Shown one piece after another: positions 1 to 47,571 of a stretch of 47,571 nt of DNA. The stretch's first letter is position 1, and each line of letters begins with the position of its first letter. The DNA is taken from the NCBI RefSeq assembly GCF_019263595.1, contig NZ_JADQDD010000012.1, forward strand, positions 1 through 47,571, in the 5' to 3' direction. The position numbers and the translations under genes are program-made. The notes under the pieces are model-generated. The model was given only the letters and a program-made list of their open reading frames with translations, had not been told where the DNA came from and did no database searches. Source of the stretch: Pseudonocardia sp. KRD291. GTDB taxonomy: Bacteria > Actinomycetota > Actinomycetes > Mycobacteriales > Pseudonocardiaceae.

Positions 1-1080
1 GGCGCGGCGCCGTCGGTGCTGGTCGGGACGAGCGCCGGTGCCCTGAACGTCGCGGTGCTGGCCGGGCTGGCGCACGCCCGTCCGGAGGAGGCCTGCGCCG
101 AGCTGACCCGCCGGTGGAGCGACGTGCGCCTCGACGACGTCCTCGACGTCGGCGGGACGGTCGTCGGGACGAGTGCGGGCCTGACCGGGCAGGTGCTCGG
201 GCTGCCGGCCGTGCTGCGTGCCCTGGTCGGCCTGCCCCTACGCCTGACCAGCCTCGTCGACCCCGGCCGCCAGCTCGAGACGCTCACCCGGGTCGTCGAC
301 TGGGACCGGTTGCACGACAACATCGCCCGCGGCCCGGTGGACGCCGTCGCGGTGGCCACCACCTCCGTCGCGACCGGCGGCACACTCGTGTTCGTCGAGT
401 GCAAGGACTCGGTGGAGCTCCCGCCGCCGGACACCAAGCGCGACATCACCTACGTCGACACCGTGCTCACCCCGGAGCACCTGCTCGCCTCCGCCGCGGT
501 GCCGACGCTGTTCCGGCCGGTCCGGATCGACTCCCCCCGGGAGCACGCGGGCTGGTACCTCGACGGCGGGGTCCGGATGAACACCCCGCTCAAGCCCGCC
601 CTCGCGCTGGGCTGCGACCGGCTCGGCGTGGTGGCCACGACCCCGGAGGTGCCGTCGGCGCCACCGCCCGCGGACCCCGACGCGATCGAGCCGGACGTCT
701 TCGCGGCCGGTGCGCTGGCGCTGCGGATCCTGCTCGGCGGCGCGGTGACCGACGACCTGCGGGCCCTGCTCGCCGTCAACGCGCAGGCGCGGGCCGTCTC
801 GGCCGACCCGCACGACCTGGTCGACGTCTGGTTCGCCGGCCCGCCGGCGGACCGTGCGACCGACCTCGCGACGCTGGCGAACGCGGTGTTCCGGCGCGGG
901 TTCCGGGGACGCCGTGCGATGCGCAGCCCGGGCCTGTGGGCGCTGGACCGCGCGATCGGCGGGTCCGACGCCGACCACGGCGAGCTGCTCAGCTTCCTGT
1001 TCTTCGACCCGACGTTCGCCGAGGCCGCGATCGCGCTGGGCGCCGAGCACGCCGCCCTGCTGCCGGAACCGGTGTCCTGA
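1..1080 (+). CDS. Patatin-like phospholipase, 5' truncated
   Basis: This is a patatin-like serine lipid acyl hydrolase whose N-terminus lies outside the window. The reading frame is open from base 1 and reads straight into the nucleophile elbow G-T-S-A-G, so the GTG at 16 is not the true start. The catalytic aspartate is in the D-G-G motif of YLDGGVRMNTPL near codon 190. Together they form the Ser-Asp dyad typical of the family. The oxyanion-loop glycines should lie just upstream of the window. The gene ends 58 bp before a convergent methyltransferase gene. The substrate cannot be read from the sequence. Confidence 0.85.
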   Translation, partial: GAAPSVLVGTSAGALNVAVLAGLAHARPEEACAELTRRWSDVRLDDVLDVGGTVVGTSAGLTGQVLGLPAVLRALVGLPLRLTSLVDPGRQLETLTRVVDWDRLHDNIARGPVDAVAVATTSVATGGTLVFVECKDSVELPPPDTKRDITYVDTVLTPEHLLASAAVPTLFRPVRIDSPREHAGWYLDGGVRMNTPLKPALALGCDRLGVVATTPEVPSAPPPADPDAIEPDVFAAGALALRILLGGAVTDDLRALLAVNAQARAVSADPHDLVDVWFAGPPADRATDLATLANAVFRRGFRGRRAMRSPGLWALDRAIGGSDADHGELLSFLFFDPTFAEAAIALGAEHAALLPEPVS

Positions 1081-1088
1081 CCGGGCCC

Positions 1089-1116
1089 CCGGTTCCTGCC
1101 GGGCAGGCGGAACCGG
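1089..1116. terminator. Bidirectional hairpin between convergent genes
   Basis: A perfect 8-bp stem, CCGGTTCC and GGAACCGG with a 12-nt loop, sits in the 58-bp gap between the converging patatin and methyltransferase genes. It is placed to terminate both transcripts. There is no T tract, as is common in high-GC actinomycetes. Confidence 0.55.
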
Positions 1117-1138
1117 CCGGGACACCGCCGCGCCGGCG

Positions 1139-1999
1139 TCAGCCCTGGGTGATCCGGACCGCGACCTGCTCGTTGTTCAGGGTGTAGCAGACGTAGCGGA
1201 ACCCGAGGTCGTGCTTGTCGGCGTACTCCCACCAGGCGCGGGCCTCGTGCTGCTCCCACTCCGGGAAGTTCAGGAACTCGTCGAACAGGACGATGCTGCC
1301 GGGCCGCAGCCGCGGGCCGACGGCGTCGAGAACCGTCGCGGCGGAGGAGTACAGGTCCGAGTCGACGTGCAGGAAGTCCACCGGCCCCGGGTGCGCGTCC
1401 AGGAACCCGTGCACCGTGTCCGAGAAGAGGCCGACGACCAGCTCCGCGCCCGGCACGTCGGGCAGCCCGTCGAGGTCGTCGAACGCGCCGGTGCCGAACC
1501 CGGAGCGCCACAGCTCGGGCAGCCCGGTGAACGAGTCGAAGCCGTACACGCGGCCGTCGACGCGGTGCTGCGCGATCGCGCGCAGGGTGCCTCCGGTGTA
1601 GACGCCGAACTCCAGCGCCATCCCACCGTTCGGGGCGAGGCCCAGCGCGTGCGCCAGCGTCTCCGGCGGGGCGGCGAGCATCGTCGCGTCGGACATGGAC
1701 TCGCGGGCGAACCGGGCGCTGGTCAGCACCGCCTCGCGCTCCCCCGCGGCGATCATGTCCCGGCGGTCGCGCACCTCGGCGGCGTGCACCTCGGCGATCG
1801 CGCGGTCCACCTCGTGGCGCAGCCGGTGGTCGAACGTGTCACGCAGCGCGGCCAGCTCGGTGCGCAACGCCGCGGTCTGGGCCGCGGTGTGGCGGGCCAG
1901 CACCTCGTCGAGGAGACGGCCCGCCGAGCGTCGGGCGCGCCGGACCAGCCGGCGTGCCGGGTCCCGCAGCAGGGGCGGCACCGCCCCCGAGGTGACCAA
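1139..1999 (-). CDS. TylF/MycF-like class I SAM-dependent methyltransferase
   Basis: A 286-residue protein with a basic, helical N-terminal half (about residues 15-95) followed by a Rossmann methyltransferase domain. Motif I reads LEFGVYTGGT, the next strand VYGFDSFTGLP, then DFLHVDSDLYSS and IVLFDEFLNF. These are hallmarks of the macrocin O-methyltransferase (TylF) family, where the HVDSD and DE segments hold acidic metal or catalytic residues. The start is uncertain. The first in-frame start is TTG, 6 nt after the rbpA stop, with no clear ribosome binding site; GTG at 1981 is the next option. The gene follows rbpA closely and may be cotranscribed. The acceptor substrate is unknown. Confidence 0.75.
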   Translation of the reverse strand: MVTSGAVPPLLRDPARRLVRRARRSAGRLLDEVLARHTAAQTAALRTELAALRDTFDHRLRHEVDRAIAEVHAAEVRDRRDMIAAGEREAVLTSARFARESMSDATMLAAPPETLAHALGLAPNGGMALEFGVYTGGTLRAIAQHRVDGRVYGFDSFTGLPELWRSGFGTGAFDDLDGLPDVPGAELVVGLFSDTVHGFLDAHPGPVDFLHVDSDLYSSAATVLDAVGPRLRPGSIVLFDEFLNFPEWEQHEARAWWEYADKHDLGFRYVCYTLNNEQVAVRITQG

Positions 2000-2005
2000 G
2001 GTGGG

Positions 2006-2347
2006 TCAGAGCTCGCGGGAGGCCCGGAGCCGTCCCAGCGCCTCCTCCAGGATCGCGTCGCCGTCGGCGTCGCTGCGACGCTCCTTCACGTAGGCGAGGT
2101 GCGTCTTGTACGGCTCGTTGCGCAGCGGCGCGGGCGGCGCCTGCGCGTCGCGGCCACCGGGGAGCCCGCAGCGCGGGCAGTCCCAGGTGTCCGGGATCTC
2201 GGCGCCGGAGGCGAACCAGGTGTCGTTCACGTGCCCGTTCGCGCAGTAGTACGGGACGAGCTCGCGCGACGCCGTCTCGCCACGCTCGGACTCCCCCATC
2301 GGACCGGCCCCCACGCGCGTTCCGCGGATCGCGTTGCCACCTGCCAT
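2006..2347 (-). CDS. rbpA: RNA polymerase-binding protein RbpA
   Basis: A 113-residue actinobacterial transcription factor that binds the principal sigma factor and RNA polymerase and stabilises the open complex. Visible features are the basic N-terminal tail ending IRGTRVG, the core with YYCANGH and DCPRCG (paired cysteines of the RbpA core fold), the basic linker segment THLAYVKERR, and the C-terminal sigma-interaction helix EEALGRLR. ATG at 2347 follows GGGAG at good spacing. The length fits the family. It lies between secG and the methyltransferase gene, all on the minus strand. Confidence 0.93.
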   Translation of the reverse strand: MAGGNAIRGTRVGAGPMGESERGETASRELVPYYCANGHVNDTWFASGAEIPDTWDCPRCGLPGGRDAQAPPAPLRNEPYKTHLAYVKERRSDADGDAILEEALGRLRASREL

Positions 2348-2390
2348 CGTGATGTCTCCCTAGCGTCGAGGAGTGCGGGACGGGCGGTGC

Positions 2391-2624
2391 TCAGCCCGCC
2401 GAGATCAGCAGACCGTTACCGATGACCGCGATCAGCCAGATCAGGGCCACGAAGACCGTGTACCGGGAGACGTTGCGGTCCGCGGCGGCGGAGCCGGACA
2501 GGCTCGACTGCACGCCGCCGCCGAACAGGCTGGTCAGACCTCCACCACGGCTGCGCTGCAGCAGGATCAGCACGACCAGCAGCACGCTGGTGATGATGAG
2601 GACGATCTGCAGGGTCAGCAGCAC
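2391..2624 (-). CDS. secG: Preprotein translocase subunit SecG
   Basis: A 77-residue membrane protein with two hydrophobic helices (about residues 2-22 and 54-75) joined by the conserved loop RGGGLTSLFGGG. It is the small subunit of the SecYEG channel. The start is GTG, giving VLLTLQIV. It lies downstream of tpiA, as in most actinobacteria, but a strong hairpin separates them, so it may have its own promoter. Confidence 0.93.
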   Translation of the reverse strand: MLLTLQIVLIITSVLLVVLILLQRSRGGGLTSLFGGGVQSSLSGSAAADRNVSRYTVFVALIWLIAVIGNGLLISAG

Positions 2625-2691
2625 GCGGAAGGGTCCAATCTCGTTCGCTCGCCGGAGTCCTCGAGGATACCCGCGTACACCGGCGGTGTGA

Positions 2692-2723
2692 CCGGCGCCC
2701 CTCTGCGCGCGAGGGGGCGCCGG
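2692..2723 (-). terminator. Hairpin after tpiA
   Basis: The arms CCGGCGCCCCTC and GAGGGGGCGCCGG pair around a 7-nt loop with one bulged base. The hairpin starts about 28 nt past the tpiA stop on the minus strand, between tpiA and secG. It is a likely terminator or attenuator. Confidence 0.55.
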
Positions 2724-2751
2724 AGCGGCGTCCGGACCGCGCGGGGCGGCG

Positions 2752-3564
2752 TCAGGGCAGGGGTCCGCCCGCGGAGATCGCGCAGAGCTTGGCGAACTCG
2801 TCGGCGTCCAGGCTCGCGCCGCCGACCAGCGCCCCGTCGACGTCGTCCTGGCCCACGATCTCGGCCACGTTGGACGACTTCACCGAACCGCCGTAGAGCA
2901 CCCGCGCCCCGGCGGCGACGTCGTCGCCGTAGAGCTCGCGCAGGGTCTCCCGCAGGGCGGCGCACACCTCCTGGGCATCCGCCGCACCGGCCACCCGGCC
3001 GGTCCCGATCGCCCAGACCGGCTCGTAGGCCAGCACCAGCGATCCCGCCTGCTCCGCGGTGACCTTGGCCAGGGCACCGCGCAGCTGGTCGGTGCAGTGC
3101 TGCACGTGGTTGCCCGCCTCGCGCACGTCGAGGCCCTCGCCGACGCACAGGATCGGGGTCAGACCGTGCCTGCCCGCGGCGTGCACCTTGGCGTTGACGA
3201 GCGCGTCGTCCTCGCCGTGGATCTCGCGACGCTCGGAGTGCCCGATCACGACGTAGGTGCAGCCCAGCTTGGCCAGCATCGCCCCGGACACGTCACCGGT
3301 GTAGGCACCGGACTCGTGCGGGGACAGGTCCTGGGCACCGTGCACCATGTGCAGACGGTCGCCGTCGATCATGGTCTGGATGCTGCGGATGTCGGTGAAC
3401 GGCGGGATGACCGCCACGTCGACCTTGGCGTAGTAGCGCTCCGGCAGCGCGAACGCCAGCTTCTGCACCAGCCCGATGGCCTCGAGGTGGTTCAGGTTCA
3501 TCTTCCAGTTGCCGGCGATCAGGACCTTGCGTCCGACGACCGGGGTGCTGTCCGACTTCGTCAC
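2752..3564 (-). CDS. tpiA: Triosephosphate isomerase
   Basis: A 270-residue TIM-barrel enzyme that interconverts dihydroxyacetone phosphate and glyceraldehyde 3-phosphate. Catalytic Lys is in AGNWKMN, catalytic His in VIGHSERR, and the general base Glu in [11 protein letters not shown]. The phosphate loop is seen in [11 protein letters not shown] and [10 protein letters not shown] chose the GTG at 3564 because GGAGGAG lies just upstream inside pgk and only one base separates it from the pgk stop; the frame stays open further upstream but that stretch is out-of-frame pgk. It is the third gene of gap-pgk-tpiA. Confidence 0.96.
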
Positions 3565-3565
3565 T

Positions 3566-6006
<2,441 letters not shown>

Positions 6007-6819
6007 TCAGGCCGTGGCGCCGAGCAGGCGACGCCACCACGCGCGACGGGCCGGGGCCGGGGCGGACGCCGCGGCGCGCTCGTCGTCGGTGAACCCCTCG
6101 ACCGGCTCCCACGGGCGCGACGCGCGGGCCCGGGACACGAACGCCGACGCCGCGGCGAGCCCGGCCCGCACGCCGTCGGACCCCGGCCCGGCGAGGATCG
6201 CGGCCGTCGCCGGGACACCCAGCCGGGCCTCGGCGATCGCGACGGCGGTCAGGACGTCGGACCACTCGCCCTCCGCGGGGACGCCCGCCTCCCCGGGTAC
6301 GCCGTCGTTGTGGACCTCGTCGGTGCCGGGTGCTCCGGTGGCAGCCGTGGAAGCAGTGCCGGCCGGCCGCGGCGTGGACGACACGTCCACCAGCACGAAC
6401 TCCCACGCGTAGTCGCGACGCTGACGCTCGACCAGCTTCCGGACGCGTTCGGTGTCCCCTGTGTCGGCGGCGGTGTCGCCGACGACCGCCAGCACCACCC
6501 GCTCCGGGCGCTCGGACTCCTCCAGCCCGGCCAGCCCGGCTCCGACGTCGTCGATCAGCGTGACGATGCCCTCGTGCAAGGCCGACCGCCCGCGGGGCTT
6601 CAGAGCCACCGGTGCGACGTCGGCGACCGGGCGCTGCGCGCAGGCGCTCTGCTGCCCGCCCCCGCCGCACGCGGCCAGGGTGACCAGCAGCTCACCCGGA
6701 CGTTCCCGCTGGTCGGCGAGCAGCGCGTCGACCCCGGAACGGATCGCGTCGGCCACCGGGCGCGCGGAGCTGGATCGATCGAGAAGGACGGCGAGGAGAG
6801 ACAGACCCGGTTTCGTCAC
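6007..6819 (-). CDS. von Willebrand factor A (vWA)-like protein
   Basis: A 270-residue protein with a vWA-like fold: LLAVLLDRSSSA near the N-terminus gives the MIDAS pattern D-x-S-x-S after a hydrophobic strand. A later strand reads ERVVLAVVGDTAAD and another WEFVLVDVSST. A low-complexity T/G/A/P stretch (about 173-200) splits the domain from a C-terminal helical tail. No membrane helix is seen. The start is taken as GTG at 6819, with a weak ribosome binding site. It sits between gap and DUF559, breaking the usual whiA-gap adjacency. A binding or scaffold role is inferred from the fold only. Confidence 0.6.
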   Translation of the reverse strand: MTKPGLSLLAVLLDRSSSARPVADAIRSGVDALLADQRERPGELLVTLAACGGGGQQSACAQRPVADVAPVALKPRGRSALHEGIVTLIDDVGAGLAGLEESERPERVVLAVVGDTAADTGDTERVRKLVERQRRDYAWEFVLVDVSSTPRPAGTASTAATGAPGTDEVHNDGVPGEAGVPAEGEWSDVLTAVAIAEARLGVPATAAILAGPGSDGVRAGLAAASAFVSRARASRPWEPVEGFTDDERAAASAPAPARRAWWRRLLGATA

Positions 6820-6962
6820 GGCGGCATGATGCCCGAGCCACCGCGGCCTCCGACGCACCACCCCTGGCCACGGACGGTCACCACCCGGGCGGACACACGA
6901 GGACCACGCGAGGTGCCGACTTCCGGCTCCGGGGTCCGCGATCACCGGTTCCGCCCGCCCTT

Positions 6963-7022
6963 GATCAGTGAGGTCGTGCGAAAGGCTGCACGTGTGCAGG
7001 TTGTCGCACGATTCCGGTGATC
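6963..7022. repeat. 60-bp palindromic element, left copy
   Basis: The element runs GATC to GATC and is built on arms CGTGCGAAAGGCTGCA and TGCAGGTTGTCGCACG (13 of 16 positions pair) around a 4-nt loop. It overlaps the last bases of the DUF559 stop codon. Its reverse complement aligns base for base in length with the copy at 7997-8056; the conserved part includes GATCACCG, CGTGCGA and CCTGCA. Confidence 0.75.
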
Positions 7023-7922
7023 ATGCGGCGTGCGCCAGGACCGAGCCGACCTCGGTCACGACGGTGGCCGGTGACTCCGACAGGTCGTGCCAGGTGAAAC
7101 GCAGCAGCGTCCAGCCCGGCCTCGACGAGCTCGTTGCCCTTGCGCCGGTCCGTCCGGAAGCGGTCGACGTCGACGTGCCAGGCCCAGCCGTCGACCTCCA
7201 CCGCGACCCTGGGCACCGGAAACGCCAGGTCGATCGTGTACGGGCCGAACGGGTGACCGAGCGTCCACCCGGTGATCCCGGCCCGGCGCAGGATCTTCAC
7301 CAGGAGTCGTTCGGCCACCGACCCGGCGCCGTCGGCCGCGGCGGTGAGCATCCGACCGGCCTTCGCCGACCCCGGCGACCCGAGCGATCGGCAGTAGGCG
7401 CGGTACACCGCCGGGGAAACGGACGTGCTTCTGCAGCGCCCGGTCCAGGAAGGCCGGGCCACCGGTGGTCATCGCGACGGCGGTGTCGAGCGCGGCACGC
7501 GGTGGGGCGACGACGGCGACACCGCGCACGACGACCCGGTCCGCCGCGGCGACGATGCGGCGCCGGACCCGCAGACCCGTCCGTGAGCGCAGACCGGCCG
7601 TCGGCGGCACCACGATCTCCGCGACCTCGCCGGGATCGCGGAGCATGCCGTGCCAGAACGCGGCCGAGGCCGAGCCGACCAACGGGCCGTCACCGGTGTG
7701 CAGAGGACCGGACAGCAGGGCACCGGAGTGCAGGGCGGCGGCCCGGACCCGCGCCTCGCCGGTCAGCCGGTGGCCACCGGCCAGGAACACCCCCGGGTAC
7801 AGACGCGTCCACGACCCGGACCGGACACGTCGCCACGCGGTGTCGGCGGAGAGCCCGCAGGCCACGACCTGGGCCAGCGTGATCACGCCCGCCTGCTCGC
7901 GGAGGACCTCCTCGAGAGTCAC
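7021..7922 (-). pseudogene. DUF559 (Vsr/PD-(D/E)XK-like) protein with two frameshifts
   Basis: This encodes an AbiEi-like winged-helix N-terminus (EVLREQAGVITLAQVVACGLS, then a WTRLYPGVFL segment) and a C-terminal DUF559 domain resembling Vsr endonucleases. The key nuclease stretch is IDLAFPVPRVAVEVDGWAWH, with Asp and Glu in a D...E-V-D pattern. The frame changes twice. Near 7413 the first frame (...QKHVRFP) continues as AVYRAYCRSLG only if one C is removed from a CCCC run. Near 7115 the second continues as GWTLLRFTWHDL only if one G is removed from a GGG run. The restored gene would end at the TGA at 7021-7023, about 300 residues. It is either a pseudogene or a pair of base-calling errors. 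Confidence 0.75.
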
Positions 7923-7996
7923 CGCCGCAGGATCCCCGCCCCCGGGCCCCGGCCGGACCGGAACCGCGAGCGGAGTTCACCCCCGTGAAGCCGGAA

Positions 7997-8056
7997 GATC
8001 ACCGCGATCGTGCGAGAACCTGCACCGATGCAGGTTCTCGCACGGTTTCGGTGATC
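7997..8056. repeat. 60-bp palindromic element, right copy
   Basis: This is a near-perfect palindrome between DUF559 and whiA. Arms CGTGCGAGAACCTGCA and TGCAGGTTCTCGCACG pair perfectly (16 bp) around CCGA, and the outer arms GATCACCG and CGGTGATC also pair. It matches the copy at the other end of DUF559 in length and core sequence. It could end DUF559 or whiA transcripts, but the exact pairing with the left copy suggests a repeat family. Confidence 0.8.
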
Positions 8057-8108
8057 AGCAGCCAGGGGTCAGCAGCCAGGGATCAGCGGCGGTGACCAGC
8101 GGCAGGGG
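8053..8108. repeat. Short degenerate direct repeats after whiA
   Basis: Three to four imperfect 14-bp units follow one another: GATCAGCAGCCAGG, GGTCAGCAGCCAGG, GATCAGCGGCGGTG, then a weaker one. They fill the space between the palindrome and the whiA stop codon. No function is evident. Confidence 0.4.
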
Positions 8109-9101
8109 TCAGGCCGGGTCCTCGGCCTCCAGGAGCTCCGCGGTGACGGCGGACTCGGTGTCCGGGATGCCCAGGTCGGCGGCGCGCTTGTCGGCCATGT
8201 GGAGCAGGCGCCGGATACGACCGGCGACGGCGTCCTTGGTCATCGGCGGGTCGGCCAGCTGGCCGAGCTCCTCCAGGGAGGCCTGGGTGTGCTCGGCGCG
8301 GAGCCGGCCGGCGGTCTGCAGGTGCTCCGGGACGTCGTCGCCGAGGATCTCCAGGGCGCGCTGCACCCGGGCCGCGGCGGCCACCGCGGCCCGGGCGGAA
8401 CGGCGCAGGTTGGCGTCGTCGAAGTTGGCCAGGCGGTTCGCGGTGGCCCGGACCTCGCGGCGCATCCGCCGTTCCTCCCAGGCCAGGACGCACTGGTGGG
8501 CGCCCATCCGGGTCAGGAGCGCGCCGATCGCGTCGCCGTCGCGGACGACGACCCGGTCCGCCCCGCGCACCTCTCTGGCCTTCGCCCCCACGCCCAGCCG
8601 GCGCGCGGCGCCGACCAGGGCGAGCGCGGCCTCCGGGCCGGGGCAGGTGACCTCCAGCGAGGAGCTGCGCCCGGGCTCGGTGAGCGACCCGTGCGCCAGG
8701 AACGCACCCCGCCAGGCCGCCTCGGCGTCGGCCAGGTCCCCGGAGACGACGGGCGGGGGCAGCCCGCGCACCGGGCGTCCGCGGTTGTCCAGCAGGCCGG
8801 TCTGCCGGGCCAGCCCCTCGCCGTCGCGGATCACCCGGATCACGTAGCGGGCGCTGCGGCGCAGCCCGCCGGCCGTGATGACATGGGCTTCGGCGGTGTG
8901 CCCGTAGAGCTCGTGGATCTCGCGGCGCAGGCGCCGAGCGACCGAGCCGGTGTCCACCTCGGCCTCGATGACGACGCGGCCACCGACGATGTGCAGGCCC
9001 CCGGCGAACCGGAGCAGCGAGGCCACCTCGGCCCGTCGCGAGGACTGCTTGGTGACGGTGAGCCGGCTCAGCTCGTCCTTCACCGCGGCGGTCATGGCCA
9101 T
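8109..9101 (-). CDS. whiA: DNA-binding protein WhiA
   Basis: A 330-residue WhiA, the sporulation and cell-division regulator of Gram-positive bacteria. It has the LAGLIDADG-like N-domain ([13 protein letters not shown], then [17 protein letters not shown]) and a C-terminal helix-turn-helix ([27 protein letters not shown]). ATG at 9101 follows GGAGAGGAG at good spacing; a second ATG two codons on is possible. The start overlaps the yvcK stop by 10 bp, so it is translationally coupled in the uvrC-rapZ-yvcK-whiA operon. The whiA stop is about 50 bp from the palindromic element. Confidence 0.95.
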
Positions 9102-10213
9102 CGCGGGCTCCTCTCCGACAGGTGCGCCATCACATCTCCCTCGGCCCACCCCGGGGCGGGTGCACCCGGCTGCGCCGCAACGGTTCCTCCGGCACGGCCC
9201 GGGTCGGGGCCGATGATCTCGTCGAACACCTCGAGCAGCGCCTCCGCCAGCGCCGCCGGGTCGTGTCGGGGGCTCGTCGCGGCGTCGTCCGCGACCGGAG
9301 CCAGACGGACCCGGCCCCCGGCCACGAGCATCGACGCGGCGGCCTGCTCCAGCCGATCCGGCAGCGGCACCGCGCCGGCGTCGGCGAGCACCGCGTGCGC
9401 ACGCAGCGACGGGGCGTGCCCGGACAGTACCTCCAGGTGCCGCTCCGGCGAGAAGCCGGCGGTCTCGCCCGGCTCCGGGGCCAGGTTCAGCAGCACGACC
9501 CGGCGCGCCGAGGTCTCCAGGACCGCGTCGCGCAGCTGCGGGACGAGCAGGTGCGGCAGCACGCTGGTGAACCACGACCCCGGCCCGAGCAGCACGACGT
9601 CGGCGTCGCGGACCGCGCGCACCGCCTCCGGGCAGGCCGGCGGGTCCTCCGGGCGCAGCCACACCCGCAGCACCCGCCCGGGCGTCGACGCGACCGCGAC
9701 CTGGCCGCGGATCCGGTACGGCCCGGGTACGTCGTCGAGCTCGACCTCGGCCTCGATGTCGAGCGGAACCGTCGACATCGGCAGCACCCGCCCGGTCGCA
9801 CCGAGCAGCCCGCCGACGGTGTCCAGCGTCGCGACCGGGTCGTCGGTGACCTCGAGCAACCCGGCCAGCAGCAGGTTCCCGACGGCGTGCCCGGCCAGTG
9901 CCCCGCTGCCGCCGAAGCGGTGCTGGACCAGCTCGGACCAGAACCGGCCGCGCTCGTCGTCGGCGGCCAGCGCGGACAGCGCCATCCGCAGGTCCCCCGG
10001 CGGCAGCGAGCCCAGCTCCCGGCGCAGGCGCCCGGACGAGCCGCCGTCGTCGGCCACCGTGACCACGGCCGTCACCTCGGAGACCCGCGGGGCGCACCGG
10101 CGCAGGGCGGACAGCGTCGCGTGCAGGCCGTGGCCCCCGCCCAGCGCGACGACCCGCAACCCGCGACCGCCGTCCGCGGCCGGCTCGCTCTCCGGCCTCA
10201 CTTCCTGCCTCAC
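9092..10213 (-). CDS. yvcK: YvcK/CofD-like gluconeogenesis factor
   Basis: A 373-residue CofD-fold protein of the YvcK family, which binds UDP-sugars and links carbon metabolism to cell-wall growth. The Rossmann-like start [18 protein letters not shown] and the following [13 protein letters not shown] are diagnostic, as are the NLLLAGL segment and [19 protein letters not shown] at 10213 overlaps the rapZ stop as GTGA. The C-terminal 40 residues are Ala/Pro/Gly rich. It is the third gene of the operon. Confidence 0.93.
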
Positions 10214-11163
10214 TCGCGGCCCATGTCCCGGTGCGTGACGTGCACCTGCACGCCGTCGGACCCGGCGAGCCTGCGGCCGATCTCCTCGCTGATCGCGACG
10301 CTGCGGTGCTTGCCGCCGGTGCAGCCCACCGCGACCGTCAGGTACCGCTTGCCCTCGCGGCGGTAACCGGCGCCGACCAGGCCGAGCAGCTCCAGGTAGC
10401 GGTCGACGAACTCGGCGGCGCCCTCCTGGGAGAGCACGTAGTCGCGTACCTCGGCGTCGCGCCCGGTGTGCTCGCGCAGCTCCGGGATCCAGTGCGGGTT
10501 GGGCAGGAACCGCACGTCGACGACGAGGTCGGCGTCGAGCGGGAGCCCGTACTTGTAGCCGAACGAGAGCACCGTGACCCGGGTCGCCGCCTCGGCGCCC
10601 GCGCCCATGAACGACCGCTCGATCCGTCCGCGCAGGTCGTGCACCGACAGGTTCGAGGTGTCGACGACGAGGTCGGCGTCCTCGCGCAGCGGGCGCAGCA
10701 CCTCGCGCTCGGCGTCGATCCCGTCGGTGAGCCGGCCGCCACCCTGCAGCGGGTGCGAGCGGCGGTTGTTCTCGAAGCGCCGGACCAGCACCGCGTCCGA
10801 GGCCTCCAGGAACAGCAGCCTGGGCCGGTAGCCGCGGCCGTCGAGGTCCTTGATGATCGAGCCGAGGTCGTCGGTGAACGCACGGCTGCGCACGTCCATC
10901 ACGACCGCGATCCGGGTCACCTCGCCGCGGGCCCGGGAGCCGAGCTCGACCATCGTCGCGATCAGCTCCGGGGGCAGGTTGTCCACCACGAACCAGCCCA
11001 GGTCCTCCAGGACCTTCGCCGCCGTGCTCCGTCCGGCCCCGGACAGGCCGCTGACCACGGCGACCTCGATGCCCGGGCCCCGGGCGTCCACCGGGTCGGA
11101 CACCTCGTCGGCGGGCGGGGTCCGTGCCTCGTCGGTCCCCGGCGGTCCTGCTGCACCCGTCAT
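10210..11163 (-). CDS. rapZ: RNase adapter protein RapZ (nucleotide-binding)
   Basis: A 317-residue P-loop protein of the RapZ/YvcJ family. The Walker A-like loop [20 protein letters not shown] is intact with Gly, Ser and Thr in place. The middle domain shows DVRSRAF and [14 protein letters not shown]; the C-terminal domain has [24 protein letters not shown] and [11 protein letters not shown], the family's signature. ATG at 11163 overlaps the uvrC stop as ATGA. The N-terminal 30 residues are Pro/Asp/Ala rich and likely disordered. In enterobacteria the homologue guides small-RNA decay; the actinobacterial role is less clear. Confidence 0.94.
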
Positions 11164-13214
11164 CGTCGCCCCTCCGAACCGATGGCGTCCTGCGTCCCGT
11201 CCGCGGCCGGGGCCGCCTGCTCGTCGCCCCGCAGCGCGGCCTGCACCGCCTCCGCGGTCCGGCGGCCGAACCCCGGCACCGCGCTGATCTCCTCCACCCC
11301 GGCGTCGCGCAGCTTGCGCACCGACCCGAAGTGCTTGAGCAACGCCTGCTTGCGGGCCGGGCCGAGCCCCGGCACGCCGTCCAGCGCGGAGACCGTCATG
11401 CCCTTGGAACGACGCTGGCGGTGGTAGGTGATGGCGAACCGGTGCGCCTCGTCGCGCACCCGCTGCAGGAGGTAGAGCCCCTCGCTCGTGCGGGAGAGGA
11501 TGACCGGGTCCTCGTCGTCGGGCAACCACACCTCCTCCAGCCGCTTCGCCAGCCCGCAGACCGCGACGTCGGTGATCCCCAGCTCGGCGAGCACCGCCGC
11601 GGCCGCGTCGACCTGCGGTTTCCCGCCGTCGACGACGAGCAGGTTCGGCGCGTAGGCGAACTTGCGCGGCCGGCCGGTCTCGGGGTCGATGCCGGTGCGC
11701 ACCGTCGGCTCCGCGTCGGCCTCGGCGGACTGTGCGACGGCGTCGGAGGACTCGGTGTCCGCCGGCCCTGCGTTACCGGCGTCCGCTGCGGTCTCGGCGA
11801 GGTACCGGCGGAAGCGGCGCCGCACGACCTCCGCGATCGAGGCCACGTCACCCCGTTCCGCCGCGTCCTTGATCTCGAAGCGGCGGTACTCGGACTTGCG
11901 CGCCAGCCCGTCCTCGAACACCACCAGGGATGCGACGACGTTCGTGCCCTGCACGTGGCTGATGTCCACGCACTCGATCCGCAACGGGGCGGTGTCGAGC
12001 TCGAGACCCTCCTGGATCTCCTGCAGCGCCGCCGACCGTGCGGTCAGGTCGCCTGCGCGACGCAGCTTGTGCTGCTGGAATGCCTCCTTGGCGTTGCGCG
12101 CGACGGTCTCGGCCAGCGCCCGCTTGTCCCCGCGCTGCGGGATCCGCAGCGCGACCCGGGACCCGCGCAGGCCGGAGAGCCAGTCGGTCAGCGAGCCGAC
12201 CTCGGCCGGCAGCTCGGGGACCAGGATCTCCTTGGGCACCGGCTGGGTCGCGTCGTCGGCGGACCCGGCCAGGGCGGCCTGCTCGCCGTAGAACTGGATG
12301 ACGAACCGCTCCACGAGCTGGGCGGTGTCGGTCGGCTCGACCTTGTCGATCACCCATCCGCGCTGGCCGCGGACCCGGCCGCCGCGCACGTGGAAGACCT
12401 GGACGGCGGCCTCGAGCTCGTCCTGCGCGAACGCGACGACGTCGGCGTCGGTGCCGTCCCCGAGCACCACCTGCTGGCGCTCCATGGCCCGGCGAAGGGC
12501 GCCGAGGTCGTCGCGCAGTCGGGCGGCGCGCTCGAACTCCAGGTTGTCCGACGCCTCGGCCATCTGCCGCTCGAACTCGCGGACCATCCGGTCGGTGCGC
12601 CCGGAGAGGAAGTCGGAGAAGTCCTCGACGATCTCGCGGTGCCGCTGCGCGTCGACGTTGCCCACGCACGGGGCGGAGCACTTGTCGATGTAGCCGAGCA
12701 GGCAGGGACGCCCGATCTGGCCGTGCCGCTTGAACACCCCCGCGCTGCAGGTCCGCGCCGGGAACACGCGCAGCAGCAGGTCCAGGGTCTCGCGGATGGC
12801 CCAGGCGTGGGCGTAGGGGCCGAAGTAGCGGACGCCCTTGCGGCGCGGGCCGCGGTAGACGTGCAGGCGCGGGTACTGCTCGTTCATCGTCACCGCGAGC
12901 ACCGGGTAGGTCTTGTCGTCGCGGTAGCGGACGTTGAACCGCGGGTCGTACTCCTTGATCCAGTTGTACTCGAGCTGCAGCGCCTCGACCTCGGTGCCGA
13001 CGACGGTCCACTCGACCTGCGACGCCGTGGTCACCATCTGGCGGGTGCGGGGGTGCAGGCCGGACAGGTCCGCGAAGTAGGAGTTCAGCCGTTGCCGCAG
13101 GCTCTTGGCCTTGCCCACGTAGATGACCCGGCCCCGCGGGTCGGAGAATCGGTAGACCCCCGGCGACTCCGGGATCGTCCCGGTCGCCGGTCGGTACGTG
13201 CTGGGGTCGGGCAT
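11160..13214 (-). CDS. uvrC: Excinuclease ABC subunit C
   Basis: A 684-residue nucleotide-excision-repair nuclease. In order: GIY-YIG domain ([21 protein letters not shown], residues about 18-40), Cys-rich segment ([27 protein letters not shown]), UVR motif ([20 protein letters not shown]), RNase H-like C-nuclease domain ([25 protein letters not shown]) and tandem helix-hairpin-helix ([20 protein letters not shown]). A linker of about 40 acidic and Ala/Ser-rich residues interrupts the C-terminal nuclease half. ATG at 13214 follows CTGGAG. It is the first gene of the uvrC-rapZ-yvcK-whiA operon. Confidence 0.96.
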
Positions 13215-13335
13215 GGTGCGCTCCAGGGTAGTTCGGCGTGTCCCGGGCGTGTCCGCACCCGCCCCACCGACCGGCGGGCGGGCGGGGTGTAGAGAGGAAC
13301 GGCCGGAAATGTCGGTGGCCCGGGGTACACAGTCT

Positions 13336-13351
13336 CCGAACAGTAGTTCGA
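13336..13351. promoter_or_regulatory. SOS (LexA) box-like palindrome
   Basis: CCGAACAGTAGTTCGA matches the actinobacterial LexA box TCGAAC-N4-GTTCGA at all defined positions but the first (C for T). It lies directly before the ribosome binding site of the DUF2786 gene, in the uvrC-DUF2786 divergent region. Confidence 0.6.
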
Positions 13352-13364
13352 AGGAGGACCTGCG

Positions 13365-14165
13365 ATGACGACCGACACCGATGCCGGCCCCACGTCCCCG
13401 CCCGGCGACCCGGGCGTCCCGGCCGCGCGCCTGGACCGGGTGCGCAAGCTCCTGGCCAAGGCCGAGCGGGCCGGCACCCCGGACGAGGCCGAGATCTACA
13501 CCGCGAAGGCCGTCGAGCTGATGGCCCGGCACGGCATCGACGACGCCGTGCTCGCCGCCGCGGACCCGCTGCGCACCGCGGACCGGATCGGCTCGGTCCG
13601 GATCGAGATCGACGACCCGTACAGCGCCGGGAAGGCCCGGCTGCTGGGCTGGACCGCGTCGGCGCTGCGCTGCCGCTGGGTGATGCACGACGCGCGGGGC
13701 GGGCGGGTGCCCGCGGTCACCGTGTTCGGGTTCGACTCGGACCGGGAGCGGGCCGAGCTGCTCTACACCTCGCTGTTGCTGCAGGCCGCCCGTCCGCTCG
13801 CCGAGCTGCGCCCGCCCCGTGCGGACGAGTCGGTGTCGGCCTACCGGCGGTCCTGGCTCTACGGCTTCGCGGCCCGGATCCACGAGCGGCTGCGCGAGGC
13901 CGAGGGCCGTGCGGTGCGGGAGCGCGACGACGCGGTGGCCGGCTCCCGGGCGGGGAGCTCGACCGCGCTGGTCCTGGCCGACCGCACCGACGAGGTGGAC
14001 CGTGCCTACGCCGAGGAGTTCCCGTCGTTGCGGCGGGCGCGGCGTCCCGCGGTGTCCGGGTCCGGGTACCGCCACGGCGCGGACGCCGCGGACCGGGCCG
14101 ACCTGGGCGGCGGCCCGGAGCTGGGCGGCCCCGGCCGTGGCCGTGTGCTGCCCCCGGCGCGCTGA
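13365..14165 (+). CDS. DUF2786 domain protein
   Basis: A 266-residue protein. The N-terminal DUF2786 helix pair reads [37 protein letters not shown] (residues about 23-58, quoted here in part: key residues are the Lys-Leu-Leu-Ala-Lys-Ala-Glu and Glu-Ala-Glu runs). A middle alpha/beta region follows with [14 protein letters not shown] and [21 protein letters not shown]. The tail is rich in Gly, Ala and Asp. GGAGG lies at good spacing before the ATG. The upstream SOS-like box and divergence from uvrC suggest a DNA-damage link, but the molecular function of DUF2786 is not known to me. Confidence 0.8.
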
Positions 14166-14187
14166 GACGCCCCCGGGGCGTTCCCGG

Positions 14188-16583
<2,396 letters not shown>

Positions 16584-17123
16584 ATGGGCACACACCAGGC
16601 CGATGACACAGCCAGTAGCCGATCATCGGTACCGACGGACGGTCCAGATCCCGCCCTCGCGGCAGTAGATGCCCCAGATCCTGCTCAGGACAACACGCTG
16701 CAGCACGACATCGCCGACGGGCTGGCGGACATCGCGGCCGACGCTGTCGCCGGTGACGCCGCAGCGTTGTTCAAAGCTCTCGCCGACCCACGACGGCTTC
16801 AGCTGGTCGCCCTGGCCCAGCAGGCCCCACAGGCCGAGGTCTGCTTCTGCGACCTCATCGACGTCTTCCCGCTCCCCCAGTCGTCGCTGAGCCATCACCT
16901 GCGTGTGCTCGTCGACGCGGGCGTCTTCGAACGCGAGCGACGGGGCACCTGGAGCTGGTACCGCTTGCGCGACGAGGCGGTCGCCCAGCTCACCGACGCG
17001 CTACGACTCGACGGCCTCCTGCACCAGTTGCTCCGTCGCGAGCACGCCGACAACCCCAAGCTCATCAGCGCAACAGACGCGCCGGCCTCACAGTGCGGCG
17101 CCATCCCGCCGGCCGGCGACTGA
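16584..17123 (+). CDS. ArsR/SmtB-family metalloregulator
   Basis: A 179-residue winged-helix repressor. The first 55 residues are an acidic, low-complexity extension. The core LFKALADPRRLQLVALA leads into EVCFCDLIDVF, the counterpart of the ELCVCDL metal site (Cys87 and Cys89), then the recognition helix SSLSHHLRVLVDAGV and wing ERRGTWSWYRL. This site type senses As(III) or Sb(III) in classic ArsR proteins. ATG at 16584 is preferred; a GTG one codon earlier is possible. The longer upstream frame is noncoding. No arsB, acr3 or arsC follows, so its target is unclear. Confidence 0.85.
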   Translation: MGTHQADDTASSRSSVPTDGPDPALAAVDAPDPAQDNTLQHDIADGLADIAADAVAGDAAALFKALADPRRLQLVALAQQAPQAEVCFCDLIDVFPLPQSSLSHHLRVLVDAGVFERERRGTWSWYRLRDEAVAQLTDALRLDGLLHQLLRREHADNPKLISATDAPASQCGAIPPAGD

Positions 17124-17279
17124 CAGTCACCTGAGGTTCCAAGCCACCTGCCAAACGCGCACCCCGGCAGCACCCGCACCGCGACTCCACGGGGCACGCT
17201 GTCGGGCCCGACGCCGCCGGGGTCCGGATCCAGCCGCCGTTGACGGGGTTCCCGTCCCGCGGAGTCGCAGTGCCGGTGC

Positions 17280-17429
17280 TCAGCCGCCGACCTTGTCCAT
17301 TGTGTGGCCGGAGCAGCAGGTGGGGTTCTGCTGGCCCGGGCATCCCTCGGCGGCGCTCCGGGTGACCGTCACCTCGCAACCGCAACTCTGGTCCGGGCAG
17401 CGGTACACCTCGCCCTCACGCAGCGCCAT
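17280..17429 (-). CDS. Small Cys-rich protein, probable metal binder
   Basis: A 49-residue protein with a YRCPDQSCGCEVTVT opening and a later GCPGQQNPTCCSGHTM segment: six cysteines and one histidine in patterns C-x4-C-x-C and C-x7-CC-x2-H. It resembles small rubredoxin-like or desulforedoxin-like knuckles or a metallothionein. GAGGGAG lies before the ATG. It diverges from merR across a MerR-type operator, so it is probably metal induced. I know no named function for it. Confidence 0.6.
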   Translation of the reverse strand: MALREGEVYRCPDQSCGCEVTVTRSAAEGCPGQQNPTCCSGHTMDKVGG

Positions 17430-17460
17430 GACGCTCACACTCCCTCTTCGGTGATTTCCA

Positions 17461-17479
17461 GTGCCGGTCTCTCCGGCAC
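17461..17479 (-). promoter_or_regulatory. Leader hairpin before the Cys-rich gene
   Basis: GTGCCGG and CCGGCAC form a perfect 7-bp stem with a 5-nt loop. It lies between the predicted promoter and the start of the small Cys-rich gene, within its predicted leader. Confidence 0.4.
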
Positions 17480-17483
17480 GGCG

Positions 17484-17515
17484 ACGCTAGAACCCGGCCC
17501 CGGGGGCCGGGTCAA
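17484..17515 (-). promoter_or_regulatory. MerR-type promoter/operator
   Basis: On the minus strand TTGACC and TAGCGT are separated by 20 bp, the overlong spacer typical of MerR-controlled promoters. The spacer holds the perfect 21-bp palindrome ACCCGGCCCC-C-GGGGCCGGGT. It reads toward the Cys-rich gene and lies about 50 bp before merR. Confidence 0.65.
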
Positions 17516-17565
17516 CAATGGCGAGCAACGCATAGATCACAGACACGATCGGAAGGGGCGACGAG

Positions 17566-18072
17566 ATGGCCGAGGACGCGATCTGGACGATGGGGCAGGC
17601 GGGGCGGGCAGCCGGAGTGACGCGCAAGGCGATCCGGGTCTACGAGCAGCGCGGGTTGCTCTCGCCGACGGGCCGAACCGCGGCCGGGTACCGGATGTTC
17701 AGCGACGGTGACGTCGACACCCTGCGCTTCATCCGCCGCGCCCGGACGTTGGGCCTGGGCCTCGACGACGTCGGCGAGGTACTCGACGAGCACCGAGGCG
17801 GCGGATCACCCTGCTCCTCGGTACGCGTCCGCCTCGACCAACGCATCACCGAGATCGACCAAGCGATGGCCGAACTCAGTCAGCTACGGGTCTCCCTGGT
17901 CGAGGCAACGACGCGCTGCCAGCCCGCAGGCGTCGAGGAGAAGATCTGTCCGATCATCGAGGCAGAACCCACGGAGCCCGCCGTACCCGACGACGTTCCC
18001 GGTGAGCACCCTCGCACCCGCCATGACCTCTCACCCGTCAAGACTGACGGGGTGAGCGGAGACTCCGTGTAG
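17566..18072 (+). CDS. MerR-family metal-responsive regulator
   Basis: A 168-residue regulator. The N-terminal winged helix reads MGQAGRAAGVTRKAIRVYEQRGLL with GYRMFSDGDVDTLRFI. A long dimerisation helix follows. Cysteines at 83, 118 and 128 match the three metal ligands of MerR (82, 117, 126), with one extra residue between the last two. Cys at the first position marks divalent-metal sensors (Hg, Zn, Cd, Pb) rather than copper types, which have Ser there. GGAAGGGG precedes the ATG. The tail past 140 is variable, and its last 35 bp overlap the 3' end of the convergent MFS gene. Confidence 0.85.
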   Translation: MAEDAIWTMGQAGRAAGVTRKAIRVYEQRGLLSPTGRTAAGYRMFSDGDVDTLRFIRRARTLGLGLDDVGEVLDEHRGGGSPCSSVRVRLDQRITEIDQAMAELSQLRVSLVEATTRCQPAGVEEKICPIIEAEPTEPAVPDDVPGEHPRTRHDLSPVKTDGVSGDSV

Positions 18073-19324
18073 GCACGGACCCGACAGCGAAGGCGGTCGC
18101 CACCACGGCTGCGCCGGCGAGCAGCATGAACACCGGCGGGTAGCCGCCGAGCAGTTCGGCGAGCGCGCTGCCGGCCCAGGGCGAGACGGCGACGGCGAGC
18201 ATCGACGGTGCGGAGATCAGCCCGTTGAGCCGGCCGTAGAAGCGTGGGTGCCAGCGGTCGGACAAGGCGGTGGCCTGCAGCAGGGTGAATACCCCGCGGG
18301 CCGCGCCGGCGAGCATCGCGGCGACGATGAGTCCCCACGGTGGGCCGGAGAGGACGGCGAGCAGGACAGTGGTCGCGGCGAGCGTGCCGAGGATCAGCAC
18401 CGCCCGTCCGCGTGCCCCGGAGCGGCGGGTGAGCCGGGTGTAGCCGAGCCGGCCCAGGACCTGCCCGACTCCACCGAGCCCGAGCGCCCAGGCGGCCAGG
18501 TCGGTGGTGAGGCCGCGCTCCATGAGCAGCGGGACCTGGTTGACGGTGACCGCGAACGCGGTGAACGCGCCCAGGAACAATGCGGCGCCGAGCAGAAGGA
18601 ACGCGCGGCTGCGCACGATCCGGGAGGGGTCATCGTCGGCGCCGTCTGCGATCCCGTCGGCGTTGTCGGTGGCGGGCTCGACCGGGTCCGGCCACGGGCC
18701 GCGGAGCCCGAACAGGTGGGCGGGGATGGTGATCGCGGCCAGGACCACGGCGAGCACCAGGTAGGTGCCCCGCCAGCCGAACGGGCCCAGCAGTGCCGCG
18801 GTCAACGGGGCGAACACGGTGCTGGCCAGCCCGGCCACCAGCGTCAGACCGGTCAGGGCGCGCACCCGGTCGCGGCCCCACCAGCGGGTCAGCGCGGCGA
18901 AGGCCGGCGGGTAGAACGTCGCAGCCTGGGCCACTCCGGCCAGCAGCCACGCGGCGACGAACCACGGCAGGGACCCGGCGGCGGCGATCGCCACGGTCGC
19001 GGGCACCGCGATCACCGAACCGGCGGTCATCACCCACCGGGGGCCGTGCCGGTCGAGCAGGCGACCGACCGGAATCCCGACCAGCGCCGATACCACCAGC
19101 CCGCCGGAGAACGCGGCAGTGATCGTGCTCAACGACCAGCCGGTGTCGGCCGCGATCGACGGAGCCAGCACGGGGAAGGCGTAGTAGAGCACGCCCCAGC
19201 TGGTGATCTCGGTGACGCACAGGACCACCAGCACCCGCCACAGGCCGCGCTGCGACAGACCACCGGGCGGCAACGGTGAGCCGGAGCCCACCGTTGCCGC
19301 CGTGTCGCGGTTCTCGGCCGCCAC
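18038..19324 (-). CDS. MFS transporter, probable exporter
   Basis: A 428-residue major facilitator with about twelve hydrophobic helices in two halves split by an acidic loop near residues 210-235 (ending DGADDDPSR). The loop 2-3 motif appears as GRLLDRHGPRW. GTG at 19324, 7 bp past the stop of the upstream flavoprotein gene, is the nearest good start, though the ribosome binding site is weak. Close linkage to an ArsO-like flavoprotein and an ArsR-ArsN fusion suggests export of arsenicals; the substrate is not shown by the sequence. Confidence 0.75.
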   Translation of the reverse strand: MAAENRDTAATVGSGSPLPPGGLSQRGLWRVLVVLCVTEITSWGVLYYAFPVLAPSIAADTGWSLSTITAAFSGGLVVSALVGIPVGRLLDRHGPRWVMTAGSVIAVPATVAIAAAGSLPWFVAAWLLAGVAQAATFYPPAFAALTRWWGRDRVRALTGLTLVAGLASTVFAPLTAALLGPFGWRGTYLVLAVVLAAITIPAHLFGLRGPWPDPVEPATDNADGIADGADDDPSRIVRSRAFLLLGAALFLGAFTAFAVTVNQVPLLMERGLTTDLAAWALGLGGVGQVLGRLGYTRLTRRSGARGRAVLILGTLAATTVLLAVLSGPPWGLIVAAMLAGAARGVFTLLQATALSDRWHPRFYGRLNGLISAPSMLAVAVSPWAGSALAELLGGYPPVFMLLAGAAVVATAFAVGSVPTRSLRSPRQS

Positions 19325-19331
19325 GTCGGGC

Positions 19332-20684
19332 TCAGGCCCCCGCGGCCGGTGCGCCCGCCGTCGCCGGTTCGCTCGGGGTCGCGCAGCAGCCGCTGCCCGC
19401 CTCGGTCTCGGCCGCGGAGGTGTCCTCGTCGAACAGCCCGGCCCCGCCGCAGACGCCGGTCTCGTTGAGCACCAGCTCGACCCGGGCCGCGGCCTCGTGG
19501 TCGCCTGCCAGTTCCGCGGCGATCGAGCGGACCTGCTCATAGCCGGTGCGGGCCAGGAAGGTGGGAGCGCGCCCGTAGCTCTTCATCCCGGCCAGGTAGA
19601 CACCCGGTTCGGGCTGGGCCAGCTCCGCGGCCCCGTGCGGGTAGACGGTGCCGCATGAGTGCACGTTGGGGTCGATCAGCGGCGCCAGCCGGGTCGGAGC
19701 CTGCAGCGTCGGGTCCAGGTCCAGGCGCACCTCCGACAGCCAGTCCAGCTCGGGGCGGAACCCGGTCAGCACCACGACCTCCTCGACTCCCTCGACCCGC
19801 TGCCCGTCATCGGACACCAGCGTCCATGCCGTGCCACCGGCCTCGGAGTCGACCCGCTCGGTGCGGAACCCGAACACCGGAGTCACCAGCCCGGCCGCCA
19901 CCGCCTGTTCCGCGCGCTGCCCCAGCGCGCCCCGCGCCGGGAGCTGGTCGGCGTCCCCGCCGCCGAACACCTGCCCGAACCCACCCCGGCGCAGCAACCA
20001 CGACACCCGCGTGCCGGGCTCATCACGCACCAGGTCGGCGAACGAGGCCAGCGCGGTCAGCGCCGAGTGCCCGGACCCGGCGACGGCGACGTGTCGGCCG
20101 GCGTAGCGGGATCGCTCGGCCGGGTCGGTCAGGTCCGGCACCCCGGCGCGGACCCGCTGCCCCGCGGCGCGCTCACCGATCGCCGGCAGTCCGTCGCCAC
20201 CGAGGGGGTTCGCCGAGGTCCATGTCCCGGACGCGTCGATCACCGCTCGGGCGGCGAGTCGTTCCTCCCCGGCACCGGTGTCGATGTGCACGACCAACGG
20301 CTCGGACCCGCGTCCGGCGTCGACGACCCGGTCCCGCCCCCGGCGCGCCACGCCGACCACCCGCGCTCCGGTACGGACACGCTCGCCCAGCACGTCGCCC
20401 AGCGGAGCCAGATAGCCGGCGACCCACTCGGCGCCCGTCGGGTACGCGCCCAGGTCCGGGGCGCCCCAGCCGGTGGGCTCGAGCAGTCGCTGCGCGGCCG
20501 GGTCGATCACCCACTCCCACGGGGAGAACAGCCGCACGTGGCCCCACTGCCGGACCGAGGACCCGGCCGAGTCACCGGCCTCGAGCACCAGCGGCTCCAG
20601 CCCGCGAGCGAGCAGCTCCGCCGCCGCGGCCAGCCCCACCGGACCGGCGCCGATCACCACGACCGGCAACTCGCGTTCCACCAT
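19332..20684 (-). CDS. ArsO-like flavin-binding monooxygenase/oxidoreductase
   Basis: A 450-residue flavoprotein. The FAD-binding Rossmann loop VVVIGAGPVGLAAAAELL is at the N-terminus, and a second dinucleotide loop VAVAGSGHSALTAL near the middle suggests NAD(P)H binding. The last 50 residues hold GVCGGAG and GSGCCATP, cysteines that could bind As(III). Flavin monooxygenases called ArsO occur in Streptomyces ars clusters; this looks related. Two starts compete: ATG at 20684, with GGAGG just before it, and ATG at 20696, which lies inside an operator copy. I favour 20684. It probably shares an operon with the MFS gene 7 bp downstream. Confidence 0.7.
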   Translation of the reverse strand: MVERELPVVVIGAGPVGLAAAAELLARGLEPLVLEAGDSAGSSVRQWGHVRLFSPWEWVIDPAAQRLLEPTGWGAPDLGAYPTGAEWVAGYLAPLGDVLGERVRTGARVVGVARRGRDRVVDAGRGSEPLVVHIDTGAGEERLAARAVIDASGTWTSANPLGGDGLPAIGERAAGQRVRAGVPDLTDPAERSRYAGRHVAVAGSGHSALTALASFADLVRDEPGTRVSWLLRRGGFGQVFGGGDADQLPARGALGQRAEQAVAAGLVTPVFGFRTERVDSEAGGTAWTLVSDDGQRVEGVEEVVVLTGFRPELDWLSEVRLDLDPTLQAPTRLAPLIDPNVHSCGTVYPHGAAELAQPEPGVYLAGMKSYGRAPTFLARTGYEQVRSIAAELAGDHEAAARVELVLNETGVCGGAGLFDEDTSAAETEAGSGCCATPSEPATAGAPAAGA

Positions 20685-20694
20685 CTCCGCCTCC

Positions 20695-20771
20695 ATCGAC
20701 CCAGATCGATTAACGAGCCGGAATGTATCGACGCGCATCGATTGACGCAACCATCGATCCACGTCGATACT
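20695..20771. promoter_or_regulatory. Divergent ars promoter with three operator copies
   Basis: Three 16-bp sites share ATCGAC-N4-ATCGAT: 20695-20710 and 20727-20742 on the plus strand and 20753-20768 on the minus strand. The rightmost lies in the spacer of TTGACG (20742-20747) and GATACT (20766-20771), a plausible promoter with an 18-bp spacer. Its predicted start falls at about the ATG of the ArsR-ArsN gene, which has no ribosome binding site, so that transcript is probably leaderless. A minus-strand promoter TTGCGT-N17-TACATT serves the flavoprotein. Confidence 0.65.
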
Positions 20772-20778
20772 TGCTTCC

Positions 20779-21639
20779 ATGAGCGTGTCCCCGCTACCGA
20801 GCCTCACCGGGCCCGCCGACGACCAGGGCCAGCTCGACCCGGTCGACGCGGCCACCTACGCGGGCTGGTTCGCCTGCCTCGCCGAACCGGTCCGCGTCCG
20901 GCTCCTGCACGCCACCGCCACCGCCGCGGCACCGCTCTCGGTCGGACGCCTCGCCGAGCTGACAGGCATCAGCCAGGCCACCTGCTCGCACCACGTGCGC
21001 AGGCTCGCCGACACCGGCTTCCTCCTGCTACGCAAGGAGGGCACCACCACGCAGGTGTCGGTCAACCCCGCCTGCTGCACCGGCCTTCCGCACGCCGCCG
21101 ACGCCGTCATGGGCATGCTCGGGCCCCGCCCCTGCTGCCCCGACGACGTCCCGGACGACGTCACCGTGCGCGCCATGACCGGCGCCGACTGGGACGACGT
21201 CCTACGCATCTACGCCGAGGGCATCGCCACCGGGCACGCCACCTTCGAGACCTACGTCCCCGACCGCGCCGACCTCGACGCCGGATGGCTGCCCGAGCAC
21301 CGCTGGGTCGCCGAACTCGACGGCCAGGTGGTCGGTTGGACCGCCGCGCGCGCCACCTCGACCCGGCCCGTCTACCGCGGCGTCGCCGAGACCTCGATCT
21401 ATGTCGCCGACGGTCACCGCGGCCGTGGCATCGGACGCGCCCTGATTCGTCAACAGGTTTGCGCCGCCGACGACGCCGGCCTCTGGACCCTCCAGACCTC
21501 GATCTTCCCCGAGAACCGGGCCAGCATCGCCCTGCACCACGCCGCCGGCTACCGCACCCTCGGCGTCCGCGAACGCATCGGCCAGCACCACGGCGTCTGG
21601 CGCGACACCGTCTTCCTCGAACGCAGACGCCCGGATTGA
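20779..21639 (+). CDS. ArsR regulator fused to an ArsN/PAT-like GNAT acetyltransferase
   Basis: A 286-residue two-domain protein. Residues 25-100 are an ArsR winged helix (WFACLAEPVRVRLL, then TGISQATCSHHVRRLADTGF) with Cys33, Cys69, Cys99-100 and Cys119-120 as possible metalloid ligands. Residues 128-283 are a phosphinothricin-acetyltransferase-like GNAT: VRAMTGADWDDVLRIYAEGI, ATFETYVPD, the acetyl-CoA loop GHRGRGIGRALI, and FPENRASIALHHAAGYR. ArsN1 enzymes of this kind N-acetylate arsinothricin or phosphinothricin. The gene likely senses an arsenical, represses the divergent operon, and detoxifies the compound. The last point is inference. Confidence 0.85.
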   Translation: MSVSPLPSLTGPADDQGQLDPVDAATYAGWFACLAEPVRVRLLHATATAAAPLSVGRLAELTGISQATCSHHVRRLADTGFLLLRKEGTTTQVSVNPACCTGLPHAADAVMGMLGPRPCCPDDVPDDVTVRAMTGADWDDVLRIYAEGIATGHATFETYVPDRADLDAGWLPEHRWVAELDGQVVGWTAARATSTRPVYRGVAETSIYVADGHRGRGIGRALIRQQVCAADDAGLWTLQTSIFPENRASIALHHAAGYRTLGVRERIGQHHGVWRDTVFLERRRPD

Positions 21640-21783
21640 GCATCGAGACGGCGACCGAGGGGACAACCGCGCCGGATCCTGGGGGCCGCTCGGCCAGCCC
21701 TCCGCGGCGCCAATGGGGCCTGACCGGGCGACGGCGCCGTGTCGACCAGCACCAACTCCTACCCACCCGCTGCAGCCAGCCCA

Positions 21784-22131
21784 TCAGCACGATCGTGGGC
21801 AGGAGGGGGCGGGCGGCGCGGTCGTCGAGTGCCTTGATCGAGCGTTGACAGATCGCCCGACGAATACCGCAGGGGTCGAATACATACCGTCCGCCAGCAG
21901 CACGAGCAGAGTTGCAGCCGAGGGACCTTGCAGTTCTATGACCTGCGAAGATCGTGGGTTCACCCAGTTGAGTCGTGCCTGCGCCGCCGGATAGCCATCG
22001 ACCTGCCCTGATGACACAGGGGGAGCTCGACGTCCTCCTGGCCGCGGTATCGGCACTGCGGCGCGAAGGGCGCTGATCGCGTCGGCGACGATCCTGCGCG
22101 GGCCGACCGGCAGGTAGATGGTGTCGACCAT
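21784..22131 (-). CDS. Hypothetical protein, weakly supported
   Basis: A possible 115-residue protein on the minus strand starting VDTIYLPVGPRRIVADAI. Codon third positions are less GC-rich than in neighbours and there is no clear ribosome binding site at the ATG. It fills the 580-bp gap between the ArsR-ArsN fusion and the HNH gene, where I see nothing else. It could be a decayed gene. Confidence 0.25.
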   Translation of the reverse strand: MVDTIYLPVGPRRIVADAISALRAAVPIPRPGGRRAPPVSSGQVDGYPAAQARLNWVNPRSSQVIELQGPSAATLLVLLADGMYSTPAVFVGRSVNARSRHSTTAPPAPSCPRSC

Positions 22132-22219
22132 CAGTGAAGCGCGCCGCTACTAGGGCAGGGACTTCGCTCACGCCAGCGAGGTGAGCCGAACTGTCAGGGT
22201 CACGCGGCACACTGAGTTC

Positions 22220-23104
22220 ATGGGAGCCCAGGACGGCGGTGCCCGCGCCTATCTCAACGTGCCCTTCGCGGAGAAGGACGAGGCCAAGGCGCTGGGCGCG
22301 CGGTGGGACCCGACGGCACGCCGCTGGTACGCCCCGCCCCGGTCGAATCCAGGACTGCAGCGCTGGGCCCCGAAGCCCGGGATCCCCGAGCTGCTCCCCG
22401 GAGAGGACCGCGGGTTCGGCAGCGGGCTGTTCGTCGATCTCGTGCCGGCGTCCTGCTGGTTCACCAACGTCCGCTCCTGTATCGCCGCATCCGACTGGGA
22501 ACGGCTGCGCCGGATGATGCGCGCCCGCGCGGGGGACCGCTGCGAGATCTGTGGCCGTGGGGAGGACCGGGAGCTGCGGCGCTGGCTCGAGGCGCACGAA
22601 CGCTGGCACTACGACGAGCACCGCGGCGTGCAGGCGCTGCGCCGGTTGATCCTGTGCTGCAGATGGTGCCACCAGGCCACGCACATGGGCCTGGCCGAGG
22701 TACAGGGCCACGGCCAGGCCGCGCGCGAGCACCTGCGCCAGGTCACCGGCATGACCTCCGAGCAGGTTCAGGCCCACGTCGACATAGCTTTCGCGCGCTG
22801 GCACACCCGATCGGCGCGGACGTGGGAGCTCGACCTGAACATCCTCACCGAGGCGGGGGTCACCCTCGCCGCCCCACCCGATCACCGAGATCGCGCCGAC
22901 TTCGCCCACCAGCAGGTCAGCCACCGCCGACGCCACGAACACCCGGGCGGCCGCGGGCCCGCGCCGACGGCGCCGACCCCCGGCCGCTCCCCCGACATCA
23001 TGAGCGGCATCGCCGGTCCGATTCCCCCGCCCGCAGATGGTGGCGCGGGCCCGGCACCGCAGCGCCGACCGTGGTGGAGACGCCTCGGGAGCTCGGCTCA
23101 GTGA
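22220..23104 (+). CDS. DUF5710 plus HNH-like nuclease protein
   Basis: A 294-residue protein. Residues 9-40 fit DUF5710 (AYLNVPFAEKDEAKALGARW, then RRWYAPP), a small domain also found in relaxase- and primase-related proteins. Residues 110-170 form a zinc-bound HNH-like unit: DRCEICGRGED, then HERWHYDEHRGV, then LCCRWCHQATHMG, giving two CxxC knuckles and a His-rich core. The C-terminal 70 residues are Pro/Gly/Arg rich. ATG at 22220 lacks a clear ribosome binding site, so the start is not certain. A role as a mobile-element nuclease is likely but unproven. Confidence 0.7.
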   Translation: MGAQDGGARAYLNVPFAEKDEAKALGARWDPTARRWYAPPRSNPGLQRWAPKPGIPELLPGEDRGFGSGLFVDLVPASCWFTNVRSCIAASDWERLRRMMRARAGDRCEICGRGEDRELRRWLEAHERWHYDEHRGVQALRRLILCCRWCHQATHMGLAEVQGHGQAAREHLRQVTGMTSEQVQAHVDIAFARWHTRSARTWELDLNILTEAGVTLAAPPDHRDRADFAHQQVSHRRRHEHPGGRGPAPTAPTPGRSPDIMSGIAGPIPPPADGGAGPAPQRRPWWRRLGSSAQ

Positions 23105-23220
23105 CCACACCGCTGATCCGGCGTCGGGCTCCAGTGGGGCCCGGCCTCGCTGGCCTCGTGGTCGTCGGAAAGAGGTGTCGTTGACGTATGTGGCTGACCA
23201 ATGGATCGAGGGAACAATCA

Positions 23221-23538
23221 GTGACCGAGAATGAGCGCCCGCCCGGGATAGAGGCAGTCGTCAACCTTCCAGCGTTCGAGTGGGATAGCGCCGAAGCGGT
23301 GGGCTATGAGACCGCGCAGGAGGCCATCAACGAGGTGATCGGCTGCCACACCGCCGCGCTCGACCGGGAGCGCCGCTCGGCCGAGCCCGATCAGACACGG
23401 ATTCAGCAGCTTCGCGCCGAGATCGCAGCGTGCGTGCGGGACCAGCGCGGCCTGAACCCGCGGGACCGGCCGGCGATCCAGGCCAGCCGTGACACGCACA
23501 ACCATCGGCTCGCCGCTCTGCGCGGCGAGGCGCGGTGA
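23221..23538 (+). CDS. Hypothetical protein, helical
   Basis: A 105-residue charged, helical protein with no recognised domain. Its body contains YETAQEAINEVIGCHTAALD and an Arg/Glu/Gln-rich helix. GAGGG lies 8 nt before the GTG start, which is why I prefer it to the ATG at 23188. It precedes the nucleoside-hydrolase cassette by 127 bp and a weak hairpin separates them. Confidence 0.6.
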   Translation: MTENERPPGIEAVVNLPAFEWDSAEAVGYETAQEAINEVIGCHTAALDRERRSAEPDQTRIQQLRAEIAACVRDQRGLNPRDRPAIQASRDTHNHRLAALRGEAR

Positions 23539-23545
23539 CGAGACC

Positions 23546-23572
23546 GACGACGATGATTAATCGTTTGTCGTC
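23546..23572 (+). terminator. Weak hairpin after the hypothetical gene
   Basis: GACGAC and GTCGTC, extended by GAT and ATC inside, pair around a short loop with a T-rich bulge, just past the stop at 23538. It is a possible terminator before the next promoter; TAGAAT at 23635-23640 could be the -10 of the nucleoside-hydrolase gene. Confidence 0.4.
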
Positions 23573-23665
23573 CCGGTTTCGATTCTGCTGGGTGATCCGG
23601 TCACGGTTTGTCTGAGATGGCAGGACCTGGGCGGTAGAATCGTGGTGGAGAGTGGAGGTGAACGG

Positions 23666-24763
23666 ATGACTACCGGCCCGGAGCGGGACCTGTCGGTGAG
23701 CGGCGTGCGAGAGCACTGGCAGACGATGGTCGAGCTCGGCGAGGCACTGCCCGGCACCGACCTCGCCACCGCGGCAGACGGGCTGCGCACGGCGTCCTGG
23801 CCCGCCGATACCCGGGCAGCTCCCATCGTCATCGACACCGACATCGGCGGCGATCCCGATGACGCGCTCGCGCTGGTCGCCGCGGCCCGGCACCAACCCG
23901 ACCTCACGCTGGTGCTCACCGCTGATGAGACCGGCGGCACCCGAAGCGGCGCGGGGCAGCGGGCCCGCTTCGCCCGCTTACTACTCGACAGCGTAGGCCG
24001 GCCCGACGTCGCGACCGTGGCCGGCGCGAGCGCCGGCGGCACCGACTACTTCTGCGTCGAAGGCCTCACCCCGGCTGGCGTCGCCGCCCAGCCGAGCGGG
24101 CCCGCCGCGGTCCTGGACGCGGTTCGGGAAGTCTGCCGGAAGACGGACGGGCCGATCCGCTGGGTGGGGATGGCCCCAGTGGGCAACCTCGCCCACATCG
24201 TCGAGCACGTACCCGAACTCGCCGCCCGGCTGCAGGTCACGCAGATGGGCGGGGCGCTGAACTACCGCCACCCCGACCGCGCCGAGCACAACATCCGCCT
24301 CGACGTCGACGCCGCACACCATGTGCTGGCCGCGGTCGCCGACGGGCGCCTGGCTCGGCCGCGGCTGGTCACATCCGACGTCACCTTCACCCCGCAGATC
24401 GGGGTCGACGCCGACCACCCGATTCACCGCACACTCGCCGCAGCCGAGGAGGACAGCGATGGGTGGGCGTCGATCTTGGCCGCGCACCTGGACCGCTGGT
24501 ATGCGAGCAATTACCCGTCCACGCTGCAGCACGACGCGCTGACGCTCTCGGCTGCGCTCGGGCTGCCGTTCGTGCGCTCGGCCGCCACCACTGTGGTCCT
24601 CGACGAGATCGGCCGGATGAGCAGCGACCCCGCCGGTGCGCCGGTGCGGCTGAGCGCGAGCGCGGACTACCCGGCGTTCATGACCTGGCTGGGCACGGCC
24701 CTCGACCCGGCCACCCCGGCCGGCGCGGCGTTGCCCGCCCACGTCGCGCGGCGGCCCGCCTGA
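23666..24763 (+). CDS. Inosine-uridine-preferring nucleoside hydrolase family protein
   Basis: A 365-residue enzyme. IVIDTDIGGDPDDALAL (residues about 54-70) is the calcium- and ribose-binding aspartate cluster of nucleoside N-ribohydrolases. Later, RWVGMAPVGNLAHIVEH matches the GPLTNLA-like loop, and a C-terminal catalytic-type segment includes SNYPSTLQHDALTLSAAL. A 50-residue N-terminal extension precedes the domain. ATG at 23666 follows GGAGGTG. The reaction would release a base from a nucleoside; the physiological substrate is unknown. It opens a plus-strand cassette, and the next frame overlaps its stop. Confidence 0.8.
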   Translation: MTTGPERDLSVSGVREHWQTMVELGEALPGTDLATAADGLRTASWPADTRAAPIVIDTDIGGDPDDALALVAAARHQPDLTLVLTADETGGTRSGAGQRARFARLLLDSVGRPDVATVAGASAGGTDYFCVEGLTPAGVAAQPSGPAAVLDAVREVCRKTDGPIRWVGMAPVGNLAHIVEHVPELAARLQVTQMGGALNYRHPDRAEHNIRLDVDAAHHVLAAVADGRLARPRLVTSDVTFTPQIGVDADHPIHRTLAAAEEDSDGWASILAAHLDRWYASNYPSTLQHDALTLSAALGLPFVRSAATTVVLDEIGRMSSDPAGAPVRLSASADYPAFMTWLGTALDPATPAGAALPAHVARRPA

Positions 24764-26340
24764 GCAGCAGCCCCGGCGAGCAGCCCACCCCGGCGGGCGT
24801 CGATGAGCTCTGCCGGGCCTACGGGCTGACAGACCCGGGCCAGCAGGCCGCCGTCGCGGGCGCCTACACGGTGTTCAGCTCCCACCACGCCCGGTTCGTC
24901 ACCGCAGTCGCCGCCGACATGCTCGACGACCTCCGCGGCGACGTCGACGCGGACCCCCACCGGCGGGTCGTGTTCCTGGGCCGCGACGGGCACTCCTACG
25001 CCGCAGCCGTGCGCGGTCTGGACCCGGAGTTCTTCACCCGGCACTGCAGCGAGATCGTCGTCTCGCGCGCCGTCGTGGAGGCCGCGCTGCAGGACCTCGA
25101 GCGCCACACCGGCGCCGAGTTCACCGCGGTCGAGGCGTTCCGCGTACGGGCCCGCGTAGAGCCCGAGCAGGTCGACGGCGCGTTCCAGGCATTGACCGAC
25201 TACCTCGGCGACGCCGGCGTCGGGGTCCATGAGACCGGATCCGCGGTCACCGTGGTCGACAACAGCTTCAAGGGCACCATCCAGGAGCTACTCACCGCCG
25301 CCTACCCCGACACCACGTTCACCGGCCGCTACGCCCTGCACTCTGCGCACCCCGAGGACCCGCACCCCGGCACCAAGATCGGCTACGCCTTCCACCAGCC
25401 CGCCGGGCCGCGCTGGCAGGGCACCCCCGAACCGTCCCTACCGGCCGAGCCGGAACTAACCCTCGGCGCCGGCGACGCCGTCGCCGCGATCGAGCGCACC
25501 CTGCACGGACCGGACACCAGCCCCCGCGCGATCGGGCCCGACGGCCCGATCCAGCAGCCCCAGCGCACCATCGCCGACCCGCTGCGCGGCCTCAACCCCG
25601 CCCTGGTCCACCCCTCCTACCAGGACCCCGCCGTCCGCGAGGCCAGCAAGGCCGCCGCGCTGCTCGCCGTCTCCGACACCGCAGCCGCGGCGGCGGCCCG
25701 CTGGACGAGCCTGGACCCGGGAGCCATCGAGCAGGAGCGCGAGGACACCCGCGCCGCGTTCAGCGGACAGCTGCGCGCCTGGATCGACCACGGACCCGAC
25801 CTCGACCCGCGCCTGGGCGAGCTCCTCGACAGCTTCGTCCTGCGCAGCGACCACGTCGTGCTCGCCGAGCTGCAGGACTCCTTCACCGCGGCCGGGCTCG
25901 ACGTCGACGACGCCGCCCCCGTCTGGGCCGAACTCGCGGCCACCACCGACCTCACCGAGAAACGCGACGTCGCACTGCGCGCGCTCGACGCGCTCCAACC
26001 CGACCGGGTAGACGGCGCCGGCCAGGAGCCGGGAGCCGATCCCGACCCAGTGCACGGCGGAACGGAGCAGGAGCCCGAGACTGCGGGGACTGTGTTCGAT
26101 CGTGCTGATGCGGCCATCGTGCAGATGCGGCAGGTCGCCCTGCAGAGCCGACTCCACCAAGCGCGTCACGCCCTGCTGCGCGGACGCACTGAGGAGTACC
26201 GCCACGAACGCACCGCGTTCACCGCGCGAGCCTACGACGACCAACTCCAGGTCGAAACCGCGCGACGCGCTCCAGAGCACGATGCGGTGATGGGCGTCGA
26301 CGTTGAACGCGACATGGGCTACGACCCCACCGACGACTGA
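24760..26340 (+). CDS. HAD-like protein (FLARDG-type), start unusual
   Basis: The frame holds a domain with RRVVFLGRDGHSYAAAV, then EIVVSRAVVEAAL, then VTVVDNSFKGTIQELL and FTGRYALHS. This order resembles the HAD-like FLARDG proteins: an Asp nucleophile motif followed by a second acidic motif. The rest is Ala-rich and helical with no known domain. No ATG, GTG or TTG lies near the expected N-terminus. A CTG at 24760 overlaps the previous stop as CTGA and would give 526 residues. GTG near 24872 or ATG near 24919 would cut into the ordered region. A programmed frameshift from the nucleoside hydrolase is another option. Confidence 0.6.
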   Translation: MSSSPGEQPTPAGVDELCRAYGLTDPGQQAAVAGAYTVFSSHHARFVTAVAADMLDDLRGDVDADPHRRVVFLGRDGHSYAAAVRGLDPEFFTRHCSEIVVSRAVVEAALQDLERHTGAEFTAVEAFRVRARVEPEQVDGAFQALTDYLGDAGVGVHETGSAVTVVDNSFKGTIQELLTAAYPDTTFTGRYALHSAHPEDPHPGTKIGYAFHQPAGPRWQGTPEPSLPAEPELTLGAGDAVAAIERTLHGPDTSPRAIGPDGPIQQPQRTIADPLRGLNPALVHPSYQDPAVREASKAAALLAVSDTAAAAAARWTSLDPGAIEQEREDTRAAFSGQLRAWIDHGPDLDPRLGELLDSFVLRSDHVVLAELQDSFTAAGLDVDDAAPVWAELAATTDLTEKRDVALRALDALQPDRVDGAGQEPGADPDPVHGGTEQEPETAGTVFDRADAAIVQMRQVALQSRLHQARHALLRGRTEEYRHERTAFTARAYDDQLQVETARRAPEHDAVMGVDVERDMGYDPTDD

Positions 26341-26463
26341 TCGCGGCCCGGCGGGTGCCGGTGCCGCCGTCTCGTTCTCAGGTGCCCACGGCGGGTGGGG
26401 GCGTTGCACTCTGACCGGACCTCCCCGCTGCGCCCGATGCGCCGCCTGCCCGGCCCGAGTCGA

Positions 26464-26551
26464 GGGAGACAAGCCTCGCTGCGCTCGGTCGGCCTGGCGG
26501 CCGATCCCACCCCGATCGGGCGAGCACGGCGCCCCGGCCGGTCGGGGCGCC
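26464..26551 (+). repeat. Structured leader element, copy E
   Basis: It contains CCTCGCTGCGCTCGG (26474-26488), hairpin 1 GGTCGGCC-tggc-GGCCGATCC (26487-26507, one unpaired T) and hairpin 2 GGCGCCCC/GGGGCGCC (26528-26551). It ends 62 nt before the ATG of the small peptide gene. It is the most diverged copy in sequence, yet both hairpins are kept by paired changes. Confidence 0.65.
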
Positions 26552-26613
26552 CCGGTCCCTGCGAGTGCGCCCCACCCCAGCCGGGGTCGGGCACACGAGA
26601 AAGGGAGCCGGAC

Positions 26614-26745
26614 ATGGCTAAGAAGTCCCACCCTGGCGACGGGATCAACGGCAAGGGCGACAAGGGCTTCGCCCCCGGCCGGGGGCGTACGCCGCTGCGC
26701 ACCCTGACCGCGTTTGTGCGGGCGCTGCTGGGCGGGGTGCGGTAA
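26614..26745 (+). CDS. 43-residue basic Gly-rich peptide, possible precursor peptide
   Basis: A 43-residue peptide beginning MAKKSHPGDGINGKGDKGF and ending FVRALLGGVR. The first half is Gly/Lys/Asp rich, the second basic and amphipathic. GGGAG lies before the ATG and a leader element lies upstream. The next gene, an asparagine-synthetase-like ligase, starts 2 nt after its stop. Placement beside an amide-forming enzyme and a GNAT makes a modified-peptide precursor plausible. A free-standing small protein is equally possible; I see no known leader motif. Confidence 0.55.
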   Translation: MAKKSHPGDGINGKGDKGFAPGRGRTPLRTLTAFVRALLGGVR

Positions 26746-26747
26746 CC

Positions 26748-28085
26748 GTGGGCGAGATGTCGTTCCACGGGCCGGACGGAACCCATTGCACCGACCCGCT
26801 ACAGCTCACGGGCCGGCGGCCGGTGGTCGATCTCGCGGCGCTGGGGCTGCTGTTCGCCCCGCCCGCGCTGTTCGGCGAGTTCTACCCGGCATCGCCGTGG
26901 AGCGGCATCTCGCTGCAGCCGGCCACCTTCGGCGGCGCCACCTCGGTGGCGCCGCCGCGGGTGGCGTTCCCGGCCGCGGTGAGCACCTTGATCGCCGACA
27001 CCGAGGTAGTCGCGGTGAAGTTCTCCGGCGGCATCGACAGCCTCGCCGTCCTGGCGCAGGTCTGCCGCGCCGGCAGCAGCGGCCGCCGCGTGGTCGCGGT
27101 GACGGTGGACCTCGTCGACGACGACGGAGTCCACGCCGCCGACACCGCCCGCCGGTTGGTCCACGGCCTGGGCCTGGACTGCGAACTGGTCGTCATCGAC
27201 CCGGCTCGGTGCCGCCCGGAGATCAGCGCTCCGTGGTCACCGGTCGGGCCCCGGCTCGACGCACTGCCCCAGTTCAACGCCCTGGTCGCCGAGGCGGCGC
27301 ACACGGCGGGGGCGGGGGTACTGCTCTCAGGGGACGGCGCGGACGAGGTGCTCGAGGTTCCTCCCTTCGCCACTACCGCGATCGCCTCGGCACGCGGGCT
27401 GCGCGCCGCAGCCCGCTACGTCGCCGACATGTCCGGCAGGGGAGGGGGTCTGCTCGTCGAGCTCGCCGCCGCTGCGGCTCCGGCGCTGCCCTCGGCAGCG
27501 CGGGCCCGCGCCTATTGGGCGCTGTCCTGGCAGGACACCCTCGGTCAACCGGCCAGCCCGGTGCTGGCCGACCCATTCCGCGGGATCGCCGCCGAGTGGG
27601 CCAGCGCGTGGTGCACGGCCAGGACCGAGGGACACATCGCGGGCGGCGGGAGCTGGGCGGATCAGGCGGCGTGGGACGCGGTCTGGCCCCACGACCGGCT
27701 GCTGCCGGCCGGGGCCGTCGCGGAGGACTCGCCCTTCCTCGCTGAGGCCGTCCTCGCCGCGGCGCAGCAGCTCGGCGCCGCCGACCGGTTCGACCCGGGG
27801 CTGCCGACGCCGTATCAGCGGTGCAAGGCCGCAGTGGTCGAGTTGTTCGAGCCGGCCCAGCGCCCATGGTTACCCCGGCACAAGCAGTACTTCCGTCACG
27901 CCCTTGCCCGGCTCACCCGCGGCCGCACCACCACCGCCGAGCGCGCCATCGCCGCCGGCCTCATCGACCCCGACGCGTGGGCCGCCAACACCGACCTCGC
28001 GGTCACGATGATGGTCGCTGCGGTCGAGGACTGGCTCACCGGCGCCGACGCGATCGGCGCCCACATCCCAGGAGTGTCCCCATGA
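26748..28085 (+). CDS. Asparagine-synthetase-like ATP-dependent amide ligase
   Basis: A 445-residue protein with the synthetase domain of AsnB-type enzymes. VAVKFSGGIDSLAVL is the ATP pyrophosphatase P-loop (residues about 88-102) and VLLSGDGADEVL (191-202) the second signature. The N-terminal glutaminase domain with its catalytic Cys is missing; only about 80 unassigned residues precede the synthetase domain. Relatives adenylate a carboxylate and join an amine, as in asparagine, beta-lactam or lasso-peptide formation. GTG at 26748 follows the peptide stop by 2 nt; ATG at 26757 is an alternative. Its end overlaps the GNAT start as ATGA. Confidence 0.75.
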   Translation: MGEMSFHGPDGTHCTDPLQLTGRRPVVDLAALGLLFAPPALFGEFYPASPWSGISLQPATFGGATSVAPPRVAFPAAVSTLIADTEVVAVKFSGGIDSLAVLAQVCRAGSSGRRVVAVTVDLVDDDGVHAADTARRLVHGLGLDCELVVIDPARCRPEISAPWSPVGPRLDALPQFNALVAEAAHTAGAGVLLSGDGADEVLEVPPFATTAIASARGLRAAARYVADMSGRGGGLLVELAAAAAPALPSAARARAYWALSWQDTLGQPASPVLADPFRGIAAEWASAWCTARTEGHIAGGGSWADQAAWDAVWPHDRLLPAGAVAEDSPFLAEAVLAAAQQLGAADRFDPGLPTPYQRCKAAVVELFEPAQRPWLPRHKQYFRHALARLTRGRTTTAERAIAAGLIDPDAWAANTDLAVTMMVAAVEDWLTGADAIGAHIPGVSP

Positions 28086-29086
28086 CCACACACCCGACAG
28101 CCATCCCGGCCCCTGCCATCACAGCTACCACCATTTCGGGTGGACCACGGCCGGTGACCAGGCCATCCTGGGGAGCCCGCTCGACGAGCGCTCACCGGGA
28201 CGGAGCCGCGATGACGCCCGCACGCCTCCTGCGGCCGCTGGCCGAGCACGACCACCCCGCCGTGCTCGCGCTCGTCGATGCCGACCGGGTCCCCGGCCAG
28301 CCCGCCGCAACCGGTGAGCGCCTGAGTGAGGCCCTGGCCGGGCGCTCTCCTGTCGACAGCGGGTGGTGGGACGAGCTCGACGCCCTACACCACGACGTCG
28401 CCGTCGACGACGACGGTCACGTGCTCGGGGTGATCGCCTCCGGCTGGCGTGCCCGCGACACCACCACGGTGATCCTCTGGTGTCACGCCGGCGAGGACAC
28501 TGCCACGCTGCTCGACCTGATCGAACACGCGCTGGCGCGACACCCCGACTCCGACGCCGAAGCGTTCAGCTTCGCCACCGCACTCGGACTCGGCCTGGAG
28601 GCCCTACCCGTGCGGCACCGCGGGGCGACCGACGCCGCCCTGCACAAGGCCGGATTCACCGGCGCCGACACCTGGGCCTACATGCGCCGCGACCTGGCCC
28701 AGCCCGCCCCACAGCCCGGCCGGGCAGGCTGCACACCGATCACGGTCGGCGAGAGCTCCGACCTCGACGGCTGGCAGGTTGACGCGACCGGACCCGACGG
28801 TGACCGGATCGGGCAGGCCCTGCTCGCCCGGCCCGTCGACGGGATCAGCGTGCTGTTCTGGATCGAGGTCGAGCCCTCGCAGCGGGGAACCGGACTCGGA
28901 CGCCGACTGCTCGACGCCGCGACCGACCTCGCCCGGACCCACGCCGCGACCGAGGTCATCCTCTACGTCGATGACGACGACCCCGGCAGCGCGCGAGACC
29001 GCACCGCGGCCACCGCGCTCTACCGCAGTAGCGGATTCGACCTCGTCGACCGGCTGCACTCCTACGTGCGCCCGCGCACCCGATGA
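28082..29086 (+). CDS. Tandem GNAT acetyltransferase
   Basis: A 334-residue protein. After a Thr/Pro-rich N-terminal stretch of about 40 residues come two GNAT-like units. The first (about 45-210) lacks an obvious acetyl-CoA loop. The second has FWIEVEPSQRGTGLGRRLLDAA and ends with ALYRSSGFDLVDRL, typical of active GNATs. The two-domain layout recalls mycothiol synthase MshD, but this setting beside an amide ligase differs. ATG at 28082 overlaps the ligase stop; ATG at 28211 would omit the odd N-terminus. Confidence 0.7.
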   Translation: MTTHPTAIPAPAITATTISGGPRPVTRPSWGARSTSAHRDGAAMTPARLLRPLAEHDHPAVLALVDADRVPGQPAATGERLSEALAGRSPVDSGWWDELDALHHDVAVDDDGHVLGVIASGWRARDTTTVILWCHAGEDTATLLDLIEHALARHPDSDAEAFSFATALGLGLEALPVRHRGATDAALHKAGFTGADTWAYMRRDLAQPAPQPGRAGCTPITVGESSDLDGWQVDATGPDGDRIGQALLARPVDGISVLFWIEVEPSQRGTGLGRRLLDAATDLARTHAATEVILYVDDDDPGSARDRTAATALYRSSGFDLVDRLHSYVRPRTR

Positions 29087-29102
29087 CCGGCGGCGCGGAG
29101 CG

Positions 29103-29783
29103 TCAGTAGGTCCAGCGATCGAGTGCGCTGCCGCCGGCCCACATCATGTTCATCCGGTCCGCGAGCCGGGTGTATGCCTCTTCCTCGGCCGGTGTCAGCA
29201 CGACGTCGCCCCGGGTGCCCTGCAACCGGGCGGTGAGCAGCTCGGTGTCGGCGGTGGTGGCCAGGTCCAACAGCCCGTTGACCCGGGCGAACGCCTCGAC
29301 CAGCTCGCCGCCCGATGGTGGGGTCGTGAACGCGCCGCCGCTGGCCTCGGCGCCGGCGGCGATGGCCTCGGCCAGTTCACTGCCCGGCGCCATCGCTAGC
29401 GTGTGCCCCAGACACATCGCCGCAGCCGAGAGCAGCGCCAGGTCCCCGGCGTCGAGCTCGACGAGCCGCATCGGCCGATGCTCGTAGTGCCCGTCGGCCC
29501 CGAACAGCAGCGGCAGCGCCGCCGCGGAGGGATGCGAGCGGGATTGCGTCGCCGCGATCAGGTGCTGCACCCGGTTCAGCGCGTCCAGGGCGACCCGCCC
29601 GGCCAGCGGGACCGGCAGCACCGCGGGCCCGTCGGGGTCGTCCTCCTCCCACACCGCCAGGGTCAACAGCAGCTCCTCGACCCGGGCCAGCTCGGCGATC
29701 AGGTCGTCACCGAGGTCGGGGACCAACCGCCGCACACGCGCTGGCGGGCCCACCGCCTGCCCTGTCTGCTCGCACTCGCCCAC
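29103..29783 (-). CDS. Hypothetical helical protein
   Basis: A 226-residue Ala/Leu-rich helical protein with no recognised domain. It contains LIAELARVEELLLTLAVWEEDD and LALLSAAAMCLGHTLAM. GAGGAG precedes the GTG start at proper spacing. It faces the GNAT gene and its stop lies 17 bp past the GNAT stop. Confidence 0.6.
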   Translation of the reverse strand: MGECEQTGQAVGPPARVRRLVPDLGDDLIAELARVEELLLTLAVWEEDDPDGPAVLPVPLAGRVALDALNRVQHLIAATQSRSHPSAAALPLLFGADGHYEHRPMRLVELDAGDLALLSAAAMCLGHTLAMAPGSELAEAIAAGAEASGGAFTTPPSGGELVEAFARVNGLLDLATTADTELLTARLQGTRGDVVLTPAEEEAYTRLADRMNMMWAGGSALDRWTY

Positions 29784-30107
29784 CCGTCGCTCCTCACTGG
29801 ATTCGGCGCCCGAGGTGGACGGCCGCCGGGCACGCTAGCCCGCAGCACCGACAACCGCGGGCGAACAACGACCATCACGTCCGAACGGCTCAGTCCGCCC
29901 ATGTCGGATCCTGTGCCACGAACCGCAACGTCATGGCCAGGTAATCGCGCATTGTGTACGCGTGGTCATTGACCGGGCGCCGGGTCTGTCGGGGTCCGGG
30001 CTACGTACTCACATACCGAGCCCGCGACGGGGCCAGACCTGATGACGACGGCGGGGCCAGATCACTTGACGGGACCACGCGGCTTCGCCTGCGGCAGGAT
30101 CAGGGCC
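29784..30107. other. Intergenic region
   Basis: This 324-bp gap between the divergent helical protein and nitrilase genes holds no convincing gene. The middle (29950-30010) is somewhat AT-richer, as expected for promoters, but I could not fix one. Confidence 0.4.
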
Positions 30108-30851
30108 ATGCGGAACCCGTTGACCATCGCCGCGGCCCAACCGTGGTGTCGACCGGGCGAGATCGCCAAGAACACCCGCGCTCACGCAGCCCTGGTCCGT
30201 CAGGCCGCGTCACGCGTGGTCGTGTTCCCGGAGCTATCACTGACCGGCTACGACCTGGCCGCGCGGCCCCTCAGCCCCGAGGATCCCGTGCTCGAACCGC
30301 TCCAGGAAGCTTGCGCCGAGACAGGCGCCCTCGCGCTGGTCGGAGCGGTAACCCGTCAAGCGGACCGTCGCTACATCGCCGCACTCGCCATCGAACCCGA
30401 CACGATCACCGTCGCTTACCGCAAGACTTGGCTGGGAGGCAACGAAGCCGAGCACTTCGCCAGGGGCGACGGCCCCACGGCGCTCGCCGTCGACGGATGG
30501 CGGCTCGGGCTGGGAATCTGTAAGGACACCGGGTCAGCGCAACACACCGCGGGCACAGCGGCGCTCGACATCGACGCCTACGTCGCCGGGGTCGTCCACC
30601 GACCCGACGAACTCGCCGAGCAAGAGGCTCGCGCAACCGTGATTGCGCGGAGCTGCCAGGCCTACACAGCGATAGCCAGCGCGGCCGGCGCCGTCGGCGA
30701 GAACTACCCCGACACTTGCGGCGCGTCCGCTATCTGGGGTCCCAACGGCCTGGCTATCACGCGCGCCGGCCGCGAACCCAATGACATCGCGCGAGCGACG
30801 CTCTTCCAATTCTCAACCCACCCGCACAGCCCCACCCGGGGCCAGATCTGA
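30108..30851 (+). CDS. Carbon-nitrogen hydrolase (nitrilase superfamily)
   Basis: A 247-residue enzyme with the complete triad: Glu42 in FPELSLTGYDL, Lys106 in YRKTWLG and Cys138 in GICKDTG. The family cleaves amide or nitrile C-N bonds. The length is near the single-domain norm. ATG at 30108 fits the conserved start TIAAAQP; a longer frame from 30042 is unlikely. It lies downstream of the ligase and GNAT genes, past a minus-strand gene, so any link to them is only inferred. Confidence 0.82.
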   Translation: MRNPLTIAAAQPWCRPGEIAKNTRAHAALVRQAASRVVVFPELSLTGYDLAARPLSPEDPVLEPLQEACAETGALALVGAVTRQADRRYIAALAIEPDTITVAYRKTWLGGNEAEHFARGDGPTALAVDGWRLGLGICKDTGSAQHTAGTAALDIDAYVAGVVHRPDELAEQEARATVIARSCQAYTAIASAAGAVGENYPDTCGASAIWGPNGLAITRAGREPNDIARATLFQFSTHPHSPTRGQI

Positions 30852-30870
30852 GACTCAGACCGGTCAGTGG

Positions 30871-31125
30871 TCAACGGCGAATGGACTCCACAATACGCAT
30901 CGATACCGTCGGCGTTGCCCGCCGCAACTGCGCCCACACGGTGTTGCTGCGCTCGTTGAACATCGCCGCGGCCTGGGCCAGGATCGCCCTTACCTCGACG
31001 CCGTCGACGCCGCGGCCGGCCAGCTCCCGGACCAGGCCTGCCGTGCGACCCTCACCCACGGCAGCCCGCTTCGCCGGGGCCGCGCCGGGCGAGACCTCGA
31101 TGTGGGCGACACCGCAGTCGTGCAT
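30871..31125 (-). CDS. Hypothetical small protein
   Basis: An 84-residue protein with GRTAGLVRELAGRGVDGVEVRAILAQ and a basic C-terminus. GAGGA lies close to the ATG. It faces the nitrilase gene and diverges from the S4-like gene. No domain recognised. Confidence 0.45.
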   Translation of the reverse strand: MHDCGVAHIEVSPGAAPAKRAAVGEGRTAGLVRELAGRGVDGVEVRAILAQAAAMFNERSNTVWAQLRRATPTVSMRIVESIRR

Positions 31126-31175
31126 GCGTCCTCGGCGGCCGACGCTGTCGGTGTCCGGCGCTAGGTTCAGCGGTC

Positions 31176-31367
31176 GTGAGTACCGCATCAGAGGGCGCCG
31201 GCGATCACGTGCCGACGGTCGGGGAGCGTCTGCGCGCGGCTGGGCTGAGCGAGACCAGGATCGCCGCGCACCTGACGAACAAGGTCCTGACCCTCGACGG
31301 CGTCGTTGTCGCCGATCTCGACCAGAAGGCACCACCAGGCAGCAGGATCACCATCGGAGCCAGCTGA
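31176..31367 (+). CDS. Small S4-like RNA-binding protein, tentative
   Basis: A 63-residue protein. From GERLRAAGLSETRIAAHL through VLTLDGVVVADLD to PPGSRITI it follows the S4 pattern of two short helices then paired strands, found in RNA-binding proteins. The GTG start has no ribosome binding site and TAGGTT lies just upstream, so a leaderless transcript is possible. The assignment is by pattern only. Confidence 0.45.
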   Translation: MSTASEGAGDHVPTVGERLRAAGLSETRIAAHLTNKVLTLDGVVVADLDQKAPPGSRITIGAS

Positions 31368-31381
31368 GTGCACCATCGCGG

Positions 31382-31687
31382 TCAGTGCCCGGGCCCGCGC
31401 GACAGCGCCCCGCCAGGCCGGCCGCGGGGATCGTGCGGCCCGTCCGGGCCCTCCAGCATCGCCGCGGCCGCGGCGAGTGCATCGCGTCGCACCGGGGCGG
31501 GCACTGCGTCGAGGGCTCGCATCACCGAGTCGACGAGCGCGGCCAGACAGAAACCCACGTCTTGGCCACGCCAGCCGGCGTAGCTTCCCTGCGCGGCGGC
31601 GTGGCGCAGTGCAACCCCGAACTCGGCCAGCCGGTCCTTGTCGGCGCGTAACTGGTCCGCAGCCCGCTCTTGTGCCGCGTGCGCCAC
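31382..31687 (-). CDS. Hypothetical small protein
   Basis: A 101-residue Ala-rich helical protein (ADQLRADKDRLAEFGVALRH near the start). Its GTG start shares a base with the stop of the upstream gene (TAGTG), so the two are translationally coupled. Confidence 0.5.
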   Translation of the reverse strand: MAHAAQERAADQLRADKDRLAEFGVALRHAAAQGSYAGWRGQDVGFCLAALVDSVMRALDAVPAPVRRDALAAAAAMLEGPDGPHDPRGRPGGALSRGPGH

Positions 31688-32007
31688 TACCGACCGGCCG
31701 AACGAGGGTCGTCAGGACCGGCGGGGCGCCCGTGGGAGCTGCTCGGGCGCGGGTCGAGGGCGATCCGGATCGCGTTGGCCAGGTCCCGTACGGCTCTGCG
31801 AACCGGAAGTGGAACCGCGCGGCCCGCGTAGAGCTCGGTCGCCGCCGCGCGGAGAACCTCGCCGGCACGGATCGCGACCTCACGGTCGGTGATCAGGGAG
31901 GTACCGGACTGGATCAGCCCTGCGATCGTGCGTAGAGCCCGCGCCTCGGCTTCGGCCTCGGCGTCGACCGCGCCGTCGCCACGTCCATAGCGACGTCTCT
32001 CGCCCAT
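31687..32007 (-). CDS. Hypothetical small protein
   Basis: A 106-residue helical protein with ARALRTIAGLIQSGTSLITD and a Ser/Pro/Arg-rich tail. AAGGGG lies before the ATG. First of a two-gene minus-strand unit. The 460 bp upstream to the DUF3560 start hold leader copy A and no other gene. Confidence 0.5.
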   Translation of the reverse strand: MGERRRYGRGDGAVDAEAEAEARALRTIAGLIQSGTSLITDREVAIRAGEVLRAAATELYAGRAVPLPVRRAVRDLANAIRIALDPRPSSSHGRPAGPDDPRSAGR

Positions 32008-32313
32008 AGCCCGCCCCTTGTCCGCCTCGGAAGTGGTCGCCGCGGCCCGGCACTGAAACGCTCTCCCCGTCCCGGCGCCGGGTCCGCCGCGCGGCAGGAG
32101 ACTACCAGGAAGGGGAACAAACGTTCGAGTGATGTGGTGTTGTGCACCCAGCCCACGACCGCGAGGGACTCTTCCTCCGGGGACCCAGCTGGCCCGGAGC
32201 GCGCGCCGGAGAGCCCGACACGGATACGGCCGGTCGCGCGGGTGCAGGACCGTCTCGGGCCTAGCGAGGCTTCGCCGGCGGGCGGCGGCGAGGAACCCGG
32301 CCCGGGTCCGACC

Positions 32314-32443
32314 GGGTGGGACGTCGCCTCGCTGGCGCTCGGTCGCCTGCGGCGATCCCACTCCGGTGCGGACGAGCCGGAACCCCCGCCGTCCCTGCGG
32401 GACCCGCCGGTGGGCCGCGCTGGTGCAGGCCCGTTCCTGCACC
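32314..32443 (+). repeat. Structured leader element, copy A
   Basis: Opens with GGGTGGGACG, then CCTCGCTGGCGCTCGG (one base longer than in the other copies), hairpin 1 GGTCGCC-tgc-GGCGATCC (32341-32358), hairpin 2 GTCCC-tgc-GGGAC (32391-32403) and hairpin 3 GGTGCAGG/CCTGCACC (32422-32443). Hairpin 2 ends 62 nt before the DUF3560 start. Confidence 0.7.
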
Positions 32444-32465
32444 GCGCACCCGAAAGGCCCGCACC

Positions 32466-33584
32466 GTGACCGAGCACCAGACCGCCCCAGCCGGGACCGC
32501 CCCAACCGAGACCGCCGCAGCTGAGACCGGCACCGCAGCCCCGGGGCTGCGGATCACCCACACTCCCGCTGAGGGAACGCTCCTGGAGGGCACGGCCCGC
32601 GGGGACGGCGTCAACCGCGTCCTGCGCGCTGCTCCGATGCAGTGGAAGTGGTCGCCCACCCTGCACCAGTTCTACGTACAGCGATCCCGCGACCGGGTCG
32701 TCCCGGACCGGCATGGCATCGACGCGACCGCGACCGCCCTGCGGGCGGCCGGGCACACCGTCACCGTGGAAATCGACGTCGAGATCGGCGCGCCGACACG
32801 CACCGTGCAGGAGCGGGAAGCCGACCGCGAGGACCGCACCGACCGGCGCGTGGACATGCTCGCGGCGCGTTCAGAGCGCCGCGCCGGCGAGGCCGCCGCC
32901 GCGCGGCAGGCCCGCGACCGGATCACCGAGCACATCCCGTTCGGCCAGCCGATCCTTCTCGGACACCACTCGCAGCGGAGATCCGAGCGCGACGCCGAGC
33001 GGATCCACAACCTGACCGGCAGAGCCGTCCACGCCGACGAGGCCGCCCGGGAGGCGACCCGGCAGGCCGGTGAAGCCGCCGCGGGTCAGCGCCACCGCGA
33101 CGCCCTGCCGGTGACGCTGCGGCGCATCGAGAAGCTCGAAGCCGAGGAGCGCGGCTACCGCCGCATCCTCGACGGCTACGAACGCCCGTCCTACGACGGG
33201 CGCGGGCAGGTCCTGTACGCGAATCGGCACGACCCGGCGACCGGCCAGTACCGGGTGGACACCCAGGCCCGCCTCGACGACGTGCTGGCGCAGCTGGAGC
33301 ACTGGCGCGGCCACGTCGCCCGCCTGCAGGCCGAAGGGCAGAAGGTGTGGAGCCGCGCGGACTTCGCCAAGGGTGACTGGGTGCGGATGCGGGATGGCTG
33401 GGGTCAGGTCGTGCGGGTCAACCCGCGGTCGGTGAGCGTGCCGCACCCGATGGGCCTGGACTGCACCTGGAAGATCACCTACGACAAGGTCCTCGACCGC
33501 AAGTCCCCCGCGGAGTTCGAGGCCCTGCGCCACGCGACGATGACGAACCGTCCCCCGGACGAGCCCGGCACAGACCGGGCATGA
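32466..33584 (+). CDS. DUF3560 domain protein
   Basis: A 372-residue protein common on actinobacterial plasmids and integrative elements. The DUF3560 core reads HIPFGQPILLGHHSQRRSER (residues about 157-176). It is flanked by Arg/Glu-rich helices, likely coiled coil (about 115-150 and 190-240). The C-terminal part has WSRADFAKGDWVRMRDGWGQ, a small beta segment. Its Thr/Ala-rich N-terminus starts at GTG 32466 after GAAAGG. The function is unknown. Confidence 0.8.
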   Translation: MTEHQTAPAGTAPTETAAAETGTAAPGLRITHTPAEGTLLEGTARGDGVNRVLRAAPMQWKWSPTLHQFYVQRSRDRVVPDRHGIDATATALRAAGHTVTVEIDVEIGAPTRTVQEREADREDRTDRRVDMLAARSERRAGEAAAARQARDRITEHIPFGQPILLGHHSQRRSERDAERIHNLTGRAVHADEAAREATRQAGEAAAGQRHRDALPVTLRRIEKLEAEERGYRRILDGYERPSYDGRGQVLYANRHDPATGQYRVDTQARLDDVLAQLEHWRGHVARLQAEGQKVWSRADFAKGDWVRMRDGWGQVVRVNPRSVSVPHPMGLDCTWKITYDKVLDRKSPAEFEALRHATMTNRPPDEPGTDRA

Positions 33585-33670
33585 CGCGAGCGGACATCGA
33601 AGTGCCTCACCGCCAGGTAGTGGTGGTGAGGGCGCCCACGCCTCTCGACCGGCCATCGGTTTCAACATTC

Positions 33671-33699
33671 AGCGAGACCCGCAGACTGTGGGTCTCGCT
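33671..33699 (+). terminator. Hairpin terminator after DUF3560
   Basis: AGCGAGACCC and GGGTCTCGCT pair perfectly (10 bp) around a 9-nt loop, 86 bp past the DUF3560 stop. The next 300 bp to DUF4192 hold leader copy B and no gene. Confidence 0.6.
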
Positions 33700-33846
33700 G
33701 CCGTGGGCGACCTGCCGTGACCGATCCCGGGGCGCGGTGGTGCCGGCGATGGGCACTCGTGGACAGGCCGGTCACCTGGGTGACGCCCGGAGGCGAGCAG
33801 ACCGCGGACGGGGCGAGCGGCGATGGACCGGGCCCCGTTCCGGTGC

Positions 33847-33978
33847 GGGTGGGACGCAGCCTCGCTGCGCTCGGACGCCTGCGGCGTTCCCGACCCGACC
33901 GGAGGAGCCCGAACCCCCGCCGTCCCCTGACGGGGACCCCGCGCACGGCCCGCTCGGGTCAGGCCGCGTCACCTGACC
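33847..33978 (+). repeat. Structured leader element, copy B
   Basis: GGGTGGGACG opens the core, with the shared CCTCGCTGCGCTCGG at 33860-33874. Hairpin 1 is GGACGCC-tgc-GGCGTTCC (33873-33890), hairpin 2 GTCCCC-tgac-GGGGAC (33922-33937), hairpin 3 GGTCAGG/CCTGACC (33957-33978). Similarity with copies C and D extends about 60 bp further upstream. Hairpin 2 ends 62 nt before the DUF4192 ATG. Confidence 0.75.
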
Positions 33979-33999
33979 GACCTGACCCGAGGAGCCACG

Positions 34000-34905
34000 A
34001 TGACCGTCCCCACCCTCCGCACTGCCGCCGAACTCGTCGCGGCGCTGCCGCTGCTGATCGGGTTCCACCCTGCCGAGTCCGTGGTCCTGGCCGCCATCGG
34101 CGAGGACGGGCGCATCGACCTGACGGTGCGCGCCGACCTGGAGCCTGTCGGCGGGTTCGGGCCGGGGGCCACGGAGATGCTGGCGTTGATCCCGAAGACC
34201 CACCGCCACACCGCAGCACTGGCGGTGATCAGTGCTCAGCCCCGCAGCGACGCCCTCGACGACCTCGCCCGCGCCGCCGTCGCGGCCGGGATCAGGGTTG
34301 CGGTGAGCGTGTACGCCACCGCGACCACGCCGGGCGCGCAGTGGACGTGCTGCTGTGGGTGCGGCGAGTTCGGGCGGGTGCCCGAGCAGAACACGCACCT
34401 GCAGGCGCAGGCGGTGTTCAACGGCCAGCGGACCCTGCCCGACCGTGACGCCGTCGCCGAGGTCCTGCGACCCGACGACGAGCACACCCTGGCCCGGCGG
34501 GCACGGCTGCTGCTCGCCCCCGGCCCGACCGGCCCGGCACTGGACCTCGAGCGGGCCATCGATGGGTTCCTCGCCGCCGGGGTCCTCACCGACGCCGCGG
34601 TGGTCGAGCTGGTTCGGTCGCTGCGCGACACCGACCGCAGCGTCGCCGTGCTCGCCGCCCGACCCGGGGACCTACGGCTGGTGCTCGAAGCGCTCGTGCG
34701 TGCGACACCGGCCGCATGGGCGGCCGGACCGGCCGCGTTCCTGGCCCTGGCCGCGCTACTGCACGGCGACGGGGTTCTGGCCGACCTCGCGGCCCAGCGC
34801 GCCGTCGCCGCCGACACCGGCGCGAGATTTCCCCAGCTCGTCGCCCGCCTGGTCGCCACCTACCCGAGCCCGGACACCGTCCGCGAGCTGCTCACCGCCC
34901 TCTGA
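34000..34905 (+). CDS. DUF4192 domain protein
   Basis: A 301-residue protein. The start TLRTAAELVAALPLLIGFHP and VVLAAIGEDGRIDLTVRADL are diagnostic for DUF4192, an actinobacterial family of unknown function. A CCCGCGEFG cysteine cluster lies near residue 115. The C-terminal half is Ala/Leu-rich and helical. GAGGAG precedes the ATG. Confidence 0.82.
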   Translation: MTVPTLRTAAELVAALPLLIGFHPAESVVLAAIGEDGRIDLTVRADLEPVGGFGPGATEMLALIPKTHRHTAALAVISAQPRSDALDDLARAAVAAGIRVAVSVYATATTPGAQWTCCCGCGEFGRVPEQNTHLQAQAVFNGQRTLPDRDAVAEVLRPDDEHTLARRARLLLAPGPTGPALDLERAIDGFLAAGVLTDAAVVELVRSLRDTDRSVAVLAARPGDLRLVLEALVRATPAAWAAGPAAFLALAALLHGDGVLADLAAQRAVAADTGARFPQLVARLVATYPSPDTVRELLTAL

Positions 34906-34915
34906 CCGGTGAGAC

Positions 34916-34975
34916 GGCGCGGACCGAGCACCGGCCCGCGCCGTGGCCCCCGGCCCCGAGGGAGGCATCGGGGCC
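34916..34975 (+). promoter_or_regulatory. Two leader hairpins before a hypothetical gene
   Basis: GGCGCGG/CCGCGCC (from 34916) is followed by GGCCCCGA-gggaggca-TCGGGGCC (34952-34975), ending 44 nt before the next ATG. The sequence does not match the repeated element, but the two-hairpin layout does. It could also end the DUF4192 transcript. Confidence 0.45.
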
Positions 34976-35019
34976 CGACCCATTCCCACACCCAGCACCA
35001 CGAGACGGAGAACCGACCC

Positions 35020-35469
35020 ATGTCTGTGCAGAACCTCGCCGACCCCGAACTGGTCCAGTGGCTCGCGCTGATCGACCTGACCGAGACCGGGCTGGCCCAC
35101 ACCCCCGCCGAGCTGATGACCGAACTGGACCGCCGGTTCGGCGAGGGCGCGATGGAGCGCCTGGCCCAGCATGCGACCCAGTTGCGCGCGGACCCGTTCG
35201 AGATCGTCACCGCCGCGTTCACCGACCCGACTGAGGTCATCGCCACCGCCCGCGGAACGCAGGGCGAACCGATGCCCGCGCGAGGCGACGCCGAGGTACG
35301 CGATGCGGCGGAGTACTTGCCCGACGCGCTGGCCTACGCCGCCTCTGTGACACGGCGCGCCACGGGCGCCGGCCAGCCGAGGTTGACCTCGCTCACCTCG
35401 GCGATCATGGCCGAGGCCCTGATCACCGCAGGCTGGCCGCCTCGTCGGCCGGCTGCCGACCGGGTGTAG
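35020..35469 (+). CDS. Hypothetical protein
   Basis: A 149-residue protein with LADPELVQWLALIDLTETGL near the N-terminus and a helical body; no domain recognised. GACGGAG lies upstream of the ATG with long spacing. It converges on the minus-strand gene at 35506. Confidence 0.6.
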   Translation: MSVQNLADPELVQWLALIDLTETGLAHTPAELMTELDRRFGEGAMERLAQHATQLRADPFEIVTAAFTDPTEVIATARGTQGEPMPARGDAEVRDAAEYLPDALAYAASVTRRATGAGQPRLTSLTSAIMAEALITAGWPPRRPAADRV

Positions 35470-35505
35470 CCCGACCAGGCTGGCCGGGGTGCCGGGGGCC
35501 CCGGT

Positions 35506-36006
35506 TCATCTCGGCGGCTCGGTGTACGGGATCTGTGCGGCAACGGCGCGCCCGCTGCGCTGGGCGTCGCGGATCTGATCGGTGCGGTCGTCGCCGAACA
35601 GATCCACCTGTGACACCGCGAGCACGACGAGCCGCCCGCGCCGGGCCGCGGTGGCGTGCCAGCCGGCGGGGGCGGCGGCGCCGAGGTCCCCGCTGTAGAA
35701 CAGCTCCCCGCCGGCATGCACGTCGAGTAGCCGACCGGTCCGGTCGACGCGGGCCGACCAGCCCTCCAGGACGGGCAGCTCCACCAGGTCGCTGGGTTCG
35801 TAGCCGGTGAGCAGGTCGAATCCGCGGCCGAGCAACATCGCGAGGACGGCGTCGACCGGTTCGGCCCCGGCGTGCGGGTCGGCGGTGTGCACCGTGACGG
35901 CGAAGGTGACCGTCAGGGTGGCGACCTCGCCCAGGTCCGGCCGGGCGGCGTCGCTGACCAGTCCCGGGCTGGCCCAGATCGTCACCTCGTCAATCACTGC
36001 CTCCAT
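35506..36006 (-). CDS. Hypothetical protein
   Basis: A 166-residue alpha/beta protein beginning MEAVIDEVTIWASPG, with VATLTVTFAVTVHTAD and RRGRLVVLAVSQVDLFGDD strands. No domain recognised. ATG at 36006 is the first good start; the longer upstream frame looks noncoding. Confidence 0.55.
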   Translation of the reverse strand: MEAVIDEVTIWASPGLVSDAARPDLGEVATLTVTFAVTVHTADPHAGAEPVDAVLAMLLGRGFDLLTGYEPSDLVELPVLEGWSARVDRTGRLLDVHAGGELFYSGDLGAAAPAGWHATAARRGRLVVLAVSQVDLFGDDRTDQIRDAQRSGRAVAAQIPYTEPPR

Positions 36007-36286
36007 CACCGCGGCGGGACCGGATACCCCTGACCTGTCCGGCGCCCGGCTCGATCGAGCCACCCGGCAAGAGGCGAGCACGCCGGTCTGGGCCGGGCCC
36101 GGCCATCGTGCCGTCTGCATCGCCGGGCGGCGACATCCTTGCGGTCTAGCTCACCCCGAGGGTCAGGGGCTTGTCCGGCGCGGTGTGCCGGTACGCGTCC
36201 TTCGTGGAGCTGGGGTGACGAATCGCCCGAAGGCAGCACACCCGTGGCGGGGCGAGCGCCGATGAATCGGGTCCCCGTTCCGGTGC

Positions 36287-36377
36287 GGGTGGGACGAGGC
36301 CTCGCTGCGCTCGGACGCCTGGCGGCGTTCCCGACCCGACCGGAGGAGCCCGAAACCCCCGCCGTCCCTGCGGGGAC
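36287..36377 (+). repeat. Structured leader element, copy C
   Basis: GGGTGGGACG, then CCTCGCTGCGCTCGG (36300-36314), hairpin 1 GGACGCC-tggc-GGCGTTCC (36313-36331) and hairpin 2 GTCCC-tgcg-GGGAC (36364-36377). It ends 65 nt before the ATG of the next gene. Close to copies B and D over about 150 bp. Confidence 0.75.
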
Positions 36378-36442
36378 CCCGCCACCGGCGTGCTGGGGCA
36401 GGCCGCGGTTCGCACACAACTCCACACCGAAGGAGGCCAGCG

Positions 36443-36688
36443 ATGGCCAACGACGTGCCGACGATTGACGGCGTGCCCCTCGACCTGCACCCGGTCAGCC
36501 TGGTCAGCTTCGAGGACGGCTGCTCCGACAGCCCGGCGTTCGTGCCCGGGCACCACGACGCGGGCGACACCGTCCCCTGCCCCGGCTGCGCCGGCGAGCA
36601 CCGGATCGAACGCTCCCTGCAGACCGAGGAGGTCACCAACATCGAGATCCGCACGGTCGAGCCCGAGGAGGACGAGCCCGGGCAGTGA
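36443..36688 (+). CDS. Hypothetical small acidic protein with CPGC
   Basis: An 81-residue acidic protein. It has a DGVPLDLHPVSLVSFEDGC segment and a VPCPGCAGEHRIE knuckle that could bind zinc. The C-terminus is Glu/Asp rich. GAAGGAGG precedes the ATG, giving a strong start. Confidence 0.6.
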   Translation: MANDVPTIDGVPLDLHPVSLVSFEDGCSDSPAFVPGHHDAGDTVPCPGCAGEHRIERSLQTEEVTNIEIRTVEPEEDEPGQ

Positions 36689-36709
36689 TCCGCCACCCCA
36701 CCTCCGGAC

Positions 36710-36734
36710 GGGTGGCCCCGAACCGGGGCCACCC
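36710..36734 (+). terminator. Hairpin terminator
   Basis: GGGTGGCCCCG and CGGGGCCACCC form an 11-bp perfect stem with an AAC loop, 21 nt after the preceding stop codon. Confidence 0.65.
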
Positions 36735-36843
36735 GCCCCTCGTGTCGGAAAAGTCGCCGCGCGTGGCTCACACGGGACCACCTCGGCGACACCCGGACTC
36801 CACCTGACCCCGTGCGCTACCCGACATGGGTCGCGCAGGCGGT

Positions 36844-37002
36844 TCAGCCCGTTCTGTCTGCCCAGACGCGGCGTCGCGCCCGCCACCGTCCGATCAGGGC
36901 GACGACCATGAGCGTGGCGGCGGCGACGGCGAGCCGCACTGAACCCTGCGCCGCGGGCGCCCGGGCGGGTTCCACCACACCCCAGCAACCCCGAGGAGTC
37001 AC
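36844..37002 (-). CDS. Possible small single-pass membrane protein
   Basis: A possible 52-residue protein with one hydrophobic helix (RLAVAAATLMVVALI) followed by a basic RWRARRR stretch. Codon third positions are strongly GC, favouring this strand over the opposite frame. No ribosome binding site is clear. It would diverge from the gene at 37004. Confidence 0.35.
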   Translation of the reverse strand: MTPRGCWGVVEPARAPAAQGSVRLAVAAATLMVVALIGRWRARRRVWADRTG

Positions 37003-37003
37003 C

Positions 37004-37264
37004 GTGCCCGTGTCCGTGCAGGTCTGCGCCCCCGTCAACCCGGCCGGCGGGTCGGCGAACAACCCGGAGGCCGCCCCACCGGTGCGGGTGTCGTCCCGGA
37101 ACTACCGCACCGGGTCGGCCGTCCGGCGGGAACCGGCCGCGGTCGGCACCACCCTGGTCGTCGTCGACGACCAGGGCCACGAGCTCGGCGGGCACGTCGC
37201 CGGCACGTGGACCAGCTTCAGGGTCACCCCGGCCCGCGCGGGCAGCGCCGACGCGGACGAGTAG
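37004..37264 (+). CDS. Hypothetical small protein
   Basis: An 86-residue protein with SSRNYRTGSAVRREP and a strand-rich TTLVVVDDQGHELGGHV; no domain recognised. GAGGAG lies 5 nt before the GTG start, a convincing site. Confidence 0.55.
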   Translation: MPVSVQVCAPVNPAGGSANNPEAAPPVRVSSRNYRTGSAVRREPAAVGTTLVVVDDQGHELGGHVAGTWTSFRVTPARAGSADADE

Positions 37265-37407
37265 GTCCGCCGTGCCCGCCGTACCGGCCCAACGCGGCCG
37301 CCCAGGCGCAGACGGTGCGGGAGGCGGCGGTGACGGTGTTCGCCGAGCACCCGGACCTGCTCGAGCTGGGCGTCAGCCTCGAGGGGTGGTTCCCGACCGG
37401 CGGTTGA
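37207..37407 (+). CDS. Possible short frame with coding-like tail
   Basis: The part from about 37288 reads QAQTVREAAVTVFAEHPDLL and ends VSLEGWFPTGG, which looks coding. No good start is evident; the GTG at 37207 lies inside the previous gene. It may be a fragment or a shifted continuation of that gene. Confidence 0.25.
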   Translation: MDQLQGHPGPRGQRRRGRVGPPCPPYRPNAAAQAQTVREAAVTVFAEHPDLLELGVSLEGWFPTGG

Positions 37408-37471
37408 TCGCCGGGCACGACGACGGCCCGCCACCGGTGCCCCGGGTGCGGACCGTCGAAGATTCCGGGCG

Positions 37472-37708
37472 TCAGCCGGCGGTGAGCAGGCCCACCAGCT
37501 CCGCGAGGGGCAGCTGCCAGGCCAGGAGCACGGCCAGGGCCGCGAGCAGGATGGCCAGCAGCCACCGCACCAGCTCCCGGACCCGGGCGAACACGACCGG
37601 GTCGTACGGTGCGCTGATCAGCAGGTACAGGACCGTGAGCAGGCCGACCGGGCTACTTGCATCGCCGGCCAACCTCCGGTTCTGTAAGGTGGGTTTGGAC
37701 CAGGTCAT
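37472..37708 (-). CDS. Small membrane protein
   Basis: A 78-residue protein with two hydrophobic helices (about 20-35 and 47-66, the second LLAILLAALAVLLAW) and a Lys/Arg-containing N-terminus. AGAGGT precedes the ATG. Unrecognised. Confidence 0.55.
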   Translation of the reverse strand: MTWSKPTLQNRRLAGDASSPVGLLTVLYLLISAPYDPVVFARVRELVRWLLAILLAALAVLLAWQLPLAELVGLLTAG

Positions 37709-37761
37709 TCGACTACCTCTTTCCTTGGCGGAATTGGTTCACTTGAATTGACCCGGGAAAC

Positions 37762-37789
37762 AGCGGGCGGGGCCCTCACCCCGCCCGCT
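37762..37789. terminator. Strong hairpin with flanking T/A runs
   Basis: AGCGGGCGGGG and CCCCGCCCGCT pair perfectly over 11 bp with a 6-nt loop and are followed by CTTCCGTTT; the opposite strand also has a short T run. It lies upstream of the small membrane gene and could isolate the low-GC segment that follows. Confidence 0.6.
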
Positions 37790-37924
37790 CTTCCGTTTCC
37801 GGGGTGCCGCCCATAGTAGCGGGGTTCCCCGGCGGGCCCGTCGTGCAGACCGCCCTGCACGGGCCCCGCGGGGTGGACGGTGCGGTGCCTGGCCCGGGTC
37901 GCGTAGGCCGAACCGGTGGTCTAA

Positions 37925-38100
37925 GACCCAACGGGGTTGCGCCCACGCCGGGATGCTATTTACTCTCCCGTGTTGCCAGGAAGGACTTTCTGCGTTCCTA
38001 TTTTTCAAGCTATTAGGAGCGTTACTGCCGTCCGGTTACGCCGAAAGCATGATTCAGAGATTTTTCTGGCCGAGCCTGTTCTGGGGCCTCGACCGGCGGC
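37925..38100. other. AT-richer segment of foreign composition
   Basis: This stretch, with runs such as TATTTACTCTCCC and CTATTTTTCAAGC, is clearly less GC-rich than anything else in the window. It has no convincing gene. A short frame from 37953 reads MLFTLPCC onward, but it breaks into noncoding sequence. A trace of a mobile element is possible. Confidence 0.5.
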
Positions 38101-38128
38101 GGCGAAGGGCGAGTATCGCCCACGTGAG

Positions 38129-38386
38129 CCTCGACGACGTCACCACTCGACCGCGGGCCGGCGGAAGACCGCGGAGTTTCTCGACCAGATCGCCGAGCGC
38201 GTCCGGGTCGCCGAGCACCGCCTGTCGTAGGTCACCGCCAAACCGGTGGTCGCCCAGCTGCTCCGGGAACGCCGCCGCGACGACGCCGACGTCTGCCACC
38301 AGAAGTACGCGCCGCACGGGACGGTGATCGAGTTCCCGGCCGACGACGTCACCACCTACGACCCGCGGCCGCGGCACGACCTCTAG
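38129..38386 (+). pseudogene. Gene remnant with an in-frame TAG
   Basis: One frame reads KTAEFLDQIAERVRVAEHRLS, meets TAG at 38228-38230, and continues in the same frame as VTAKPVVAQLLRERRRDD to a second TAG at 38384. Both halves have coding-like codon use. The 5' end runs into the AT-richer segment, suggesting truncation there. Confidence 0.45.
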
Positions 38387-38646
38387 AGAGTGATCAACGA
38401 GCCCCCGGCCACCAGCAGGTACGTCGCCGGTGAGGTGGGCCGACCCATCCTGTCGCTGGTCACCGGATCAGTGTGCCCTGAGGCGGCGGCGGGGCACATA
38501 TGCTCGCCGTGAGGTCAGGGCGGCAGAGCGAGCAGTTCAGGAGCCGGACCGGTACCGGCCCCCGGCCTGGGCGGTGGGGACGTGGTGACTCTGCACCCCG
38601 CCCGCGGGCTTGCCCGGCGATGCCCCGCCTGCCCGCAACCGACCGG

Positions 38647-38807
38647 GTGAGACCACCCCTGCGGTCGAGGAGGCCGGCGCCGGTGGCGACGAGGTGGTCT
38701 CACACCGGTCGGGCGAGCGCGGTGCCCCGCCGCGCCCGCGGTCGGGGTGCGGGCGAGTCACGTCCCACCGCACCAGGCGGTGGGACCGCCCCGGCCGATG
38801 GCCGGGG
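38647..38807 (+). promoter_or_regulatory. Structured leader of the DUF932 gene
   Basis: Three stems lie before DUF932: GTGAGACCACC/GGTGGTCTCAC (from 38647 to 38703, long loop), GTCCCACCGC-accag-GCGGTGGGAC (38762-38786, perfect) and CCCCGGCC-gat-GGCCGGGG (38789-38807, perfect). The last ends 30 nt before the ATG. The sequence differs from the repeated element. The stretch 38387-38646 holds no gene I can see. Confidence 0.55.
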
Positions 38808-38837
38808 GTGCCGACCCGCTCGTGAGGAGTCACTTCG

Positions 38838-39986
38838 ATGGATCTCGAGACGATGGACACCACCGCCCGCAACGCCTCCCTGCAGGAGGTCGCGGAGCTG
38901 CTGGAGACGCAGAAGACCGCCAAGCACGACGTCGTCGCGGCCGCGTCGGCGCTGGAGTGCCGCGGCGGCACGATCCGGGTCCGCGGCAGCTATCAGCGCC
39001 TCGACCTCGATGGGGTCAGCACCGGTGACGCGCTGCTGACCCCGACCCGGCTGGCCGAGGCCAGCGTCGCGGACAAGCTGCGCATCCCCACCGACTACCT
39101 GCGCCGGATGCGCGCGGAGAACGTGGAGCTCTACGACCACAACGTCAACGGCTGGCTGCGCCACCAGCCCGAGCGCCGCTTCCTGATGCGCGGCCTCGTC
39201 GACTCCCAGGGCGAGGGGTTGTTGCGGGCGATGTTGTCGGACTCGTTCCGCATCGTCGACAACCTCGACGTCCTGCTCACCGCGCTTCAGGGCATCGAGG
39301 CCGCCGGCGCGCAGGTCGACATCGCCCAGGCCGACCTCACCGAGTCGCGGATGTATGTGAAGGTGCGCTCGCAGGCGATCTCCGCGCTCGCCCCGGGCCT
39401 GCTCCGCAACTACGTCTCCCCGTTCTCCCGGGCTCGCGGCGCGGACAACCCGCTGGTTTTCGCCGGGTTCGTCATCTCCAACTCCGAGATCGGGCACGGC
39501 GCGTTCACTCTGTCCCCGCAGATCACCGTCGAGATCTGCGACAACGGCATGACGATGACGAAGTACGCCGAGCGGGAGGTCCACCTCGGCGGGAAGCTCC
39601 CCGCCGGGGTGGTGCGCTTCGCCGCCGACACCCAGAACGCGGCGCTGGAGCTGGTGAAGAAGACCACCCGTGACGCGGTGGCGACGTTCCTGAGCCAGGA
39701 CTTCCTCGACGCCCGCGTCGCCGAGCTCACCGCCGATGCGGGGGTCGAGATCGGTGACCCTGCGCCGGTGATCGAGCACGTCGCCACGGCTCTGCGGTTC
39801 TCCCAGCAGGCGCGGGAGTCGATCCTGCGCCGCTTCACCCAGGGCGCGGACATGAGCTCGGGCGGGGTGCTGCACGCGGTCACCGCCGCCGCGCAGGACA
39901 TGCCCGACGCCGACGAGGCCTACGCCCTCGAAGCGGCCGGGGTCCCGGCGATGCAGCGGGCCGCCGCGTTCGCCCGCACCCACTGA
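38838..39986 (+). CDS. DUF932 phage/plasmid-like protein
   Basis: A 382-residue protein of the DUF932 (phage/plasmid-like, TIGR03299-type) family. Features include the N-terminal LRIPTDYLRRM, the central FRIVDNLDVLLTAL and the conserved ITVEICDNGMTMTKYAERE. The family is common on plasmids, phages and integrative elements and its function is unsettled. GAGGAG precedes the ATG. Confidence 0.82.
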   Translation: MDLETMDTTARNASLQEVAELLETQKTAKHDVVAAASALECRGGTIRVRGSYQRLDLDGVSTGDALLTPTRLAEASVADKLRIPTDYLRRMRAENVELYDHNVNGWLRHQPERRFLMRGLVDSQGEGLLRAMLSDSFRIVDNLDVLLTALQGIEAAGAQVDIAQADLTESRMYVKVRSQAISALAPGLLRNYVSPFSRARGADNPLVFAGFVISNSEIGHGAFTLSPQITVEICDNGMTMTKYAEREVHLGGKLPAGVVRFAADTQNAALELVKKTTRDAVATFLSQDFLDARVAELTADAGVEIGDPAPVIEHVATALRFSQQARESILRRFTQGADMSSGGVLHAVTAAAQDMPDADEAYALEAAGVPAMQRAAAFARTH

Positions 39987-40003
39987 CCCCCTGCCATCGG
40001 CTG

Positions 40004-40033
40004 CGGCCGGGCCCGCACCCGCGGGCCCGGCCG
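40004..40033 (+). terminator. Strong hairpin between two same-strand genes
   Basis: CGGCCGGGCCCGC and GCGGGCCCGGCCG form a perfect 13-bp stem with an ACCC loop, 18 nt after the DUF932 stop and 59 nt before the next ATG. It is either a terminator or an attenuator. Confidence 0.6.
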
Positions 40034-40092
40034 CGCCGACCCAGCCCTGGTCACCGCCGTCCCCGTCGTTCCATCCTGGTCAAGGAGTACTG

Positions 40093-41136
40093 ATGACAAC
40101 CCTGTCCGACATCCAGCGCATCTTCTCCGTCCGCGGCATCAATCCCGACCGGATCTCCTGGTCCCCCGCCGGCTCCGCGTTCGTGCTCGCCACCGCCTGC
40201 GGCGGCTACGTGCGGTTCGCTCCCGTCGAGGACGGCACCACCCGCAGCGGCTGCGCCTATACCGCCCACAACGCCATCGGCGAGCAGACCGGGCAGGGCG
40301 GCTGCGCCTCGACCGCGCCGGAAGCGCTACTCCCGGCATTGCGGCCGCTCCTGGACCCACCCGAGCTGACCTACCTGCCCGACCGGGCCAGCACCGCGCA
40401 GCTGCAGGCCCTGCGCGACCTGGGGAACCCGGGCGAGCACCGCCCGTTCGCGCTGCACCTGGACTCGCCCGGCGGGCGGTGGATCCTGGCGCTGTTCGTG
40501 GCCTGGCTCGACCTCGCCGACACCGATACCGACGGGGACCCGGCCGGGGACGCTCCGATCAACGGCGGGGACCTGGTCACCGCACCCGGGCGGGGCTTCG
40601 CCGCGATCGGGCTCAGCGAGGACCTGAGCCTGCACGAGCTGGCCGTGCGCATCGACCGTGGCCGCGCCGCGGCGGGCGAGCATCCCGCGGTCGGTCTCAT
40701 CGAGACCTGCCTCGACACCGAGCGCGAGGACCGCGGCGGTGACGACGCCGGTGACGTCGCCGGCGGGAACCGGGACCTGGCCCGCGCCATCGCCGAGGCG
40801 CTGCGGTGCGACAACCAGCTCGTCACCTACCGCGCCCCGGGTCACCGCGCGGACGGGCCGGACAACGAGGACCGAGCCGGGTGGGCCGAGGCCGCCCTGG
40901 ACGCGGTCATCGCCCGTACCGGGGACGCGCGGTCCTGCTACCGCGACCCGGACAGCCTGTGGGAGGCCGGCGGGGACCTGGTGGCGAACCTGATGCATCT
41001 GGCCGACCGGGCGGGGCTCGACCCGCAGCTGCTCCTCGAGGCCGGGCACGAGCGGCACCGCACCGAGCACGTCTGCAGCCACGACGCGCGGACCTGCTCG
41101 ATCCCCGGCTGCCGGCTGTGCGAGATCGCCGCCTGA
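40093..41136 (+). CDS. Hypothetical protein of plasmid type
   Basis: A 347-residue acidic protein. The N-terminus reads TTLSDIQRIFSVRGINPDRI and contains SWSPAGSAFVLATACGGYV. The C-terminus holds HVCSHDARTCSIPGCRLCEI, four cysteines that could bind zinc. AAGGAG precedes the ATG. No known domain is recognised. Confidence 0.65.
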   Translation: MTTLSDIQRIFSVRGINPDRISWSPAGSAFVLATACGGYVRFAPVEDGTTRSGCAYTAHNAIGEQTGQGGCASTAPEALLPALRPLLDPPELTYLPDRASTAQLQALRDLGNPGEHRPFALHLDSPGGRWILALFVAWLDLADTDTDGDPAGDAPINGGDLVTAPGRGFAAIGLSEDLSLHELAVRIDRGRAAAGEHPAVGLIETCLDTEREDRGGDDAGDVAGGNRDLARAIAEALRCDNQLVTYRAPGHRADGPDNEDRAGWAEAALDAVIARTGDARSCYRDPDSLWEAGGDLVANLMHLADRAGLDPQLLLEAGHERHRTEHVCSHDARTCSIPGCRLCEIAA

Positions 41137-41148
41137 GCGCCGCGTCCC

Positions 41149-41188
41149 GTGTTGGTGGGCCGTCGAGAGCCGCGTGGCCCACCAACAC
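41149..41188 (+). terminator. Hairpin terminator
   Basis: GTGTTGGTGGGCC and GGCCCACCAACAC pair perfectly (13 bp) around a 14-nt loop, 12 nt after the previous stop. A likely terminator. Confidence 0.65.
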
Positions 41189-41422
41189 AGGCACGAGGGG
41201 GTGCGAGGCGTTGGGCTGCTGGTGCACGCCCCGTGGCCGTGGGGCGCGCACACGCTGGCAGCCCCGGGGCGCGGCGCGTCGATGAACCTGCCGCGAGGTC
41301 CCCCGCGGGTGAACCCGCCCCTCACCACCGGTGCTCGGCCGCCGGCCCGGTGCGGCGGGTCCACGCCGGAGCGACCACGGCAGAACCCCCGCCCGGCCAC
41401 ACCCCGCGCCGCCGGAAGACGC

Positions 41423-41451
41423 GGTGCGCCCCCGGCCCACGGGGGCGCACC
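41423..41451 (+). promoter_or_regulatory. Leader hairpin before parB
   Basis: GGTGCGCCCCCG and CGGGGGCGCACC pair over about 12 bp, ending 52 nt before the ParB ATG. The region 41189-41422 holds no gene I can see. Confidence 0.5.
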
Positions 41452-41503
41452 CGCCGGGCCCTGAGACCCGGCCGGGGCGAGCACGTACCGACCGGAGGTC
41501 GCG

Positions 41504-43129
41504 ATGACCGCAGAACCGATCACCACCAGCGCCACCCACGCCAGCACAGCTGGCGACGCCGCCACCGGACAGGTGGGTGAGCTGCTCATGGTGGACCCGA
41601 CCACGTTGGAGCTGGAGGTCAACACTCGCAGCGACGTTCGTCTGGACCCGCACTTCGTGGCTTCCATCCGCGATCGCGGCGTGCGTGAGCCGATCTCGGT
41701 GCGGCGCCGCGGCAGTGACGGTGTCCTGGTGGTGCGCAAGGGCCAGCGCCGGACCCTGGCCGCGGTCAAGGTGGGGCTGCCCCAGGTGCGGGTACTCGTC
41801 GAGCCGGAACCGGCCGACGGGCAGCAGACGGCGAAGGACGCTGAGGTGGAGCGGATCGTCGATCAGCTCACCGAGAACCAGCACCGCGCAGCGATCAGCG
41901 ACGCCGACGAGGTCGGCGCGCATCAGCAGCTGCTCGGGCTGGGCCTGAGCGAGGCGCAGAGAGCGAGGGTGACCCGGACCCCGGCCAAGCGGGTCCGTCA
42001 GATCACCGCGGTCGCGGCCAGCGAGCTCGCGGCCGCGGTGATGGGCCGCTACGACCTGGACCTGCTGCAGCTGCAGGTGATCGCCGAGTTCGACGACGAC
42101 ACCGAGGCGGTCAAGGCGCTGACCGTCACCTCCCAGCAGAGCCCGGCCCAGTTCGAGCACCTCGCGCAGCGCCTGCGCGATGAGCGCGACGAGCAGGCGC
42201 TGCGCGCAGCCAAGGCCGCCGAGCTCGCCGAGGCAGGAGTGACGGTCGTCGACACTGACGACCACGACGACGCGACCATGCTGGACCGGCTTCGCCCCAG
42301 CGAGGACGACGCCGAGGGGACGCCCCTGACCGAGGAGGCCCACCAGGGCTGCCCCGGCCATGCCGCCGACGTCGCCACCTTCCGGCACTGGCGCGACGGC
42401 ACACAGGTCCGGGTCACCTACCTGTGCCTGTCCCCCGACGAACACGGCCACCACCCGCGCTACAACCCCTCTGCTGCCGCCACCGGCGGCGCGGGCCGCG
42501 CACCCGCCGGTGAGACCGAGGAGCAGAAGGCCGCGCGGCAGGCCGAGCGGCGCCGGGTGATCGCCAACAACAAGGCGTGGGACTCCGCGGAGGTGGTCCG
42601 CCGGGACTGGCTCACCGCGCTGTTCGCGCGCAAGGCCGCCCCGAAGGACGCCGGGCGCTACGTCGCCGCCGAGCTCGGGCAGGGCGATCACGACCTGCGC
42701 CGGGCGATGGAGTCCGGCAACGCCCTGGCCTGTGCACTGCTGGGCCTCGACGAGCCGCGAGGGGGCGGCTACTACAGCGGCGTGGTCAACCCGATCGCCG
42801 CGGCCGCGGCATCCGCGGCCGGGCCGCGGGCCACGATGCTGTCGCTGGCCATGGTGCTCGGCGGCTACGAAGCCGGGACCCACCGCGGCAGCTGGCGCAA
42901 CTCCGCCCCGGCGACCCGGCGCTACTTCACGCGCCTGCAGGAGTGGGGCTACCAGCTCTCCCCCGTCGAACAGCTCGTCATCGACCCCGACAGCGAGGCC
43001 CCCGACAGCGAGGCCGCGGTGGGTGAGGCCACCGGCGTCGAGCCCGCGGCAGATGAGCCGGGTACCGGGGGCGACACCGGTGCCCCGGCAGACGACGACG
43101 AGGACAGCGGCCAGGCCAGCAGCGCCTGA
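41504..43129 (+). CDS. ParB/RepB/Spo0J-family protein
   Basis: A 541-residue ParB-like protein. The N-terminal domain shows LDPHFVASIRDRGVREPISV and VLVVRKGQRRTLAAVKVGLP, the nucleotide-binding ParB/Srx fold, followed by VDQLTENQHRAAISDADEV, the ENxxR motif. An HTH-like helical region follows (residues about 145-215). The long C-terminus is unusual and includes a CPGH...C segment and a helical domain. GGAGG precedes the ATG. No parA is seen nearby, so partitioning is not certain; a regulator is possible. Confidence 0.82.
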   Translation: MTAEPITTSATHASTAGDAATGQVGELLMVDPTTLELEVNTRSDVRLDPHFVASIRDRGVREPISVRRRGSDGVLVVRKGQRRTLAAVKVGLPQVRVLVEPEPADGQQTAKDAEVERIVDQLTENQHRAAISDADEVGAHQQLLGLGLSEAQRARVTRTPAKRVRQITAVAASELAAAVMGRYDLDLLQLQVIAEFDDDTEAVKALTVTSQQSPAQFEHLAQRLRDERDEQALRAAKAAELAEAGVTVVDTDDHDDATMLDRLRPSEDDAEGTPLTEEAHQGCPGHAADVATFRHWRDGTQVRVTYLCLSPDEHGHHPRYNPSAAATGGAGRAPAGETEEQKAARQAERRRVIANNKAWDSAEVVRRDWLTALFARKAAPKDAGRYVAAELGQGDHDLRRAMESGNALACALLGLDEPRGGGYYSGVVNPIAAAAASAAGPRATMLSLAMVLGGYEAGTHRGSWRNSAPATRRYFTRLQEWGYQLSPVEQLVIDPDSEAPDSEAAVGEATGVEPAADEPGTGGDTGAPADDDEDSGQASSA

Positions 43130-43138
43130 CCGATCACC

Positions 43139-43177
43139 GAGCTGCGGGGGCGGGCACCGAGTCCGCCCCCGCAGCTC
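43139..43177 (+). terminator. Strong hairpin after parB
   Basis: GAGCTGCGGGGGCGG and CCGCCCCCGCAGCTC form a perfect 15-bp stem with a 9-nt loop, 9 nt past the ParB stop and 32 nt before the next ATG. Confidence 0.65.
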
Positions 43178-43209
43178 GCCCATCCCGCGCCGAAAGGAGA
43201 TCCACGGCC

Positions 43210-43800
43210 ATGTCTGTCACGTTCCGTCCCAGCCCGACGCGCGAGTCTGAACGCGAGCTGGGCCATCACCTCGCGTGCACCGCCCACCCGTGCCAGGACC
43301 TGCGCGAGTTCGCCTCCTACGACCTGGCCGTCGCGGGCATCGCCGAGCACAACCGGCACTGCCGCGACCAGTACTGCACCCCGGACGCGGTCTATCCGGT
43401 CACCCGCCGCGTCGGCGACAGCGAGCCGGACCTCAACGTGTCCAGCTCCAACGCCATGGTTGTGCTGCGGGCGCTGGGGTTCCTGCCCGAGATCGGAGCG
43501 GACGACGTCCACGTCCAGAGCCTCGACGAGGAGGACATCGGGCCGGCACCCGTTCCGGGAGACGCGGACGGGGAGGACCCGCGCTGCGGGCAGTGCCCGG
43601 CCGAGGACATGCTCGGCCGGGTCGACCTGGCCCTGGCGCTGGCCCCGGCTGATGCCGGGATGCCCTCGCGCGATCTGAACACCGCCGGAACCGTCATCGA
43701 CTGCGGCCGGCGGCCGGGCTACCTACAGGACCGGCTCCACGCGCTGCGCGCGGTCGCGGTGTTCGCCCACGAGCGGGGCCGCGATGTCTGGTGGTCCTGA
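43210..43800 (+). CDS. Hypothetical protein
   Basis: A 196-residue protein with a Cys/His-rich N-terminus (HHLACTAHPCQDL, then EHNRHCRDQYC) and a second EDPRCGQCPAED knuckle, suggesting zinc binding. No domain recognised. AAAGGAG precedes the ATG. The 397 bp downstream hold leader copy D, a small CGGGTA/TACCCG hairpin near 43927, and no gene. Confidence 0.6.
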   Translation: MSVTFRPSPTRESERELGHHLACTAHPCQDLREFASYDLAVAGIAEHNRHCRDQYCTPDAVYPVTRRVGDSEPDLNVSSSNAMVVLRALGFLPEIGADDVHVQSLDEEDIGPAPVPGDADGEDPRCGQCPAEDMLGRVDLALALAPADAGMPSRDLNTAGTVIDCGRRPGYLQDRLHALRAVAVFAHERGRDVWWS

Positions 43801-44040
43801 CCGGGGTTGCGAGCCGCTCACCCGACACCGCGCCGATCGGGACCGGGATGGTCACGGGGACGGAGAATCACTGCTCCGGCACCGGGGACGTGCCGGGGCG
43901 GCGGGCACCTGGCCTGAAGTCCGGACGCGGGTACTCGCTACCCGGGTGGGTCCCTGGTCGGGCGGTGCAGGCAGGAGACGCCCGGAGGTCAGCACACCGT
44001 GGCGGAGCGAGCGCCGATGGACCCGGCCCGGGCCCGACGC

Positions 44041-44132
44041 GGGTGGGACGGAGCCTCGCTGCGCTCGGACGCCTGGCGGCGTTCCCACCCCGGTCGGGCG
44101 AGCCGGAACCCCCGCCGTCCCCTGCCGGGGAC
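44041..44132 (+). repeat. Structured leader element, copy D
   Basis: GGGTGGGACG pairs with CGTTCCCACCC (one bulge) around CCTCGCTGCGCTCGG (44054-44068). Hairpin 1 is GGACGCC-tggc-GGCGTTCC (44067-44085) and hairpin 2 GTCCCC-tgcc-GGGGAC (44117-44132). It ends 65 nt before the ssb ATG. Similarity to copies B and C reaches about 60 bp upstream. Confidence 0.75.
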
Positions 44133-44197
44133 CCCGCCACGGCGCGCTGAGGCGGAGCCGCGTCACCGACCGGCACCACCCAGACAGGGAGCACGCC

Positions 44198-44611
44198 ATG
44201 AACGAGATCACCCTCACCGGCAACATCGGCAAGTACGTCCGGCTGAGCCACAGCATCACCGGCACCGCGGTGCTGAGCTTCTCCATCGGGATCAACGAGC
44301 GGCGCTTCGACAAGGCTCAGGACAGGTGGATTCCCCGGCCGACCGTCTGGCAGGACGTCGTCGTCTTCGGGGAGCACGCCGAGAACGTCTACGACTCCGT
44401 CACGACCGGGGACCGAGTTGTGGTGGTCGGGAAGCTGGCCGACAACTCCTACACCAAGGAGTCCGACAACCCCGCCCAGCAGGACCAGGCGATCCGTCGC
44501 ACCCAGCTCGAGGCCCAGATCATCGGCCCGGACCTCAACTACGCCCGCGCGAAGGTCACCAAGATGACCCGCGAGCACAACGGCCAGACCGCGCCGGCCG
44601 CCACCGGCTGA
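44198..44611 (+). CDS. ssb: Single-stranded DNA-binding protein
   Basis: A 137-residue OB-fold protein. It starts NEITLTGNIGKYVRLS and has SFSIGINERRF and WQDVVVFGEHAENV, then TGDRVVVVGKLADNSYT, typical for SSB strands. The acidic C-terminal tip that recruits partners in chromosomal SSB (DDDIPF-like) is absent; the end reads HNGQTAPAATG. It is probably a plasmid- or element-encoded SSB. CAGGGAG precedes the ATG. Confidence 0.85.
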   Translation: MNEITLTGNIGKYVRLSHSITGTAVLSFSIGINERRFDKAQDRWIPRPTVWQDVVVFGEHAENVYDSVTTGDRVVVVGKLADNSYTKESDNPAQQDQAIRRTQLEAQIIGPDLNYARAKVTKMTREHNGQTAPAATG

Positions 44612-44628
44612 CCCGGCCATCCGCCGAG

Positions 44629-44659
44629 GAGGGGCGGCGCCCACGGGGCGCCGCCCCTC
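44629..44659 (+). terminator. Hairpin terminator after ssb
   Basis: GAGGGGCGGCGCC and GGCGCCGCCCCTC pair perfectly (13 bp) around a 5-nt loop, 17 nt past the ssb stop. The following 300 bp hold no gene. Confidence 0.7.
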
Positions 44660-44974
44660 TGCGTGCGCTGCCCCACCCCGATTGGCCACTGCTCGGGATC
44701 TGATCGACACCGCGCACGCGCGATGACCCGTGGATCCGCCTGAAGGCGATTCGGGGCGGGGTGCCCGGATCGGCCCGGCCAGTTTCTGGGTGAGCGCCCG
44801 GCCGGGCTCTCTCGCTGTTCGTCGCCGGTGACGGTGCCCGAGAACCCGCCCCGGTGGCCCAGGCCCTGCGCTGCGCTCCGGCCGCACACGGTCGCCTCAC
44901 GGCGAGCCGGGCACCGGGGCGGACCCCCGGGTGGTGACCCGCACCGCCGAAGCGAGGAGAGCCCACACCGGGCG

Positions 44975-45114
44975 ACCCGGCCACCCCGACGGGGTGCCCG
45001 GGTCGGCGACCAGCTCCACACCGGTTGTGCCGGCGACCCCGCCCGGCCCGCACACGGGTGGGAGCCCCTGCGGGGGCCGGGCCCGGTCTCGCTCGCAGAG
45101 CGGCCCGAGACCCG
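44975..45114 (+). promoter_or_regulatory. Leader structure F before whiB, related layout
   Basis: ACCCGG-c-CACCCC/GGGGTG-c-CCGGGT (44975-45003), GCCCC-tgc-GGGGGC (45064-45077) and GGTCTCG/CGAGACC just after. The second hairpin ends 56 nt before the WhiB ATG. The shared 15-nt core is missing and the spacing differs, so I treat it as a looser relative of copies A-E. Confidence 0.45.
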
Positions 45115-45133
45115 ATACGAGAGGTGACCTGTC

Positions 45134-45610
45134 ATGGATGAGATCGACACGGACTGGCGCCACCGCGGCGCCTGCAAGTACGAGGACCCGGAGCTGTTTT
45201 TCCCCGTCGGAGGCGGCGGCCCGGGCGAGGCCCAGCTCGCCGACGCCAAGGCCGTCTGCCGGCGTTGCCCGGTACGCGAGCAGTGCCTGGCCTGGGCCCT
45301 GACCACGGGGCAGGACTTCGGTGTGTGGGGCGCGATGAGCGAGGACGAGCGGCGTGCACTCAAGCGCCGGTCCGGGGAAACGGCCCGCAGCGGGCACCGC
45401 CGCGCCGAGCGCGGCCGGCGGTCCTCGCCGCTGACGAGCCCGCCGGCGACACGTCGGGCCGCGCTGGCGGAGATCGAGCGGGGTACGCGGCGCTCGCAGG
45501 TCGCCGCCGACGCCGGAGTCAGCGTCCGCACCGTCGACCGGTGGATCGCCCGCAGCCGGACCACGGCCATCACGAAGGCCGCCGACGCGGCACCGGCGGG
45601 TGCGGCGTGA
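45134..45610 (+). CDS. WhiB-family Fe-S regulator with C-terminal HTH
   Basis: A 158-residue protein. Cys14, Cys42, Cys45 and Cys51 form the WhiB [4Fe-4S] ligand set, followed by FGVWGAMSEDERR, the G-V/I-W-G turn. After a basic linker (KRR, RHRRAERGRR) the C-terminus adds EIERGTRRSQVAADAGVSVR and TVDRWIARSR, a helix-turn-helix of homeodomain-like type. Most WhiB proteins stop soon after the W-G turn. The ATG follows AGAGGTGAC. It may be translationally coupled to the next gene. Confidence 0.82.
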   Translation: MDEIDTDWRHRGACKYEDPELFFPVGGGGPGEAQLADAKAVCRRCPVREQCLAWALTTGQDFGVWGAMSEDERRALKRRSGETARSGHRRAERGRRSSPLTSPPATRRAALAEIERGTRRSQVAADAGVSVRTVDRWIARSRTTAITKAADAAPAGAA

Positions 45611-45831
45611 GCGCCGGCGGGCCGGGGACATGCCCGGGCGGCTGCTTCGTCGTCTTCGACCCAGTCACCCTGCGCCGGCACTGCTGCCGCTGCCAGCCCG
45701 CGGCGGCAGCGCCGGACGGGCCCGGCGGGCCGGGATCACTGCCGATCACCGAGCTGGTCGCCACCGGCGCCCCGCTGATCCCCGCCACGACCACCACAGG
45801 CGCCGAGGCCGAGGGGGCCCGGCGTGGATAG
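45607..45831 (+). CDS. Hypothetical small Cys-rich protein
   Basis: A 74-residue protein with CPGGCFVVFD and RRHCCRCQPA, six cysteines in its first half, likely metal binding. GTG at 45607 overlaps the WhiB stop as GTGA, implying coupling. Its end overlaps the next gene by 8 bp. Confidence 0.5.
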   Translation: MSAGGPGTCPGGCFVVFDPVTLRRHCCRCQPAAAAPDGPGGPGSLPITELVATGAPLIPATTTTGAEAEGARRG

Positions 45832-46138
45832 CGGCTCGTTCTCCCTTCCGGGCCGGGACCCGGCCCCGCAGCTGCAGGGCCGTGTCGGCGACGAGTACGA
45901 CCCGGCGATCTATCGCACCGAGCTCACCGGCTACGACGACGGCGGCTGGAGGCTGCGCATCGACGCGGTCCTGGTCGCCGAGACCGGGGGCCCGCTTGAT
46001 CAGGACAGTGCGCGCCAGTGGGCGCGACGGCAGATGGGCGAGGGCGTGGACTTCTGCAACGGCACCTTCTCGGAGCCGTCCCGGTACTGGGTCGCCAACC
46101 CCGACACCCGAGTCCGGGCGGTGGGCGGATCGAGCTGA
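45824..46138 (+). CDS. Hypothetical protein
   Basis: A 104-residue protein with YRTELTGYDDGGWRLRIDAV and GEGVDFCNGTFSEPSRYWVA; no domain recognised. It begins at GTG 45824 inside the end of the upstream gene, so the three genes from whiB form one tight unit. Confidence 0.55.
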   Translation: MDSGSFSLPGRDPAPQLQGRVGDEYDPAIYRTELTGYDDGGWRLRIDAVLVAETGGPLDQDSARQWARRQMGEGVDFCNGTFSEPSRYWVANPDTRVRAVGGSS

Positions 46139-46378
46139 CCCATCCCCAGGTCACAGGTCGGGAGGCCGCTTACTCCACCCGATCTCCCCGTCCAGGGCGC
46201 CGCGCGGGGCGGCGTCGCTACGCGACCGGGCCAAGGCCCGGCCCGTGGACGGCGAGCCTCCCCGGGCGGAGCCGGGCGCGGAACCACGGGCCAGGCGCTT
46301 CGCACCGCGCCCCGCAGCCAGGCCACCCGAACCAACACCCCGGCCACCGGCCGGTGTCACGGCGTAGAGGAGAACGAC
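46139..46378. other. GC-rich leader before the primase-polymerase gene
   Basis: No gene is seen. CCGGGCC-aa-GGCCCGG near 46226 and a bulged ACACC/GGTGT stem (46335-46357) lie here; the latter ends 21 nt before the ATG. None matches the repeated element. Confidence 0.4.
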
Positions 46379-47458
46379 ATGAGCCCCCAGACCAGGCATG
46401 AACCCGGACCGGGATCGGGTGCGATCCTGAACCAGGCCCGAGCAGACGGAGGAGCAAGAGCGGTGACGGACAGCGCTGGCAAGCAGCAGAACCCGGAGAC
46501 CCTGCGTCTGCGGAAGGTGGCGCTCGAGGCCGCGGAGGCTGGCCTGTTCGTGTTCCCAGTCCGCGAGGGATCGAAGCTGCCCGCCTTCCACGGGAAGAAT
46601 GACTGCAAGGGGCGGGGCGTCTGCGCCGACGGGCACCAGGGCTGGGAGCAGCGCTCCACCCGCGACCCGGAGCAGATCCGCCGCTGGTGGAGCCAGACCC
46701 CATGGAACGTCGGTATCGCCTGCGGGCCCTCTCGGCTGCTGGTCATCGACCTCGACGTCCTCCCCGAGCGGGGTGTCGAATGGAAGGACCTCGCCAAAGG
46801 CTGGCCGGTACTGGACCGGGTCGCGGCGGCGCACGGCGCCCAGATTCCGGCGACGTACGCAGTGACCACGCCCTCAGGAGGTGGGCATCTCTACTACCGC
46901 ATGCCCGATGGGCTGGAGCTGCGCAACACCCAGGGCGGCGTAGGGCACAGCATCGGGCCGCTGGTGGATACCCGGGCCGGGGGCGGCTTCGTCGTGGGTG
47001 CCGGGTCTGTACGCCCCGAGGGCCGGTACACCGTGGCCTTCCACGGTGTCATCGAAGACCTGCCGGGGTGGCTGGCGGACCTGTTGAGCCCTCCCCCGCA
47101 GCCGGAGCCGCGGGCGGTGCCGCTGCAGCTCTCGACCCGGCGGGCGAACGCCTACATCGCCGCGATCCTCGACGCGGAGGCCGACAATGTCAGCTCAGCC
47201 CTGAAAGGGCAGCGCCAGATCACTCTGCTCAACTCCGCGCGCACTCTGGGCCGGCTCGTGGGTGGCCGGGAGTTGGACGAGGACAACGCACGCGAGGTCC
47301 TGCTACAGGCCGCCACGGTGCACATCGGGGTCGATGGCATGACCCGCGGCGAGGTCGAGCGCACGATCGATCGGGGGGTCGCCTACGGCAAGCAGGCGCC
47401 GCGCACCATCGAACGCCGCAGCGACGAGCGCGACGGCGAGAACGGCAGCCGGTCGTGA
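46379..47458 (+). CDS. Bifunctional DNA primase/polymerase (Prim-Pol) domain protein
   Basis: A 359-residue protein with an N-terminal Prim-Pol domain. Residues 47-62 read VALEAAEAGLFVFPVR, then VGIACGPSRLLVIDLD (111-126, catalytic acidic pair D124 and D126), TTPSGGGHLYYR (163-174) and LVDTRAGGGFVVGAG (195-209). A short Cys-containing insert lies at 76-82. The C-terminal third is helical with no helicase motifs. Such proteins prime replication of actinobacterial plasmids, phages and integrative elements. ATG 46379 follows GAGGAG; GTG 46463 is a second candidate. The next frame overlaps the stop as GTGA. Confidence 0.85.
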   Translation: MSPQTRHEPGPGSGAILNQARADGGARAVTDSAGKQQNPETLRLRKVALEAAEAGLFVFPVREGSKLPAFHGKNDCKGRGVCADGHQGWEQRSTRDPEQIRRWWSQTPWNVGIACGPSRLLVIDLDVLPERGVEWKDLAKGWPVLDRVAAAHGAQIPATYAVTTPSGGGHLYYRMPDGLELRNTQGGVGHSIGPLVDTRAGGGFVVGAGSVRPEGRYTVAFHGVIEDLPGWLADLLSPPPQPEPRAVPLQLSTRRANAYIAAILDAEADNVSSALKGQRQITLLNSARTLGRLVGGRELDEDNAREVLLQAATVHIGVDGMTRGEVERTIDRGVAYGKQAPRTIERRSDERDGENGSRS

Positions 47459-47571
47459 GCGGGCAATGGCACGACGTTCGGGTGCACTGGCCCGGAGGGT
47501 TAAGCCACGAGGACGGGATCCGCGGCCCCGGGCCCGGACGAGGCGATCGACAACGCCCGCCGGAACTGGGT
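47455..47571 (+). CDS. Hypothetical protein, 3' truncated by the window
   Basis: A GTG at 47455 overlaps the primase stop and reads VSGQWHDVRVHWPGGLSHED. After GIRGPG, the frame one base away (PDEAIDNARRNW) reads more naturally than the open frame. A one-base insertion near 47533-47540 is likely, either real or an error. The family is not recognised. Confidence 0.4.
   Translation, partial: MSGQWHDVRVHWPGGLSHEDGIRGPGPGRGDRQRPPELG

Follow-up and report, generated by a model that had tools for sequence, protein, structure and literature searches.

A repeated hairpin element ahead of conjugation-associated genes in Pseudonocardia: a probable family of single-strand DNA control elements

Described systems and the repeat in the window

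The closest described systems are the Frpo/ssi sequences of plasmids F and ColIb-P9. They share with the element reported here a long template-strand hairpin that recurs immediately before genes such as ssb, which belong to the leading region in F and probably do so here too; the fold carries the same strand signature, and the neighbouring genes are of similar kinds. Frpo is described with -35 and -10 boxes in passages of PMC9849209, whereas no rebuilt pair of sigma-70 -35/-10 boxes was found in the stem of the element, which also differs from Frpo in being GC-rich, in having a variable tip of about 30-160 nt, in accompanying both TrwC-type and VirD2-like relaxases and in being known almost only from Pseudonocardia. 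Our covariance model (R1) found no match at E<=0.001 in the F region (L127) or in three relatives (L129-L131), so that similarity to Frpo at the sequence level was not observed. A second system, which we set beside the element by description, is EGeRS1 of the pLS20 family in Bacillus; it too is conserved and structured, and within a single conjugative element it stands immediately before the ribosome-binding sites of several genes or operons. Passages of PMC8708921 give EGeRS1 a greater length (420-750 bp) and no recognisable sigma-A promoter, and describe no strand-specific covariation in it; they also report that, for part of the pLS20 family, the entry switch of the establishment genes is unknown.

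The structured RNA leaders of Rfam 15 share with the element covarying helices 5' of start codons, but the element folds on the other strand. The expectation that no named family would account for the repeat held for Rfam 15 within the regions searched: the window gave no match at gathering scores, and the matches in two related plasmid regions were to ALIL and a hammerhead, neither of them on the element. The attC sites of integrons are also repeated imperfect hairpins with a variable tip, and there too a single strand forms the active fold. Compared with these by description, the element is bound to the next gene, with tight spacing to its start, and has a long conserved sequence.

The window is the whole stretch analysed here, 47,571 nucleotides of Pseudonocardia sp. 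KRD291. Five copies of the repeat sit where the original prediction had placed them, although the predicted unit of about 90 nt is only the middle of a larger conserved element of 200-330 nt whose 3' end lies at the ribosome-binding site. In three copies, upstream conservation can be aligned to about 33761, 36203 and 43956, and the downstream end of the conserved sequence lies approximately at the Shine-Dalgarno sequence. The common motif CCTCGCTGCGCTCGG is exact in four of the five copies and has one extra base in the fifth (32329-32344). In the organism's own genome (525 contigs, 96.5% complete), its only exact matches are four, all on this contig and strand; the reversed control pattern has none, and the wider covariance model adds two further diverged copies on contig C481. 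A hand count reproduced the predicted spacings to the start codons (62, 62, 62, 65 and 65 nt). The first predicted hairpin does pair, but it is merely the tip of a longer stem (for instance, GCGGGTGGGAC / GTTCCCACCCCG at 44041), while the second is present as a small side hairpin of a larger fold. The gene at 38838 is also preceded by a weaker copy, and the regions 5' of 41504 and 45134 are strongly structured too, yet unmatched by the model. The features are as follows, the strand of an element being the strand predicted to fold.

26435..26613, minus: element copy 1, a diverged one ahead of the 43-aa peptide gene (core 26464-26551; model match 26435-26536, E 0.00018)
26614..26745, plus: 43-aa peptide gene
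26748-28085: Asn-synthase-like gene, next after the 43-aa peptide gene
32264..32465, minus: element copy 2, whose CCTCGCTG motif has one inserted base (model match 32275-32410, E 3.5e-11); outer pair set by a Watson-Crick-only fold
32466..33584, plus: DUF3560 gene, GTG start (PF12083, E 1.1e-21)
33761..33993, minus: element copy 3 (model match 33775-33978, E 3.1e-29)
34000..34905, plus: DUF4192 gene (PF13830, E 2.7e-36)
36203..36440, minus: element copy 4 (model match 36215-36418, E 3.7e-28)
36443..36688, plus: gene of an 81-aa CPGC-motif protein (no Pfam match at E<=0.01)
38578..38821, minus: weak diverged copy with a long fold (model match 38578-38772, E 0.013)
38838..39986, plus: DUF932-like gene (phmmer E 1.3e-138 to a pLS2-2 gene)
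41290..41503, minus: candidate element region, highly structured, unmatched by the model
41504..43129, plus: ParB_N-like gene (PF02195, E 0.0016, below cut-off; phmmer E 5.5e-166 to a plasmid relative)
43945..44190, minus: element copy 5, the best of the window (model match 43970-44172, E 8e-32)
44198..44611, plus: ssb (PF00436, E 9.5e-18)
45134..45610, plus: WhiB-like regulator gene of the same module (PF02467, E 3.1e-26)
46379..47458, plus: bifunctional primase/polymerase (Prim-Pol) gene (PF09250, E 3.2e-39)

The DUF932-like protein has no Pfam match at E<=1; relatives of its gene, located on two Pseudonocardia plasmids, carry a DUF932 annotation.

Distribution, covariation and the strand that folds

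The covariance model matched 30 of 62 Pseudonocardia genomes, this one included. The resulting alignment comprises 121 matches from 48 sources, among which one (L080:7345-7499, plus) is the opposite strand of another copy and one is from Rhodococcus, and copies with long tips can match twice. The predicted tie to start codons held in this wide search: a start codon with a Shine-Dalgarno-like sequence follows 119 of the 121 matches, the downstream genes being unrelated. This start is 16-32 nt away in 114 matches and is ATG in 107 of these, against 98 of 1210 random places (22 with ATG), some starts picked by rule being doubtful (that chosen for match 32275-32410, for example, is not the DUF3560 start). 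Under strict filters that lose weak matches, a sample of other genomes from the order gave one match in 100, and a further sample from the phylum none in 118. Plasmids of Rhodococcus antarcticus match by blastn in two records, and one region also by the model (E 3.4e-5). A short DNA pattern run against all genomes gave mostly chance matches; among the 118 loci listed, nine have a model match, all in Pseudonocardia. A blastn search for a phage origin returned no phage record, and one (L255) of nine pattern loci on viral contigs matched when scanned with the model.

Covariation is strong, on a tree as well. The paired arm changes noticed in the five copies persist in the wide alignment, where both sides change in 38 of 45 pairs. 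Simultaneous changes on the tree number 147 against 38.8 expected, with p<0.005 in 18 of the 38 testable pairs. Among the first 120 slid control pairs, 99 were testable and three reached p<0.005; given that these controls gave 127 simultaneous changes against 87.0 expected, the null is somewhat lenient.

It is the complement of the mRNA that carries the conserved fold. In an alignment made in the coding orientation with no structure model, the RNAalifold consensus is -57.5 for the complement and -28.2 for the coding strand, and -19.5 versus -4.5 with DNA parameters. Taken singly, 29 of 31 copies, a set that includes two window regions unmatched by the model, fold better as the complement. With DNA parameters, the strand difference averages -8.7 kcal/mol in the copies and -2.6 (sd 7.05) in 120 control windows. 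In these tests, the piece taken for the L026 peptide copy stopped 26 nt before the start codon (32315), and in the long-fold scan this copy and one L021 copy were displaced by 26-29 nt.

Wobble pairs point to the same strand. Over the 121 matches, which are related and were aligned by a model built in the complement orientation, the complement has 612 G.T and 30 A.C; in 45 representatives the counts are 230 and 11, and by pair columns 33 and 1. Within columns in which a Watson-Crick pair is the most frequent, G.T on the complement occurs 260 times against 296 in shuffled sequences, and A.C 23 times against 110. The basal stem lies outside the model, and its mismatches were scored alike; read on the coding strand in 114 of the 121 matches, it has 237 A.C (each a G.T on the complement) and 58 G.T, an asymmetry of which base composition explains a part and which is 2.15:1 with the partners swapped. 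This flank extends strongly (score >=15) in just five of the 114 copies, and distinct mismatch contexts in the 31-copy set are nearly balanced (13 A.C, 12 G.T). The positive control consisted of proven single-strand promoters, Frpo1 and Frpo2 of plasmid F, together with six relatives; in pieces of about 385 nt, all eight folded better as the transferred strand, with 12 A.C and no G.T mismatches. The outcome of this control varies with the length of the piece: for F ssb, 230 nt of upstream sequence slightly favours the coding strand (+1.9) and 330 nt the other strand (-3.1), while F genes 3785 and DUF932, checked as possible sites, gave +1.1 to +7.6. A stable stem-loop in the template strand, a trait of Frpo/ssi, is found in the element.

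Promoter motifs, orientation and alternative readings

We searched for promoter motifs at 47 and 45 non-homologous starts, and a profile anchored on the start codon comprised only 15 sequences. Conservation is low over the 50 nt preceding the element, and TANNNT occurs there at none of 47 starts (9% in shuffled sequences); this is weaker evidence than that of the strand, because TA is generally rare in these sequences. Within the arms, the same sigma-70 -10 box was found in 0 of 45 on the coding side and 2 of 45 on the non-template side. A [TC]TGAC motif is common in the non-template arm (24 of 45, against 3.9 in shuffled sequences) and comes without a -10 box. GGAAC is common on the complement (32 of 45), and by our reading the arm that bears it is the wrong one for transcription into the gene; no sigma-70 or ECF boxes were found that could serve as a promoter in the arms. 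The predicted shared promoter unit survives in a changed form, as a probable promoter of single-stranded DNA.

Relaxase genes usually lie near oriT on the lagging side, as passages of PMC11541004 describe. Orientation was tallied at 116 genome places, plasmid records being set aside, and the TrwC search took in 28 of the 30 matched genomes. A relaxase gene was found within 60 kb of 68 copies and none was found for the other 48. In 62 of the 68, covering TrwC-type and VirD2-like relaxases, the copy points toward the relaxase gene and shares its direction. Five point away and one is opposite; two of the five are on G078:C121 and would point toward the relaxase gene if that contig were circular. 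Some relaxase rows were omitted; the only one of these within 60 kb of a copy, a relaxase fragment on G008:C50, agrees in direction and strand with its copies, so the tally is unchanged. In six plasmid regions, a conserved block directly 5' of mobF is a candidate oriT. The F leading region likewise holds ssb, a ParB-type gene and DUF932 in a single direction, the hhalign similarity to the F DUF932 and ParB proteins being weak (probabilities 16.6 and 20). The kinds of genes in the module and their direction toward the relaxase gene fit the leading-region trait of Frpo/ssi, oriT being a candidate only, and the orientation suggests a leading-region layout in which the transferred strand is the template.

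The same strand evidence (folding, G.T versus A.C, shuffles) would be expected of a single-strand initiation site, at which the folded transferred strand recruits a primase or primosome, perhaps the module's own Prim-Pol, for synthesis of the complementary strand, with gene expression as a by-product. The module encodes both SSB and Prim-Pol, and the lack of a sigma-70 -10 box in the arms suits this reading as well. Nevertheless, priming needs no tight spacing to a start codon and Shine-Dalgarno sequence, which is present in 114 of 121 matches before many unrelated genes, and we give it a rather small chance of being right. It is unlikely that an antisense RNA to the leader, made from the opposite strand, folds and regulates the gene. 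Such an RNA would fold on the observed strand and freely tolerate G.T (G.U) pairs, so that the conserved G.T pairs suit it equally; however, its promoter would fall within the first codons of unrelated genes, where ANNNTA, the antisense -10 box, is found once among 47 non-homologous starts (2%) but in 28% of shuffled sequences, a shuffle that takes no account of codon constraints or of how rare TA is in general. Moreover, Frpo DNA has the same wobble signature, and the orientation toward the relaxase gene would be left unexplained.

We consider it very unlikely that the repeat acts as double-stranded DNA, be it a promoter with operators, a cruciform or a read-through block like EGeRS1. According to passages of PMC8708921, pLS20 establishment operons do have conserved repeats before the ribosome-binding site and no visible promoter, but the transferred strand of pLS20 is reported to be the non-template strand, the orientation found here suggesting the opposite, and a double-stranded site or cruciform would show no strand preference, while the asymmetry is large. 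Of the original prediction, a common structured unit whose pairs covary and whose distance to the start is fixed is supported; its cis-acting RNA leader, which fixed spacing, covariation and hairpins near the start codon had suggested, is scarcely tenable and is rejected on the strand evidence together with the upstream promoter box that was not found, given that the coding-strand consensus fold is half as good, that the G.T pairs of the complement turn into A.C in the mRNA and that a leader with an ordinary promoter would require such a box.

Proposed mechanism and its meaning

The repeat, its position before start codons, its covariation, the strand on which it folds, the genes that accompany it and the direction toward the relaxase gene are the computed support for the reading that we favour as fairly probable, in which the copies form a family, new to Actinobacteria, of single-strand DNA control elements of leading-region genes, most likely promoters. 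They would be carried by conjugative plasmids and by integrated conjugative elements of Pseudonocardia. During conjugation, one strand enters the recipient, and in the module this would be the template strand of the genes; the strand that folds is presumably the transferred one, and would probably be the first to enter the new cell. There, before the second strand is made, each copy may fold into a long branched hairpin whose basal stem closes beside the Shine-Dalgarno sequence and which also has another long stem, a side hairpin and a third stem with the variable tip. RNA polymerase, perhaps with a plasmid-encoded or alternative factor, would start at the stem duplex, and transcription would run out of the stem base into the gene. 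The SSB, ParB-like, DUF932-like, DUF3560 and DUF4192 proteins, probably together with the Prim-Pol of the same module, would thus be made in a brief pulse at an early stage. Once the DNA is double-stranded, the hairpin would be gone and the element presumably switched off, and read-through mRNA from upstream, carrying both arms, could mask its own ribosome-binding site.

A more specific version of this single-strand reading, which we put forward tentatively, is a promoter of an undescribed kind, with no sigma-70 -10 box, an origin in Actinobacteria separate from that of Frpo and genes that are doubly silenced in the duplex, both because no double-stranded promoter would exist and because read-through mRNA would fold the ribosome-binding site into the same stem. 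Initiation would then have to take another route, for instance through an alternative sigma factor, through a factor encoded by the plasmid or through the primase of the element itself.

Single-strand promoters are established for enterobacterial plasmids. If the favoured reading is true, such a system would exist in Actinobacteria, with two relaxase classes and on both plasmids and integrated elements. The comparison of G.T with A.C at covarying pairs, which served as a test of the folding strand and agreed with the biology of F-type plasmids, can be used for finding other single-strand DNA elements. Furthermore, the signature of the element is easily found, and it marks genes that are perhaps the first to be expressed, many of them of unknown function, which makes them candidates for anti-defence and establishment roles.

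Anatomy and distribution of the element

The original prediction described five copies of a repeated unit of about 90 nt, and its coordinates proved correct when read back from the window sequence. The exact 15-base core does not occur elsewhere in the strain's own genome (assembly searched: 6.57 Mb, 525 contigs). The 90-nt unit is present, but alignment with Pseudonocardia plasmid relatives revealed that it is the middle of a larger unit rather than its full extent. In coding orientation, this larger unit comprises a basal stem, the conserved CGCCCGAAGGTCAGCAC, a second stem, a linker with CGATGAACC, a third stem (GCGGGTGGGAC / TCCCACCCGC) whose tip varies, with around 30 nt in one class and around 155 nt in another, a small side hairpin, the 3′ arms of the outer stems, a Shine-Dalgarno sequence and the start codon. 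The core motif and first hairpin proposed originally lie within the variable tip, and the second hairpin is the side hairpin 3′ of the third stem.

Sixteen copies served to build a covariance model, which at E ≤ 1e-4 matched 30 of 62 Pseudonocardia genomes, including the strain's own. It also matched one of 100 additional genomes sampled from the order and none of 118 more from the phylum. A contig from a viral collection (L255, 1475-1652) also matches the model, at 59.6 bits. In an alignment of 121 matches from 48 sources, 119 are followed by a start codon with an SD-like sequence ahead of it; this codon lies 16-32 nt past the end of the model in 114 matches and is ATG in 107 of those. At random places in the same sources, the same rule picked a start in 448 of 1210 cases, 98 of them at 16-32 nt and 22 of those with ATG. 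The downstream genes are mostly unrelated, with similarity below 55% among 47 CDS starts, and include many ssb variants, DUF4192 proteins and small CPGC proteins, among others.

Covariation and the strand that folds

The paired changes noted in the original five copies were borne out in the wide alignment against shuffled, slid and tree-based controls. Both-sided changes occur in 38 of 45 model pairs, paired cells make up 95.0% of the total, compared with 82.9% after shuffling, and none of 500 shuffles reached the covariation score of 0.322 (0.122 shuffled); structures slid by 1-3 columns scored 0.020-0.052. On the tree, structure pairs showed 147 same-branch changes against 38.8 expected, with p < 0.005 for 18 of 38 testable pairs; for slid control pairs, the values were 127 against 87.0, and 3 of 99.

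The interpretation of the element depends on which strand folds. An mRNA leader would tolerate G.U pairs, whereas a fold of the complement would tolerate G.T there, which appears as A.C on the coding strand. With Watson-Crick-only folding of 31 copies, coding-strand 1x1 mismatches were 92 A.C versus 22 G.T, a count inflated by related copies, since the distinct contexts are almost equal (13 versus 12). The more stable fold is on the complement in 29 of the 31 copies, with a mean advantage of 8.7 kcal/mol (DNA parameters), although part of this advantage is compositional, given that 120 control windows lean the same way (mean 2.6 kcal/mol, sd 7.05). When the copies were aligned in coding orientation with MAFFT, without structural information, the consensus fold scored -28.2 for the coding strand versus -57.5 for the complement. 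In the 121-match alignment, complement-strand pairs include 612 G.T versus 30 A.C; in Watson-Crick-dominant columns, G.T stays near its shuffle value (260 versus 296), and A.C (23 versus 110) and other mismatches (224 versus 752) are depleted. In the basal flank beyond the model, A.C on the coding strand, that is, G.T on the complement, outnumbers the reverse by 237:58, compared with 2.15:1 in a swapped-partner control. A fold of the template strand is well supported.

As a positive control, we used plasmid F, for which an excerpt of PMC9849209 describes Frpo1 and Frpo2 as single-strand promoters in vivo. In these two and six relatives, all eight mutually related, the transferred strand folds better in 8/8, with 12 A.C and 0 G.T mismatches. 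The outcome of this control changes with the length taken ahead of F ssb, from +1.9 at 230 nt to -3.1 at 330 nt; the mean for control windows of F is +2.8 (sd 5.0).

Surroundings and the transferred strand

The copies found in several named plasmids and integrated elements of Pseudonocardia belong to a module whose genes all run one way. It comprises ssb, Prim-Pol and ParB_N-like genes and a gene annotated as DUF932 or related to one, joined in several cases by DprA. Four module genes are found in the window, which ends at 47571:

38838, relative of DUF932-annotated plasmid genes
41504, ParB_N-like gene
44198, ssb
46379, Prim-Pol gene

Elsewhere in the window, the minus strand at 4780-16190 carries genes of chromosomal appearance, with domains of GAPDH, UvrC and lumazine synthase, and the boundary of an integrated element may therefore fall inside the window. 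Among them, the ORF at 14763-16190 fuses PBP_like_2 and DMRL_synthase domains. One element copy is followed, at 26614-29086, by genes for a 43-aa peptide and an Asn-synthase-like protein and then by an ORF with a GNAT domain. A similar peptide and Asn-synthase-related gene occur in the plasmid region L026 (~32315-33106), and albusnodin-type lasso peptide clusters lie within the module of three other plasmids; the leading region possibly encodes peptide natural products. In a Pseudonocardia alni plasmid (L025, 30245-30312), a Type II hammerhead ribozyme (RF02276, 56.5 bits, Rfam) sits in the interval that separates ssb from the annotated gene after it.

The window's contig yielded no match to a relaxase of the TrwC or VirD2-like type. 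Genome-wide, a relaxase gene of one of these types lies no more than 60 kb from 68 of 116 copies; of the 68, 62 point toward it and share its direction. The tally's single opposite case is a lone copy (G014:C2:1502181-1502308, given as genome, contig and position) pointing toward a TrwC gene that runs the other way. An excerpt of PMC11541004 places relaxase genes, as a rule, close to oriT on its lagging side; if so, the module would be the leading region and the folding strand the first-entering one. We infer that the transferred strand is the strand that folds. Immediately ahead of mobF, six plasmid regions (L022, L024, L025, L026, L028 and L126) share a conserved block around TATGCATCAA, one copy of which differs at its start; this block is a candidate oriT/nic site. 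The leading region of F also carries ssb, a ParB-type gene and DUF932, all in one direction, toward traM, and kinship of their proteins with the Pseudonocardia counterparts is weakly suggested.

A proposed single-strand promoter and its rivals

The simplest account of the element would be a single-strand promoter of the Frpo kind, in which a hairpin on the entering strand would provide the duplex and transcription would exit at the hairpin base, with the start codon within tens of bases. Promoter activity is moderately supported. No -10 box was found: TANNNT is absent from all 45 arms on the coding side and present in just 2 of the 45 non-template ones. TGAC, frequent in the non-template arms, resembles part of a -35 box but stands alone. 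Either another sigma factor or a helper is involved, or the site serves for priming instead of transcription. The strand evidence speaks against the mRNA leader proposed originally, as does the absence of TANNNT upstream of the element (0 of 47 cases), and antisense RNA from the opposite strand is disfavored by the near absence of antisense -10 boxes in downstream genes (1 of 47 versus 28% shuffled). Both box tests lose weight because TA is rare throughout these sequences.

In the open-licence papers searched, a set that lacks most subscription work, we found no paper on the leading regions of Pseudonocardia conjugative plasmids and none on ssDNA promoters in actinobacterial conjugation. A close parallel in anatomy is EGeRS1 of the Bacillus plasmid pLS20, which differs in that the transferred strand is reported, in an excerpt of PMC8708921, to be the non-template strand. 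We conclude that the Pseudonocardia elements form a new family within an established kind, most likely that of single-strand DNA control elements.
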